Notes under the pieces: generated by a model
Database searches by the model: none
What the model was told of the DNA's origin: nothing
The model's input: the letters and a program-made list of their open reading frames with translations, nothing else
Position numbers and translations under genes: made by a program
In this document: one piece after another, positions 1 to 63,339 of the stretch
Numbering within the stretch: the first letter of the stretch is position 1
How the letters are laid out: the number at the start of each line of letters is the position of its first letter
Assembly: GCF_000003605.2 (NCBI RefSeq)
Contig: NW_003140832.1
Span: forward strand, 1-63,339
DNA length: 63,339 nt
Direction: 5' to 3'
Origin: Saccoglossus kowalevskii
Lineage: Eukaryota; Hemichordata; Enteropneusta; Harrimaniidae

Positions 1-816
1 CACGGAATGATCACGCACGTCAAACGTATGGCATACATGTCACGACGTGTAACTCTTACTGCCATTGCTGTATGTAAATCTATGAATGTTGATTCGGACA
101 TATGAGCAAAAGGAAATGTACATTTCATTAATACAACGTTTTTCTTGCTTGTGTTTAAACTTTCACTTCATGCAAGTGTGCGCAACAACTCGTTGTCACT
201 GAGCGTTGTTTACAGATGCAACAAATGAAAACACTCAAGACAAAACAAATTTTAGAGTTGCATCTTTATTACTATTAAATATAATTGTTGCCGATCCCGG
301 CATTTATCTTGCGTAAATCAAAAACTTCATGTAGGTAACACTGGCGACTTTGGTTACTTGAAATCAGACACACGCACTCCTCATTCCATTGTTGTTCCCA
401 GGCCTACTATTACATGTAAAAGTGAGCGTAGTCTCTCATTACCAGACGCGTCCATCTTACAAGGTCATAGGGTTCAAACTGCTTGAATATTTAATTAAAT
501 ATGGTTGCGTCTGTTTTAAGAAACGTCCCCTCACGTAAATATGTGATATATTCAGATTGGATTTTTTAACTTAAGTTGGACCTCTGAAACGAACTTGTAT
601 CGACTTCATGTTAAACTGAGCGTAGCTTTCATTACATTATCAGCATTCCATGGTTTGTCCCCACGCTTACTTTTGAAAATGAGCGCACTTGAGCATTCCA
701 TTGTTTGCTCCACGCTTACTTTTGAAAGTGGGCGTACGTTCAACTCGTATCTTCGTGAAAACTGAGACGCTCAGTTACCGCGCTCAACTACCATCTAGAG
801 ACCATTTACATACATG
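1..816. other. Intergenic sequence without a recognisable gene
   Basis: No reading frame here resembles a known family. It holds an imperfect direct duplication of about 50 bp (642-691 and 692-741, both starting GCATTCCAT and containing CACGCTTACTTTTGAAA). A weaker relative lies near 382-430. No promoter or RNA gene was recognised. Confidence 0.5.
642..741. repeat. 50-bp tandem duplication
   Basis: Two adjacent copies share GCATTCCAT, then GTTTG, then CACGCTTACTTTTGAAA and a G-rich end. The second copy differs at several positions. The repeat is non-coding and probably part of an older interspersed repeat. Confidence 0.6.
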
Positions 817-1168
817 CAAATAATGGAAAGTCTGCCCGGGGATAATAACGTTTTTATGTTAATGCTACCCTTTACGGGGGAGATGCTCTTAACTCGATCA
901 AAAGCCCAGCATTCAATGCCCAGCATTGTTTATTACAATAACATGAACTTTTCTTCATATATAGTCGGGTTTTCACGATACCACCCCGTGTATTGTATGG
1001 AAAAAAAACACGCTAGTGTTATTCTGAGAATTCCGAGCGTTTCCCGGTACAGACTGACTTCGGTCTCAGGCTCGGATCATCAACACTTGGGAATGCAGCA
1101 ACAGTAGGTCGGACCAGAGGTCTCTGTAGTCGCTGTATGCATTAGCGTGTCATGTCATGATTCGTGAT
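817..1168. repeat. Interspersed repeat R1, copy 1
   Basis: This block is nearly identical to 3406-3742. Both start CAAATAATGGAAAGTCTGCC and end near GATTCGTGATGTAAAA. Copy 1 has about 30 bp extra near 1110-1145. Both copies carry the same open frame of 94-97 codons, but its codons give low-complexity, unfamiliar protein and the flanks show no gene structure, so I treat it as non-coding repeat DNA. A partial third fragment follows directly at 1172-1232 (ACGGGGGAGATG... CAGCATTCAATG). A further degraded piece lies near 5813-5860 (TTTATTACAATAACATGA). Confidence 0.75.
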
Positions 1169-1171
1169 GTA

Positions 1172-1232
1172 AAACCCCTTACGGGGGAGATGTTCATAGC
1201 TAGACTAAAAGCACAGCATTCAATGGAGCACA
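1172..1232. repeat. Interspersed repeat R1, partial internal copy
   Basis: Repeats the internal part of R1: CCTTACGGGGGAGATG followed by an AGCACAGCATTCAATG run. It lies immediately after copy 1, so R1 seems to have undergone a partial tandem duplication. Confidence 0.6.
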
Positions 1233-2086
1233 GTAACACAACGTCGTGCTTTTTGTGCAATGGAAATTAATACAAGAAATGCTACCAAAAGACATGTCCT
1301 TCTAGTTAAACGAAACAAGCTTGGGACGTTTATCTTGAGAAATTGAGAAGACGAAAATCCCTTGGGACAATCGCTGTAAAACAAGGGTAACAGGGGTATT
1401 TTGATTATTTGAAGATGGAAACTGCTGCTTCATGAAAGAGCAAAGTTCAATGTCATTGGCCACAGTAATGACTTTTTAGAAGGGTTGCTCGCTAGAAGTA
1501 TTCGACGTGACTCCGGACTTTTTATCCAAGTTTATACAAGACTTACATCTTACTGTCAGGAAGGTTTAATGTATTGTTTGTATTTGCACAGTTTGAATGA
1601 GGGGTTTATTCTCAAAACATATACGGGTGCTTGAAACCATACAAAATTTGACCTAAGGCTGAGAAAAAAATATCTCTGTTTCTCGTTTCCGCGCGCGTCA
1701 TTTTGAACTATGCGCCTCGGACGTTTTTTTCTTTCTAAAGCATTCCAAAATGCGCTTGTACTCTCACTTGTCTCAAGTACTTTTTGACGACTTGTATGCA
1801 ATTGTAAGATTATATTTCAGGTATACTCGAAGTGAATCTCAGCACTATGCCTTTTATAAATGTCATGGTTTGCAAATTAGCGAGTTTGCATATTGGATGC
1901 CCCAATAATTCTGGGACTTGTAATAATTTTCTAGAAACTGTACAGCAAATAACATATTTTCATTATCAATTGTTTTTCTAAATTTCAGTTTTTATTGTTC
2001 AAAATTATTTACAGTAATAAAACATTTTTCCGCTCTGAAACCATTTCCAGTTATTATGATTGTGTGCATTACAGCACACACAATAA
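1233..2086. other. Sequence with no recognised gene
   Basis: No recognisable coding region, RNA gene or element was found. The minus-strand open frame at 1801-1556 resembles no family and has no supporting splice context. Confidence 0.45.
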
Positions 2087-3235
2087 TGTTATTATATACT
2101 ATAATGAATTATATACATATATTTACAAAAAATATAAATATAATTTTATAGAAAACTATATTATATATAATTTTTACGCATCCTTGTATTAAGTATACAC
2201 CCCCGAATTATTTACCACGTGCGCCTACGGGGTGCAATAAATGGTGAGCAGACCCCCCCCCCCCCCCCACGCAAAATTTCGTGCTACGCCACTGAAGAAT
2301 TTGTATCCGTTTCGCAATACAATTTGTAACAAAAATAATTGTGCATGAACGCGACGGTAAAATATTCACCGACTTTCATGGGGGGGGGGGCTACTTCTAC
2401 ATTAAGTGGGTAAGGGTGTGCAGCCCATCTCTCGTAAACCATACGCACTTCTAAACCATGTTTCTATATTTATATACCCACTTCTAAACACAAGTGTTTT
2501 CACCAACAACACAAACACCCAGCTCATAACTTTCGCATCCAGTGAGCGCATCCGGGCGATGCATTTTATTCATCCTTTTCCGGTATTTGGCTTTGGATAT
2601 AAGGACCTGTGAAAAAGTAAATAAATGCTACACACTTCTAAACCAAACCATTGATAAATGACTACCACTTCTAAACAAAATAACGTGAAATGACATCCCA
2701 GTCCGGCGGCACATACCCGTATTGCACTTTTATGCAAGTAGCCTCCCCCCCCCGTGTCCTAGCCTGGTGCTTAGTATCATAACACGGACAGGCGATTTCC
2801 CGACCAGAGACATTGTTCATTAGTTCGCCCGATCAACACAGCGCTATACGTCATACAGCTGTGATACTCCTTTCAGCGAAACGACACCGGTGATACATGT
2901 AAAACGTACGCGTTCCACGAATCTCGAATGACGCTGCAGGACAGCCTTCTACTACGACGAGACATCGCGTCACCATGTGACAACACAACGGGTTATTTTT
3001 TTAGAGGTCAACATAACTAAGCCGAGTTTTGCAAATTTTACAATAAAAATGTCAGATTTGATTAAAATAATAAATTGTTCCACACGATGTTGCTTGGTAG
3101 AACATAAATGCAACCCACTGGGTGATAACAGGGTCGCTGACGTTTTACTGTAAACGTCCCGCCCGGCGTGGTCTGCACGCCGCCTCAGACAGACAATACT
3201 CGGGGTTAACACCAAGCCCCTCAAAAACAACACTT
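2087..3235 (+). repeat. Left arm of a large imperfect palindrome
   Basis: The reverse complement of this stretch recurs at 4690-5638. Matching landmarks include GTTATTATATACTATAATG at the outer end, a poly-C block beside GTGAGCAGAC, CAATACAATTTGTAA, AGTATCATAACACGGACAGG, AGCGCTATACG, CCGGTG near 2890, and TCGGGGTTA at the inner end. The left arm has an extra block of about 350 bp at roughly 2400-2750, containing several copies of CTTCTAAAC. The arms have diverged by substitutions and indels, so the palindrome is old. Confidence 0.8.
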
Positions 3236-3405
3236 AATCGGATCCATATAACGTGTACTCTATATCAATACACACATAGCTATGTGAACGATGTGCTGTC
3301 TTTTATAGTGCTTACCTGTTAAGATACACAGCAGGTACAGTAAACTAAAAGACATCACGATATCTAGAAGGTGAGGTACACAATCACAAGTCGCTACTTT
3401 CGGCT

Positions 3406-3742
3406 CAAATAATGGAAAGTCTGCCCGGGGATAATAACGCTTTTATGTTAATGCTACCCTTTACGGGGGAGATGCTCATAGCTCGACCAAAAGCCCAGCA
3501 TTCAATGCCCAGCATTGTTTATTACAATAACATGAACTTTTCTTCATATATAGTCGGGTTTTCACGATACCACCCCGTGTATTGTATGGAAAAAAAACAC
3601 GCTAGTGTTATTCTGAGAATTCCGAGCGTTTCCCGGTACAGACTGACTTCGGTCTCAGGCTCGGATCATCCACACCTGGGCATGCAGCAACAGTAGGTCG
3701 GACCGTAGCGTGTCATGCATGTCATGATTCGTGATGTAAAAA
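3406..3742. repeat. Interspersed repeat R1, copy 2
   Basis: Second copy of the block at 817-1168, very similar over its whole length. It lies inside the spacer of the large palindrome, while copy 1 lies outside, so the duplication is independent of the palindrome arms. Confidence 0.75.
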
Positions 3743-3859
3743 TCGGGGGTAGTTTGTACTCAGACTAGTAGTATTGTAATTACTAGTCTTAGGTTTGTAA
3801 ACAATTTGATCGCAAAGCTATGTCCACAACCGCAGATTTCCATTTTATAATACTGCACG

Positions 3860-4106
3860 ACCGCCACAATATACTCCCCAAAATTGTAAAAATCCGAAAA
3901 CTAATTAAAATAAACAAATTCCCCAAAATAAAATATTATTCGCAAAACACCAAAGCAAAATAAAATTGAAGAAAAAAATAATGAAGAAAAAGATAAATAT
4001 GAACAAAATAAAAATAAAAAGACATCGGAAATAAAGTGATAAAAATTAAACAAAACAAAATAAGTAAACAAGAAAAGAAACTAAAAAAACACAAATACAT
4101 AAACAA
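3860..4106. repeat. A-rich low-complexity tract
   Basis: Roughly 250 bp made almost only of short A-rich words (AAAATAAA, AAACAAAA, AAGAAAAA). No gene is visible. It separates repeat R1 from the LINE fragment to its right. Confidence 0.7.
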
Positions 4107-4690
4107 TGCAAGCAACTCTGTTTAATATCTTTTTAAATGACCTCCCTGATGAATTTGGTGACAAAAACGATTCGCCAATTATGCTTGAAGATAATCCTAT
4201 TAATAACATTCTTTAATGCAGATGGTTTACAAAATTGTTTAAACAAACTTCAAGTTATTGTACAAATTGGCATCTCAATGTTAAAGGGCGGCAGTCGTCG
4301 CGCCGCGTCCTGTTCAATATGGGACTCATAGCGACGTACACAACGCGTGTAAAATACATTGTTTATTTACATGAAATTCGAACACGCGCTGCGCGACGAC
4401 CACCGCGCTTTAATGTGAAAAAAAAAGTTTTGGTTTTTACTAAAAGCAAACCGTCTTTAAAAGAAACATAACTTTGTGTTGAATAACCATCTTATTACAG
4501 CTGTCAAGGAATTTTGTTATCTGGGAATTATTTTCAGTTCAAATGACAACTCAACCAGCCAATGCTTAAAAATAAAGCTATGAAGGCACTATTTTCAATT
4601 CGGCAATCTGTTCTGAGCCATGAAATGATTAATCCAGAATTGTGCTTGAAATTATTTGTGATTATCAATATCAACTTACGTGTTGCTCTT
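4107..4690 (+). mobile_element. LINE reverse-transcriptase fragment (RTE/CR1-like), split by a MITE
   Basis: Plus-strand frames contain degraded pieces typical of a non-LTR reverse transcriptase. LFNIFLNDLPDEF (about 4118-4156) matches the block before the YADD motif. GLQNCLNKL (about 4226-4254) and the tryptophan-containing WHLNV follow. After a MITE insertion come VLVFTKSK and FCYLGIIFS with KAMKALFSI near 4500-4600, typical of the region after the catalytic box. The catalytic YADD itself is destroyed by a stop and frameshift. This is a dead fragment inside the palindrome spacer. Confidence 0.75.
4285..4409. mobile_element. MITE family M1, 125-bp copy with TTAA target duplication
   Basis: An inverted-repeat element begins AGGGCGGCAGTCGTCGCGCC and ends with its imperfect complement GGTGGTCGTCGCGC. 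It is flanked by TTAA at 4281-4284 and 4410-4413. Removing the element and one TTAA rejoins the surrounding LINE reading frame (WHLNV then VKKKVLVF). This shows both the exact ends and the insertion event. TTAA duplication is characteristic of piggyBac and Kolobok superfamilies; which of the two mobilised it cannot be told from this non-autonomous copy. Confidence 0.85.
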
Positions 4691-5638
4691 TGATGCGTTG
4701 GGGGCTCGGGGTTACCCCGAGTATTGTCTTGCGAGGCGCTGCATTAAAACCTCAGCTACCAACCCCATGGGTTGCATCTATGTTCTATCAACAGAGTGAG
4801 GAACATTTTATTATTTCATCAAATCTGACATTTTCATTGTAAAATTTGCCAAACGCGGCTTAGTTATGTTGACCTCTAACCCACTGTGTTTTCACATGAC
4901 GCGATGTCTCAGCACAGAAGAAGGCCGACCCGCAGCGTCATTAAGAGGTTAAGATTTCAAATTCCGAATACGTGCTTAAGATTCGTGGAATGCCTACGTT
5001 TTATCACCGGTGTCGTTTCGCTGAAAGGAGTATCACAACTATATGACGTATAGCGCTGTGTTGATCGGGCGAACTAATGAGCAATGTCCCTGGTCGGGAA
5101 ATCCCCTGTCCGTGTTATGATACTGAGCCCCCGAAACAGTTCATGTACGGGCGCAGGGCTAGGAAAGCCGGTGAATAGTTTACCGTCAAACTACTTATCG
5201 CAAATGGGGCTCGCGTTCATGCACAATCAATTTGGTTTGCAAATTTTTACAAATTGTATTGCGAGACGGAGGGTTGTTTGATTTCTCGTCAATTGCAGGC
5301 GATAAATCATTGTCATATTTTTTTTCGGGGAGTACCGTCTATGCTGAGACAGCGCGTCCTGTGGTGACATATGCGTGTTGAAAGTCAATTCCGACTGCGT
5401 CATACAAATGCTTCAGTGGGGCAGGACGAAATTTTGCATGGGGGGGGGGGGGGGGGGTTGTCTGCTCACCACTACTTGAGCCTCGTAGGCGCACGTGGTC
5501 GTGCATTTTTTCGGGGGGGGGGGGTCTGTATACTTATATACAAGGGTGCGTAAAAATTATATATAATATAGTTTTCTATAAAATTATATTTTTCTATAAA
5601 TATTATATGTATATAATTCATTATAGTATATAATAACA
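4690..5638 (-). repeat. Right arm of the large imperfect palindrome
   Basis: Reverse-complement match to 2087-3235, in the opposite order. Extra sequence of about 115 bp relative to the left arm lies at about 5276-5395. Poly-G tracts at about 5441-5456 and 5512-5523 correspond to the poly-C tracts of the left arm. The spacer between the arms is about 1.45 kb. Confidence 0.8.
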
Positions 5639-6289
5639 GTGAGCGAAAAACATTTTTGTATATAATGTAATGAAAACTATTTGAAAGAAATTATATAAAT
5701 CAAGCTTTCTTTTTTATTATATACAAATACAATTAGGGTTACTTAATACGTTATACTAGAAATTAATAATAATAATGTGATATAATATATAATCGGGAAT
5801 GAATTATTTATTACAATTTGTTTATTACAATAACATGAGCTTTTCTTTATATATAATATATTTAAAGCAAAATTGTTTATGAATTATTTATCTTTTATTA
5901 TATATAATAAGGTAATAACAATAATCATCACTTCATTATATATAAAAAAATTAACCACAAAACTATTATGTATATATAATGAACAACTCTAAATAAATAA
6001 ACGGCACCTCATAATAGAGAAGCCAGGAAAATATAACGTTCTGTCCCGCTGCGCGTTGCCACGTGTTGCTACGCGGCGAACGCCGATAGTGGGCAACACG
6101 TGTCTTGAAATTTTCTTCGAAAACTGCTCAAACAAAAACGGAAATTCGCGTGAATTATTGATTAATCAGTTAAATTATTTTTCTCAGAATTTATTTGTAA
6201 ATTCAGCATTTTGTTGGAACATGTATATAAACCCAAAGAAACGTCTCTTGTGACCTCAATATCAAGTATTTTTTTTCTTATACATGCAG
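5639..6289. other. AT-rich sequence with no recognised gene
   Basis: Very AT-rich, with many TATATA words. A degraded piece of repeat R1 lies near 5813-5860. I searched for a signal-peptide exon that could belong to the M28 exon starting at 6290 and found no convincing candidate. Confidence 0.45.
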
Positions 6290-6504
6290 TTCTTTGGAAG
6301 AATAAAGTATTTTGTGGAACTTCGAGGGAGTTGGAAGAAATAAGCAGGCGCCTCCGAACGCAGCTAATTGAACATTTCAGCGTGAATCGCCACGAAGACT
6401 TCAATCCAACAAACAAAGACAATGTTAGAAATTACATCAAAGAAACAATGGAAAGTTATAATCTCGAAGTTGAACTGCAATATTTCGACTCTTTACACAC
6501 TCAG
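6290..6504 (+). pseudogene. Orphan exon 2 of a third M28-like gene (gene C)
   Basis: The exon is bounded by a good acceptor (T-rich tract then TACATGCAG, exon from 6290) and a strong donor (CACTCAG followed by GTAAGT at 6505). Its length is 215 bp, phase 1 in and phase 0 out, exactly like exon 2 of gene A (221 bp) and gene B (287 bp). The encoded 71 residues match the N-terminal pro-region of those genes: a basic and acidic helical stretch with LRTQLIEHFS, then NVRNYIKETMESYNLEVELQ before the splice site. No downstream HxD exon and no first exon were found on the plus strand. It is therefore probably a truncated copy, although a very long intron cannot be excluded. It is divergently oriented to genes A and B. 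Confidence 0.7.
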
Positions 6505-6850
6505 GTAAGTGCACTATTAGACTGTCGACAGTAGGTCGTACCTAATATTAATTTGTTATATTCATAAATATTGTGTATAAACGTAATAGGCGTGAATAAA
6601 TTACGAACGCCGGGACAGGAAGTATGGAGCGCCGTTAGGCACGACCGACTGTCCTGTCCAGTGCTGCAATTCGCTGGTAAGATTCTTACCAGATCCGAGT
6701 ACTTTCTTCTGCAAATGTCTATCATTTTATCGTGACCAATCGTGAAAAGGGTCAAGTGTCGCTGGCTACTGGGATCGCCCACGACTTACGCGAAGTTAGT
6801 TTTGACTGCGCTATACGCGATCGCGACATTTTCCACAGCAGTTTTTGATA

Positions 6851-6993
6851 TGACGCAAACAAATCTTGAAGAATGCATTATAAAAGTGCTGGAACGTTTA
6901 GACTACCATGATATTTCTTGCAAAGAATACCAGCGAGACACTATCGCAAACTACACAGAGGGGAGAAATGTCTTCATCGGCGTGCCGTGTTGA
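6851..6993 (+). pseudogene. RecQ-like helicase N-terminal fragment
   Basis: From the ATG at 6851 the frame encodes a short helical region, then SCKEYQRDTIANYTEGRNVF followed by IGVPC and a stop. This matches the start of the helicase core in RecQ-type proteins, where a lysine-rich YQ motif is followed by G-x-D/N-V-F/L and then the Walker A loop. The frame stops exactly where the G-K-S/T loop should begin and there is no convincing donor there. About 37 bp further on begins a 2.87-kb repeat element, so the gene seems truncated, probably with the rest lost or displaced. RecQ-like fragments are common in invertebrate repeat families, so this may never have been a host gene. Confidence 0.5.
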
Positions 6994-7480
6994 CATTCGT
7001 CTTGTCAAAAAGAACTCGTTTCGAAACCAGGGATCCGGTGGAGTTGACTTTTCAGAACTCAGAACCTCAGAACTCAGAATCTGGAGTGCGCCCTCAAACG
7101 AAGAAATTAAGGTTTATGAATTAGCCCTTGTTTTTTAATGGGAAAAGAAAACATTCTGAACTATCAACTTAAATATTATATTTTTTTAGACCAAATTACG
7201 GCACTTAATCAGCTAATTTGCATATGAATTAGCTACAAAATCATTTACATCTTGTAGTTCAATGTTAGATTTCAATGATATTTGATTGAGATGTGCGAGT
7301 TATTCACAGACCTGAACATTTTTGGATCAATTATTTTTAAAACAATTTGCTTATTAATTCAATAAAATAATTAAATTATTTCAATAAAATATTAATGACA
7401 TACTTTTGCTTCGATCAATCTGCTTCAATAGAATAGTGTTAGAATGGTGAGAGAAGTAAAAAAAAAATGAGAATTTGTTA

Positions 7481-8473
7481 ACAGTCTTGGCTTATCTGCA
7501 GGGCCCTCTGTCATCGTTATGGTGCCCTCATACAGATTTTTTTACATTTCTAAGATTCTTAGCAGTCTTTGCTAATCTGCAGGCCCCTCAATCATCGTTA
7601 TGGTGCCCTCATACCGACTTTTTTACATTTCTAAGTTTTTTGCAGTCTTGGCTAATCTGCAGGGCCCTCTATCATCGTTATGGTGCCCTCATACCGACTT
7701 TTTTACATTTCTAAGATTCTTAGCAGTCTTGGCTAATCTGCAGGGCCCTCTATCATCGTTATGGTGCCCTCATACCGACTTTTTTACATTTCTAAGATTC
7801 TTAGCAGTCTTTGCTAATCTGCAGGCTCCTCTATCATCGTTATGGTGCCCTCATACAGATTTTTTTACATTTCTAAGATTCTTAGCAGTCTTGGCTTATC
7901 TGCAGGCCCCTCAATCATCGTTATGGTGCCCTCATACCGACTTTTTTACATTTCTAAGATTTTTAGCAGTCTTTGCTAATCTGCAGGCCCCTCAATCATC
8001 GTTATGGTGCCCTCATACCGACTTTTTTACATTTCTAAGATTTTTTGCAGTCTTGGCTAATCTGCAGGCCCCTCAATCATCGTTATGGTGCCCTCATACC
8101 GACTTTTTTACATTTCTAAGATTTGTTGCAGTCTTGGCTTATCTGCAGGCCCCTCTATCATCGTTATGGTGCCCTCATACCGACTTTTTTACATTTCTAA
8201 GATTTTTAGCAGTCTTTGCTAATCTGCAGGCCCCTCAATCATCGTTATGGTGCCCTCATACCGACTTTTTTACATTTCTAAGATTTTTTGCAGTCTTGGC
8301 TAATCTGCAGGGCCCTCTATCATCGTTATGGTGCCCTCATACCGACTTTTTTACATTTCTAAGATTTTTAGCAGTCTTTGCTAATCTGCAGGCCCCTCAA
8401 TCATCGTTATGGTGCCCTCATACCGACTTTTTTACATTTCTAAGATTTTTTGACAGTCTTGGCCAATCTGCAG
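7481..8473. repeat. 81-bp satellite array, about 12 copies
   Basis: The unit is 81 bp, with recognisable pieces CTAATCTGCAGG, CATCGTTATGGTGCCCTCAT and TTTTTTACATTTCTAAGATT, repeated about 12 times with few substitutions. Units vary at GGGCCCTCTATC versus GGCCCCTCAATC and at TTGCTAATC versus TTGGCTTATC. Because 81 is divisible by three and the unit lacks a stop in one frame, a long open frame appears by chance; it is not a gene. Confidence 0.95.
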
Positions 8474-9113
8474 TCTACATGTTACCGAGTCTACATGTTA
8501 CCAAGTCTACATGTTACCAGTCCACATATTACCAGTCTACATGTTACCAAGTCTACATGTTACCAAGTCTACATGTTACCAAGTCAACATGTTACCAAGT
8601 CTACATGTTACCAAGTCTACATTTTACCAAGTCTACATGTTACCAAGTCTACATGTTACCAAGTCAACATGTTACCAAGTCTACATGTTACCAAGTCTAC
8701 ATGTTACCAAGTCTACATGTTACCAAGTCCACATGTTACCAAGTCTACATATTATCAATTCAACATGTTACCAAGTCTACATGTTACCAAGTCTACATGT
8801 TACCAAGTCTACATGTTACCAAGTCTACATATTTCCAAGTCTACATGTTACCAAGTCAACATGTTACCAAGTCTACATGTTACCAAGTCTACATGTTACC
8901 AAGTCTACATGTTACCAAGTCTACATGTTACCAAGTCAACATGTTACCAAGTCTACATGTTACCAAGTCTACATGTTACCAAGTCTACGTTACCAAGTTA
9001 CCAAGTCTACATGTTACCAAGTCTACATGTTACCAAGTCTACATGTTACCAAGTCTACGTTACCAAGTCTACATGTTACCAAGTCTACATGTTACCAAGT
9101 CTACATGTAACCA
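8474..9113. repeat. 16-bp satellite array, about 40 copies
   Basis: The unit is TCTACATGTTACCAAG. Variants are TCAACATG, TCCACATG, TCTACATT and shortened copies such as TCTACGTTACCAAG. Sixteen is not a multiple of three, so the three frames rotate through the same 16-residue period, and all stay open because the unit contains no stop on the plus strand. It directly abuts the 81-bp array at CTGCAG. Confidence 0.95.
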
Positions 9114-9927
9114 GTCTGTTACAAATCTTTTATGTGATGGCACTTGCATGTATATACGATTTGTCATAATAAAATGAAATCTCAGTTGAGCTCTTCAGAT
9201 TTTTGTATGTGATGGCATTTTTGAGGTTAAATTCATGTAGATATTTGCCATCTTTCGATTTTGTTTGTACTTGATAGGATTTGACAAATTAAAAAAAAAA
9301 ACTGTGCCTCAACTGCTTTTTCTGATTGGCTTATACTAACATTGTATGGACATGTGTGTCAGTTCAAAAGGAATATCAATTGTGAGAATGTCATTAGCAA
9401 TAATTGACCACAGTATATGGGATAACATATACATTAGTGGTATAAAGTACCCCCAAATCTTTACAAAGTTCAAAAAGGGTGGGTCATGCATGTATGCATA
9501 ATTAATTGGATATGGCAGATGATGTTTGTAAAATATTGCACAAACCTGTTATCAGAATACTGCTTTTTTACGGGGGGTTAACTTGTGATTTTGTAATCTG
9601 GTTTTTATTTCATTACAAATTGTGGTTAAGCTGCACTATATTAACTGTATTTAAGACAGACTAGTGTGCTTTGTTGGATGTTTCCCCAGATACCTCTAAT
9701 TTTTTGCTGTGATCAAAATACTTAATTAAATATCAAAACAACAAGAGCAACAAAATATAATAAAAAAAAACTAATTTATTTATTAACCCAAATTTCTTCG
9801 TCTGAGGGCGCACTCCAGGTTCTGAGTTCAGAGGTTCTATGTTCCGAGGTTCTGAGGTTCTGAGTTCTGAAAAGTCTACTCTACCCCCGGGATCCCACAC
9901 TTTCAGGACATATGTTTGCATACAATG

Positions 9928-10266
9928 TTAGTATACTTTCAGTTTCCTTTCCAATAACTCTCGCATAGTTTGTTGAAATTTCTTCCTGAACTCATCCATG
10001 TTTTTATGCAGAGTCGACGCTCTCAGTCCACATTTTCTGCACGCATACGAACTGACAAGCTGTAGATCGATTGTCTCTATCATAGTTCTGTTGATCTCGC
10101 GAATCCATCTCTTCCGGTTTTCTATATTTTCTATTTGACTGCCACAAACAGTGCACGTTGTTTCCTTGGTTCTAGGCGATTTAATAATTGTCTTTGCTAT
10201 TTTGGTTGGAGTGACTGTACTCATTGTGTTCATAACGTGAACAACCAACGCATTCAGGGGGACCAT
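9928..10266 (-). CDS. Exon or gene fragment encoding a C2-C2 (ZAD-like) zinc-binding domain
   Basis: The minus-strand frame starts at ATG 10266 and encodes 112 residues. A CTVCG motif is followed about 40 residues later by CRKCG, with a predicted helix between (RKRWIREINRTMIETI) and a second helix after (MDEFRKKFQQTMRELLERK). Spacing of two CxxC pairs around a helix, then an amphipathic helix, resembles the ZAD-type N-terminal zinc domains found in many invertebrate proteins of unknown function. The frame ends at TAA shortly after LKVY. A GTATAC just before the stop might be a donor. No continuing exon was identified, because the 2.87-kb repeat element begins 31 bp downstream. It could be part of a transposon-encoded protein. 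Confidence 0.5.
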   Translation of the reverse strand: MVPLNALVVHVMNTMSTVTPTKIAKTIIKSPRTKETTCTVCGSQIENIENRKRWIREINRTMIETIDLQLVSSYACRKCGLRASTLHKNMDEFRKKFQQTMRELLERKLKVY

Positions 10267-10859
10267 TTAGAATAAATTTGCAAACATTATGGTAATATAA
10301 TTTATTTCGTGACGTCAGCATGAACTATGAATTATTCATATCAACTAGAAACCTGCAGACGGGGACAGTCTCTCGGGACTAAAGTCCTTCGCCTGAAATG
10401 GTTCGCATTTCCCGTACTTTTTTAATGTTTTTTTTATTGGGTACGCGTAAAAATGTATTACATATCTGTGGATAAAGAAGTTATGCTAACATTCCTGTAT
10501 AGCTCAAAGTTTTTTCAAAGTGACATTTCTCAGAGCTTCAGAGGAAGAATGATTTTTTGCACACACTCAGAGCCTTTATGTTTGTTTTTTGTTCACATGG
10601 ACGTTTTTTTTTCACTAAGTTCACTATATTCAATAGATTACTACTTATCTATCCTTGTACAGTTCTCATTCTTTCTGATGGGACTACAAGTTCTAGTTCA
10701 TACCATTTTCCCCTTTCTCCCATATATGGTATTAAAGGGGACCACTTTTTTGAGTGCTGTATCATTGTATTTATTGTTGTGGAATGCCCTTGAAAGTGGG
10801 GTTTTTGTCATTCATTCAGGTATATATGTTTCCTAACTATCTGGCTAATAAAATTTATT
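10267..10859. other. Sequence between zinc-finger exon and LINE, no clear gene
   Basis: The plus-strand open frame of 127 codons at 10453-10836 is hydrophobic and low in complexity and resembles no family. On the minus strand the region could be the 3' untranslated part of the adjacent LINE, although no poly-A tail or target duplication was found to set its limit. Confidence 0.4.
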
Positions 10860-12139
10860 GTCAGCGATTCGCCTGGATCCGATATTATCAAGCACATTCT
10901 ACTCGGTGGTGATTTTTGTATTAATATTTTTTCCCAACTAAAAGGTAGGTCTCTCCAAAGTGCAACAACATATTCACATTCATAGAAGATATGTTCCAGG
11001 GTTCCTGGATTCTCCTGACAAAATGTGCACTTCTGCGTGGGAAACTTTTCTGGGTTTATTTTATGAAGTTTGTCATTCGAATGTTATGTAAAAGCTTAAA
11101 CTGAAATTCACGTGTTTTGCTGTTGATACTCATTTTTATCATTAATTTATACATTTTACTCCATTCTATTAGGCCAAGTTTCAGCACCTTTTCAAGTTTC
11201 TTTTGACTCACTCGAGGGATGAATCTCCTATCTATTAATTACTTTTTTATTTAGGTTTTTTTTTAGATCCCATCAAGCGGTGTTGGGATTCAAGACACTG
11301 ATAAGCTCATCTCATCTATGTCAGTGTTTTTTGTATTTTAGATTTTCAGAGATGGCAGTAACACGACCAATCCATTTTAGTTTATGTAATAGAGACAATT
11401 CATTATGGGCCATGGTATGAGACCATTCTGGTTAAACAAGTCTGAAACTCTTTTAATTCCATTTTCAGCCAATTCTCTATACAAAATAGGTTTCTCGACT
11501 ATTATTATATTTTCGTTATTCCAAATTATTTGGTTTGTGTTTCTGTAACACATTTTAGTTTCAGCTTCCCAAATTTCAAGACATTCTCGCAGGAAGTCAG
11601 TACAGCGAATTGGTAAACGTTTTGTTTTATAATTACACTGGAAGATGATATTACCTCCTATACTCTTAAGCTGCTAATCAATAAACAATTTATATGGATG
11701 TTCATTATTTGGATCCACATATCTTTTAATCCACAGTAGCCTCTGCTGCTTTTTAGAATATGCATGTCTGGGACACCCAAACCGCCCTGGCCCGCACCTC
11801 CTATCATAGTTCTATGAGCAATTCTTTGTTTTCCTTCCCATGAAAAACTAGACATAGTTCTGCTGTAGTTGTACTCATAATATAAACGAACTGGGATATA
11901 CCATAACTTTTAATAATTTGGACTTTGCCAAAAAGCGAAAGTTTCCTGCTCTTGTAAGAGTTCAAAATTAGTTTTCATATTGTCCATAGCTTTTTTAACA
12001 TTTATTTTTCTTTCGGTTGTGAGAAAAGTAATTTCCTACAATTTTGATAGAAGATATGGGCCATTTAACTCCGAACAGTTTATCTTGCCTATCTTTCCAT
12101 TTACCGAGCCAGACAGCTTCAGTTTTGTCCATGTTAATT

Positions 12140-12368
12140 CTCAGCCGTGAGCATTCCCCAAATCCCCCAATATGTTAAATAGCACCTCGGCAGGTTTTTC
12201 GTTTAAAATGAAGCACGACATGTCGTCCGCAAATGCTGCTTCTTTAATTTCTTTTCCGGATATGATAATACCTTTGATTTCTTGTTTTGATCTAATAGCC
12301 ACCAGCAGGGTTTCTAAAACTAAAATGGAGAGCATTGGAGACAGAAGGTCCACTTGTCCCCTTTGCAA
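12140..12368 (-). pseudogene. LINE ORF2 reverse-transcriptase core remnant
   Basis: The frame contains LLSPMLSILVLETLL, IKGIIISGKEIKEAAFADDM and LFNILGDLGNAHG. The FADD box is the RT catalytic motif and the preceding LSP block is the usual palm-fingers motif. It lies in the correct orientation and place within the larger minus-strand LINE. Upstream the reading is lost in a GC-rich patch. Confidence 0.85.
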
Positions 12369-14290
12369 CCAAAAGTATCAACTCAAAGTAAGCACTTGGG
12401 CCGGACGGCCGGGGGCTTCTTCAGCTGCCCTGCGGTACCCAGCTCACTTGGGCGTGTGGTCCCTGTCATTGCCTCGAACAGTTAAGGTTGTCCGCCAGGT
12501 ACCTGTTCACTGGCAGGCATCTTCATTACCTGGAGATCGCTGCCGAAGAGTGGATGCAGTTTAACGTCATACCCAGGACATGTTAGCAGTTCTCCTTACC
12601 AGTTTGTTCTATGTAGTGATACACCTCACCAATTAATCTTGCATAATCATTAATATTTAACAAAAGCTACCTGGAAGGACAAAGTCATAACTATTCGCAA
12701 GTCATTTGGATGCCAATTTTGCATTCACGTTTATCAATAAACGTAAAGGTTTTTCTATTAGTGTAATGATACTTTGTTTCTGAGAGGTCGAATATTCTCT
12801 CTGCTCAAAGGCCAAGTTTAATGAGTTCACAAACAGATCGCTTACCAGTGGCCAATATTCCTTATAAAGCTCAACCGTTGAGCCATCGTTTTTTGGGCTT
12901 TTATTTTCTCAAACATTTCCCTTAAGGTTAGGAGTCCCTCACTTGTGCCCTAAACTTTCTGCCAGCACTGGAATTGCAGTTTTATTAAGAAATTTAGTGA
13001 CCTTTATCGAATCCTTACTCCTGCCTGGAGTAGAAAGATTTTATTTCTGTTAAAATGTCATTTGATTGGTTTTATAGTTTTATCATCTTCTACTTTTAAT
13101 TGTTTGATGCAGGATTTCTTTCTGTTTTTTTTTTCCAAATTCAGAAAATATCTGTTGTTTTTTCCCCTTTTTAATACCACCTAGCCCATGATCTTATTAC
13201 AGCATCTTCTACCTTATAATTATAATGCTCTTCTAGTTTCCTTTTCATTTCTTCCATATTGCTATAATTTTCCTCATTTGGGCTGTCACTACACATCTGT
13301 TGAGTATCTTTAAGCTGTTTTTCCAAGTCCTCAATTTCCTGTTTACGGTTTCTTGCTCTTTCTTTAGTGTAATCAATTGTAAGTTTTTTAATCTGGTATT
13401 TAATTAAATCCCATAACTGACAATCTATATTTTAAAATTCTTCTTGCCAGTTTCAAATCCTTTCTTTTATTGAGTTTCCATACTTTTTATCTTTGGTAAG
13501 AGTGAAGTTGAAACTTTAGTGAGCAGGACCAAGTTTCTGACAAGGATTTTCTTAATGCAGCCAAACAGCGGAGTGATCCGAAGCAAACCTACATATGTCG
13601 ACTAAGCTAAATCGTTCAGTGATGTCCTCAAAAACGATTTAGTCCAGGTTTGGGGGTTCCCTTCTGATCTGTCCATAAAGTTATCAACTGTAAAGTTCAA
13701 ATCACCCCCCCAAGATTATTGTACTGTTTGGATCTGGAGTCCTATTAGTTAACCTAATTTCTAAATCAGTTTCAGTATGTTGTGATTTTCTATTAGGTGC
13801 ATAAATGTTTAGTAGAGTACATTGAGAGTTATCAATTTCCAGAAAATCTCATCTGGCGAGGTGCGTGTTTCTTGTAATTGATCAAAGTGTTTTTTGTTCA
13901 ACCAATTAGAAATGTTCATTTTCTTATTGTAGTCCCTGAGGCCTCTAGCATTGAGGGTCACAATAGATAATTGCTCTTCCATGAATGCACGTGTTTGTAC
14001 TTGGTTTTACAAGAAATTGCAAAGTGAAATAAGCCCCATTTTAAAGTAACACAAACAAAAACAAGAAACATTAAAGACATTGGCAAAAGGACACACGGTA
14101 ACTGGAAGAAACAGTATAGTACTGCAGCATAGGACGGCTCCAAGGTACTCAATATGAATATATATACAATCGTTTCATACATATATTTCCTATCTAATTT
14201 TAAATATTTCCTTGTGACCCTAATTACCCTAATTACAAGTTCTGTAGTGTGAAGTCAGAGATAAACTCAATAAATGCCCATAAAAGGGCT

Positions 14291-15040
14291 TCATATAATA
14301 AAAGTCTTGACTGATAGTTGGTTTTCCCTCTGTTGTCTTTGATCATGCAGGTCGCCGGTACTCGCCACGCTATATATCATTTTTCTTTGGGATTTCACTT
14401 TGAAATTCCTTTGGTAGACAGTCAGTCTTTTTCTTTCGTTTAGTACAATTTTGCTCACATCGTCGGTCACGAATATTTCCTTCCCAGCATACGGGTTGTT
14501 CCGAAGACATTTAGAAGCAGTGAATAAAATATTTCTGGCAATACTGGCGTCCACAAATCCCACCTTTATAGGCCATGGTTTCCCTGATCAAAGAGGCTGC
14601 GCTGGTACCCTATGTGCGCGTTGGATGGCCACGCGGTCTACAATGGCCCTCACTTCCATGTGGGAGATGATGAACTTCACTATGAACTGGGCACATGATT
14701 TTTCTTCTCTTCCTATCCCTTCTTCAAAGTTTAGGTTTATTCTTCTCCATCTGTTTTCTAAATCTTCATTCTTTAATTCTGTTATCTTCATTCTGTTTTC
14801 TAGCTCCTTTATTTTGTCCGCCAGTTCGTCTACATCGGTTGCTTTGGTCACGTGTTCTAGACTTTTCTCAACTTCGTCGACGCGATCACTCATCTGGTTC
14901 AAATATATCTCAATGTCCGATACTTTATTGGTTGTTTCTGTAAGTTGCCCCTTTAGTGGATCGATTTTCGAGACTTCATTCGTGATTGAGAACAACAGTC
15001 TAAGGAACACCGCTGCTCTCTGATCTTCCGCGAGTTCCAT
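14291..15040 (-). pseudogene. LINE ORF1 remnant (coiled coil plus RNA-binding region)
   Basis: From ATG 15040 about 150 residues form a heptad-rich coiled coil (ELADKIKELENRMK, then LKNEDLENRWRRINLNFE). An RRM-like part follows, with VRAIVDRVAIQRAHRV. One frameshift near 14580 moves the reading into the frame 14563-14291, which carries VDASIARNILFTASK and then IVLNERKRLTVYQR. This matches the coiled coil, RRM and C-terminal domain order of L1/Tx1-type ORF1 proteins, which coat the element RNA. The break near the middle makes it a pseudogene. Confidence 0.75.
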
Positions 15041-15470
15041 GTTTTCTCGAGGTCGCCATCTTAGATAATGCGGTCCTGAGACTCCACGAGTTTTTTGTTC
15101 GTCGTTAGTATCTCGTCAACCTTCCTCTCTGTCATATCGGTCTCATTTTTCCTGTGGTTGTTGCTTTCTTCCTTGAGACATTATTTCGTAAGACTGATTT
15201 TAGGCTAGTTTCCTTCCCTTTTTCCTGGGGTCGTCCGCTTCGAAGTTAGTGATTGTGACGCATGTTTAGAACCTTTCCGATTTTACCCGTACTTACCATT
15301 CCTTAGCCCGTGTTAAGCGTTCACGCACGTTTTCTTAGCACAGGCTATAGAATTTGACCTCTTAGCCCGTATTAAGGAGCTGCGCGCGAACGCAACTTAT
15401 CGATCTTAATTATAAAATATGTTCTTGCTCAAGACAAGATTATCTGAAATTTCACAAACGGCCCATGATC

Positions 15471-15838
15471 CCGGCAGGGGAGGGGGTACTGGCAAAAAAT
15501 ACTGACAGGGGTGTGCTGGTGGTTGTTTGAAACCCCTATCCCTTATTAGCCAGAAATAAATTCCAATTGCCTACTCCTTTTCAGACAAACTGTGGGTATG
15601 TGACACCCCTTTCCAGACAGTAAGGATAAATGACGATCGAAATAAAGTTACAGAAAGAAAAAAATCAGCTTCATTCTCCTGATTATTGGATCACTCAAGC
15701 TCTAAAGACAGTCTTTGGAAAATATGGATCCCTTTTCAGACAGAAATAATGAAAAAGGATATCCTTATTCAGACATTAGTGGTGAAGTGGCTGCACATAT
15801 ACATATAGCACTCCAATGTGAGTACCCCCCCCCCCCGA
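15471..15838. mobile_element. 368-bp MITE with a 10-bp target-site duplication
   Basis: The direct repeat GCCCATGATC stands at 15461-15470 and again at 15839-15848. Between them the ends are inverted repeats: left CCGGCAGGGGAGGGGGTACT, right complement TCGGGGGGGGGGGGTACTC. The interior carries several copies of CCTTTTCAGACA or close variants. A target duplication of 9-10 bp is typical of Mutator-like (MULE) transposons, so this is probably a MULE-derived MITE. No transposase is present. Confidence 0.75.
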
Positions 15839-15848
15839 GCCCATGATC

Positions 15849-17499
15849 AATCCAGCAGACCGTCCCCATACATGTGATCTAAGAGAGCGTTTTCTATTAT
15901 ATCAATTCGAAAACAATATCGCCAACGTTTTAACTGTCACAGTAGTAAATACAAATGGGTGTCGAATAACACAGCATACGAGCTCCTGTTTTCATAAAAT
16001 ATACTTCTATACATCTCTTCTAAAAAGACAAAAGTCTACGAGGTTGTTAAATATAACATCATTTTAAACGTGGATTAAAACTGTAATTAAAAAAATGTAA
16101 CACTGTCGCAGTTGGTTATACTATGAAATTCTGCACAATTCGCTAGCAACAGAGAAAAGTGAAAACAAAGTGAGGCACTTAACAAAAGTAATGCGCACTT
16201 TCCTTTGCATAATTAAAACAATTGGATTATCTTGACAGAACAAAAGCGTCACCATGAACTGTATCCCACAGTGGATAGAGGAATGCAAACTTTATCTCCC
16301 AATTCGGAAATATGACATACTAGTATATATAATATTTTATAATATAATATAATTAGCTAATCTATAGTTTCGATTTCTTGGTGCATATTTATTCATATAC
16401 AAATACATCAAAGTATTGGTTTATCACGTTTCGGAAAATGAAATCATCTTAGTGAGTCAAACTGAACAAAAATCACTACACATGCTTTTGACATTTATGG
16501 TGTGGGAATGTTCAAGTCATTCTCAGCCTTTCCGTCAAGAAGTTATGAAAATATTGTCACGCCGTGTTTTGTATATATCCACCATTTAACAAAGGTAAAT
16601 ACATCAGTTCATCTTTTGATATGTAGATAATTGGAAGTATATAATATAATCTCTTTTACCATTTTTTTTTCATATCACTTCAAAAACTACTGTTTAACTT
16701 TCTCATGTTTAATGTACGGCCCAAATTCCTCTATTTTGTTTGTGCGATCTTCTCCAGTTTACTGTTAAATACAAGTTAAATTGATTTATTAAACATATCT
16801 AAAAACTAAACTAATGTATTATACGGTTATTAGTAGGTATTTAGTCCGCGACGCGGAATAATAATAATAAGATATTTCTTCTTTAAAATATTATATAAAT
16901 ATTATATATGCATATACAATCGTCTTACGTGTCGATAAATCCCTAATACCCTAACAATAACAACTTTAATGACACCAAATGTACTAAAAATGATTAGAAT
17001 ACCATTACAAAGACCACATACTGACACAACAGATATATAATTACGTTGCTTCTGGTATAGTCATTTCAAACTTTTGTATAAATATATAAATGTTACAAGA
17101 CAGCGTCTAAAACTGCACTGTACACGGATGCAATCTACACACAATATCCCCGAGAACGAAGAGGCTTTGTAAGAGCATTACAACCGACATCAAAAGCATG
17201 ACTCTAATAAAACAATCGCGTGCACTATTTTAACTTAAGGGGAGTACGCCGACTTTTAGTAACAGTATGTAGTCTGGCAGCTGTCTAGAAAACAACTAGT
17301 GGACATGTATATTGATTAATCACGTTAAATGAAACTTATACATATGCCGTGTTATTTTAATGATCTTTGACTCGGGTAACAGCAACTACATGGCCTAAGG
17401 TGACAATTTCACGTTCCACTCTCTTTACCCGAAGCCAGTAACCCACACACGTGTCAGTTGATGAGCTCAGATTGTGTGGAATTTCGTAATCTTATGAAT
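15849..17499. other. AT-rich intergenic sequence, no recognised gene
   Basis: No frame of recognisable family, no clear inverted-repeat element and no RNA gene were seen in this stretch. It contains several short ATATAAT-rich blocks. Confidence 0.45.
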
Positions 17500-17935
17500 T
17501 TCGTAATCTTATAACACCTATTATTAAAGAACTTCACTGGCTTCCAGTACGGAATTGTTTTCACAATTATTTGCTACACAAACAAAGCTCTGAATGGCAT
17601 TTCACGAAGTTATATATCTGACATCCTTCACTTCAAATCAACTTCTCGCACACTCCGCTCTTCGGCCAAATGTTGTATACTCCCAACTTCAGACTTGCAT
17701 CATCTGGTGGGCAAGCATTTTCCCGAGCAGCTCCACGCTTATGGAACTCTTTACCAATAGAATTGCGTCAGAAATCTATAATAGATACCTTTACAAAAAA
17801 TCTCAAAACTCTTATATTTACCAGAGCTTTTGACAACAACTAATTGTACAGCACCTATGAACAATACTGGCGCTATATAAATTGTATTGATTGATTCATT
17901 GATTTATTGATTCATTGATTGATTCATTGACTGAA
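17500..17935 (+). mobile_element. CR1/L2-like LINE 3' end with ATTG-type tail
   Basis: The plus-strand translation, across frameshifts, gives NLITPIIKELHWLPVRN, then YISDILHFKSTSRTLRSS, the well-known C-terminal block of CR1/L2-like retrotransposons. It is followed by GGCGCTATATAAATTGTATTG and a TTGATTGATTCA microsatellite tail, also characteristic of this clade. It is 5'-truncated, with only the last few hundred bases present, as is usual for incomplete reverse transcription. Confidence 0.8.
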
Positions 17936-19254
17936 TTTAATATTTTTACGATATCTTACTAAACAGTAAGCAAATCAGACTTGGGGTAGATGGCAGTTGA
18001 ATATGTTAAGTATATACAAAACAGCGATAAATTTTGATAATGTATAACTATGAATGTTTTCCCAATATTCTTTGTGTGGCGTGTCACATATTCATTACGT
18101 ATTACACGTACGCATTGTGGTTTTATTTAGTCTGTGTCGAATACCCGAGGTAACTTTTGGTGAAATGTTGTATTAGGCAATGTTTGAGGAACGTTGTCGT
18201 TTTTCCTGATAAGTACACGTGTTAACACTACAGAGCATTTCGACAGGTTTGTGTGGCCACATCTTCCCATCTCGGCATCAGCCAGCAAGGTCCGTTCAAA
18301 CACAGCAACCAGTGAGCCTTAACCAAGGGTCGCCATTTGGCCAATTAATTTAATGTGCTTTGGATATAAGATTATAGCAAAAGGCCTAAATCTGATGCCA
18401 AGACATGTATTTCTTTAAGTCACGTTAATATTAATTTAAAAAAATGCAAAACCTGAATCTTAAAACCCAAATTAATTTGTATGGGTTAACCTGGTAAATT
18501 AACATCGACTCCTCTTATTTTCAACACGAGTTACTATTTGAACTACTAACACATACACATAGATCACGGGGGGGGGGCAGTCTCTCACATCTTTCAGAGG
18601 TCTGAGAATCAATACAGTGTAAAAACTACACCTCTATGCTGCATAAAATAAAAGTGTTCGCAAACAAAATAAGTGTTATAATTATAACCTGTCCATACCA
18701 CCTAAAGAAACAGAACATGCGTGGGTGGATTTCAGATGGTCATATTTTGAATAATCAATTATAGTACTTTGATTATGAACGGACACCTACATTCTATGCA
18801 GTGCTGGGTAGAATCTCGACAAATACCTCGTTCACAAAAATGCACACACACGTTATTATTAGTTACTTGTCAGAATTTAATACACGACGTGGTACATGAA
18901 ATGTTGATCTAGTCGCCACAACAAAGTGACGTACATAGGCGGAAACAACATAAACACAAACATGAAGCAGAGGGATTTCCAGAGAATCTATGTCCCTATC
19001 ATTCTCCCGAATCAGACAGAGAGGACTGTCTTCATATTGCAGCCAGAAACACTGATAAACTCAACGGCGTCGGTGCAGTTTGGCGATAAGTGCAATACAC
19101 TTAGTAAAAAAAGTCACATATAATACCACACTCAGTTTACAAACATGTATTTATGAGAGAATACTGTCTTGCCTTGTAATCTTAACGCATTATATCGATT
19201 TCTAACCTCATGTTCCGATTAAATTAGTCAGATGTCAGTAACATATGAAGATTA
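17936..19254. other. Intergenic sequence, no recognised gene
   Basis: Nothing recognisable beyond a short poly-G tract near 18568. No coding frame shows family resemblance. Confidence 0.45.
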
Positions 19255-19790
19255 TATTAGCCTCTGATCCAGATCCAAGCCTTATATTCAGCCTAAATTA
19301 TTCATTGTCTCGGATACCGGCGCCTTATTCGGAATCCATTATCCTCCGACTCAAATCCCAGTCCTATTCTCAGAATACATTAGCCTGCGATTCATATGCC
19401 TGCCTCTCATTTAGATTACATTGGCATCAAAATGAGATTCCAGTTCCACATTCAGATTACCTAATTAAAGGGCGGTAGTCGTCGCGCCACGCATGCGCGA
19501 GATATATGGGTCTCATAGAAACAAAGATGGCGACTTTGACTGTTGAGCAGATCAGGGAGTACAAACTGGGACGTTACCAAGCTTTAATTAGGCATTTTTA
19601 GATGGTTGAAAGGTATCGAAACAATCACAGGCGGTAATTAGTGCAAGTCATGCCCAGGTCAAATGTTATACTTGTGATGACTGCCGCCCTTTAACCTCTA
19701 AATCTGGTTTTATTAGCTTCCGATTCAGATTCCAGTCATACTCAGAATGCACGAACCTCCAATTCAGATACCAGCCCATAAATATATAGA
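19255..19790. repeat. 41-bp degenerate tandem array interrupted by a MITE
   Basis: At least five successive 41-bp units start ATTA/ATTG at about 19255-19460. They share a CCTC-GATTCAGAT core and end in a CAGATTAC-like or CAGAATAC-like end. Further units resume at 19710-19790. The interruption is the TTAA-flanked MITE at 19469-19690. The units have diverged strongly, so the array predates the MITE. Confidence 0.75.
19469..19690. mobile_element. MITE family M1, 222-bp copy with TTAA target duplication
   Basis: Begins AGGGCGGTAGTCGTCGCGCC and ends in the complement of AGGGCGGCAGTC. TTAA flanks both sides (19465-19468 and 19691-19694). It contains the internal stretch GCATGCGCGAGATATATGG and AAGATGGCGACTTTGAC that recurs in other M1 copies. 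It is inserted in a 41-bp tandem array. Confidence 0.85.
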
Positions 19791-20728
19791 CGGCTAAACG
19801 TTCAATCTTGCAGACACTAGTTGTGTGTACAGTAAACCGTACATGCAGCCATAGCAACCGTGATCAGACACAGTGGCAATCTCGGCAAAAATGCAAAATA
19901 AGAAAAAATCAACCACTAAGTTTAAATCAGAACGTGTTATTAGCTCGCCAAATCCAATAAGAATACGTTAGAGCGTGTAATTTATTTTGCGCATGCGTAC
20001 TCTACCGAGCAACGGACGCGAGTAAGACAAAATATAAACGCCAAAAAATAACAATGGACAGACAAACCCAGAAGAAGACAGCGACTGACCACATTTGATG
20101 ACTCATTTTTCAAAGAAGTTAGAGTAAGTGTAGGAGGGTGCAAAAAATGACAGGTAAAAGATTCGAAACATTCAAAATCAGTCTTACTTTCCCGTTTGTT
20201 GACCTCGCGTCACGCACTATGTACTAGCGCACAAACGTTAATCACGCAAACACTACTACCAATTTGGGAATCAGAAATTGCCATACACGATTGAGAATTC
20301 GCGTTCACCTAGTCAAATAAATTGCAGCCGCACACATCGGTGGGTAAAATGTCGCCCATAAACATGACTGTTGTTCCTGCAGGGCTGCTATGCAAATTAT
20401 AGATACAACAAATCAGCATTACCGACCGTAAACTAAAACCAGATTAAACTATGCGCCTGCGCCAACTTCGATTGACAAGTTTCAAACTAAATTCTTTGCA
20501 ACTCCTACTTGATACATATCTCGTCGTCCAGGCATATATTTTGCCATTCAAAAATGCCGTTCCCACTACCAACGTGAGGGAATGGCGTACTAAATATCGA
20601 GGTATATTATTGCCCCGCGTGAGTGTCATTACACCAACTACTCGAATAAGGTGGAAATAGCGAACGCTGTTAAACATGTGTGTGTATGTTTAATTGTCGA
20701 AGGATAGTATATGTAGAATATTATCTCT
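19791..20728. other. Sequence downstream of gene B, no further gene recognised
   Basis: This is the 3' flank of gene B on the minus strand. An AATTAAA lies about 35 bases after its stop (plus-strand TTTAATT near 20688) and could serve as a variant polyadenylation signal, which is unproven. No other family resemblance was found. Confidence 0.4.
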
Positions 20729-23700
20729 TCACATAAAAAAGAAGGATGCCAGACCGAACATAAACAACATCAACACTGTTTGGATGACGTATGCACTCGT
20801 GGCTGCAGACGACTCTGGATCTGTAAGTAAAATGAGTAATGTTCAAAAATTACAAACTGAAAACTAACGTCAACACATTTTTTGTTTGAAGGGGGGGGGG
20901 TCGAAAAGGGCGTTTGGTTGATTTTTTTTACATGTCATAAATATGTGCGGTATTTTGGATTGTTGTATGATCCAAGATAAATGGTCGACCACAGCCATTT
21001 TATCTCATCGTGCATATATTGAGCTCAAGAATATGCTAAATAGTTTATTAATGGACTGATATTTAATGAACAATTTGCCGACTGTTTTGAGTTCATTTCG
21101 AGTATAATAGAAATTAAATCCGTTTTTGTGGTTGGAATGTCATGATTGGCATAGCATCAAAAAGAACGTGTCGACAGCTGCCGAAAATTTTAATAAACGC
21201 AGTATTCTTGACCGCGGAAAACTTGATATAGTATAATCTCTCATCACAATCTCACGAGTTCTTCGAGAAAAAACAAACAAAACAAGATTACTACTGCGCT
21301 TACCCGAGCAAACAGCCATTTCCGAGATACAATTGGTAACCGCAATGGTACTTTTTGCGAGAAAGGTCAGCTTGGAATCGGTCAGCATGACAGTGGAATT
21401 GTCACAATCAGAGTGATAGCATTGTCTCATCACTCCTCGTTTATCATCTAGAGAAAACAATTATTGATTGAAACACACACCACTGATTATTTCATAATTT
21501 TGTCATGAAATTTTAAAAACCTGTATATGCAATGGGAAAGTATGAATTACTAGTGCAGAATTGGATAACATTTTGTTTGCTGTTCAGTATTCTCCAAGTT
21601 AACAATTTCGCACAAATATATATCACTTTCAAGCGAATTGAGAGTGGTAATGGACACATTTTGCAATTATGATTACACGAAGTCATCCACTGCCACCCGA
21701 TCCATGTACTGCATATTAATATTTACTGAATAACATGAGACGGAGAAGGAATGATTACCTGTATCTGACAGATAGATGGCGCTGTACGATGGGTCATTGG
21801 TCCAAAAGTATTTGTGGTCGCTGTCCATAAGACGTGGATAAGCGTTCATTTGGTCTTCACTTGGGGCACCTGTTAAACATGAAAGAGGAAACGGATCTTG
21901 GATGTAAATCTGGCAGTTCAATTAGCTAGCTATATAGGTTACCTGGTTGTTATGAATATAGACTGGGCAGTTAGTAGTGACCGATGCAAACTAAAACACG
22001 CCTGCGATATGCCCCTTAAATTGCGCCCTCTTACGCTTCTGTGGCGTCGGAATTACATAAGTAGGTGAAGGTAATTTACAGTCGTATGCATAGAGACAAT
22101 ACAAAGCACGAACAGAAATTGCCCTTTATAGAATAGTGGTCTTTATATGACCTTTCATTAATCGATTCCTGGATACAAATATGACATGATTTCTCAGTTA
22201 AAATTGCAATTTGTTTCTCTTGATTAAATTTCAGATTGAAGTAAACCCAAAATGGGGGTCACTGGTAACATAAGACAGGTAGTATTTATAAACAAGTGAC
22301 TTTTACATGTAAAACTGCGTTGGGACTGCGCAAAGGTAGTCGCTATCAGCAGGCGAACGCTAACACAGGTTTGACTGAGTTAAAAACGAGCGTGTGCCTA
22401 TGTAGTGGTTCATCGTTTGGAAAATAGTACTAGTAAATCTCTCTTATTAACACCAGACTACTGGTAGCCCTCGTTCACACTTTTACGTCACGGAGGCACA
22501 TTGTCGCCAGATGCCGCGAGGTATAGGAGAGATGTATTTAAGTTGGGCGACTAATTCAATGACATAGCGTATTCAGTAAGACGACGCCCCCAACGAATTA
22601 TTTCGTTAATTCGTTTTTAATATACACACACCGCCTCCTTGTAAATATTTCGCGGGCACTGTACTTGATTTAAAAGTACAACATTCGGGATTATGAACTC
22701 ATAAAAAAATAGCGTTCCGCTATGCATCGGTGATAATAATAAAAATGTAGGTCAAATTATATACGTCATTCGTATCATACTGCGTAATTAATTCTTGCAT
22801 GAACGAAGCCACAATTAACTACAACACTAAGTATCTATGATTTCTCGGGTTTCGGAATAGTTTGTTGTCATTAAGCGTAAACGTTTCCCTGTATATCGAC
22901 CATGTCCGTATCACACAATTTGACACTCATTTATACTAACCTCAGCGCCCATTTGAATTAAGTAATGGGAGTGGAAATTTGAAACATTTTATTTGAAGCT
23001 TTGTTGCATTTGATGAACTAATTACAGCAAGGCCATTGTGTTCTCTATCCGAAGAGTTGGGTTACAATATATCAAAGCAGGCAGTGTTACTGTTTCCTTG
23101 CAAATGATGGAGATACCTACTCACCTTCAATGTCAAGTTCAATACTCTTGATCTTGTATTCAGGTTTGGATAAATCATTCCAAGCTTTACGAAACGCCGC
23201 CATCAATTTAGAATCAGATTTGCGACCCACTCCGAACAAGAAGTCACCTTTCGAATCGGCGTCTCTGATCTCGGCATTGAAGGAAGAGAACTCGTCCTTG
23301 ATATGATTAAGAAAAAAATGTTGTTTGAGATTTGCGCTAAAAAGTCCGACCTTGGAGAGCCTTGAAACTGTCAATGTCAGGCTGGGAAATCTGTGGTTAA
23401 AGCGGTCGTCACCTGCGCATGCACGGGAATTGAGTCCCACGCGACAATAACAACACACGCTAAAACGCAAAGGCTTATTGGTAGACGCTTGCTTGTAAAC
23501 AATGACACGCTATGGCCATCTGACGCATGCGCAGGTGACGACTCCCCCACTTTAAAGTTGCATTCTGGGATCAAAATGACTTATAAAATATATAGCTATG
23601 AACTTATACTTATCAGTTAATTATCAAACAAACAATCGAAATCATATTTCCAAGACGCCAATAAAGCAAAATGTGAATCATCTTAGAGTGTAATTAATTA

Positions 23701-26700
23701 AGGGCATGGTCAAGGTGCATCGCACGCCCAAAGTTCGCGCGACAGTTACCGCTCTTAAACGTGATTCAAAGAGTTTTCAGAGAGCTTTATTGGGACTGTT
23801 ATGTGATATTATTGATGGTCTGATTTTGCTCGCATTATTGTGAGAGGGATCTACTGCCTACATTACTCGGAACAGAAGCGAATCTTCGAGAATCTACACC
23901 GTGTTAGAACACTATTCAACAGTCTTAGCAAATAAAATTTGAACAAACAACCAAATAGGAAGCCGAAACGATAGTCAAAATAATTCAGAATAACCCATAT
24001 GTAATTATATAGTGTCAAGACAGCTCAACGAATACTCTCAGAGTGTAAGGACAGTGGCAGTGGTCACTTAAAAAAAAACTTTTCCAGTACTTCGACATAG
24101 ATAACACGTTTATATGCCGCGGGGCCACTAACCCAAATTCGTTGATGTTTTGATCCACTAGTAGCCAGAAAATGACGAAGACGAAATACCTCGACTAAGC
24201 TGTTCCATACAATACGCTGTTTAACGCATATTAATATTAGTTGAAATAAAATTAAATCGAATCTGGGTCGATTCGACAATACGCCATTATATTACTCACA
24301 TTGTCGAGGAAGATTTCCTGTGATTGATTTTTTGTGTCATAGTTCATGATAGTATCTAAAATAATAATTCCTTTGACCTTTGACCCTGTCGATTCCAGTT
24401 GTTCCTTCAACCAAACTTCGACGAAGTTCTTACTACCACACAGACCACTCGGACAGGCTGATGTGGGTTCTATAAAAACAAAACAAGAGATGTTATTCTG
24501 ATTATATAGAAAATAATAGTGACAGAAAGATGGTCCACAGAATTAAATTTTCCGTAATATATGACGATTTGTGTAATTTCAAACTACTGACGTATTCACC
24601 CCCATGGGCGTCATTTCTATGGGTGGACCCGAACCATTAGTCCAGATCAGGGGTAGGTAGGTTAGAAATTCTGCGTTTTTTTATTTTATATTTTCATTCC
24701 TACAACGATTATTTTCTTTTTCATCAGACAACACATACACATAATGCTAATTTTCCCGGCAAATCCTAATTAATCGCCTAATTAAAACCTCTCAGTCTGC
24801 CATGTACTCGTTGGTCAAAGTCGCCAACTTATGAGACCGAGATCTCGCACATGCTTGACGCGACGAACGCCGCCCTTAAAGTCTTATTTAAAATATTGGG
24901 TGTAATATGAACACACATGCATGCCCGACTGAAATATAGTCTGAAGAATATATAGAAAACCGCAATTTATTTTGACTGGCTGTTATGGTAAACGTGTACT
25001 CCACATAGAGTGTTAAACGACGATAAACGAATGTTTCAGCAAATATTTAAAAACTAATCTATAAACAGTTTACAAATTTGAGTAATTAAAATCCCCTTGT
25101 AATTTAAAATTATTTTAATGCAATTCTGGATTCCGGCCAGAATTCTGCTTTTTAGGGTTTGCCATTTTCCCAGCAATGTACTGTAAAACATGTCTTTTTT
25201 TAGCTAGCATGTTATTTTAGCTATTTTAGATAATCTGTAATTTCGCTATTTCAAGATGCAGCTAATTTAACAGAAAGTATATTCTCACAGGGAGATTCTG
25301 TTAATCCATGCCAAGAGTCAAATCCGCTAAAATTGCATGCATCTATGTTTCAACGTGTTCTACAGTAGTTTGTTGTCATCCTTAAAAAGTTATTTTTTTC
25401 TTTCAAATGTTCTCACGCGGACAAATCCTTCTCCAAAAAAAAAACATGACTGTCCACTCTCACCTTCTTTCTCCTTCATGTCAAAAGCAGCAAATATGAC
25501 AGTGTTTTCAAACGTACAGGACATGGCTTTCAGTTGCCTCAAAGCTTCCAACATGGCGGACAGGCCGGAACCATTGTTGTCGACCCCAGGGGTTGTTGGC
25601 GTCGTGTCAAAGTGGGCTCCCACTATCAGGTACTCGTCGTCTTCTGTGTCAGCCAGTTTTCCTGGAAGGATCCCTACCACGTTGTACCCCATCGTCTAGT
25701 GGTAATAAATGACATTGATATAACCAGAGTTACTGTACTGCGTGTGTACACATTCAGCTATTATGATACATTTTTTAACGTAACCAATTTAAATTAATTG
25801 TTCATAGCTTTCTCAAAATATGCAGATGGTTATTTGTTTGAAGTATTTAAATCGCAATGACGCGCGTGTCATAATTAGAGACGGTATTAATTGTTTAAAG
25901 CGGGAGGATCGTTACCTGCGCACGCGCAGGTAATGAGTCCCAAACGATGATAACAACACATGCTAAAAACGCAAAGGCTCGTGGGTAGACGCTTGTTTGT
26001 AAACAATGACCCGGTATGACCATCTGGCATATGCCCAGAGGACGACTCCCCCGCTTTAACACGAACATACAGTATATATAGCCACCCATGCCCACCCCTA
26101 TTTTTTGGCAATTTTCTATGTTCAGGACCCTAGGCGCTTACCCGGATAAATTCGGTATTTTTCAGTTACTGCCAAAGGCTAGATGGACTCGTCATATTAG
26201 TTGCATTATATTCTTGAACAGTTTCACTTATTGTATTTTACGATTGTTTCCTTTTCCTGAAATTGAATTGTTTATTGCAAATGTATGAATAACTCAGGCC
26301 ATACAGTTCGTTGTCCGTGTAACCATTTTTTTGTCGCCTGATTTGATTGGTGCGGTTTCTCATGAGTGTAAAATGGAGGTGTGAAATCAACCGCGCCCCC
26401 AACGACATTCTTTGTTTTAGTTATGTAGCGTTTGTCAGTTAGAATACCTTCAAGTCACCAATCTACATATTGTCGTCGCTAGAGGTCGCAAATATATTAA
26501 AGGCGCAGACTGTTTCCAATTCATCAAACTCTCATCTCAGCTATACATTTTATTTGTTCACACTAGTAATTCTTTTACACTGACCTGTGGATCAGAAGTG
26601 GCGAAAGACACCATATTAACGTCAAGTTCATTGTCTTCAAATGTACTTTTAATGAAGTTCCTGGCTGCTTCGTGATATGCCATGTTACCAGCGTGATTGC

Positions 26701-28173
26701 GATTTTTGCTGAACTTGTTCTGTATCATTGTACGCAGATTGGACGCAGTTTTGACGTAGTCCTCGTCAGCTGACTGACAGTGTGACGCCAATAACAGTAC
26801 CACAACTGCAACAAACAACAATATTTTAAGAGGATGCCTTTCCTTCAAGTTCACTAAATGTCGCATTTCACCTGACGTGAGTTCATATTTAGAATCGTTG
26901 AAGGGAGATTAGAGCCTAGTCGAATGTAATGTGTATTTGTTACGAGTATATGTGTCTTATGCTAATTTATGTTTTTGCAAACAATTGGTGTTGTGTAACG
27001 CGTTGTGCGATGTGACGTGCTATGATGTGATGCGATGTTATGTGATGCGATGATGTGTGTAGTGGTGTGATACGATGCACTGTAGCCGGACTGGTCTTAT
27101 GTTATTGTTGGGGGCTTGTCTTCGTTTTGCCACGAGCTACTGAGTGTCACGCTGTCTTACATTGTCATGGGGTTGATCACAGTGGGGGATATAGAAATTC
27201 GAGCAATTATGATGTTGCCAGTGTGACTGAAATAACTATCGTGAGAATTGCATCCTGAGAAGCAATTAAATAAAACCTGGAACAGTAATCTCCTGTTCAA
27301 TGGAGTAATCTTTCTCTTCCGTAAGAGTACTCCGGTCAGATGTCAGTAATTGCAAAGTTCGAACAAAAGAGATGTGGGTTAAGTACGATTACCTCATAAT
27401 TTGCAAAGCTTCCTTCGTAAGTGATGCCATTGTACTTGGCGCTCATTATCCTCCAATCAATGCAAATTGCTTAACTAGTTATGCTTTACATGGATATACA
27501 GTGGGAGAGGGGGGGGGGTGGTGCAACCCTTTAGGCGAGTACTGACATTTCATGAATACCACAAGTGACATGCGGAGATATTTAGGTTTGATGTTAGTGC
27601 TGGTGGCATTAGGCGATTCCACTGAATGCGCCACGGAAAGACAAGGACATTGTGAAATTATGGAATTCTAAAAGACATACTTGTTTCGTAAGTTTCAGAT
27701 ATTGACAAATATTAAAATTTGTATTGGTTGTGCAGTTGTCCATATCATTTCATGTGATTATTATCACGGAACGGAGTATCGTAAGAACCGGAATTCTTCA
27801 AATACGTCATAAAGATTGACCATTTTTTACAGAATTGCAGCGAATGTACATGTTGAATGTTCATCATCAATCCGTTTCAATGAAATAACAGAGTGAATGG
27901 ATTGTGCAATACAAGAAGCTATTTCTCAACAATCCCTATGACGCCCTTTCGAAGAGATTTGCATCAACGCATAACAGTTTTTTATCACAGTGCTACGTGT
28001 TACGATTCAATTGTTTTTTCAAAAGGTGTGCACTAATATTTTCAAAAGAAACTATTTCGAATATCGTGGCTGTGATAGGAAAGACATAAATGCGAAATGA
28101 CATTAGAGTAATATCAAAGCTCGGAGAAGGTGAACTTACCTGCTGTTCGGTAGATACAAAATTTCGAAGCCAT
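20729..28173 (-). CDS. Secreted M28-like metallopeptidase homologue, gene B (8 exons, 413 aa)
   Basis: Manual exons on the minus strand: 28173-28140, 26871-26585, 25695-25464, 24469-24300, 23296-23125, 21869-21759, 21447-21304, 20820-20729 (TGA). All introns are GT-AG; phases 1,0,1,0,1,1,1. A hydrophobic segment at about residues 28-41 is a signal peptide or anchor. The pro-region spans about 47-107. The M28 fold spans about 108-375, with NVVGILPG, GAHFD (135-137), DNNGSG (146-151), the expected Glu-Glu site reading Lys181-Glu182, LDTIMNYD (Asp223), and SDHKYFW (His317). Cysteine pairs C190/C195 and C345/C350 probably form disulfides. The last exon gives small residues then a hydrophobic tail (395-413), like a GPI signal. 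Asn147 replaces the usual bridging Asp and Lys181 the catalytic Glu, so activity is doubtful. If the first exon is wrong, translation would start at ATG 26866 (400 aa). Confidence 0.85.
23401..23551 (-). mobile_element. MITE family M2, copy 1, in a gene B intron
   Basis: TTAA flanks at 23397-23400 and 23552-23555. Ends are AGCGGTCGTCACCTGCGCATG and its complement with GGTGACGACTCCCCC. It lies about 100 bases upstream of the 3' splice site of exon 5 (23296), inside the intron, so it sits close to the likely branch-point region. Confidence 0.85.
24805..24875 (-). mobile_element. MITE family M1 partial copy in a gene B intron
   Basis: On the minus strand it starts after TTAA with GGGCGGCGTTCGTCGCGTC and continues GCATGTGCGAGATCTCGGTCTCAT, then GGCGACTTTGACC. 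These are the landmarks of the copy at 19469-19690. Only one end is recognisable, so it is truncated or very degraded. Confidence 0.6.
25080..25320. repeat. AT-rich inverted-repeat-like element related to 57517-57728
   Basis: Contains TACTGTAAAAC and GCTATTTTAGATAATCTGTAATTTCG-type words, like the element at 57517. The boundaries are not clear. It lies in the intron between exons 3 and 4 of gene B. Confidence 0.35.
25899..26055 (-). mobile_element. MITE family M2, copy 2, in a gene B intron
   Basis: TTAA flanks at 25895-25898 and 26056-26059. Shares AACAACACATGCTAAAAACG, GCAAAGGCTC and TAGACGCTTG with the other M2 copies. It has the same orientation as copies 1 and 3 relative to the host genes. 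Length is 157 bp. Confidence 0.85.
28140..28173 (-). CDS. Probable first coding exon of gene B
   Basis: ATG 28173 opens 11 codons plus one base before a strong donor, GCAG then GTAAGT. The acceptor upstream of exon 2 (CACGTCAG, exon from 26871) is in phase and joins in frame to the internal ATG at 26866. With it the protein is 413 aa, matching gene A at 412 aa, and both genes then share a tiny phase-1 first exon. The polypyrimidine tract of that acceptor is weak, so the internal ATG remains an alternative start. Confidence 0.5.
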
Positions 28174-29893
28174 CTTAAAGCACATTAACTCTGTACTAAG
28201 CTGAAAACCAGAATGCAACTGAATCGAGTGAGTTATTTTGTAATACGGCACTTGTCCTTAGTACATTTCGGTACCGTGTGCAAAGGCCAATCTAGGACGG
28301 TGCCGTGGGGACAAACAGCGTTATATTTTTTACTTATCCCGGTAGTGCAATTGGAAAGCACAATGCGTTGATAAATTAGGTACACAATGATACACGGAAG
28401 GTCTCACTAATCTACCGAAAAATGATATATCATTAACTTATGACTTCCCATGACAGAAAGTTGACGAGCACGCTAACGTATCTATAGCTACAAAGTGAAA
28501 CGTGACAACGGGATATGATTAACTTATAGATAATGCTAGCAACAGCGTGGAAATTTACTGCACTCGGTGGATTGACGTGTGCAGGTGTTCGGGAGAGATA
28601 ATGTCTGACCAAGGTTGTGATGAAACCTAAGATGGACTGTGAATTATGGGCATAGCTCCGATGCAGAGAATATATAGTTTACAGAACGTCCCCGAAACGC
28701 GCTGCTAACTTATTATCTTCTAATATAGTGTTAGGTCCCAATACAAGGAGACATACGCACAGAAGAATATCGAATTCTGTCTAAAATATATTACGGCGTC
28801 TTCGCTCAGTGCATTCATGTAAATAAAATGCTTTTTACACGCGTTGCATCATGCATCACGAAGACAACTCAGTGAGACGATTATGGCGTTTTAAACTTTA
28901 ACAGGCAATATTTTCTACATGATATAACATTACTATCATCGAACTGTGAAATATATTTAGATGTAGAGTTGAATTGTCTCTTGAAATGAAACGCTCATTG
29001 TAATAAGCTAATCAGTAAATGTAACAACTGCAAAACACGCAGAGCCAGATACTATAAAAAAAGTCTATAACAGTTTGTTTCGTCAAAACAGGAAATTATT
29101 AGTATAATATGTGGTCCATTTAGAAAAGGACACCATGAAACTTGAAAAGGAACATTTCCTAGCTGCTCGGTTAAACACAAAACAATGGAATTTACCGTAA
29201 TTACAATTACTTAGTAAATTAGTTCTCAAATATATAAAATAAAACTAGATATAGTCATCCAATACTATACACTCTGTTACCATATAGAACATACGTATTA
29301 AAATACGATTTTGCAAATAGAACAGTACGAGAGTGTGATGATGACCTTCCAGGGTCGCCAGTGATGATGGTTTCTTGTGTGCATTCTTTTACAAAAAAAA
29401 ATACTAATCAAATCCCACGCGATAACACTTGCAACAGATACCGATTAAAAATTTACATTCATAAGGATACCGTATTTATTTGTATATGTTTTTAATGTAT
29501 GTCGTCTTCTGTCCTGTTTATTTTGTGTAACTTATTTGTGACTAGTGGTTATTATATTGATGTCAGTCCGTGCTAGAACCCGGAATTAGGTAAATAAAAT
29601 AAATAGTTTCCTTAGTGAAATTAATAAAAAAAATAGCAAATTCAATATAATTGTGACATGCAATAATTTGCAAACTAGTTCGAAGCTCGTTGACAATACA
29701 TACACGCACAACAACCTTGTGTATGTTCATCACGTGACTACAGCGTGTAAAGTACTTCAAAACCAAACATTTACAAATCACCAAGTCATGGTTTGTACGT
29801 AGTAACACGAGTTGCTACGATAAACAAAATGGCGAACACGATGACATAGTTCGACAAACATATAGTACATGAAATCGAAATCTATTGGTCCTA

Positions 29894-29922
29894 CCACCGT
29901 CCCTGGTGTTGAGGGACGGTGG
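29894..29922. repeat. Perfect hairpin, 11-bp arms and 7-base loop
   Basis: CCACCGTCCCT, loop GGTGTTG, AGGGACGGTGG. The outer GGTCCTACC is directly repeated on both sides (from about 29888 and about 29921). It may be a remnant of an inverted-repeat element or a structured RNA stem. No function can be assigned. Confidence 0.6.
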
Positions 29923-30828
29923 TCCTACCTACTTTCGCTGCACGTCGCTTCGCAATTTTCTGAGCACAGAGCAACTAGTTCGAGTACAAGAGTAATTACC
30001 GCACCGAGTACGGCTACGAGGACGCCAACAGAAGTTAACGGCCTATTTTGGAGACGAGGTTCTATTATAAGTTCCTTCCCATACAGGCCATTAACTACCG
30101 TTCGAGTTCGAGTTGCCACACAAGTAATACTGTGAATTTGGCGAGATTTAGGTGTTATATGCAGTCCCATCGCGTGTTGTGTATTATCACGGTACACACG
30201 TGTTACATAACTCTTTTTTTTTTATAGAGGAACACTGAGCCAATGAGCTCTAGAAATCGCACCTGATTCATGTACATGTCATAGTAAAATGCATGTTTCG
30301 TTCAACCACAAACCACAGGTCGATCTGAATACCGTCGTTTGAACCTAGGATGTTGTATCATTTTGTGGTCTTCACTTGAGTCTTCACTTAGTTCTGATAA
30401 AGCAGTCCTCTCCTAGTAAGTGGGTATTGTTGAGAACAAAGAAACTACTAAACGGGTACTGCTCGGAACTAAGAAAAAGTACTTTCATACTAAATACTGA
30501 ACAAATACCGTCCGCTATCGAAGAAACAAAATAATTTCTTTTTATCGCTTCAACTAATTAGAACGCTCCGTCCTCATTGATGTTACGTGTCATGGCTTAG
30601 TTATTAGTTTAATTTACATAGCATTGAATTATGTTTTGCGTACAAGTCTTATCTCCATGCATGACCGGAGAACACATTCGTTGAACAATTGTCTTATCTT
30701 AGTTTACGCAATGACTCATACATACGTACTCGTAAAGGTACAATGAAATAGGCTTAGTCTGTTTAGACTATGCTCCTCATTTTATAAAACTAATTTGTTG
30801 AAATCAGGTTGTGTGGTGTGATATTTTA

Positions 30829-30925
30829 TTTATTTATTTATTTATTTATTTAATTAATTAATTAATTAATTAATTAATTAATTAATTAATTAATTAATTA
30901 ATTAATTTTATTAATTAAATTAATC
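30829..30925. repeat. ATTT then TTAA tetranucleotide microsatellite
   Basis: A run of ATTT units changes directly into a run of about 15 TTAA/AATT units. The second part is perfectly self-complementary and could extrude as a cruciform. It is also a dense cluster of TTAA tetramers, the target of the M1 and M2 elements, yet none is inserted here. Confidence 0.9.
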
Positions 30926-31123
30926 ACTCACTCGCTAGAGCGATTTTTGTCTCATATATTCAATACTAAGTTATGGTAACTGATGCACATTTTTTTTAAT
31001 GTGGAGTTGTGTTCATTTACATAATTCTAAATTTTACGATATTTCAGAAGTTCGTGATGTTTGCTTTTAGATTGTACCTACGACTATAGTCTTCTCTGTG
31101 ATTGTACAGACATTGTTCATGCC

Positions 31124-31205
31124 AATCTGCGCATATGTGGGGCGCCCTCAACCGGCAGGAATGCGAATTTTGTTTACTTGAGGGCGTTCCACGCATGCGC
31201 AGATT
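31124..31205. mobile_element. 82-bp short inverted-repeat element
   Basis: AATCTGCGCATATGTGG at the left pairs with CCACGCATGCGCAGATT at the right, followed inward by GCGCCCTCAA and TTGAGGGCGT. The arms are about 28 bp with a loop near 26 bp. It resembles other GCATGCGC-bearing palindromic elements here, but no target duplication was established. Confidence 0.6.
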
Positions 31206-31879
31206 AATTTGAAGTCAGGTATCACAAGAAACAGAAAATTGTCATAAATGCGTGAAATTTATTAAAATATATGATTTACATGTTATCGGACTTGTAAGCA
31301 CTCGTAACTGGTTTTGACAAGGTATTTTTGTATTTTGAGGTTTGATTTTCGGCAGCTAAAAAAGGGGGGGAAATTTTGTTACCGCTTTTGCATTAGCGAT
31401 TTTCAGGGTTTCGGAGCATTGATACTTCAATTTAATGAAATATGCTTTACGTGTTCAAACTGTACATGTATTAATAATATAATTTATATTATTTTGAGCA
31501 AGGGTAAGGTCCTGTACTGGGATATAGTCGCTCCGCCCCACAGACGTCCATGTATTGACACGAATAGCACCGTGTCGTCAGGCACCTGTGGTCGCATCGA
31601 TACTGTGTATGGATCTACAAAATCACAATAGCTGTATAGCAATAAGAATTTAATCATCTGACTGCTGACTTCAAGGATTCACGACAAGACTAGTTTCACT
31701 GACTTTATAAGACGTACCCAGACACCACTCATATGCTTGGCACTCAGCCACCATCACATATCAAACCATCAGGAGCAAGATATGAATCTAATTTGTGCAA
31801 CCAACTGTTCTCTTTCAAAAGTGACAGTTTCATTAAAAAACTATGATGCTCTTCTATAAAGTTTGCAGTTAGAAGTTCT
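31206..31879. other. No recognised gene
   Basis: The plus-strand open frame at 31314-31631 begins at TTG and resembles no family. Nothing else was identified. Confidence 0.4.
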
Positions 31880-33100
31880 TTAAGAATTTATTGCTGGAGG
31901 TCATACTCTACACGCTGGAGCTCTCGCATCGGTGATACTGATACTGAAAGAGGCTTGCTGGATAATTTTTTATAATTTGTGTAGACAGACTTCTTCCCTT
32001 CAGAATCATCTGTATCTAAAACACTAGTACAGCTACCAGTATTTAGTGGCAATGCGTCTGAACTACCGCTCCTGTCCATCAAAATTCATGGTTTAAGAGA
32101 TCGTCTACTGCAGATTATCTTGATGCTACAATTCCTGGGCTAGACTTGGAGTTGATAGGGTTCATTGTATGACTTATCTGTTGTATGCGATTTGCTATGA
32201 AATGAAACTCACTACAGTCATACTGTCTGTCTGTCCAGAAAATATGACGGCTGTTTCATAGCAGATACACGAGATTTAGCCTTCAACAAGGTGCTATAAA
32301 TGTTACTATTTGAATAAGTAATGCGTAGATATGAACAACTGCCATATCCATCCTATTATGCATCTGAGAAGTGATGCAACTCTGTCACAATTGGCTTCTG
32401 CATACCTTCTACTATTTATTTGCCAATGCAGGTAACTATTTCTCCATTTAGACCACTGTGTACATATTTCGTCAGGAACTTGCTCATCCCAGTGATGTCC
32501 ATCCCGACAAAGATTCTGCCATATCTTCTTTCGCTCTAGGAGGCATTGCGAGATGGAGCCCATTCAACTGATCTTGACCACTAAGTAGACACTGTTTTCT
32601 TTACATTCACTTCTACAATTGAACACAACTTTGAGCTTATCCGGTTTCTTGGGGGTGATAAACCCCATGATTTGGTATATACCATACTGTGTCCTTCTCT
32701 ATCTCAGTAGCAGGGACTTTTCTGCATAGGATTTCTTTACCAATCTCTCATGCTCATAATGTAATTGTCTCAATATTGTACATTTCTGCCGTACATTTCT
32801 TCTGTAAGTCTAAAATTACACCCATCTTTCTTTAATGGTAGGAAAAATACAAAATGCCCATCTTCATTCTGGAGAGTGTTCTCTTGCTAACTCTTCAGAA
32901 AGCGGTCTTCCAATGACATCTACATGATGCTCATGAAATTCAAGTTCCAGCATATTTCTCACTTCTTCAGTTGTCACATAACATAACATATGACATGACT
33001 TTGGTGTGACCTTGTCATTCTTGTCTAGCAGGAGAAATGGGTTCCCATGCACCCCCCTAAAACTAAATTCAGCTCCCCAGGGATATATACTCAAGGAATT
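31880..33100 (-). mobile_element. Degraded BEL/Pao-type LTR retrotransposon pol remnant
   Basis: Minus-strand pieces appear in element order. A block at 33094-32864 has TTEEVRNMLELEF and GRPLSEELAREHSPE, typical of the region before the RT of BEL/Pao elements, followed by a DGHF...LPLK block. A piece at 32563-32306 carries LCRDGHHWDEQVPDEICTQW, characteristic of the Pao-associated peptidase A17/RNase H linker, and then a frame-shifted HHFSDA block. The RT core between these pieces is missing, and stops and frameshifts are frequent. It is an old, inactive, internally deleted copy. No LTR was identified beside it. Confidence 0.75.
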
Positions 33101-33519
33101 TTGATGTTACAAGTGAAAGAAAATGTCCCATGGGGTCCTAATTAGCATACTTCCAAGATGGCTGCCACCCACACTCATTAAAACACTTGGTATCATATCT
33201 CAGTTACTACAAGGCTGATTTCGAGGATATTGGTATCGATATTATGGTTTTCTGGGGTGCTGAATAGAATGACTGGTCCCCAAAGCAATTGGAGGTCAAG
33301 GTCACATCATTTAGGCGAAGGTCAAGACAATTTCTTTGAAAATGCTTCATTTTCATTAATTATTCCATATCCATTGTTGACCCCGCTCCCAACTGTTATT
33401 ATTCTCATATTATTTGAATATATGTATGTGTATTGATATGTATGCATGTCTAGTTTCCAAAGTGAACATTTGAATCTTTCATTTGGCAGTAGTGATATGC
33501 AGAGGTTATATTATAGAAC

Positions 33520-33625
33520 TAGAGACTAATACCAGTTTAACCAGAGACTAATACCTGTCCATATCTAGCAAATAGAGACTAATAGTAGTTTAGCACTAGT
33601 AAATAGAGACTAATAGTAGTTTAGC
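33520..33625. repeat. About 32-bp tandem repeat
   Basis: Four copies of an AGAGACTAATA-containing unit. The last two, with TAGTAGTTTAGCAC, are almost identical and the first two have diverged. It lies in the otherwise unannotated interval 33101-34084, where I see no gene. Confidence 0.7.
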
Positions 33626-34084
33626 ACGAGTGGTGGTGGGTAGTCAAGTTTTATTAACCATGGTTAATAGAAAAAAGAAAGGCGAAGTTTGGATGCGTCT
33701 AAACCCTCTATGAAACAGAAACGTATTGCATTCACATGTATGCCACACAACGAAAGGGTACCAGGTGATAATCCTTTCACCTGTTATAGTTCTGTAAAAT
33801 GTATACCAACAAAGAAGTCATATTTACAAAAAAGTCCGAGACACAAGACTGCCTGAGGCATTTGATTCTCCACAGCTATGAAATATATATGTGACCTGCT
33901 TCTAGAAAGTCTAGAGGGTCTCCATTTGAATACAACCTATTACCACCGGTGCTGCTGCCTGAGTTTTACGGTTTCTCAGCCAGGTGTTTTCTGGTTGTGG
34001 TTCTGAGGTGCAGAAGTCTGAAAGAATGCAACGACTTGTGTACTCTATTGGAGTAGATGTCTGTAGAGCAGTGACTAATGGGCA

Positions 34085-35308
34085 GTGGAAGTTGTCAAAA
34101 CTATTCGTCATCTATACCACAGTAAGCAGTTAACGACAATCTTGAACAAACTAGGGCACTGTGAGTCTTATGACTTTGGGTTAGAGCTGGAGATTGCCAT
34201 GGCAAAAGCACTAGATGATAATTCGACTTACCTTACTCCTAACATAATCTGTGGTGATGGAAATGCAGTGTTTCACAATGATTGGGACAAGATTATCAAT
34301 ATTACAACAAACATCCATGGCTCAAACGTGGTTAACAGTGCCGGACCCATTAACCAGCCCATCACCTAGTATGAGACAGTGCAATAGCTACTACTGAGAT
34401 CAGAGGAGGCTACATGAGAAGTGGGTCAGAAGTACATCATCAATACCCTTGATCTTGGTGTCTGTATGAAGGAACCCCCACTGTTGTGGAAATATCCTGA
34501 CAAGTTCAAGGACCATGTTATCCTCCTTCGACCCGTTTACACATCCATGAATTACATTGGTATGATCACTAACCACAAGTGCAGAGGTTCAGGGTATGCT
34601 GAAATTCTGTTGGAGGCACAATTGGTGACCAGTGGCTGGCTGAAAAGCGCCCTCTCTGAAAAGGCATATGCCAAGGCCCTGTTCTGCCTAAATAGTGTTT
34701 GTGGGGCACTAGAGAGGTTGCTGCTTGAGCTTTTCATTGAAAACATGCACATCCAGCTTTCTCTTGTAGCTCTCTTCCACATCATCAAGTCCTGCACATG
34801 CCAGAACCTCTGTCTTATTTTACAGGATGCCTCAACACTTGGCATAATCCAGCAGTACCTAGATTACAGGACAACCCGTGCCCAGTACTTTGAGAAGTTG
34901 TTGGAGATGTGTGACATGGTGAATGATCCTGAATGCCCACATGCTGGCAAGCACCGGGACCTGGAGAAGGCTAACATCAAGAAGAGTGAAGAGGCAGTGC
35001 AGCAAACTGGGGCTGTAATACTAAGCTTCCTGAATTCTTTCAGAATACCGGTCCATGAAGACCCAGCAGATGACAGGCTCTATGTATTGCATTCGGGTGC
35101 ACCTGTTTCACTTGAGGTGAAGGTAGATGTGATGCGTGTTAATGCACTGGGTGAGGCGGAAAAATTGAATTTTATTCGGCAGAGACTTGCATTTGAGAAT
35201 CACGAGAAGGGCTTCTTTGATTCCATCAAATGCCAGAAGCTACTGACTATGGAACATGCTAGCAAGAAATTCATTCTAACAACATCACAGGGAAAGGTGA
35301 ATAACTAG
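34085..35308 (+). pseudogene. Fragment of a multicopy invertebrate ORF family of unknown function
   Basis: Two successive plus-strand frames (34085-34369, then 34421-35308, which opens on a TTG rather than an ATG) carry blocks in the order expected for one long protein. The first has LNKLGHCESYDFGLELEIA and PNIICGDGN. The second has GMITNHKC, SEKAYAKALFCLNSV with LERLLLELF, then KHRDLEKANIKKSEEAVQQT, a LSFLNSFRIP block and LYVLHSGAPVSLEV near the C terminus. I recognise this order from many high-copy uncharacterised proteins of cnidarians and other marine invertebrates that behave like transposon-encoded ORFs. Stops between the frames and a missing central part indicate decay. Function is unknown; no catalytic motif is visible. 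Confidence 0.6.
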
Positions 35309-35566
35309 TATATCAATCAGTTTACATCCTTATTTACTTACAATATCGTAATTTAGATTCTATTATGTCGTCACTACACTAGGAATCACAGATAGTATCT
35401 CTACAACTTCAGTGTGCTGTGAAATCCGACAAGAGCACTACGTGGTTTTACAGACTATGTGGTTAAAATCTCCACAACACGGCATAATAATAGTATTTAC
35501 GAAGTAACGCAATTGTCTTTTTTTTTCGATAACTTCACGAAGTTACGAAATTGTTCAATATGTAAC

Positions 35567-36800
35567 GATGGCCTCAAATAATGTCGCTTACGATTCTACA
35601 GTTGTAGACAACAAAGGTAAGGCAGAGTCAAACCAAGCAGTAATAAAGCAAATGCTGAGAACGACGTGTCAACCATGTTAGTATTCATTATGTCAATCAA
35701 AGAAATTAAAACTGAACAAGTTGAGATTTTGGCTAACTTGTGCACCAGATTTGACGGCATTCAGGAAGCATGTGAAAATTATGTGGAAGTAGATAACGAG
35801 GATGATCAAGAAACTGTTCATTCAGAAACCATGTGTCAAAGAAACAGAAAATATCAGACGCGATAATACTGCTTTTGGAAATCAAAGCGGGGTCAGGGCT
35901 GGCGAGGCCAGTGTGAGCTAGTTTTAAGGCATTTTGTTCATTGTGAATAAAAAATGCGAAGTTCCAGCTGGCGGAGGTTGTTAATGGGTTATTTCGTGGT
36001 GGTATTTCCGAAAAATACAATGCGCTTATAAAAAAAAGACCAGAAAACTGTGAAGGGCTCATGATAGTCAGAGTTAACCAACTGGGATGGGATCATATTA
36101 TACGCCCAGAAACAAGAGCTATGGCAAACAAGTTCCAAACAGTACAGGCTGCACTTATGAAGGGCTTGGCAGATGTGAAACTTGTTAATTGTTTGGCGCT
36201 GCAAACAACTGAAAGTGACTATTCGAAACTGTTAACCATGGGAACATATACACTTGCTTTGGTCATGGAGAAACCAGACCTCATGCAGAGCTATCCCTAT
36301 CGTTGTTAAACATCAGTGACATTCAATGATGACCTCACGTTGATGATGTCACCAAAAGGGTAAAAGATATACAAGAAGTAAAAGCAAAGCCAGCATGCGC
36401 TGTATCAACACTCAAAAAGGTAGGGGAAAGGGGCGTTTCAGAGGTCGGAAAATGGGACACAGAGGAATAAGACATGGTTATTACACACGCCAACGAGCAG
36501 AGCAGGCTAGCTGAAACACAAAGCAAAAAATGAAATGACTAAGGATGAAATGAAAGTTGACTTAATTTCCCATGCACATATAGACTTTACAGAAAAGCCT
36601 GCACAGAATATTGCCCATAAACAGTACTTAAGCCACAAATCAGAAGAAATTGACATTGATGGAGAAATTCAAAAATATTGAATTCATTTCAACCATTTGT
36701 GTACGCCTAAAGAAGGATAGCACATTTAAGATGATATTTAATTTGAAAGTAATATTGTCAGCATCCTTTATTTCATGTTTTTGTCATATTCCCCCAAACC
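35567..36800 (+). mobile_element. DIRS-like retroelement remnant (gag-like and truncated RT)
   Basis: A gag-like region at about 35930-36300 contains KRPENCEGLMIVRVNQLGWD and KFQTVQAALMKGLADVK, with the spacing seen in gag proteins of DIRS-type elements. Further on (about 36540-36750) are HIDFTEKPAQ and KKDSTFKMIFNLK, the start of a reverse transcriptase. The RT breaks off there. Frames change at least twice. The clade call rests on the gag resemblance and could be wrong in favour of another RT element. Confidence 0.5.
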
Positions 36801-37016
36801 CTGCAAATGGAAGTGTGCACGGAATCATGGGAAGAAACGGTGTGCATTGGGATAACTATCATAAAGGTGATTGACAAGTCATGCTTGTTTTCAACTCTGG
36901 GAGGACAGTGGGTTCTAACTTCTAAGCTTGTAATTTACATAACAAAGGGTGTTTACAACTTTGGAACGAGAAATGGAATCTACCAGGTGTGCTGTTATTT
37001 GAACAACAAAGGATGT

Positions 37017-37635
37017 TTGTGATCTACTGAGTTGCCTACGTGACACAACTGCTGGCAAGATTACATTCTGATTGGCTCATGTGGAGACCCAGATGATGTC
37101 ACTGCCTATAAATTGGACAGGCTAAAGACAGTTTTGGTCGATCATTTCAACTTGGTGTCCGTTTTTTCAACTTGCTTTCCTGTGTGTTCTGCTACGATAC
37201 GATATTACAGGCTACAGCCATCATTCTGTGAGACTTGTATGAACTGCTCTGCGATCTCCTGCTTTCAGCGGTGCCCTCCAGAATACCAGCGTTCCTCTGC
37301 AAGCAAGACTCCTGTATTTCTCCGTTGTTGAGTTGCAGAAGCCATTGACTGCCGTCCAATAATACATCCTGGAACTGTGAGTTATCACCAATGCACACTT
37401 CCCTGAGCAATCCCCTATTTTAGTGACTTTATTCATTGTATTTTTCTGTGCTTTATTTCTTGTAATTATTTTGAGAGGTATTAAAGCCATGAGCTGTAAC
37501 TCGATATTCTGGTGTACGTGTATTTCATTCCCAGTACTATTGTCTTGTCTACCCCATACTAGCAGTGAAAGAACCCCCTGTCCAGTAAGTTCTGTCGGTG
37601 GCCCTCTCAATTGAGATAAACAGGTCACTGTGACA
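37017..37635 (+). mobile_element. Possible terminal repeat of a retroelement
   Basis: Runs from TGTGATC to GTGACA. It contains a TATA-like CTATAAATTGG near 37107 and a downstream T-rich stretch with TATTAAAGCC near 37479. Its position behind the RT remnant on the same strand suggests an LTR or terminal repeat. No second copy is in the window and no target duplication could be confirmed. Confidence 0.3.
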
Positions 37636-37894
37636 AATATGAAGATTACCATCATTTTAATTTACAGGAATCATACTATTCTGTGTCAATTGCTGACGAG
37701 CATCGGAAATACTTTAATTGCAATGGTATTACATTCCAGTATACCTGTCTGTTGTGGAAATCACGAGTACGAATTTTGACCTGGGTGGGACGTGCACTAA
37801 TTACCACCGGTAACACCTTCAATACCTACTAATCACCAAGGATTACATTGTTAAAGCTTAGTAACGCCCAGTTTGTACTAGTTTGTCTGTGCGA

Positions 37895-37953
37895 CCCTCA
37901 AAGTCGCCATCTTTTTTCATTTCGTGCATGCGTGGCGCGACGACCACCGTCCT
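37895..37953 (-). mobile_element. MITE family M1 end fragment
   Basis: CAAAGTCGCCATC, then GCATGCGTGGCGCGACGACC and a terminal ACCGTCCT followed by TTAA at 37954-37957. These are the landmarks of one end of M1. The other end is not recognisable. Confidence 0.65.
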
Positions 37954-37959
37954 TTAATC

Positions 37960-40900
37960 GCACGAGTTGGAGTGCGTTTACAACTGCTGACAAAAACTAC
38001 GGCATTTACAAGTGTAAACGAGATGCGAGTCAAAGAGACATGTGGATTTACTAAAAATAAACCAACGGTCAGAACAATGAAACACGTGATTATGAATGCC
38101 TGCGTGTGATTCCCAGTGTAGTGGTGACGTAATATGATCAAACATTAAATGAATTTTAACAAGTTTTAGTTTGATTTAGATTCTATGTAATCATCACATG
38201 CCTGCCAGCTTAGCACTGAGTCAAAATAAAATAAATTCTGAGTTTCTAGCTTTTAAAACAGTACTGGATAGCTACTGTGTCTATGGAGACAGTGGAATTT
38301 CTATGCCTATTGGCCTCTCTTTCAGTTCTTCTGAAACAGAAAGTGTTTGAGGGCGCTCAACTTACGAAAGGGTTCTATTAGATGGATTAACACGTGACGC
38401 CTTAGCGTATTTCGTTTAATAAAATCTGAATATGTTTGATGTGCGCAATAGTGTCTGAAGTTGTAGAGACTGACGCATGCGCAATAATATCTTATTTAAT
38501 CCCTTTCGGTTCGATATGACTGCATATACGCTTCTACTTAATAAGTTTTGTTTAATTTCCTGGGTTAACAAATCTCTGAAATTCTTGTTTTTTATTAATA
38601 GACGACTACGAATCAAATCGACTGAACGGTCGTTTTTTTTCGCACAAAAACGTCACAGGAGCACTTCAACGATAGATAGTGCGACTTATGGGAGCGGTCC
38701 TTGTTCAAATTGTCGACAATCATGATATTCAAAAGCAGCAGTACTGTTTTTATTCAACGTAACATTCTTTTATTCAGCAATAACAACAAAATGCAAACAC
38801 TCTGAACAGTGGCGGATAAAGTCCCGAAGAATGTCATAATATTTATCAAATAAAGTCCCAAAACACCTTGCATCACCCACCCCTCAACAAATTCACATAC
38901 ATTCTTCATATTAAATTAATTTTTCCATAATGGATTTAAAAAACAAAATCGTTTCTCTTTTTTTTCAGAGAAAAAATAGCTGTGAACAATATTGGATCAA
39001 AGTTCTTCTCTATAGTCTTTGATTGGATGAGCGACGTACCGGAAGTGATATACAGAAAGTGACGCAAATTGTTGGCGAACATTTTGTTTTTTGAGTTTGG
39101 TACATACATAATGGAATAAGTGCTTTGTTCTGCGAAAAAATGCAACGCGGTACAAAAACTAGCACTTCACTCTTTCAGTAAAAAAAAACAATGAACCAGT
39201 GATACTAACAAATTAACAACTCTCACGCATCTAACCACCTTTTAAAGATTTGGTCTCCTAATTAACAATCAAATTTAAAATGAGTAATTTAACTTGCAAG
39301 AACTACAAATCGAGTTTGACTAGATGTATTCCAAGCCATGAGAAGAATGTTGTGTTTTTAATAGGTTTGAACAATTAATTGCCATAGTTATCACTATCAG
39401 CCGCTAGTTTTGATAAATGATCCCAACGCTGCGGTATGACGTCAAGTAAAAAGTGAACTGGATTTTATTGTAAAATATACAAAAACAGTTTGCATAGATA
39501 TATACAACGATTATTAACCTGCATTGTGTACTGGGTATTGCATTACAGGGTGAAGCCCCCCCCCCCTCGACTAGTTCGGTAACTATCATTAGTATGCCCT
39601 TTATCTTAAGTGATATGGAATTCAGTCATCTAGTACAGTTCAAGCTATTGGCGTCAATTATGTATCTATATATATATATATAGTGTTTCACTTCCAAGGT
39701 AATGCTCGGTAGTTAATCTTACAATAATATTACTAATCTAGGTTTTGCGTGTCAACGCTTATCTCAATTGCCCTAATGTAATAATGTCAACGCTTTCGAT
39801 AATTAAATGTAGTGCGAGTGTCAATGACGTCAAGCCATGGCAACTATGATGGGAGTCACGCAGGCTCAATGAGTCTAGGGTGGTGTACAGTTTTATTACA
39901 AGGCACAGCTGAAATGTCTGTTAAGAACGAGAATATGGCGGGAAATTTTACTATTGTAGTATGAGTCGATTGACACGTGTCAGCACCAGACAAGTAAAGA
40001 CACTGTTAAAAAGTCAATTTCTTAAAAAATGCACATTACGTGTCTCAGTTGTTGGTAACAAACTTGTGGTATAAAAACGTAATGTAAGAAAAGTATATAA
40101 AGTCTTAGTACTGAATATCACCAATTCCTTATCCAGAAAATAAGTTCACGGGCGGGACCACTACATAATTGGGGTGGGAAGGTCACTATAAATATAAAAT
40201 TTCATACCTAGAGTCGGACTTAAAATGAAGTTAGATTTGAAGGTAATATACATACGCTAATTTAGGGCCAGTCACATTGTAGGTATGTTTGTCTAAAGGG
40301 ATAGGAACGACCGGTACACCCACAATAAACTTGTTGAATAGTCAGGACAGGATATCTAATTGCTATAGATATATTTTTTTTCCAGAAAAAGCAACATCAT
40401 TTTCACACATTTTATAATTTTACGTATTCTGAGTGATGTTTCACATGTCTGCGTAGTGTGAATGCCACTTCGATCACAGAACAGACGAGTTATAGAAACA
40501 CTCAATATTATCGCATAAAACTATCGAATAACAACTCAAAATCCGGTTACGATATAATAACGTGAAAAATTAATTTTAAAATACAATAATCATCAGAATT
40601 GCATACAGCTTCCAAACATTTACATTAAGACACAGGAGAAAGGAGAGAAACACAATGTTTCTCGTCCGGGTTCTCAGGTTAGCAAGGTGATCATTTGGTA
40701 AGAATTTACGTGCGCCCTCTTTTACCGGAAAACGTACACGGCATTAAACATCGAATGACTTTAAAGCAGGAAGTGGAAATCTATTCTAATTTACAGTAGT
40801 TCCATGTAATACTCTGGTGATGCATTTATAGAAGGCGATTCTATATCATTCTTTACTCGTGTACGCGTTGTGGCAGTGAGTTCCCCCTGTAAACCACACA

Positions 40901-41021
40901 AAAACCTGCCTTGCGACAATTGACGATTAGCGGAAAAAATAAATCGAAATGCTCTGTATCGCATAACTTCACTATTTGCAACGAAACTACAACGCTTTGG
41001 ACGTCACGGAGTGCCAGTGTC
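37960..41021. other. Sequence between remnants and gene A, no gene recognised
   Basis: No recognisable coding region. It includes a short TA microsatellite near 39668-39681 and a poly-C tract near 39558. It is the 3' flank of gene A, whose polyadenylation signal was not identified. Confidence 0.4.
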
Positions 41022-44000
41022 TCAGAAAGCAATCGAAAGTAGCACCATCGTTACCATAGTAACATAACTGACACGTTGGTAGTTTGCGTCGTCACCTGCT
41101 TCAACTTGTCCTGCCTGGACGACAAGTTCAATATCTTCATCTGAAATATCAATGAATATACAGAATATATTAATTAACGTTAAACTTGTCAATCTTTTCG
41201 AACAAGGTTGCTTTTAAGTTATTTTCTTAACATGAACACACACGTGTATATTTATTTATCGGTCTCCTAGGGGGTGGAGCTACGTCACAAAACGTTCTAT
41301 GTTGCTAAGACGTGCACCAATCTGCCATGTATTTCTAGGGGCTCTGCGAAACCTTCTGTGGAACGCCTGTCGAAAGGCGTGGGAAAACAGCTAAAGTCAA
41401 GGAAACAGCATAAACTAAACTTTGTCGTAATCCTGAGCAACCAAATTTATACATGTTGCACTTGTAAGAGTTATCTTGTTGAACTGTTCAGGAGAGTCCC
41501 TCAACAACTATCCCAAAGTACAGTTTTCTGAGAATTATCGGCCTATGTGTGATGGTTCCCAGGCGTTGAAAATACCCGGATGTCCGCCCGAGGATAATAG
41601 GGCAAGTTGTTGTGTGGGGTAAATGATATAAGCAGTGAAAAACTGTGTACTAAAATCGCCATGCAGCATACATTCCAATTTCATGTAAACAAACAATGTA
41701 ATTTACACGCGCCATATATTAGTACACTACATGGTACCCGTATCCAACACGACGTGTTGTAACTCTGTTAAATTAAAAACATTCATACCTTGTTTGCATG
41801 TTGTGGGATCAGTTTCAGAGAAGTCGTGGAGATAATTTTTGAGACTGTGGACGGTTTTGGCAAGGAATTGTAGTTTCTCATCGGTGATGGTGTGTACATC
41901 ATCGCACATCATTCGATAACATTCATTCATTATGCCCCTTGACTGGCCTGGAAATAAACACATATCGAAAGTATATATAGGGAAACATTCTAACACTATA
42001 TTGGCCAATCACCGTCTAGTTACGACGAAATGATACAAGCAGTTGTGCCTGACATATGGGATATATTTGCCTTCATCATAGTTGCTTGAACTCAATGTGT
42101 CACGGCGAAGAGCGAGGGCGCTGTCTTACTGCTGTCCACTTATATGAATATTCTAGATCATTACATATGTAAATGCTCTACTTACGAGTATCAGTAAAAT
42201 AAACTGCCTTCATTCCTTCCTCGTTCCAAAAGAAGAAATTACTGTTCAGCATGTATTCCTGATACAAGGTCTGTTCTATCTGGTTCGGGATAGCTGAAAA
42301 CAAATATACATGTATATATCAACGTAGTACAAATACGAATCTTAGCGATGTGCATACTGCCCTCTAGTGTTCACATTTGACTACACTTATGCGTTTGTTT
42401 CCGTCGCTAGAGGTCTGTATTTCAAACAGTGTCTTTTTATAACTGTAAGTTGTATTATGTTGCTCAAATAAGTCCCGTACTGAATATAGAATGAAGATTA
42501 GAGGTGGCGGCACGAATGTTTTTGGGGCGGGTGAGATCTGCTCATCATTTCTTTGGGATCGAATTCAATTGTAAAAATGAACAACTAAGTCGTTTGAATA
42601 AAACAACTTAGTGGCCATCAATAATGTTTTTACCAGAAACAAAAACAAAAAAACACGTTAAAATCAACTTATGAATGTAACCTCTGAATACGGTTAGATC
42701 ACTCATCAAAAAATATTTTAAAAAACTTTGGAATAAAAAGAACTGTGTGGTGAAGCTTCACTCAGAATTTTTTTTAATGTTTCTAGTAATTTCAATATTC
42801 TCATTTTGTTATCTAGTTATATATTGTCCATCATCAAATTGATATTTCAAACGTATACAAATGTGTTTTTTTTGTGATTAGTTTCGTGGTATAAATTGAT
42901 CTTGATGTTTTCAGCATGACTCATCGTGTCGATCCGATGAAATGTTGCCAATTAGTCATGAAGGTCAATTGTCAAATAGTATATTCTGTCATGATTTCAA
43001 TGCGAACACGTGGCATTATGACGGTGCTACTATAAACAGTAAGATACGAAATTCCCGCACAAAGCGTAGGTGGACAATCACAGACGACAGACAAATATGG
43101 CTGCATGTAGACGTATTTTACATTTACGTCGAGTAAAACTATGATACTACTCACCATCGATTGGTAACTCAAGTTTGTGAATAACAAACTCAGGGTTAGG
43201 GAGGCTCTTCCAATGCTCTGCTATTTTTGTCGTGACGTCAGATTCCAATCGTCTTCCAATCATTCCCAGGAAAACTCCTCTATTTTGATTGGCCTCAACT
43301 TCAGTCGCTGCGCTTGGAAATGTCTGTCAAAAATAAACACACATGGGAATATTTATGGACAATCTCCACGGCTGATTCGCCTCTTGGGAACATAAATGAG
43401 GTCGTGGCAACTCCGATTTCTGGACGAATTTTCGTCAGCACTATTTTCATACACTGAATACACATAGCGCCACCACGCGATGGATATAGATTATAGATTA
43501 ATTGGCTCATCAATGTGTTTTCATTATAGCTCACAAAAAGGGATGCAAAATATGGGCACCATCGAACTACATTTTGCCCCCAAAATCAACTGAATATAAT
43601 CCATGACATTGCGATTTTTGAGATGGTGTTCGGGTCCCCTTGGGTTATCTCGAATTCTGATTAAAACCAGCTGATTAATATTGATCAATTCTTCAAAACG
43701 GGTTCTTATCTTGAATGGGATTTGTTCAAAAATTGCACATTGATAACAAATATTTCGTTTTTCCAGCCCGTTTATGATCGTTCGCTTGCAATAGACTTAA
43801 TAAATATACTAGGTGAATATATACCATAGTCCTTTGTTTCAGAAACTGTACATAGACGGTAAGACCTTTCGGCGTTTTAACCAGATCGAAATATTTTGGA
43901 GGGATTAATACGCATCATGAATTCTCAACTGACTATCTTATAACTGCATAACCGAATATTGAGATATGAAGAGAACTTTTAACAAAATAAGCCAAAAAAG

Positions 44001-47000
44001 CTAAAATTGTGTGCTTGGTGTTTTGTGTGACAAGCAATTCGCTGATCGTATATTTGTATTTGGCTTTAGTAAACTATAATAAAACCGTAATGTAAAATTC
44101 AAGGGAATCTACCAAGTGATCATCTGTGTTGATGGTTGCCAATCATTGTAGATTGAATGGCACGAACTGAAAGACTTGTAAACATCACACCATAGAAGGT
44201 ATTATGTACTTACCGACTTAAACTTAGTGGGAATGATCTGGGATTCCGGTGTGGTGTCGTAATTCATAATTGACTCAAGTATAAGAGCCACGTTCAATAT
44301 AGGATTACCGACTTCTTCCAAATATGGCTTCAACCAGCTGAGCATGAACGCGGAGGTACCACAAGCTATGCGACTATAACACGCACTCCGTACTGGTAAA
44401 ACAAAATTATTTTGGAATTTAGAAATACATAAAACAAAGCTCTATATTTAATAAATACAGTTTTAAAGATGCATTATGTAATTTTTAATGTTGTTGTTTG
44501 TTACTGTGTGTTGACGAATAGATTGGGGTATAAATTATTATGAACCAATCACGTCGTCTTTGCAGCACAACAGCGAAGTATTCGTTCGAAGAAACACTGA
44601 CATTACCTAATACGCATGCGCACTGACTGTGTCAGTATGTACAACAGTCACTGCACATGCGTGGTAGTGCTTTTTTATTTTTCAGCGAACGAATACTATG
44701 CAGTGCGCTGCAAATACAACATTTTTAATTCGCGATAAATCATAATTCAATTGATCATCAACATGAAATATCAAACAACAATATTAAAACATATATGTTT
44801 TCGTCTATATTGCGCCTTCAAACCATATGAATTAGACGGAAATTGGACGTAGTATATTTAGATTCTACAAGATGTTTGCTCTCATGAATGAATAAATGAA
44901 TGAATGAAATTAAAATCATGACGAAATTTTGAAAAATTGTCCTACGACCAGAAAATACAATTGGTGAGGAAATTATGAACAAAGGGACAGAGCGTTTGCC
45001 GAAAGGTCGATTTCACATGAAATTCCATGTACGCTCCTGAAAAGGTCGGACGACAGTCTGAGATCTAAGCTTACCACTTGAACGCGTTATTTACGTTACA
45101 ATGACCCCATAATGAACGGGGAGAAAACAAATTATCGCCGAAAACTTTAGCTTTCGTTACTGGAAAATTATACTTTGCCAATTTACGTTGCTGATAGAAA
45201 TAAATAGCTACATGTATAAGCACTTATGTTTAGTATATTCAAATAAATGTTAGGTTACCTTTGTCAGCTGACTCTTTCACGTCCATGTCGATGGCAGCAA
45301 ATACGGTGGTATATTTATGGTTACATTCCTGTTTTGTAAGCTCCTTGGCTATCTCCAACATAGCAGCTACACCGGAACCATTGTCGTCCACACCGGAAGT
45401 ATGTCGGTAAGTGTCGTAGTGCGCCAACACGAGTGTGATCTTATCATCAGGCGTTCCAGACATGTCGCCCTCCAGGACTCCAATCACGTTGCTCCCCTCA
45501 ATCTATAATGACGTAATATGCAACAAAGTGGGCCAATATGTAACAATGCATCCTGGTAGTTTCTGTTTCGGATAACGAATAGTTTATTTTTAACTATCCA
45601 CGTTTCAGTGGAACAAGTTCACTACTATCGAGAATGAAACAATTGTTACAAATGTAACTTTCACTGACGTCCAATAGTTGACGACAACATTATTATTGTT
45701 AGTGCAAGCAAGTATCAAGGAATAGACGCTGCCAGTATGTGTGGCATTCAGGAACCATACGTCATATGTGTTACCAAAGACAATGCTTGTTATTGTCATT
45801 ATTATTGCAGCCTGTTTTCATGATCGAAGATTAGATTGTACGGGGAATAGAAACGAAATTGAGTTCAAAAATAGTTTGCTTTTGAATAATTGTACAAACG
45901 TCCGTCCACCGTTTGCATTGTAGACATTGCGGCCGCGGACGTGTCGGCCCGTTTTTTTCAAAGACAAAGGTGTTTGAAGTGTTGTTTTTTTCTCGTACTA
46001 TGAATGTCGGAAGTTTCGCACGTTAGAAGAACGGTATATTTATATTTATTTATTTATTTACTAGATCTGTTAGAAGCATATATTAACAAGGCTCTCCTTA
46101 TTCCCCGGAGTTATTCGATGTTTTCTAAAAAATGCCCGCTGCTGAAAAGTTCCCCATTGCAAAAAGCCGCGACCGACACGTCTTGGGCCGAAACATCCGC
46201 CCACCGTTTGTGCCTTCTACAAAGAATAGTCCTGGTAATTTTCTTAACACCATATAAAATCATAACGTTTATGTAATTCCTTTCATAACTGTGATTATTT
46301 TTTTTTCATTGAAACAAGAGAGCTACATTCCCGTATAATAAAGTTTGAATTTGCATGAGAGAGTACAGTCCACTGCTAATATATTGTTGTCCAAATTAAA
46401 CTAATCAAAATAGCCAAATATTTTGATCAATAGTAAGCGCTTTTTCCTGAGCGAATACAGTTAAATAACTCTGACCACACAGCAATGAAAAGATTAACAA
46501 TTTACGAAGATCGGAGACGCAGCATGACAACGCGCTGAAGTCTGGTATGCCGCCCTCTATTGGCGACAGTATAAAACTAGGCCAATCGTATTACGTATCA
46601 CCTGTCATACTCTGCATGCGATATTGGACATAAATTAAATTCGGAGTTTAAGATTGATGTTCAAACAACATTATTAATAATAAATCAGTGAAAAGTTTGT
46701 TATAGACTATAAATTGGTGATTGCAAATGACGATGTGTTGTTACTACGCAACCGTAGACCCATGGGTAATTCTTTGACGTTGTAGAATTTTCTCGGAATA
46801 TGAAAAGCGATTTTTTTAATTTCGAATTAGTGTATGTTTGTAAGTGTGTCTATTTTAAATTCTTCACTCGAGTACCATTGTAATCGACTAGTCATTGCGA
46901 GCTGAAATGCAGTGTCCACGACGCACATCATGACTATCAATTGCATCAAAACACGCCCACACAATATCACGTTTTCACTCAACAATGAAACACATCCGGA

Positions 47001-47794
47001 AATGAGTCATCGGGGCGAACTTGTACAATTTAACAGCGCTGTGTATATTAGAACCTCGAGTCAAATCTAACGCGTGTATATGAAAAATGAACGACGCTAT
47101 AATGATCGAACAATTGACGATTCTGGTTATATTTTCTATAGCATCTTTTTTTTACTCGAAATCGATTACAGCAGCTTCGGGAGTTTCCGCTTGTGCGATC
47201 GCGCTGCATCACGGGAAACCGACTTACCATGTCATGTTCTGTCGAAAATGAGTGAATGATGACCTCGAGCCCAAACAACTCGAACTGATCCTTGATAAAC
47301 TGTCTTGCATCGTCTTTGTAATCCGATAATGACTCGAGATGATGCCTTGGTTGGCTGAATTTGTCTTCAATGATATTTCTCAGATTTTCACCGGTTACGT
47401 TGAATAACGTTTCTTCTATATTGCTTGGCAGGCTGTACACCAGAACCACTGTGAGGACAATGACAATTGTGTAATTATTTAAATTAATATTTACTTAATG
47501 TGTCTACTCTATACAGTAGTGAATTTTGTCAGTGAGTTCTCGTCGTTTTTAAAATATTGGTTCATTTTGTGTATTATCATATACCTCGTACTGGTAACGC
47601 TGTGGGAAGTGCGCCCTCATACCAGGGCAATAATTTGCCGTATTAATGTTACAGCTTGTAAATATACTTATTGGTGACAATATTTCTGATAACGCTAAAT
47701 ATATGACAAATTGATTTAAATATAAACATGGATATCATTCTGAAGGTGTAGGAAACATTGGAAGAACGAGCTTGTATATCTTTCTGTTTTAAAT

Positions 47795-47861
<67 letters not shown>

Positions 47862-50800
47862 TTTTCGCTGTTCAATATTGACTATATGAACATAATGTTG
47901 ATACCTCAGAGAGTCAAACGATTTTTCCAGGTACAATTCGGGGTATATATAATGAGCGGGCAAGGAGCTCACGAACAATCTATGGTTACTGCAAAGCTGT
48001 TGTATCTCATTTTAGGCTATTTATCTAAAGACTAACTGACGAGATAATCTAGAACGAAATTAAAAGTACATGGAACACACAAGCACTTCTTTCCCACAAC
48101 CAACAAACCGAGACCCCTTCATAAGATGACAGATATACTTGTATGAGCTTTCCGTAAAAGAACTTTCCATCCGGAGTAGGGGTGTGACTAACTGTCCCGG
48201 AGTGCATACAGCGCGACAACCATACATTCAAGCGTTCAGTAACAAACACGGACCAATATAGTAAATAACAGTCCTTTTGAGGATCTTAAGACAAATATTT
48301 TGTCAAGTCAATATTCCATATTTATGCATTCACCTCACGATTTAGAGCCAGACGACTCCACGATACCAACAGTGGGACAATTCATGCATGGTGTTTTTTG
48401 AAAAGTATTGGAATGTATTCACAAGAAAGGAGTGTGAATGCAATGTCAAATCAGTGACTTTTCGACTAATTCGACGACAAAACATTTTACAACATTATAT
48501 AACTCGTTCCCCGTAAAAGTATAGCATCATATATTGGCCATTCATTACCTTATACTAGATTTCATTCGTCAGAACTTAAACACTACTTTCCCGGACCGAT
48601 CACAGTGAAAATGTCTTTAAATTATGATAGATGAATATTACTAAAACAATGTGTAGACATAATTTATATTGATGCAGGAAAATGAGAAGCACAATAATTA
48701 CCAAATTTGGTAAAACATTGTGCGATCGATCGGCTTGGCGTTTAAAAAGCATACTTGAAAAAGGTCATTTCACCAGAAATTAATATTGTAAAATAGTAAA
48801 TCATAAACAAACTAATCGGTGAATTATAGTTAAAACAAATATTGTACCCTAGAATTAAATTTTCCCGATCTATTTGTGTAAGGTGTATTGCGTGACTAGT
48901 ACCTGCAGTTTATAGCCAATCAGTGAACAATGGACACGGTTCATTGACTTTGAGGAAGATGCTGTGGAATATAGTATAGGAACCATATAATGATATTAGT
49001 AAAAAATAAATGAGTGATTGTCAAACAACCTGAAAAAAAAACCCAAGACACCTTCAAATAAATCAGGTTGATTACCCGTCCTTTTTGGAGCGGATAAATC
49101 ATATTCAGGTGCTGATATTGCATAAGATCACTTTCTTTAGAATCCATGCCTCAAATCAAACTGAAGTCATTAGAATATACAGACAGACATTATACTAGTA
49201 ATGCAAAACTGTGATATTTGAAGATACTTGCCAAGGAATATTAAAGGTGAAACGCAATTGCCAATGACTGAATGCACAGAAACGGTGTTTTAAAACGTGT
49301 AGCGTCAAATGTTCCCTTCACGTATTTGGCCATAGCACGGTTTAACTGCCTTAACTTTTTAAGTATAGGCAAAAATGAAATCGTTTAATTTCAACAGCTT
49401 TTCGGGATCCGTCGATAAAAAAACGAGGTCATAAAAATTATATTTAAGATCTATCTTTCCATTCCAGTATCTTATTTGAAAATGAATTTCCAAGCTATGC
49501 TCTCTAAACATGCGGCATTTTATCGGAACATATTGAGTATACAATCATAATTTTTCATTGTTTTCCTGGTTCTATCTATCACAGTGCACTCCATGTCTAA
49601 CGAAGTGAATACTATAAATAAATCAAAGCATGACAGGGCTGATTCATGCAATACCCGCTGGGAAGCTAACACCTGTAGAAAACCGATCAACTCATTGAGT
49701 ATTTATTATTTCGAGTTCTTAAAGTGATTAATATGTTAAATCATTATTATATGAATCGGGGTTAATATCCAAAATTGACAGTTGTCTACGGCGACTGTGA
49801 CTTACTATTGAAAACAGTGTTAATGGTGGTTTATTTTGATCTCACGAAGACAATCTTGTATTTCTAAATTAAATTATTTCCAACTGTTTGAAACCTGATG
49901 TGAGTTTTCTGTTAGGGTTAATCAGACATGAACCATTTATACAATGGCGATTATTTTGGTGGAGTGCTCGGTAACGCGCAGTCTATGGTTCTCATACACT
50001 GGGAACAATTGCAATGAAACTGGACAAAGAATGCCTTCGCCGATGTGATTCACAGCGTCACGGTGAAGTTCAATGCATGGGTGCGTGCGACAAGGGTACG
50101 GGTGGCCCACGGACGTCTCATTACTTGTTGCACGGTCAAGGATTTCTCATTAAAATGAGATATATATATATATATATATAGTCTTTATTTACTTAGAGTG
50201 ACCCCATTTTCAACTATTTGCAATTAACCGTATTCTCCGTGACCGAACATTAACGTACAGGTCCGTACTGCGTCACGCGAGAGAAAAAAAACCATGAATT
50301 CATCAATAGTTGTAACCGACCGTATCTCATGAAAGTGATATCGATTATTGCAATATCTCAGTCCTGGCATCTGGGAAAGCTTAACAAGTAACAGTATATA
50401 TCTCCGATGCGGGATTAGAAACATTTACAATGATCGTGATGACAGACACGAACTACTTCGCTACTATTACTCTGTGTATAATAGTACAAGCGGTAAAAAA
50501 AGACCGTGGGCCATTTGATGAGACCCGTGGTGACCCCTTAACTGCGCATTTAGATGTGTTGTACCTTATTCTTGGGCTGTTATTACTACAAAATCAGAAT
50601 TCTCGGAGAAATGTACTTTATTCATGTTTCTCATTTTACATGCAAACACCTGTGGTTATGATCATTTTGAATAGTAATTATCCAGTGTAATGTTTACTAC
50701 GTGGAGTTAGATTTCGAGAGAAGCGTTTACAGAAAATATTCACGCGCAGTTTCAAGTTCATCATATAATTATTCTGTATTGATAGCTTAAACTCAGCGTG

Positions 50801-53800
50801 ACCCCGTGCTGACTCTATGCGTAGCTATCGTATTGCAGTGTTCGGTATGACATGCATATATATAACAAGAATTAGTTTACACTTAATCATCACCATATGA
50901 TAAGGTGATGAGGTTTCGAGAACCCGTGTAGAAGACTGAGAAGATCGTGTGATTAGACTATTAAAGCCGTATGCCGTAAAACAGTGATTGATTAGGTTAA
51001 TAACCGAGATTCGTACATCTGCTGAGTCAACAAATTCGAACACGTGTTGACAATGCGTCTTCACTTCCGCCGAGTCACAACGATGAGCGTCAATTAAGTG
51101 TCAAGTTACTCACACATGTACAACATTCAACCCAATATTTCAACAGCAGAGCCACGAATCTACGCCTGGTCTCTTGTAACAAATCTCTGGAATTTCACGA
51201 TTAGTAACAGTAATCTGATTCACAACAGAAACACGGCGATTAAAGCATGAGGGTCGTCACCTGCGCGTGCGCGAGAATTGAGTCTCAAGCGACGATAACA
51301 ACACACGCTAAAATCGCAAAGGCTCATGGGCAGACCTTTGTTAGTATACACCGACACGCTATGGCCGTTTGCCGCATGCGCATGTGACGACACCCCCACT
51401 TTAAGTGAACTTATTCCAGACTCATCGCCGTCATTCTCCCATCGTGTAATTTGCAAACGAACTCGCGAATAAACACAACAGGTTACACCACCTTGCTGTG
51501 CGAGTTTATCACGTGATACGGCGCGTTCGTGTTTACGAGATTTTCACGAATGTGGGCGACACTTTGTAAGAGGCTGGTATCAAAAACATACTAATACATA
51601 TGATCTTTCAAAAACTGAGTTGCACGAGATATTCTGATTTCACCCCTTGAAAAATTATGAGCCACGTCCTAGGTAAAGTGTTTCAGCAAATCTACACGTC
51701 ATCTGTATAGATCCGGCCCATCGTAAATATATTATGAATCTCGCGAGAGTACGATATAAGGTCTATATTTGTGAGTAGCGGTTTATTCCATAATAAGGAT
51801 GTTCGTAATTAGAATGAGTTAATAATCGTGATGTTGACAAAATAAAGGATATATTATGGCACTGACAGAATATTGTGTAAGTAAAATAACGCACGTTTAC
51901 TATCTGCATCGCAATCTCCAATAATATGCCATCCGTTGTTGCCGCAGTCCCAATTGACTTAGTTTGCATAAAATGTAATTTCCGTATTCCTATGACGCAT
52001 AAATCTTTTTAAATTAACAGGTATGTAATTTTATAGGGTACTAATATTGATCGAGCCTCAGACAGATACGTAATAAATGGGATTTGAAGAATATTGCTCT
52101 TTCCAGAGAAAATTGAAAACTGATAGGGTTTTATTTATTTTATTGTGATTTTATTTGTATTTTATTTGTTATTCTTCAATACTACAATAACATACTATAT
52201 ATTAAATGCATACATTAAAAATTGATTTGAATCTTTGAAGCATGGAAAGTGTTTCTTCCATTTTACCGGGTGTGGCGCACTTCACTCGACTAAGTACTAT
52301 GCAAAATTGCAACAACAAAAAAAATGGGTGAGGCGCAGGTTTGAAACTGACGCGCGTTACGAGAAGCAACATTCCTTTGTTTTCCAAGTGGTTTATGGTG
52401 TCTTCAATCGAACAGTGGACCTGGTGAACGAGCATCGTGGAATAAGTTTAATTCAATCTTTGAAATCAAATGTTCAGATCATACCCGTACGACAAATAAT
52501 TGTGTGTTAGTGATAACAATAAATCATGTCGAGTATAACTGATGATTATAAGGACATAAATGATCATTACGTAACGGTATAGTGATTATTTTTGTTTTAA
52601 ATATGGTCGCCAAAACAACGATCGTTCAAAAATATCGAACAGTGAATATGGTTTAACTGAGTGGAGCACAAGACCCCATTTGCGTGTTTGATTTAAGTCA
52701 TGCCCATCACTGGCAGGCCCATTTAACATCTGTATAACATCTTACGATGATGTATGTAAACATTGACATACAGTGAAGTAATTTACCTCGCCCTACTTAC
52801 CAAGTCTTTTGCAAATTTAGTGCTTTTCTGCCGTACATGATATAGTGGCATTTTAACCCCGGAACTCTAAACTAGGACAGTGACAAATCTAGGTCACGTT
52901 ACCCTGAGGAGAGTCCATCGCGATCAAACCACAAAAAGTGTTTTCATTCTACATAAAAGCAATCCACAATTTGTTGTGCGTTCTACGTTTGGAACTTTAT
53001 TTGCCGAATTATTACGATTTCTCAACTGTGATGGTATTCGACTCCCTCGTATCTCGAATATGACGTATTTATGGCCCCTGCATGTCACACATCCGGGTAC
53101 TTTCTAATTTCTTTTTAACACAGATAGCTCTGACAATGAAGGGAAATAACCACCAATCATGTAGATGTGTCAAGACATGTTCAATGTATGAACAAGTGTT
53201 TGATTAAAATGAAATTATGATACCAATATGAAGGCTGAATTTATAGTACTTCATTTGAATTCGAAAAATCCGGATGAGAGGTAAACTCTCATGCTGGTTT
53301 TCCCCGGTTTTCAAAAAAATAACTCACTAGAGGCAGCACTGTAATTTTTTAGACTCCGAGGGAACTCGCCAAAAGGAAGCTATTACAAAATGTGTATAAA
53401 TCGTAGGTAGTTGATGAATACCATCGTGATATTTAGGACTACGACCAAATTCATGCGTTTGGCAAGCAAAACATAACATTTATGCAGTCCAAGGGCTGAT
53501 TATTGTCTGTAATTACATTTATGAGAAAGACGACCGAATTGACACAGTTTTACAAATGCGCTGACTCTAAATCCGATCCAACCATTATTGGAGAATCGGA
53601 CACTGTAAATGTCTTGCATGGACTCAGTGCCTGCTATTTACCTAAAGGGCGGTTGTCGTCGCGCAGCGCGTGTTCGAATTGCATGTAAACAAACAATGTA
53701 TTTTACAAGAGTTACATACGTCGCTATCATGAGTCCCATATCGAACAGGACGCGGCGCGACGACTACCACATTCTACAACACATAGATGGAAAAATAAAT

Positions 53801-56800
53801 AAATGATCAAGACCAGCATTCGTTCGTTGTACAATAACACTAATCTAAATGTATGACACATAGTATCTATCTCACCAAATCTCGTTAGACTGTGATCCTC
53901 GAGTCACGTAACTATACTTTTTTTTCGAGAACATGTTTTCTCATAAGCGGTTTCTGATTGGATAATGCTATCCATTAATAACCATGACGAAACGTGTCCC
54001 AATTGCACAATGCGTACCATACAAGCCATTAAGTTGAAAGTCGGGATAGTACGCGCAGACGACAATTTGTTTTGTAATCTCACAAGTTGTGATACTGAAC
54101 TTGTGAATAAAATCTCCGGGCTAAAATTTCATCCTAGTCTTCCTAGGTGAGGGAGAAACGTACGTATGAGAACGAACCCTATTTTTACCTTGGCTACACG
54201 GCGATAAATATACGCCTTTCATTCACAACGTATGTATTACATAATTTGCTGTTGGATGATTCAATATTATCAAACCGTATACAAGACCACTCAGGCGACA
54301 GAGTCTTAGTCATCAAACACACTGTCTGGCCCGAGGCACGAACATCGTTATCTCTTCAGTTGACAAACCATTAAATTATGTTTACTGAGGTGTGTCTTGT
54401 TTTAATGGTTGATATTAATGTCATAACTACATTTGTTCAATAATATTATGGGACATTTAATCATTTAGCATCCAGGTGGAACTCGGGAATTATTATTTTT
54501 TAATGTCCAATTCTTAAAAGACTCATCATTATGAAGACAAAGAATGCCCAACTGTCTTGCTAACAATGGATTTAAATGGGTGAATGAAGTTGAATTCCCA
54601 ACATTTTATAAATTATTTGTATATCAATTACTAGTATATCGGGCTTGAACAAATGTCATGAAAAAACTAAATTCAGCTGCACGTTTATGTCAATGCTGTT
54701 CTGACATACATATAATATGCATGGGAGTGGTTATGTCTCGGTCAAAAATCGTAAACATGTGAAGTGAAGTAAAGACAAAATTAATACTTGACAATATGCA
54801 GTCGCGTTTTCACTAAAATAAGAAAATTCTTCTCTTATTCGTCGTGTCCTGTTCAGTTAAAGCGGGAAAACGCTCTCACATGGTGAATGACCCCTTCTCG
54901 GTGACTCAGACAATCAGAACATTATTACCGCTAAAATGATTAAACGCAGACGACGAAAAGAACAGATGTCCCCATGGAGGCGATACGGTTCAGCACGTGA
55001 GGTGTAAAAGGTTAGTGCAAAATTCACAGTCAGCACCAGCGAATCGTTAGAAAACTTTAAAGCGCGGGAAACAAAAAAATACTAAATATAACCGGCGTTG
55101 TTGATGCGGAACTAGTCTTGAGAATTACAAGGTGACGACTGCGATTGATGGATCATACCTTCTCGTCTCCCAGTGTATCGTGGTAAACGGGAGATTCATA
55201 TCAATTTATAGAGTGTCGAGATGTGGTATTTTATCCAAACCGCCGAAGTCGCACCATGTTGTATGTGGGTTGCCTACCACCACTGACATAACAATGCATT
55301 TAAGATGTGATTTCCCCCCATTAATAATTAACAATGCGCAGGCATTCAACCACGACACAAATCAAGTATACTAGAACATGTTATTGTTTGTGAAGAAGTA
55401 GAAGGGGAATAGAAATGCTGTGGGCAATTTTATTTATTTCCAAATGACAACTCTCCACGTTTCCCCTATATTTGTATTTTACATGGGAGCATTCGATGAA
55501 ATTTCGGTATAGATGTGAATATGGTTGCCATCGTAACAACACTTTTGGGGATGATTTTTCATTCATAACTCAAATTACTATGTAAACAGAAATTTCGGAA
55601 ATTATTTTTCATTGTAACTCATAAAAGTTATGATTGATTTTCTTCAATTGATTGATTTGGATCTGGATTTTGTTGTGAGTCGTGAACACAAAAACATGTT
55701 TACAACGAGTAATTATTGCCAAATAACTGAAAAACATCAATCATCAACTAAGCGATTAGATTTTGGAAGGAATATTGACTGCTGATTGATTGCTATGGAG
55801 ATAAACTTTTAAAAAGATTCTTCACCATTGACAGATAGGGCTGTATGATTTCTTGAGAAAACAATCATATTCAGGACTCAATTTGCTCTGAACTTACAAT
55901 GGAAATTATGAAGTATCAGAGAATGATAAATGTATAATAGGGTGAAGGGTATTAGTGAGGGTGTGTCGCTTCTACAGTTGAGGTTGACGCTCTCAGTATG
56001 CCTTCTAGTTTTATTTGTTTCTCACTAGCCGCGGGTTTTTGACACAACGAAGAGTGAACCCACGTTAGCAAACAACATGGATCATAGCCGTTAGACGATA
56101 GGGAATTGTAATACTGTATACATGATTGTGTCATATGGCGACAAAGCTGTCACGTGACTAGGTGCCGGGTGCAGTGATTCACTTGTAAAAATCACGTGCA
56201 CGATACGACGTCATGAACTTCTGCGTTCAACGTTTCAGTGCACGGTTTAAAAATTTGTTTAGACGGAATCCTGAACAGTCATTTTATTTTGACGCCTAAT
56301 ATTTCGATAATAATGGTTGTCAGAGTCTCTGGGGTACATTTCTCAGAGAATTCCCAGACATCGACGTCGGCTGCCCCAGGCACCAACAACATCCAGAAAT
56401 TGTATTCCCGGCATGCTGTGTTTACTGTGAAACTTGATGCAGCCATGCCATGTTATCATTTGTACTACAACATATCTGTAGCAATATAATAATGAAACAT
56501 AGACCAGACATGCAGAAATTTCCCTCTACAGGAAGTGCTTTCCTATTAGGGTTCAAGTTGCGCCCTCTTAGTCTACTCGTCAGTCGGTGCCATAGTTCAC
56601 TGCCACAGTGCACTAACCACGAACACAAATTGAAACGCACACTCCAAGTCGAGGCGAGGCGAGAGCAACTGTAGCTAAAGTATGTGTTGACATAGTAGGG
56701 ATTTTCGCGAGCGCATTTCTTCCGAGTTGCATTCTGAGGTGGAAATACGATATCTGTTGCAAGTTGCATTTTTGAATAATATCTCGGCAGGAAACGAAGG

Positions 56801-59800
56801 CGTGTGACTGCAAGCAGACTGTAAAGTGACGGTCATTGTCCCATAGTCCACATTTAGTTCAACTCATACTTCACTTCAATTGAACAGGACAGCGTTACTA
56901 CACAGACTAGCACAATGATTAACGGTCACGTTAGCGGAGATTGTATGACAAACTATACTAACTACCGGGACGTTTTGAGTTTCGCGCGAGATCCATGTCT
57001 TACCGTACGCACATGTCAATCCTCACCAAGAGACGTGTGCAATGTATATTTGTTATTTTGTAACGGAGATCATACAGACAGATAACAACGGAACGCTCGT
57101 AAACGGATAAACTGAAATATGTTACAGTGAAATAAACTCTGAACCCAGCGTTTTGAAATGCAATTGAGCCGCGGGTATCACAAACAGAACGGTTGACAGA
57201 TATATCGGCATTTACAAGTGGGTGTCCGTTTTTTGTGTAATAAGTGAGAGAACACGAAATGTATATGTTCCGGTTCCGGTTACAACGATTACAAATCAAA
57301 ATCAGCAGATGTTTGATTATATACTAGCCCCTGTGCTGTTCAAACTCAAATTGCTGAAAAGGATCACAAATATAGCGAGTTTCATGATGATTGCGTATTG
57401 TTATTCCACACCGCCTTTTCCGCGTGGCATAAATCTATTTTGATATACCAGTATAGTGACGTTTAGGGAAGACATTCTATCTGCATGTTTTTGTCGCCAT
57501 AAAATATAAAAACAAATACTGTAAAATGACTAATTTTCACTGGGTTTAAATTTCACTGATTTACCATTTCAGGCATATTCAGTGGGTTTTAAATTCACGG
57601 TTTCGTTATTTGGATAATGTGTTCTATGCTAAATATTACATATTCACTGTGTTTTAATTTAGCGCATTTTTCCAGTCAGCGAAATAAGCTAAATTAAAAC
57701 CCAGTGAATAATTACCCCCTTTACAGTAATCAACGTGATATAATATTATGTGTGTTATTTCATTCAAATATGTTAAATATTTTCAAAATGTATACAATTA
57801 TACTTTTTAGCTCCACACAGCAAATTTCTTATTTTATCACATTGCCTGATAAACAGCAATTTCCTAGTGAAATATGACGCACTTGTTTTCATTCCCTGTA
57901 AACAGAGAATTTTACAATCTGTAAATATTAGTAATCGCTAACAGGCCGCACCAACACAGACAGACCGGAAATTTCTTTTATTCAACTTTTTATCACATAA
58001 ATAATAGATGACATTTACGATTTCTGACAAACTTTAGTCCAAAGAACGAACAGGTCACACTAAAAAGTTCGACGGAGTTGTGGAACAAATTCACGAACAT
58101 CGTAACATATACCCGGAAGCGAGTGAAATATTCTAAGCGTGTTTCCAATCTATATAACCACTTAGCCGGCGAAGTGTGTGGCGAACACGCGATATCTCCA
58201 CAGTCAATCGATCTTTTCCGCTTAATAGTAAACGGCGCAATGACTCACAGAAACGCCAGAGTTTGAATTCAGATGGATTTCCATTATGAAGCGACAATTC
58301 CTTTTTTCTGGGTGTGAATTTCTGTAAAATGGATACTAGTATATGCACTCATTGTATCACGTTTGGTTAAGGTGAACCATACGCGAATTCGCCGTGAACA
58401 ATTCATCTGGTTACCAGCTTGTGTGTTCGATTTGCACCCGCCCCCGAAATAACTTCCATGTGTCCCCAAAGCAACATTTGATTATGAAGACCTTGAATAA
58501 TAACACCTTCAGGACAAAACAACTTTGAACTAGGACATCACATAGATCATCCAAAAGCGTTACAACAATTCCCAAACACGGCTTCAGCACGATACATGTA
58601 AACAGCTCTCATTTGTACACCGCACATGTCGTACACAGTGTATGTCAACAAATTGATGTTGACACACTTCACAAGGACACGTCGCTAAAACATACCTGCG
58701 TTGTGTGAGTGAAAGCACGTTTTATACCGGATGTGTAATTATTCCAAGTCAGGGGTTGGTGACGGGGGGGGGGGTGCATTCATTCTTATTTCGTGAATTG
58801 ATGACAATAGTGTAACCACGACACCACCTATCTACACAGAATATACGGGCATGTGTTCGCTAATTAACACCACAGTCTTGTATGTAATCGTGTTAGATAA
58901 TCAACTATTTATATTTGGAAATTCCGAGTTACAAGAACGAGGATGGTTCAATAACATGTAAAGCCATGCCATACTACACATATCTTGGAAACTTAACACT
59001 GAGTAAAAAGTGCAAGTTTATGTCAGTTTAAATATATCTCTAATGATGTAAACACAGGGTATTTAAGTACTCATTGACACTACAATGTCTACAGAACAAT
59101 TTACACCATTCTCGTGGACCGAATGTGGAAACGTCGCATTCACCGTGCCAATATTTCGATGACATTTACAGTTTGTAGTAAATTTACCGTTTGTTGTTTG
59201 TATATTATTGATAGATTTAAAAAAATATTGCTAATATTCATTGTCACGGTTATATGCGCTGAAACATGCACAAATGTCATTAACGGGGGAGTTGCCTCCT
59301 TAAAATATACCTTATAAAACAACAATTTTACGTTTTTACGACACTCTGGGCATTCAAGGACCAATTGAACAATACATCACTAATTGGCCCCACGGTAATT
59401 GCGGGGACATACGCTGCGAAGTACCCGTGGCTGTATACCGTTTAAAATGTAATCTTTCCTCCCAATTGTTAATTCAGTTAACACTGCACAAGATCACCCG
59501 CTCCCCGATGAGTCATGCGCTTGCTACGACTTCAAAAGATTGCTTTCTCACTACCCACTGTTTCAATAATAATCCGTATTTACGCGACATATTTCGCCTT
59601 AGTGTCTGCATGCTCGACTCCACCACACTCTGCTATTTGAATATAATTGCACTGGCAGTATTTTGTGTGTGGATGGTTGTAAAAACATGTTGTCTACGAT
59701 GCGATATATTGTGACCAAGAAGGTGGAATGACCTACGACCTTTTACGAAATGTGTCGTCTGACGTTTACTTGGCAGTTGTTATAAATATCCACTTTGCTC

Positions 59801-60595
59801 GGCGAACGCCATGTAAGATATGGTGTACGTTTATAAGTTGAAGTCTATTGAGACAATTTGTATATTATTATTATCATTTTCGGATTAATAATTTGCGTTC
59901 AGGATTATAAACATGCTTTGACAGCAGACAATAATTCCTTTGACCTATAGTCTCGCTGCAGTGAAAAGCAAACTGGGAGCGGTCGTGTACTCAGCGCAGT
60001 GGGTCTCACCCCATCTCCTACCACGTGATGCCCATCAGAATCAATTCACAATAGACCACGCTTGATTTCAATACTATAACATCCATGTATACAAAGATAA
60101 CGCACCAAACGCCCTGCCCTCAAATCAACAAGTCTATCTTCAATAAATCATCGCATTTCATGAGGTCATTTAAAAATAACTCCGAGAACAATTTCATCTA
60201 AACCTCATTTGAACTTGCAGCATGAAAGTGGAGACGGTGCAATATTTGTGGGAGTGGCCTCTATCGTTCATTGTCATTTCCCCGAGGTTTTACATGAAAC
60301 GAAGGGGGCTTTTTATTATCGGTCCAGTTGTCGTGGCTGTCCCGTAATTATGGATTTTCATTAGACGAGTTCTATTTTAAGGTACACGTTTATGTAAGGT
60401 ATTAATTACAGCGTAGTGTCAATACTGGGTGTCTACAATCAATACCGGAACCACGGACAGGGACATTATGGTCATGGGAATACTAGTATAGCGACGTAAC
60501 GTAGTGAGTTCTGTTCTACGTCGGGGATACATTAGCGTAATTAAAAGAAACGTACCTTGTACGAATACACTGATCAGCCCCGCAAATCGCCACAT
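41022..60595 (-). CDS. Secreted M28-like metallopeptidase homologue, gene A (8 exons, 412 aa)
   Basis: Manual exons on the minus strand: 60595-60556, 47448-47228, 45502-45259, 44392-44214, 43323-43155, 42293-42186, 41947-41789, 41140-41022 (TGA). All introns are GT-AG with phases 1,0,1,0,1,1,1, as in gene B. The signal peptide is formed across the first intron (MWRFAGLISVFVQ plus VVLVYSLPS). The pro-region spans about 23-87. The M28 fold has NVIGVLEG, AHYD (115-117), DDNGSG (126-131), Asp161-Val162 where Glu-Glu is expected, LESIMNYD (Glu208), and NSNFFFW where SDHxxFW is expected (Asn303). C173/C179 and C330/C335 match gene B. A hydrophobic C-terminal tail (about 397-412) follows AGDDAN, as in GPI signals. 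Loss of the Glu-Glu pair and the distal His argues against normal zinc catalysis. The first exon is the least certain. Confidence 0.85.
44478..44750. mobile_element. Inverted-repeat element in a gene A intron
   Basis: Left TAATTTTTAATGTTG, then TTTGCAGC and AGTATTCGTTCG. The right arm has the complements in reverse order (CGAACGAATACT, GCTGCAAA, CAACATTTTTAATTC). The loop holds GCATGCGC and its partner GCACATGCGTGG. It lies between exons 3 and 4 of gene A. It is MITE-like, with exact ends not fixed. Confidence 0.65.
47787..47863. repeat. ATTT tetranucleotide microsatellite
   Basis: About 19 perfect TTTA/ATTT units in the first intron of gene A, close to its 3' end (about 340 bases before exon 2 on the minus strand). 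Confidence 0.9.
51244..51400 (-). mobile_element. MITE family M2, copy 3, in the gene A intron
   Basis: TTAA flanks at 51240-51243 and 51401-51404. Shares GGGTCGTCACCTGCG, AACAACACACGCTAAAATCG and GCAAAGGCTCATGGG with copies 1 and 2. It is 157 bp and in the same orientation as the other two. Confidence 0.85.
53646..53772 (+). mobile_element. MITE family M1, degraded copy in the gene A intron
   Basis: Starts AGGGCGGTTGTCGTCGCGCA and ends with GCGCGACGACTACCAC. The interior has GTAAACAAACAATGTATTTTA and ATGAGTCCCATAT, matching the reverse complement of the interior of the copy at 4285-4409. The TTAA flanks are mutated (CTAA at the left). Confidence 0.75.
57517..57728. mobile_element. Inverted-repeat element with TACTGTAAA ends
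   Basis: Begins TACTGTAAA and ends TTTACAGTA. The interior holds several copies of a TTCACTGGGTTTAAATT-like word and its complement AATTAAAACCCAGTGAA. It is a non-autonomous element in the gene A intron. A relative with unclear ends lies in a gene B intron (about 25080-25320). Confidence 0.65.
60556..60595 (-). CDS. Probable first coding exon of gene A (signal peptide)
   Basis: ATG 60595 opens 13 codons, MWRFAGLISVFVQ, plus one base, then CAAG followed by GTACGT. The phase fits the acceptor before 47448 (TGTCCTCACAG). The join gives a typical signal peptide that neither exon gives alone. The intron is 13.1 kb, the longest in the window. I found no better candidate in it, but the choice was made by eye. 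Confidence 0.55.
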
Positions 60596-63339
60596 TTTTC
60601 TTTCCTGTTGTATTCCTGCTGGAGTTTGCGACGGTAAATGTCAGGAAATAGAATCGGTAGTGAAACAAAGATAAATCCCGTACAAATCCCGGTTCTCTGC
60701 TCAACAGGGAACGTGCAGTCGCGATGTTGCCACAGCTGATGGAGCGATGATCGCCGTTCGTAATTCACCGGCTTTAGAATGCCCCGATTGGAGAAGACGT
60801 TAAGAGGGGCGCTCCAAATTAATTTACGTCGACAGGAGTGGCAGCTCTAGTGGGAGGGGTATAGAGTTCGGAGAAGTATGACTGTCAGCGTGCATATGGT
60901 ATATATCCAAACATAATGTAATACACGAGCTACATATGCGATAGACGCCGCGGTGGCAGAGAAAAGAACACACAATAAAGTAGATTGATCCCATCAAAGA
61001 TGAAGCTGCCACCCCTCTGAAAGAAATTAGCCACGCCAGTCAGAAGTTTACGGATAGGTAGAGAGGTCACGGCTGTTCGCATTGTTAGCACCGTATTCAT
61101 TAAAATTCGCCGCTGCACCGTTGGCCACATTTGGGGTTTATCTTTTATTCGTCGGTCGTATTATGTATGTGGGAATCAATTCGCTTGTCAATAGTAGTAC
61201 GTGCAATAGTTATAGTTCGATTCAATTCCACTCATGCATATACAGTGAAAAAAAAAAAAAACCAACTTACTCGTTGACTTGTTTGCTTCCTCTACTTTGT
61301 CCGATTGTTGTTGTTGTTTCAGTCATCAAATGCATACAGTGAATAGCTCTGTGTGACTTCTTTCGTTTTTCGTGCGTAGCGTGTCTAATCAATAGTTCAC
61401 ATCACAGTTTATAGAGGGACTGTGTCCACATGTACCGATTTACGCGGCACGAGAGTGAACACGTCCTGTTCGATGCGACTTCCATAGGGGATGCCGTTCA
61501 AGCTACGGACATCGAGTTACGAATATCGAGTTATGAAAACACCGAGTTATGAAAATGATCACGCCCATATTTTAGAAACCACGCCCACTTTTGCGAATCA
61601 TGTGCAAAATATAAATTGATGTTCAATTACCAGTTAAGAGAACTTTCGAGTTACAGGCAATATATATTTTTGTTTTTGTTGAACGTCTTCATTTAGAAGA
61701 TCTAACTTTAATAATTAACAGTTGACCGAACTCAGAGGTACGGGCAACATAGATTTTTCATTCAAATGAGCCTGTCTTGCGCCCCTGACCCGTAAGCTGT
61801 ATTTTCGTGCAATAAATGTGTATGTGTAGAGGTAATAACTAATCAGGTTGCATCTCAGTGACGTTCCAAATACGACATGTGACCATTGTGTAACGGTCTC
61901 CTGTGTGTATCAACAATCATTGTGTGGTATAGTAACACACGAACAGGTGACGATCTCGTTGCAATAACTGCATATCTCGATCCCCAGTTTTTCTTGCAAA
62001 AAAAAAAAATCATCCATTGTATATACGTGTGGGAGAATTGCTAAGTCGGGAGAATCGAACATCGACAAAATGATGTTGCGAATATCGCCACTTGGCGGCG
62101 CACAACATATGTATACCCTATCAGAGAAGTTATGCTACAGGAATATCATTGAAACGACGCGTTGCACATATTACATTCCAGGGGGCCTGAAATTAATCCC
62201 CACGGGGTCCAGTACTGTACATGGGAGGGGGCAACAGCTTGCTGAATCTTCGGTTTTACTTTTTCACTCGCTCGCTCATTGAAACACCGACCGCTCGCCC
62301 AAACACTGATCACTGGCACATGAGTTGTCGAAATGGTGGGTTTGATAGTAAAGTGTGAACGTACTAAGTACAACTAGTATTAACTATTATTAAATTTTGA
62401 ACGTCACTTCAAATCTATTAGTTGTATGACACTTGTCTCGTGAAAGCAACTGAACTGGGACATCTTGTTATGTGTTTTGGGTGCTTGTTCTAGATGTAAT
62501 ATTTTAAATTATTTTAATGAGACAGCTACATGAAAAAAGCATAGGTAACTCATTTTGACAGATCAGAGAAATGAGGAAATGTTAATGATTAATTTCAAAA
62601 ATAACGATATCACTGAATCCACGTTGGTCGGTCTGGTAAAATTTGACATTCAATTTTCAAAAATAAGTCACGATCATTGAATGAGTTCAGTCTTTACCGT
62701 ATACGTACAGTAAAAGTGTTCCCAAAAAAATATTTTTGACTAAAAACGACCACATGCCCTGAAAAAATCGAACAGAGCTTGACATGTATGAATAATTTAT
62801 TGGGCTTAAAAAAACGCGTCAAATATAGTAATAGCCATAAATATTTGGTGGCCTGTCGATGAACAATTCGAAACTCAGGATTCATACGGAAGTCCTCCAG
62901 GGCTGAAAATCATCGACCCTACTCTGGTTTACTTTATTTCCCAACTTGCAGAGAAAACTGATTCGCCGTGGACTCTAATGTATCTCAGCCTAGTATTTTT
63001 GAACTGAGGTCAAATTCCATCCGTTTGTCAAAATGTACCGATGTTTTTCAGCTAATAATTTTGAAGCCTGTCGCAGCACAAAAACACTATGTGAATCGAC
63101 GCCGGAAATTGGATGGTAAGACGACCCTTCACTTAGCGTCAAATATGCTTTGTTACAACATCATTGATTGGCTGAAAGTCACATGATCGAAGTACGACCT
63201 GAGTCACAGAACCATATTTGTCCGTATTATCAACAGGACCTCGCAAAAGAACCACACCCACATTTTCAAAATCTTTTTTAGCGGGGAAATTGCCAACAAA
63301 TGTCAAAAAACTCGTGAATTTCATGGATTCGAATAAATA
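60596..63339. other. Region upstream of gene A, no gene recognised
   Basis: The gene A promoter should be here. A TATATA word near 60901 on the minus strand is one candidate about 300 bases upstream of the ATG, but such words are common in this AT-rich DNA. A CGAGTTAYGAA word is repeated three times at 61513-61555. No coding family was seen. Confidence 0.4.

Follow-up and report, generated by a model that had tools for sequence, protein, structure and literature searches.

Within the M28 fold, the peptidase-like domain of the transferrin receptor is a known example that lacks peptidase activity; the receptor represents another M28 branch and carries additional domains. Other enzymes and binding proteins are described in the literature. 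Table 1 of PMC7522609 gives Asp97, Glu132 and His247 as the Zn1 ligands of Streptomyces griseus aminopeptidase (SGAP), and His85, Asp97 and Asp160 as its Zn2 ligands. The same paper presents glutaminyl cyclases as single-zinc M28 members and a model of GPAA1 with Pro, Asp and Tyr as ligands (PMC7522609). PMC2647162 presents nicastrin as a protein whose substrate-binding site derives from a peptidase. In the present work we compare with these systems two M28 genes, A and B, in the genome of Saccoglossus kowalevskii, both of which have lost catalytic residues.

Results

Two spliced M28 genes in tandem

The window, that is the whole stretch of DNA that was analysed, comprises bases 1-63339 of contig C3181 (175,269 bases), in a genome of 572 Mb in 4830 contigs. 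As the sequence-only reading had proposed, it carries two M28 genes in tandem; both lie on the minus strand, have spliced open frames and match Peptidase_M28 (PF04389). Gene A extends from 60595 to 41022 (8 exons, 412 codons) and gene B from 26866 to 20729 (7 exons, 400 codons). The exon bounds were hand-picked using homology and splice signals, and GT-AG boundaries are present in 7/7 gene A introns and 6/6 gene B introns.

In gene A, the putative exon 1 (60556..60595) supplies a start codon and the signal-peptide start MWRFAGLISVFVQ, followed by the donor GTACGT. This exon of 40 bp, lying 13 kb upstream, is the least certain one, the start codon, the donor and the hydrophobic residues being its whole basis. 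Exon 2 (47228..47448) encodes an N-terminal part, exon 3 (45259..45502) contains His115, Asp127 and the Asp161-Val162 that stands for the lost Glu-Glu pair, and exon 4 (44214..44392) contains Glu208 together with Cys173 and Cys179. These are followed by exon 5 (43155..43323), by exon 6 (42186..42293), in which NSN replaces an SDH motif, by exon 7 (41789..41947), with CYRMMCD and Arg332, and by exon 8 (41022..41140), encoding a weakly hydrophobic C-terminal tail and the stop.

Gene B is organised in a similar manner. Exon 1 (26585..26866) encodes a signal-peptide-like start and an N-terminal part, exon 2 (25464..25695) carries His122, Asn134 and Lys168-Glu169, exon 3 (24300..24469) carries Asp210, and exon 4 (23125..23296) has a dispersed repeat directly upstream. 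The SDH motif, with His304, is found in exon 5 (21759..21869), the motif CYHSDCD, with His334, in exon 6 (21304..21447), and a hydrophobic C-terminal tail with the stop in exon 7 (20729..20820).

Both products exceed the curated PF04389 cut-off of 21.3 bits, gene A with 55.8 bits (6.7e-15) and gene B with 77.8 bits (1.2e-21). They share 37% identity and five Cys, and their intron phases are the same once the extra first intron of gene A is set aside. A hydrophobic stretch is present at the N-terminus of both. At the C-terminus, B has a clear hydrophobic tail and A a weak one, in which one 17-residue window lies barely above threshold. These hydrophobic stretches suggest that A and B are secreted proteins, attached to the membrane through a GPI anchor or through one membrane span.

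Several repeated elements are also found in the window. Copies of a dispersed repeat lie at 23366-23617, 25890-26129 and 51223-51543, the first being the one that adjoins exon 4 of gene B. At 7473-9117 two adjoining tandem arrays, of 81-base and 16-base units, are spanned by a 525-codon open frame, and the stretch 799-1142 is a direct duplicate of 3349-3731, the longer translated pieces being ~90-100% identical.

Mapping of the catalytic positions onto SGAP

The top PDB profile match of the family is SGAP (1cp7, E 4.4e-13), and the numbering of the matched stretches recovers SGAP His85, Asp97 and His247. The Glu-Glu pair was placed via the 6hc6 alignment, the relative on contig C50, which has Asp-Leu-Glu-Glu there, and an alignment of 38 prokaryote relatives. 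The first Glu of this pair, Glu151 in the Vibrio/Aeromonas enzyme, acts as the general base, and the second is a Zn1 ligand. The Zn2 site includes an Asp/Glu motif, at which Glu208 of A and Asp210 of B were placed. This last column is the least certain position, as it was assigned by family alignment only and the prokaryote rows are unreliably aligned there.

On the SGAP map, gene A presents His115 (in HYD), Asp127 (in DDNGSG), Asp161-Val162, Glu208 and Arg332, and gene B presents His122 (in HFD), Asn134, Lys168-Glu169, Asp210 and His334. The first metal His is kept in both genes, the bridging Asp is kept in A and replaced by Asn134 in B, and the Glu-Glu pair is intact in neither. Of the six catalytic positions, three are changed in A and two in B. 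Gene B keeps 4/5 metal ligands, with Asp210 assigned by family alignment and the bridging one altered, and has Lys168 in place of the general-base Glu. Gene A has Asp161 at the base position and has lost Zn1 (Val162, Arg332); it keeps all three Zn2 ligands (His115, Asp127 and, by family alignment, Glu208) and, judging from these residues, may therefore bind a single metal.

The distal His needs a separate comment. The sequence-only reading had located it at Asn303 in A and at His317 in B, a residue which corresponds to our His304 (the earlier numbering of B is 13 higher throughout, so that Asn147 is Asn134, Lys181 is Lys168 and Asp223 is Asp210). Both of these residues sit in the NSN/SDH motif, which is no metal position, whereas SGAP His247 aligns with the motif Cys-Tyr-His-x-x-Cys-Asp (CYHxxCD), a motif that is also matched by the chains of keratinase KP1. 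The short second matches at CYHxxCD are weak alone (1 to 9 bits); stronger support comes from the column count, His being present at the CYHxxCD column in 38/38 prokaryote relatives and at the SDH column in just 17/38, so SDH/NSN was rejected as the distal-ligand site. It follows from the SGAP alignment that gene B has its distal His as His334 and that gene A has lost it, with Arg332 at the true distal position.

The earlier placement of the distal His was therefore wrong: the site is at CYHxxCD, and A has lost the His at a residue other than Asn303. That catalytic residues are lost in both copies is supported. The other residues then listed (HYD, DDNGSG, Asp161-Val162 and Glu208 in A; HFD, the bridging Asn, Lys-Glu and the Asp in B) were found again, as was the retention of fold motifs, Cys and open frames. 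The description of the losses as independent and non-overlapping does not hold: the general-base Glu is altered in both A (Asp161) and B (Lys168), so that the losses overlap at one position. Alternative splicing that would restore the Glu-Glu pair was also considered and was rejected by reading, the pair lying inside one continuous exon in A and in B.

Conservation among prokaryote relatives

As a control set we used all 38 bacterial and archaeal relatives returned by one scan of contig collections. In this set, whose counts are not fully independent because some members are close kin (five are Larkinella) and because one of the two scan patterns encodes part of the bridging motif (Asp or Asn allowed), the first His and the ligand Glu are each found in 38/38 relatives, and the bridging Asp in 37/38, with one gap (L070). 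The base Glu is likewise found in 37/38; the remaining relative, a Flavobacteriaceae M28 member (L086), carries a Lys there, as gene B does. Judged against these columns, the residue changes in A and B appear to be not chance.

Relatives in the same genome

The Pfam search of the genome gave at least 7 matches, and protein searches gave at least 23 (query B) and at least 22 (query A) exon-level matches, window exons included. The relative on contig C47 (303349-309890; L007, L036, L041-L043, L046) is a 337-aa core without first exon or tail, with HYD, DDNGSG, Tyr-Ala-Glu (base Glu to Ala) and a distal CHH, the remaining metal positions being kept. On contig C50 (62011-62992; L024) there is a 5' fragment of two exons with HFD, DDNGS and an intact Glu-Glu pair, after which 49997-61337 is occupied by N. 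Two 3' exons on contig C2976 (62085-65258; L047), near the contig end, carry SDH and CFHKKCDN, which includes the distal His; conceivably they represent the missing 3' portion of the gene on C50. The M28 matches on C1762 and C4068 resemble, by eye, other M28 branches.

A further copy, on contig C1183 (21126-23664; L022), contains an in-frame TGA. Inspection by eye indicates a frameshift after the TGA in the same exon, an expected first donor without GT, and an end that resembles a membrane span; the distal motifs remain. A stretch like the dispersed repeat of the window was also noted, again by eye, in an intron of this copy. In the window, on the plus strand, a third family copy is represented by a solitary remnant resembling a first exon (6337..6507), which shows 75% identity to the C1183 copy over 52 residues. 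No convincing further exons for this remnant were found on contig C3181, and searches of all its 175,269 bases with A, B, C47 and C1183 as queries gave nothing convincing beyond the two genes and this solo exon; the other matches were short and weak.

A tree was built with rows for A, B, C47, C50 and C1183, the C50 row occupying 24% of the alignment columns, and with five of the 38 prokaryote relatives as outgroup. With a support of 100/99, the five family rows form one group apart from the outgroup. Within it, A pairs with B at a support of 94/95, slightly below the 95/80 mark, and their end branches measure 1.09 and 0.94, respectively, compared with 0.62 to 0.73 in the other family rows. As read from these comparisons, A and B are sister, tandem genes. 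Within the family the general base differs in three ways, being Asp in A, Lys in B and Ala in C47, while C50 retains Glu-Glu.

Divergence and neutral simulation

Comparison of A with B over 382 codons gave a pS of 0.836, at which silent sites are saturated, and a pN of 0.452. The pS values of A and C47 (0.776) and of B and C47 (0.871) are saturated too, and for this reason no dN/dS ratio is given for the three pairs. We ran a neutral simulation, designed post hoc and excluding insertions and deletions, with 4000 runs per gene starting from the present sequences and each stopped at the first stop codon, which was reached after a median of 18 (A) and 19 (B) substitutions. In this simulation at least 3 of the 6 catalytic codons of gene A were altered in 0.45% of runs, and at least 2 of 6 in gene B in 5.8%. 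Frames that are still open at saturated silent divergence disfavour simple decay, more for A than for B; by this measure the simulation argues against decay for A, and for B just mildly.

Discussion

The explanation that we favour, and consider probable though well short of assured, is that A and B are membrane-held M28 pseudo-aminopeptidases that have been kept for a non-catalytic role, loss of activity, attachment, binding and selection all being inferred. In each protein an SGAP-like M28 domain would follow a signal-peptide-like start and be followed by a hydrophobic C-terminal tail, serving as a GPI anchor or as a single membrane span. Both are most likely unable to cut peptides: hydrolysis is unlikely because the general base is gone and because one metal site is broken (A) or the bridge is altered (B). 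Their most likely role would be at the cell surface, in the binding of peptides or of a partner protein, as proposed for the M28-like domain of nicastrin. Several points count against this explanation. The end branches of A and B are the longest of the five family rows, which also fits relaxed constraint, and one prokaryote relative (L086) shares the Lys of gene B at the base position. The neutral simulation is weak for B, and the broken C1183 copy indicates that decay takes place in this family.

An altered or residual catalysis, in which B would bind two metals with a bridging Asn, or A one metal at Zn2, and carry out a slow or different chemistry, appears unlikely to us. The retention of 4/5 ligands in B and of all three Zn2 ligands in A, the Asp/Glu column being assigned by family alignment, speaks for it, as do the other M28 members that function, or have been modelled, with a single zinc or with unusual ligands; yet at the general-base position B carries Lys and A carries Asp. 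Nor do the genes offer the single-zinc site of the cyclases, made of Asp, Glu and His according to PMC7522609, since it is intact in neither: A has lost two of its residues (Val162, Arg332) and B one (Asn134). We regard as quite unlikely a relaxed constraint or recent decay, whereby function would have been lost lately in both genes with the frames yet unbroken. That decay occurs in the family is indicated by the broken C1183 copy, a sister copy to which the solo exon at 6337-6507 may be added; the long end branches of A and B also agree with decay, and for B decay is compatible with the neutral simulation (5.8%). Against this, each gene carries several catalytic changes, yet its coding sequence of ~1200 bp is free of stops and frameshifts and its splice sites are intact, and Cys and non-catalytic motifs are retained.

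Errors of gene model or assembly at the active-site codons are highly improbable. Gene A exon 1 is unsupported, and no second near-identical copy of the A and B exons, which as a second haplotype would check the bases, is present among the matches listed, two points that leave some room for an artefact; the altered codons, for their part, lie within exons of uninterrupted frame with homologous neighbours, and five changed positions in two genes would need separate errors.

The reading of A and B as retained pseudo-aminopeptidases can be carried further, into a proposal that we put forward as speculative and on balance doubtful. A and B would form a tandem surface pair sharing a receptor or decoy role, in which A would be a half-site protein with the second metal site only and Arg332 at the His position of the first zinc, and B would have Lys and Asn in its active site. 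Together with C47, which has Ala, they would then show that the family has converted the pocket of a peptidase, by several routes, into one that binds peptides or partners.

Literature searches returned no paper that we recognised as describing the A and B pair. Pseudo-peptidases show a route from an enzyme fold to a binding protein, and the present family, with a Glu-Glu 5' fragment, with Asp, Lys and Ala bases and with a broken copy in one genome, offers a compact case for testing which parts of an active site are dispensable and in which sequence they may be lost.

Among known systems, SGAP (1cp7/1f2o; M28) resembles A and B in the layout of HxD, (D/N)DNGSG and CYHxxCD and in the Cys flanking the distal-His position. 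SGAP is an active two-zinc enzyme; compared with it, three of the six catalytic positions are changed in A and two in B. Both proteins also differ from SGAP in their signal-peptide-like start and in their hydrophobic tail. In nicastrin and nicalin an M28-like ectodomain is part of a membrane protein, as is predicted for A and B; the profile match to nicalin was weak (5.5e-4), and secreted bacterial aminopeptidases score far better. Glutaminyl cyclases share with A and B the fold family and have a one-metal M28 site, as may be the case in A, but the Asp/Glu/His site that they use, according to PMC7522609, is lost in A and altered in B (Asn). In conclusion, M28 relatives that lack peptidase activity form a known kind, to which A and B would add new members.
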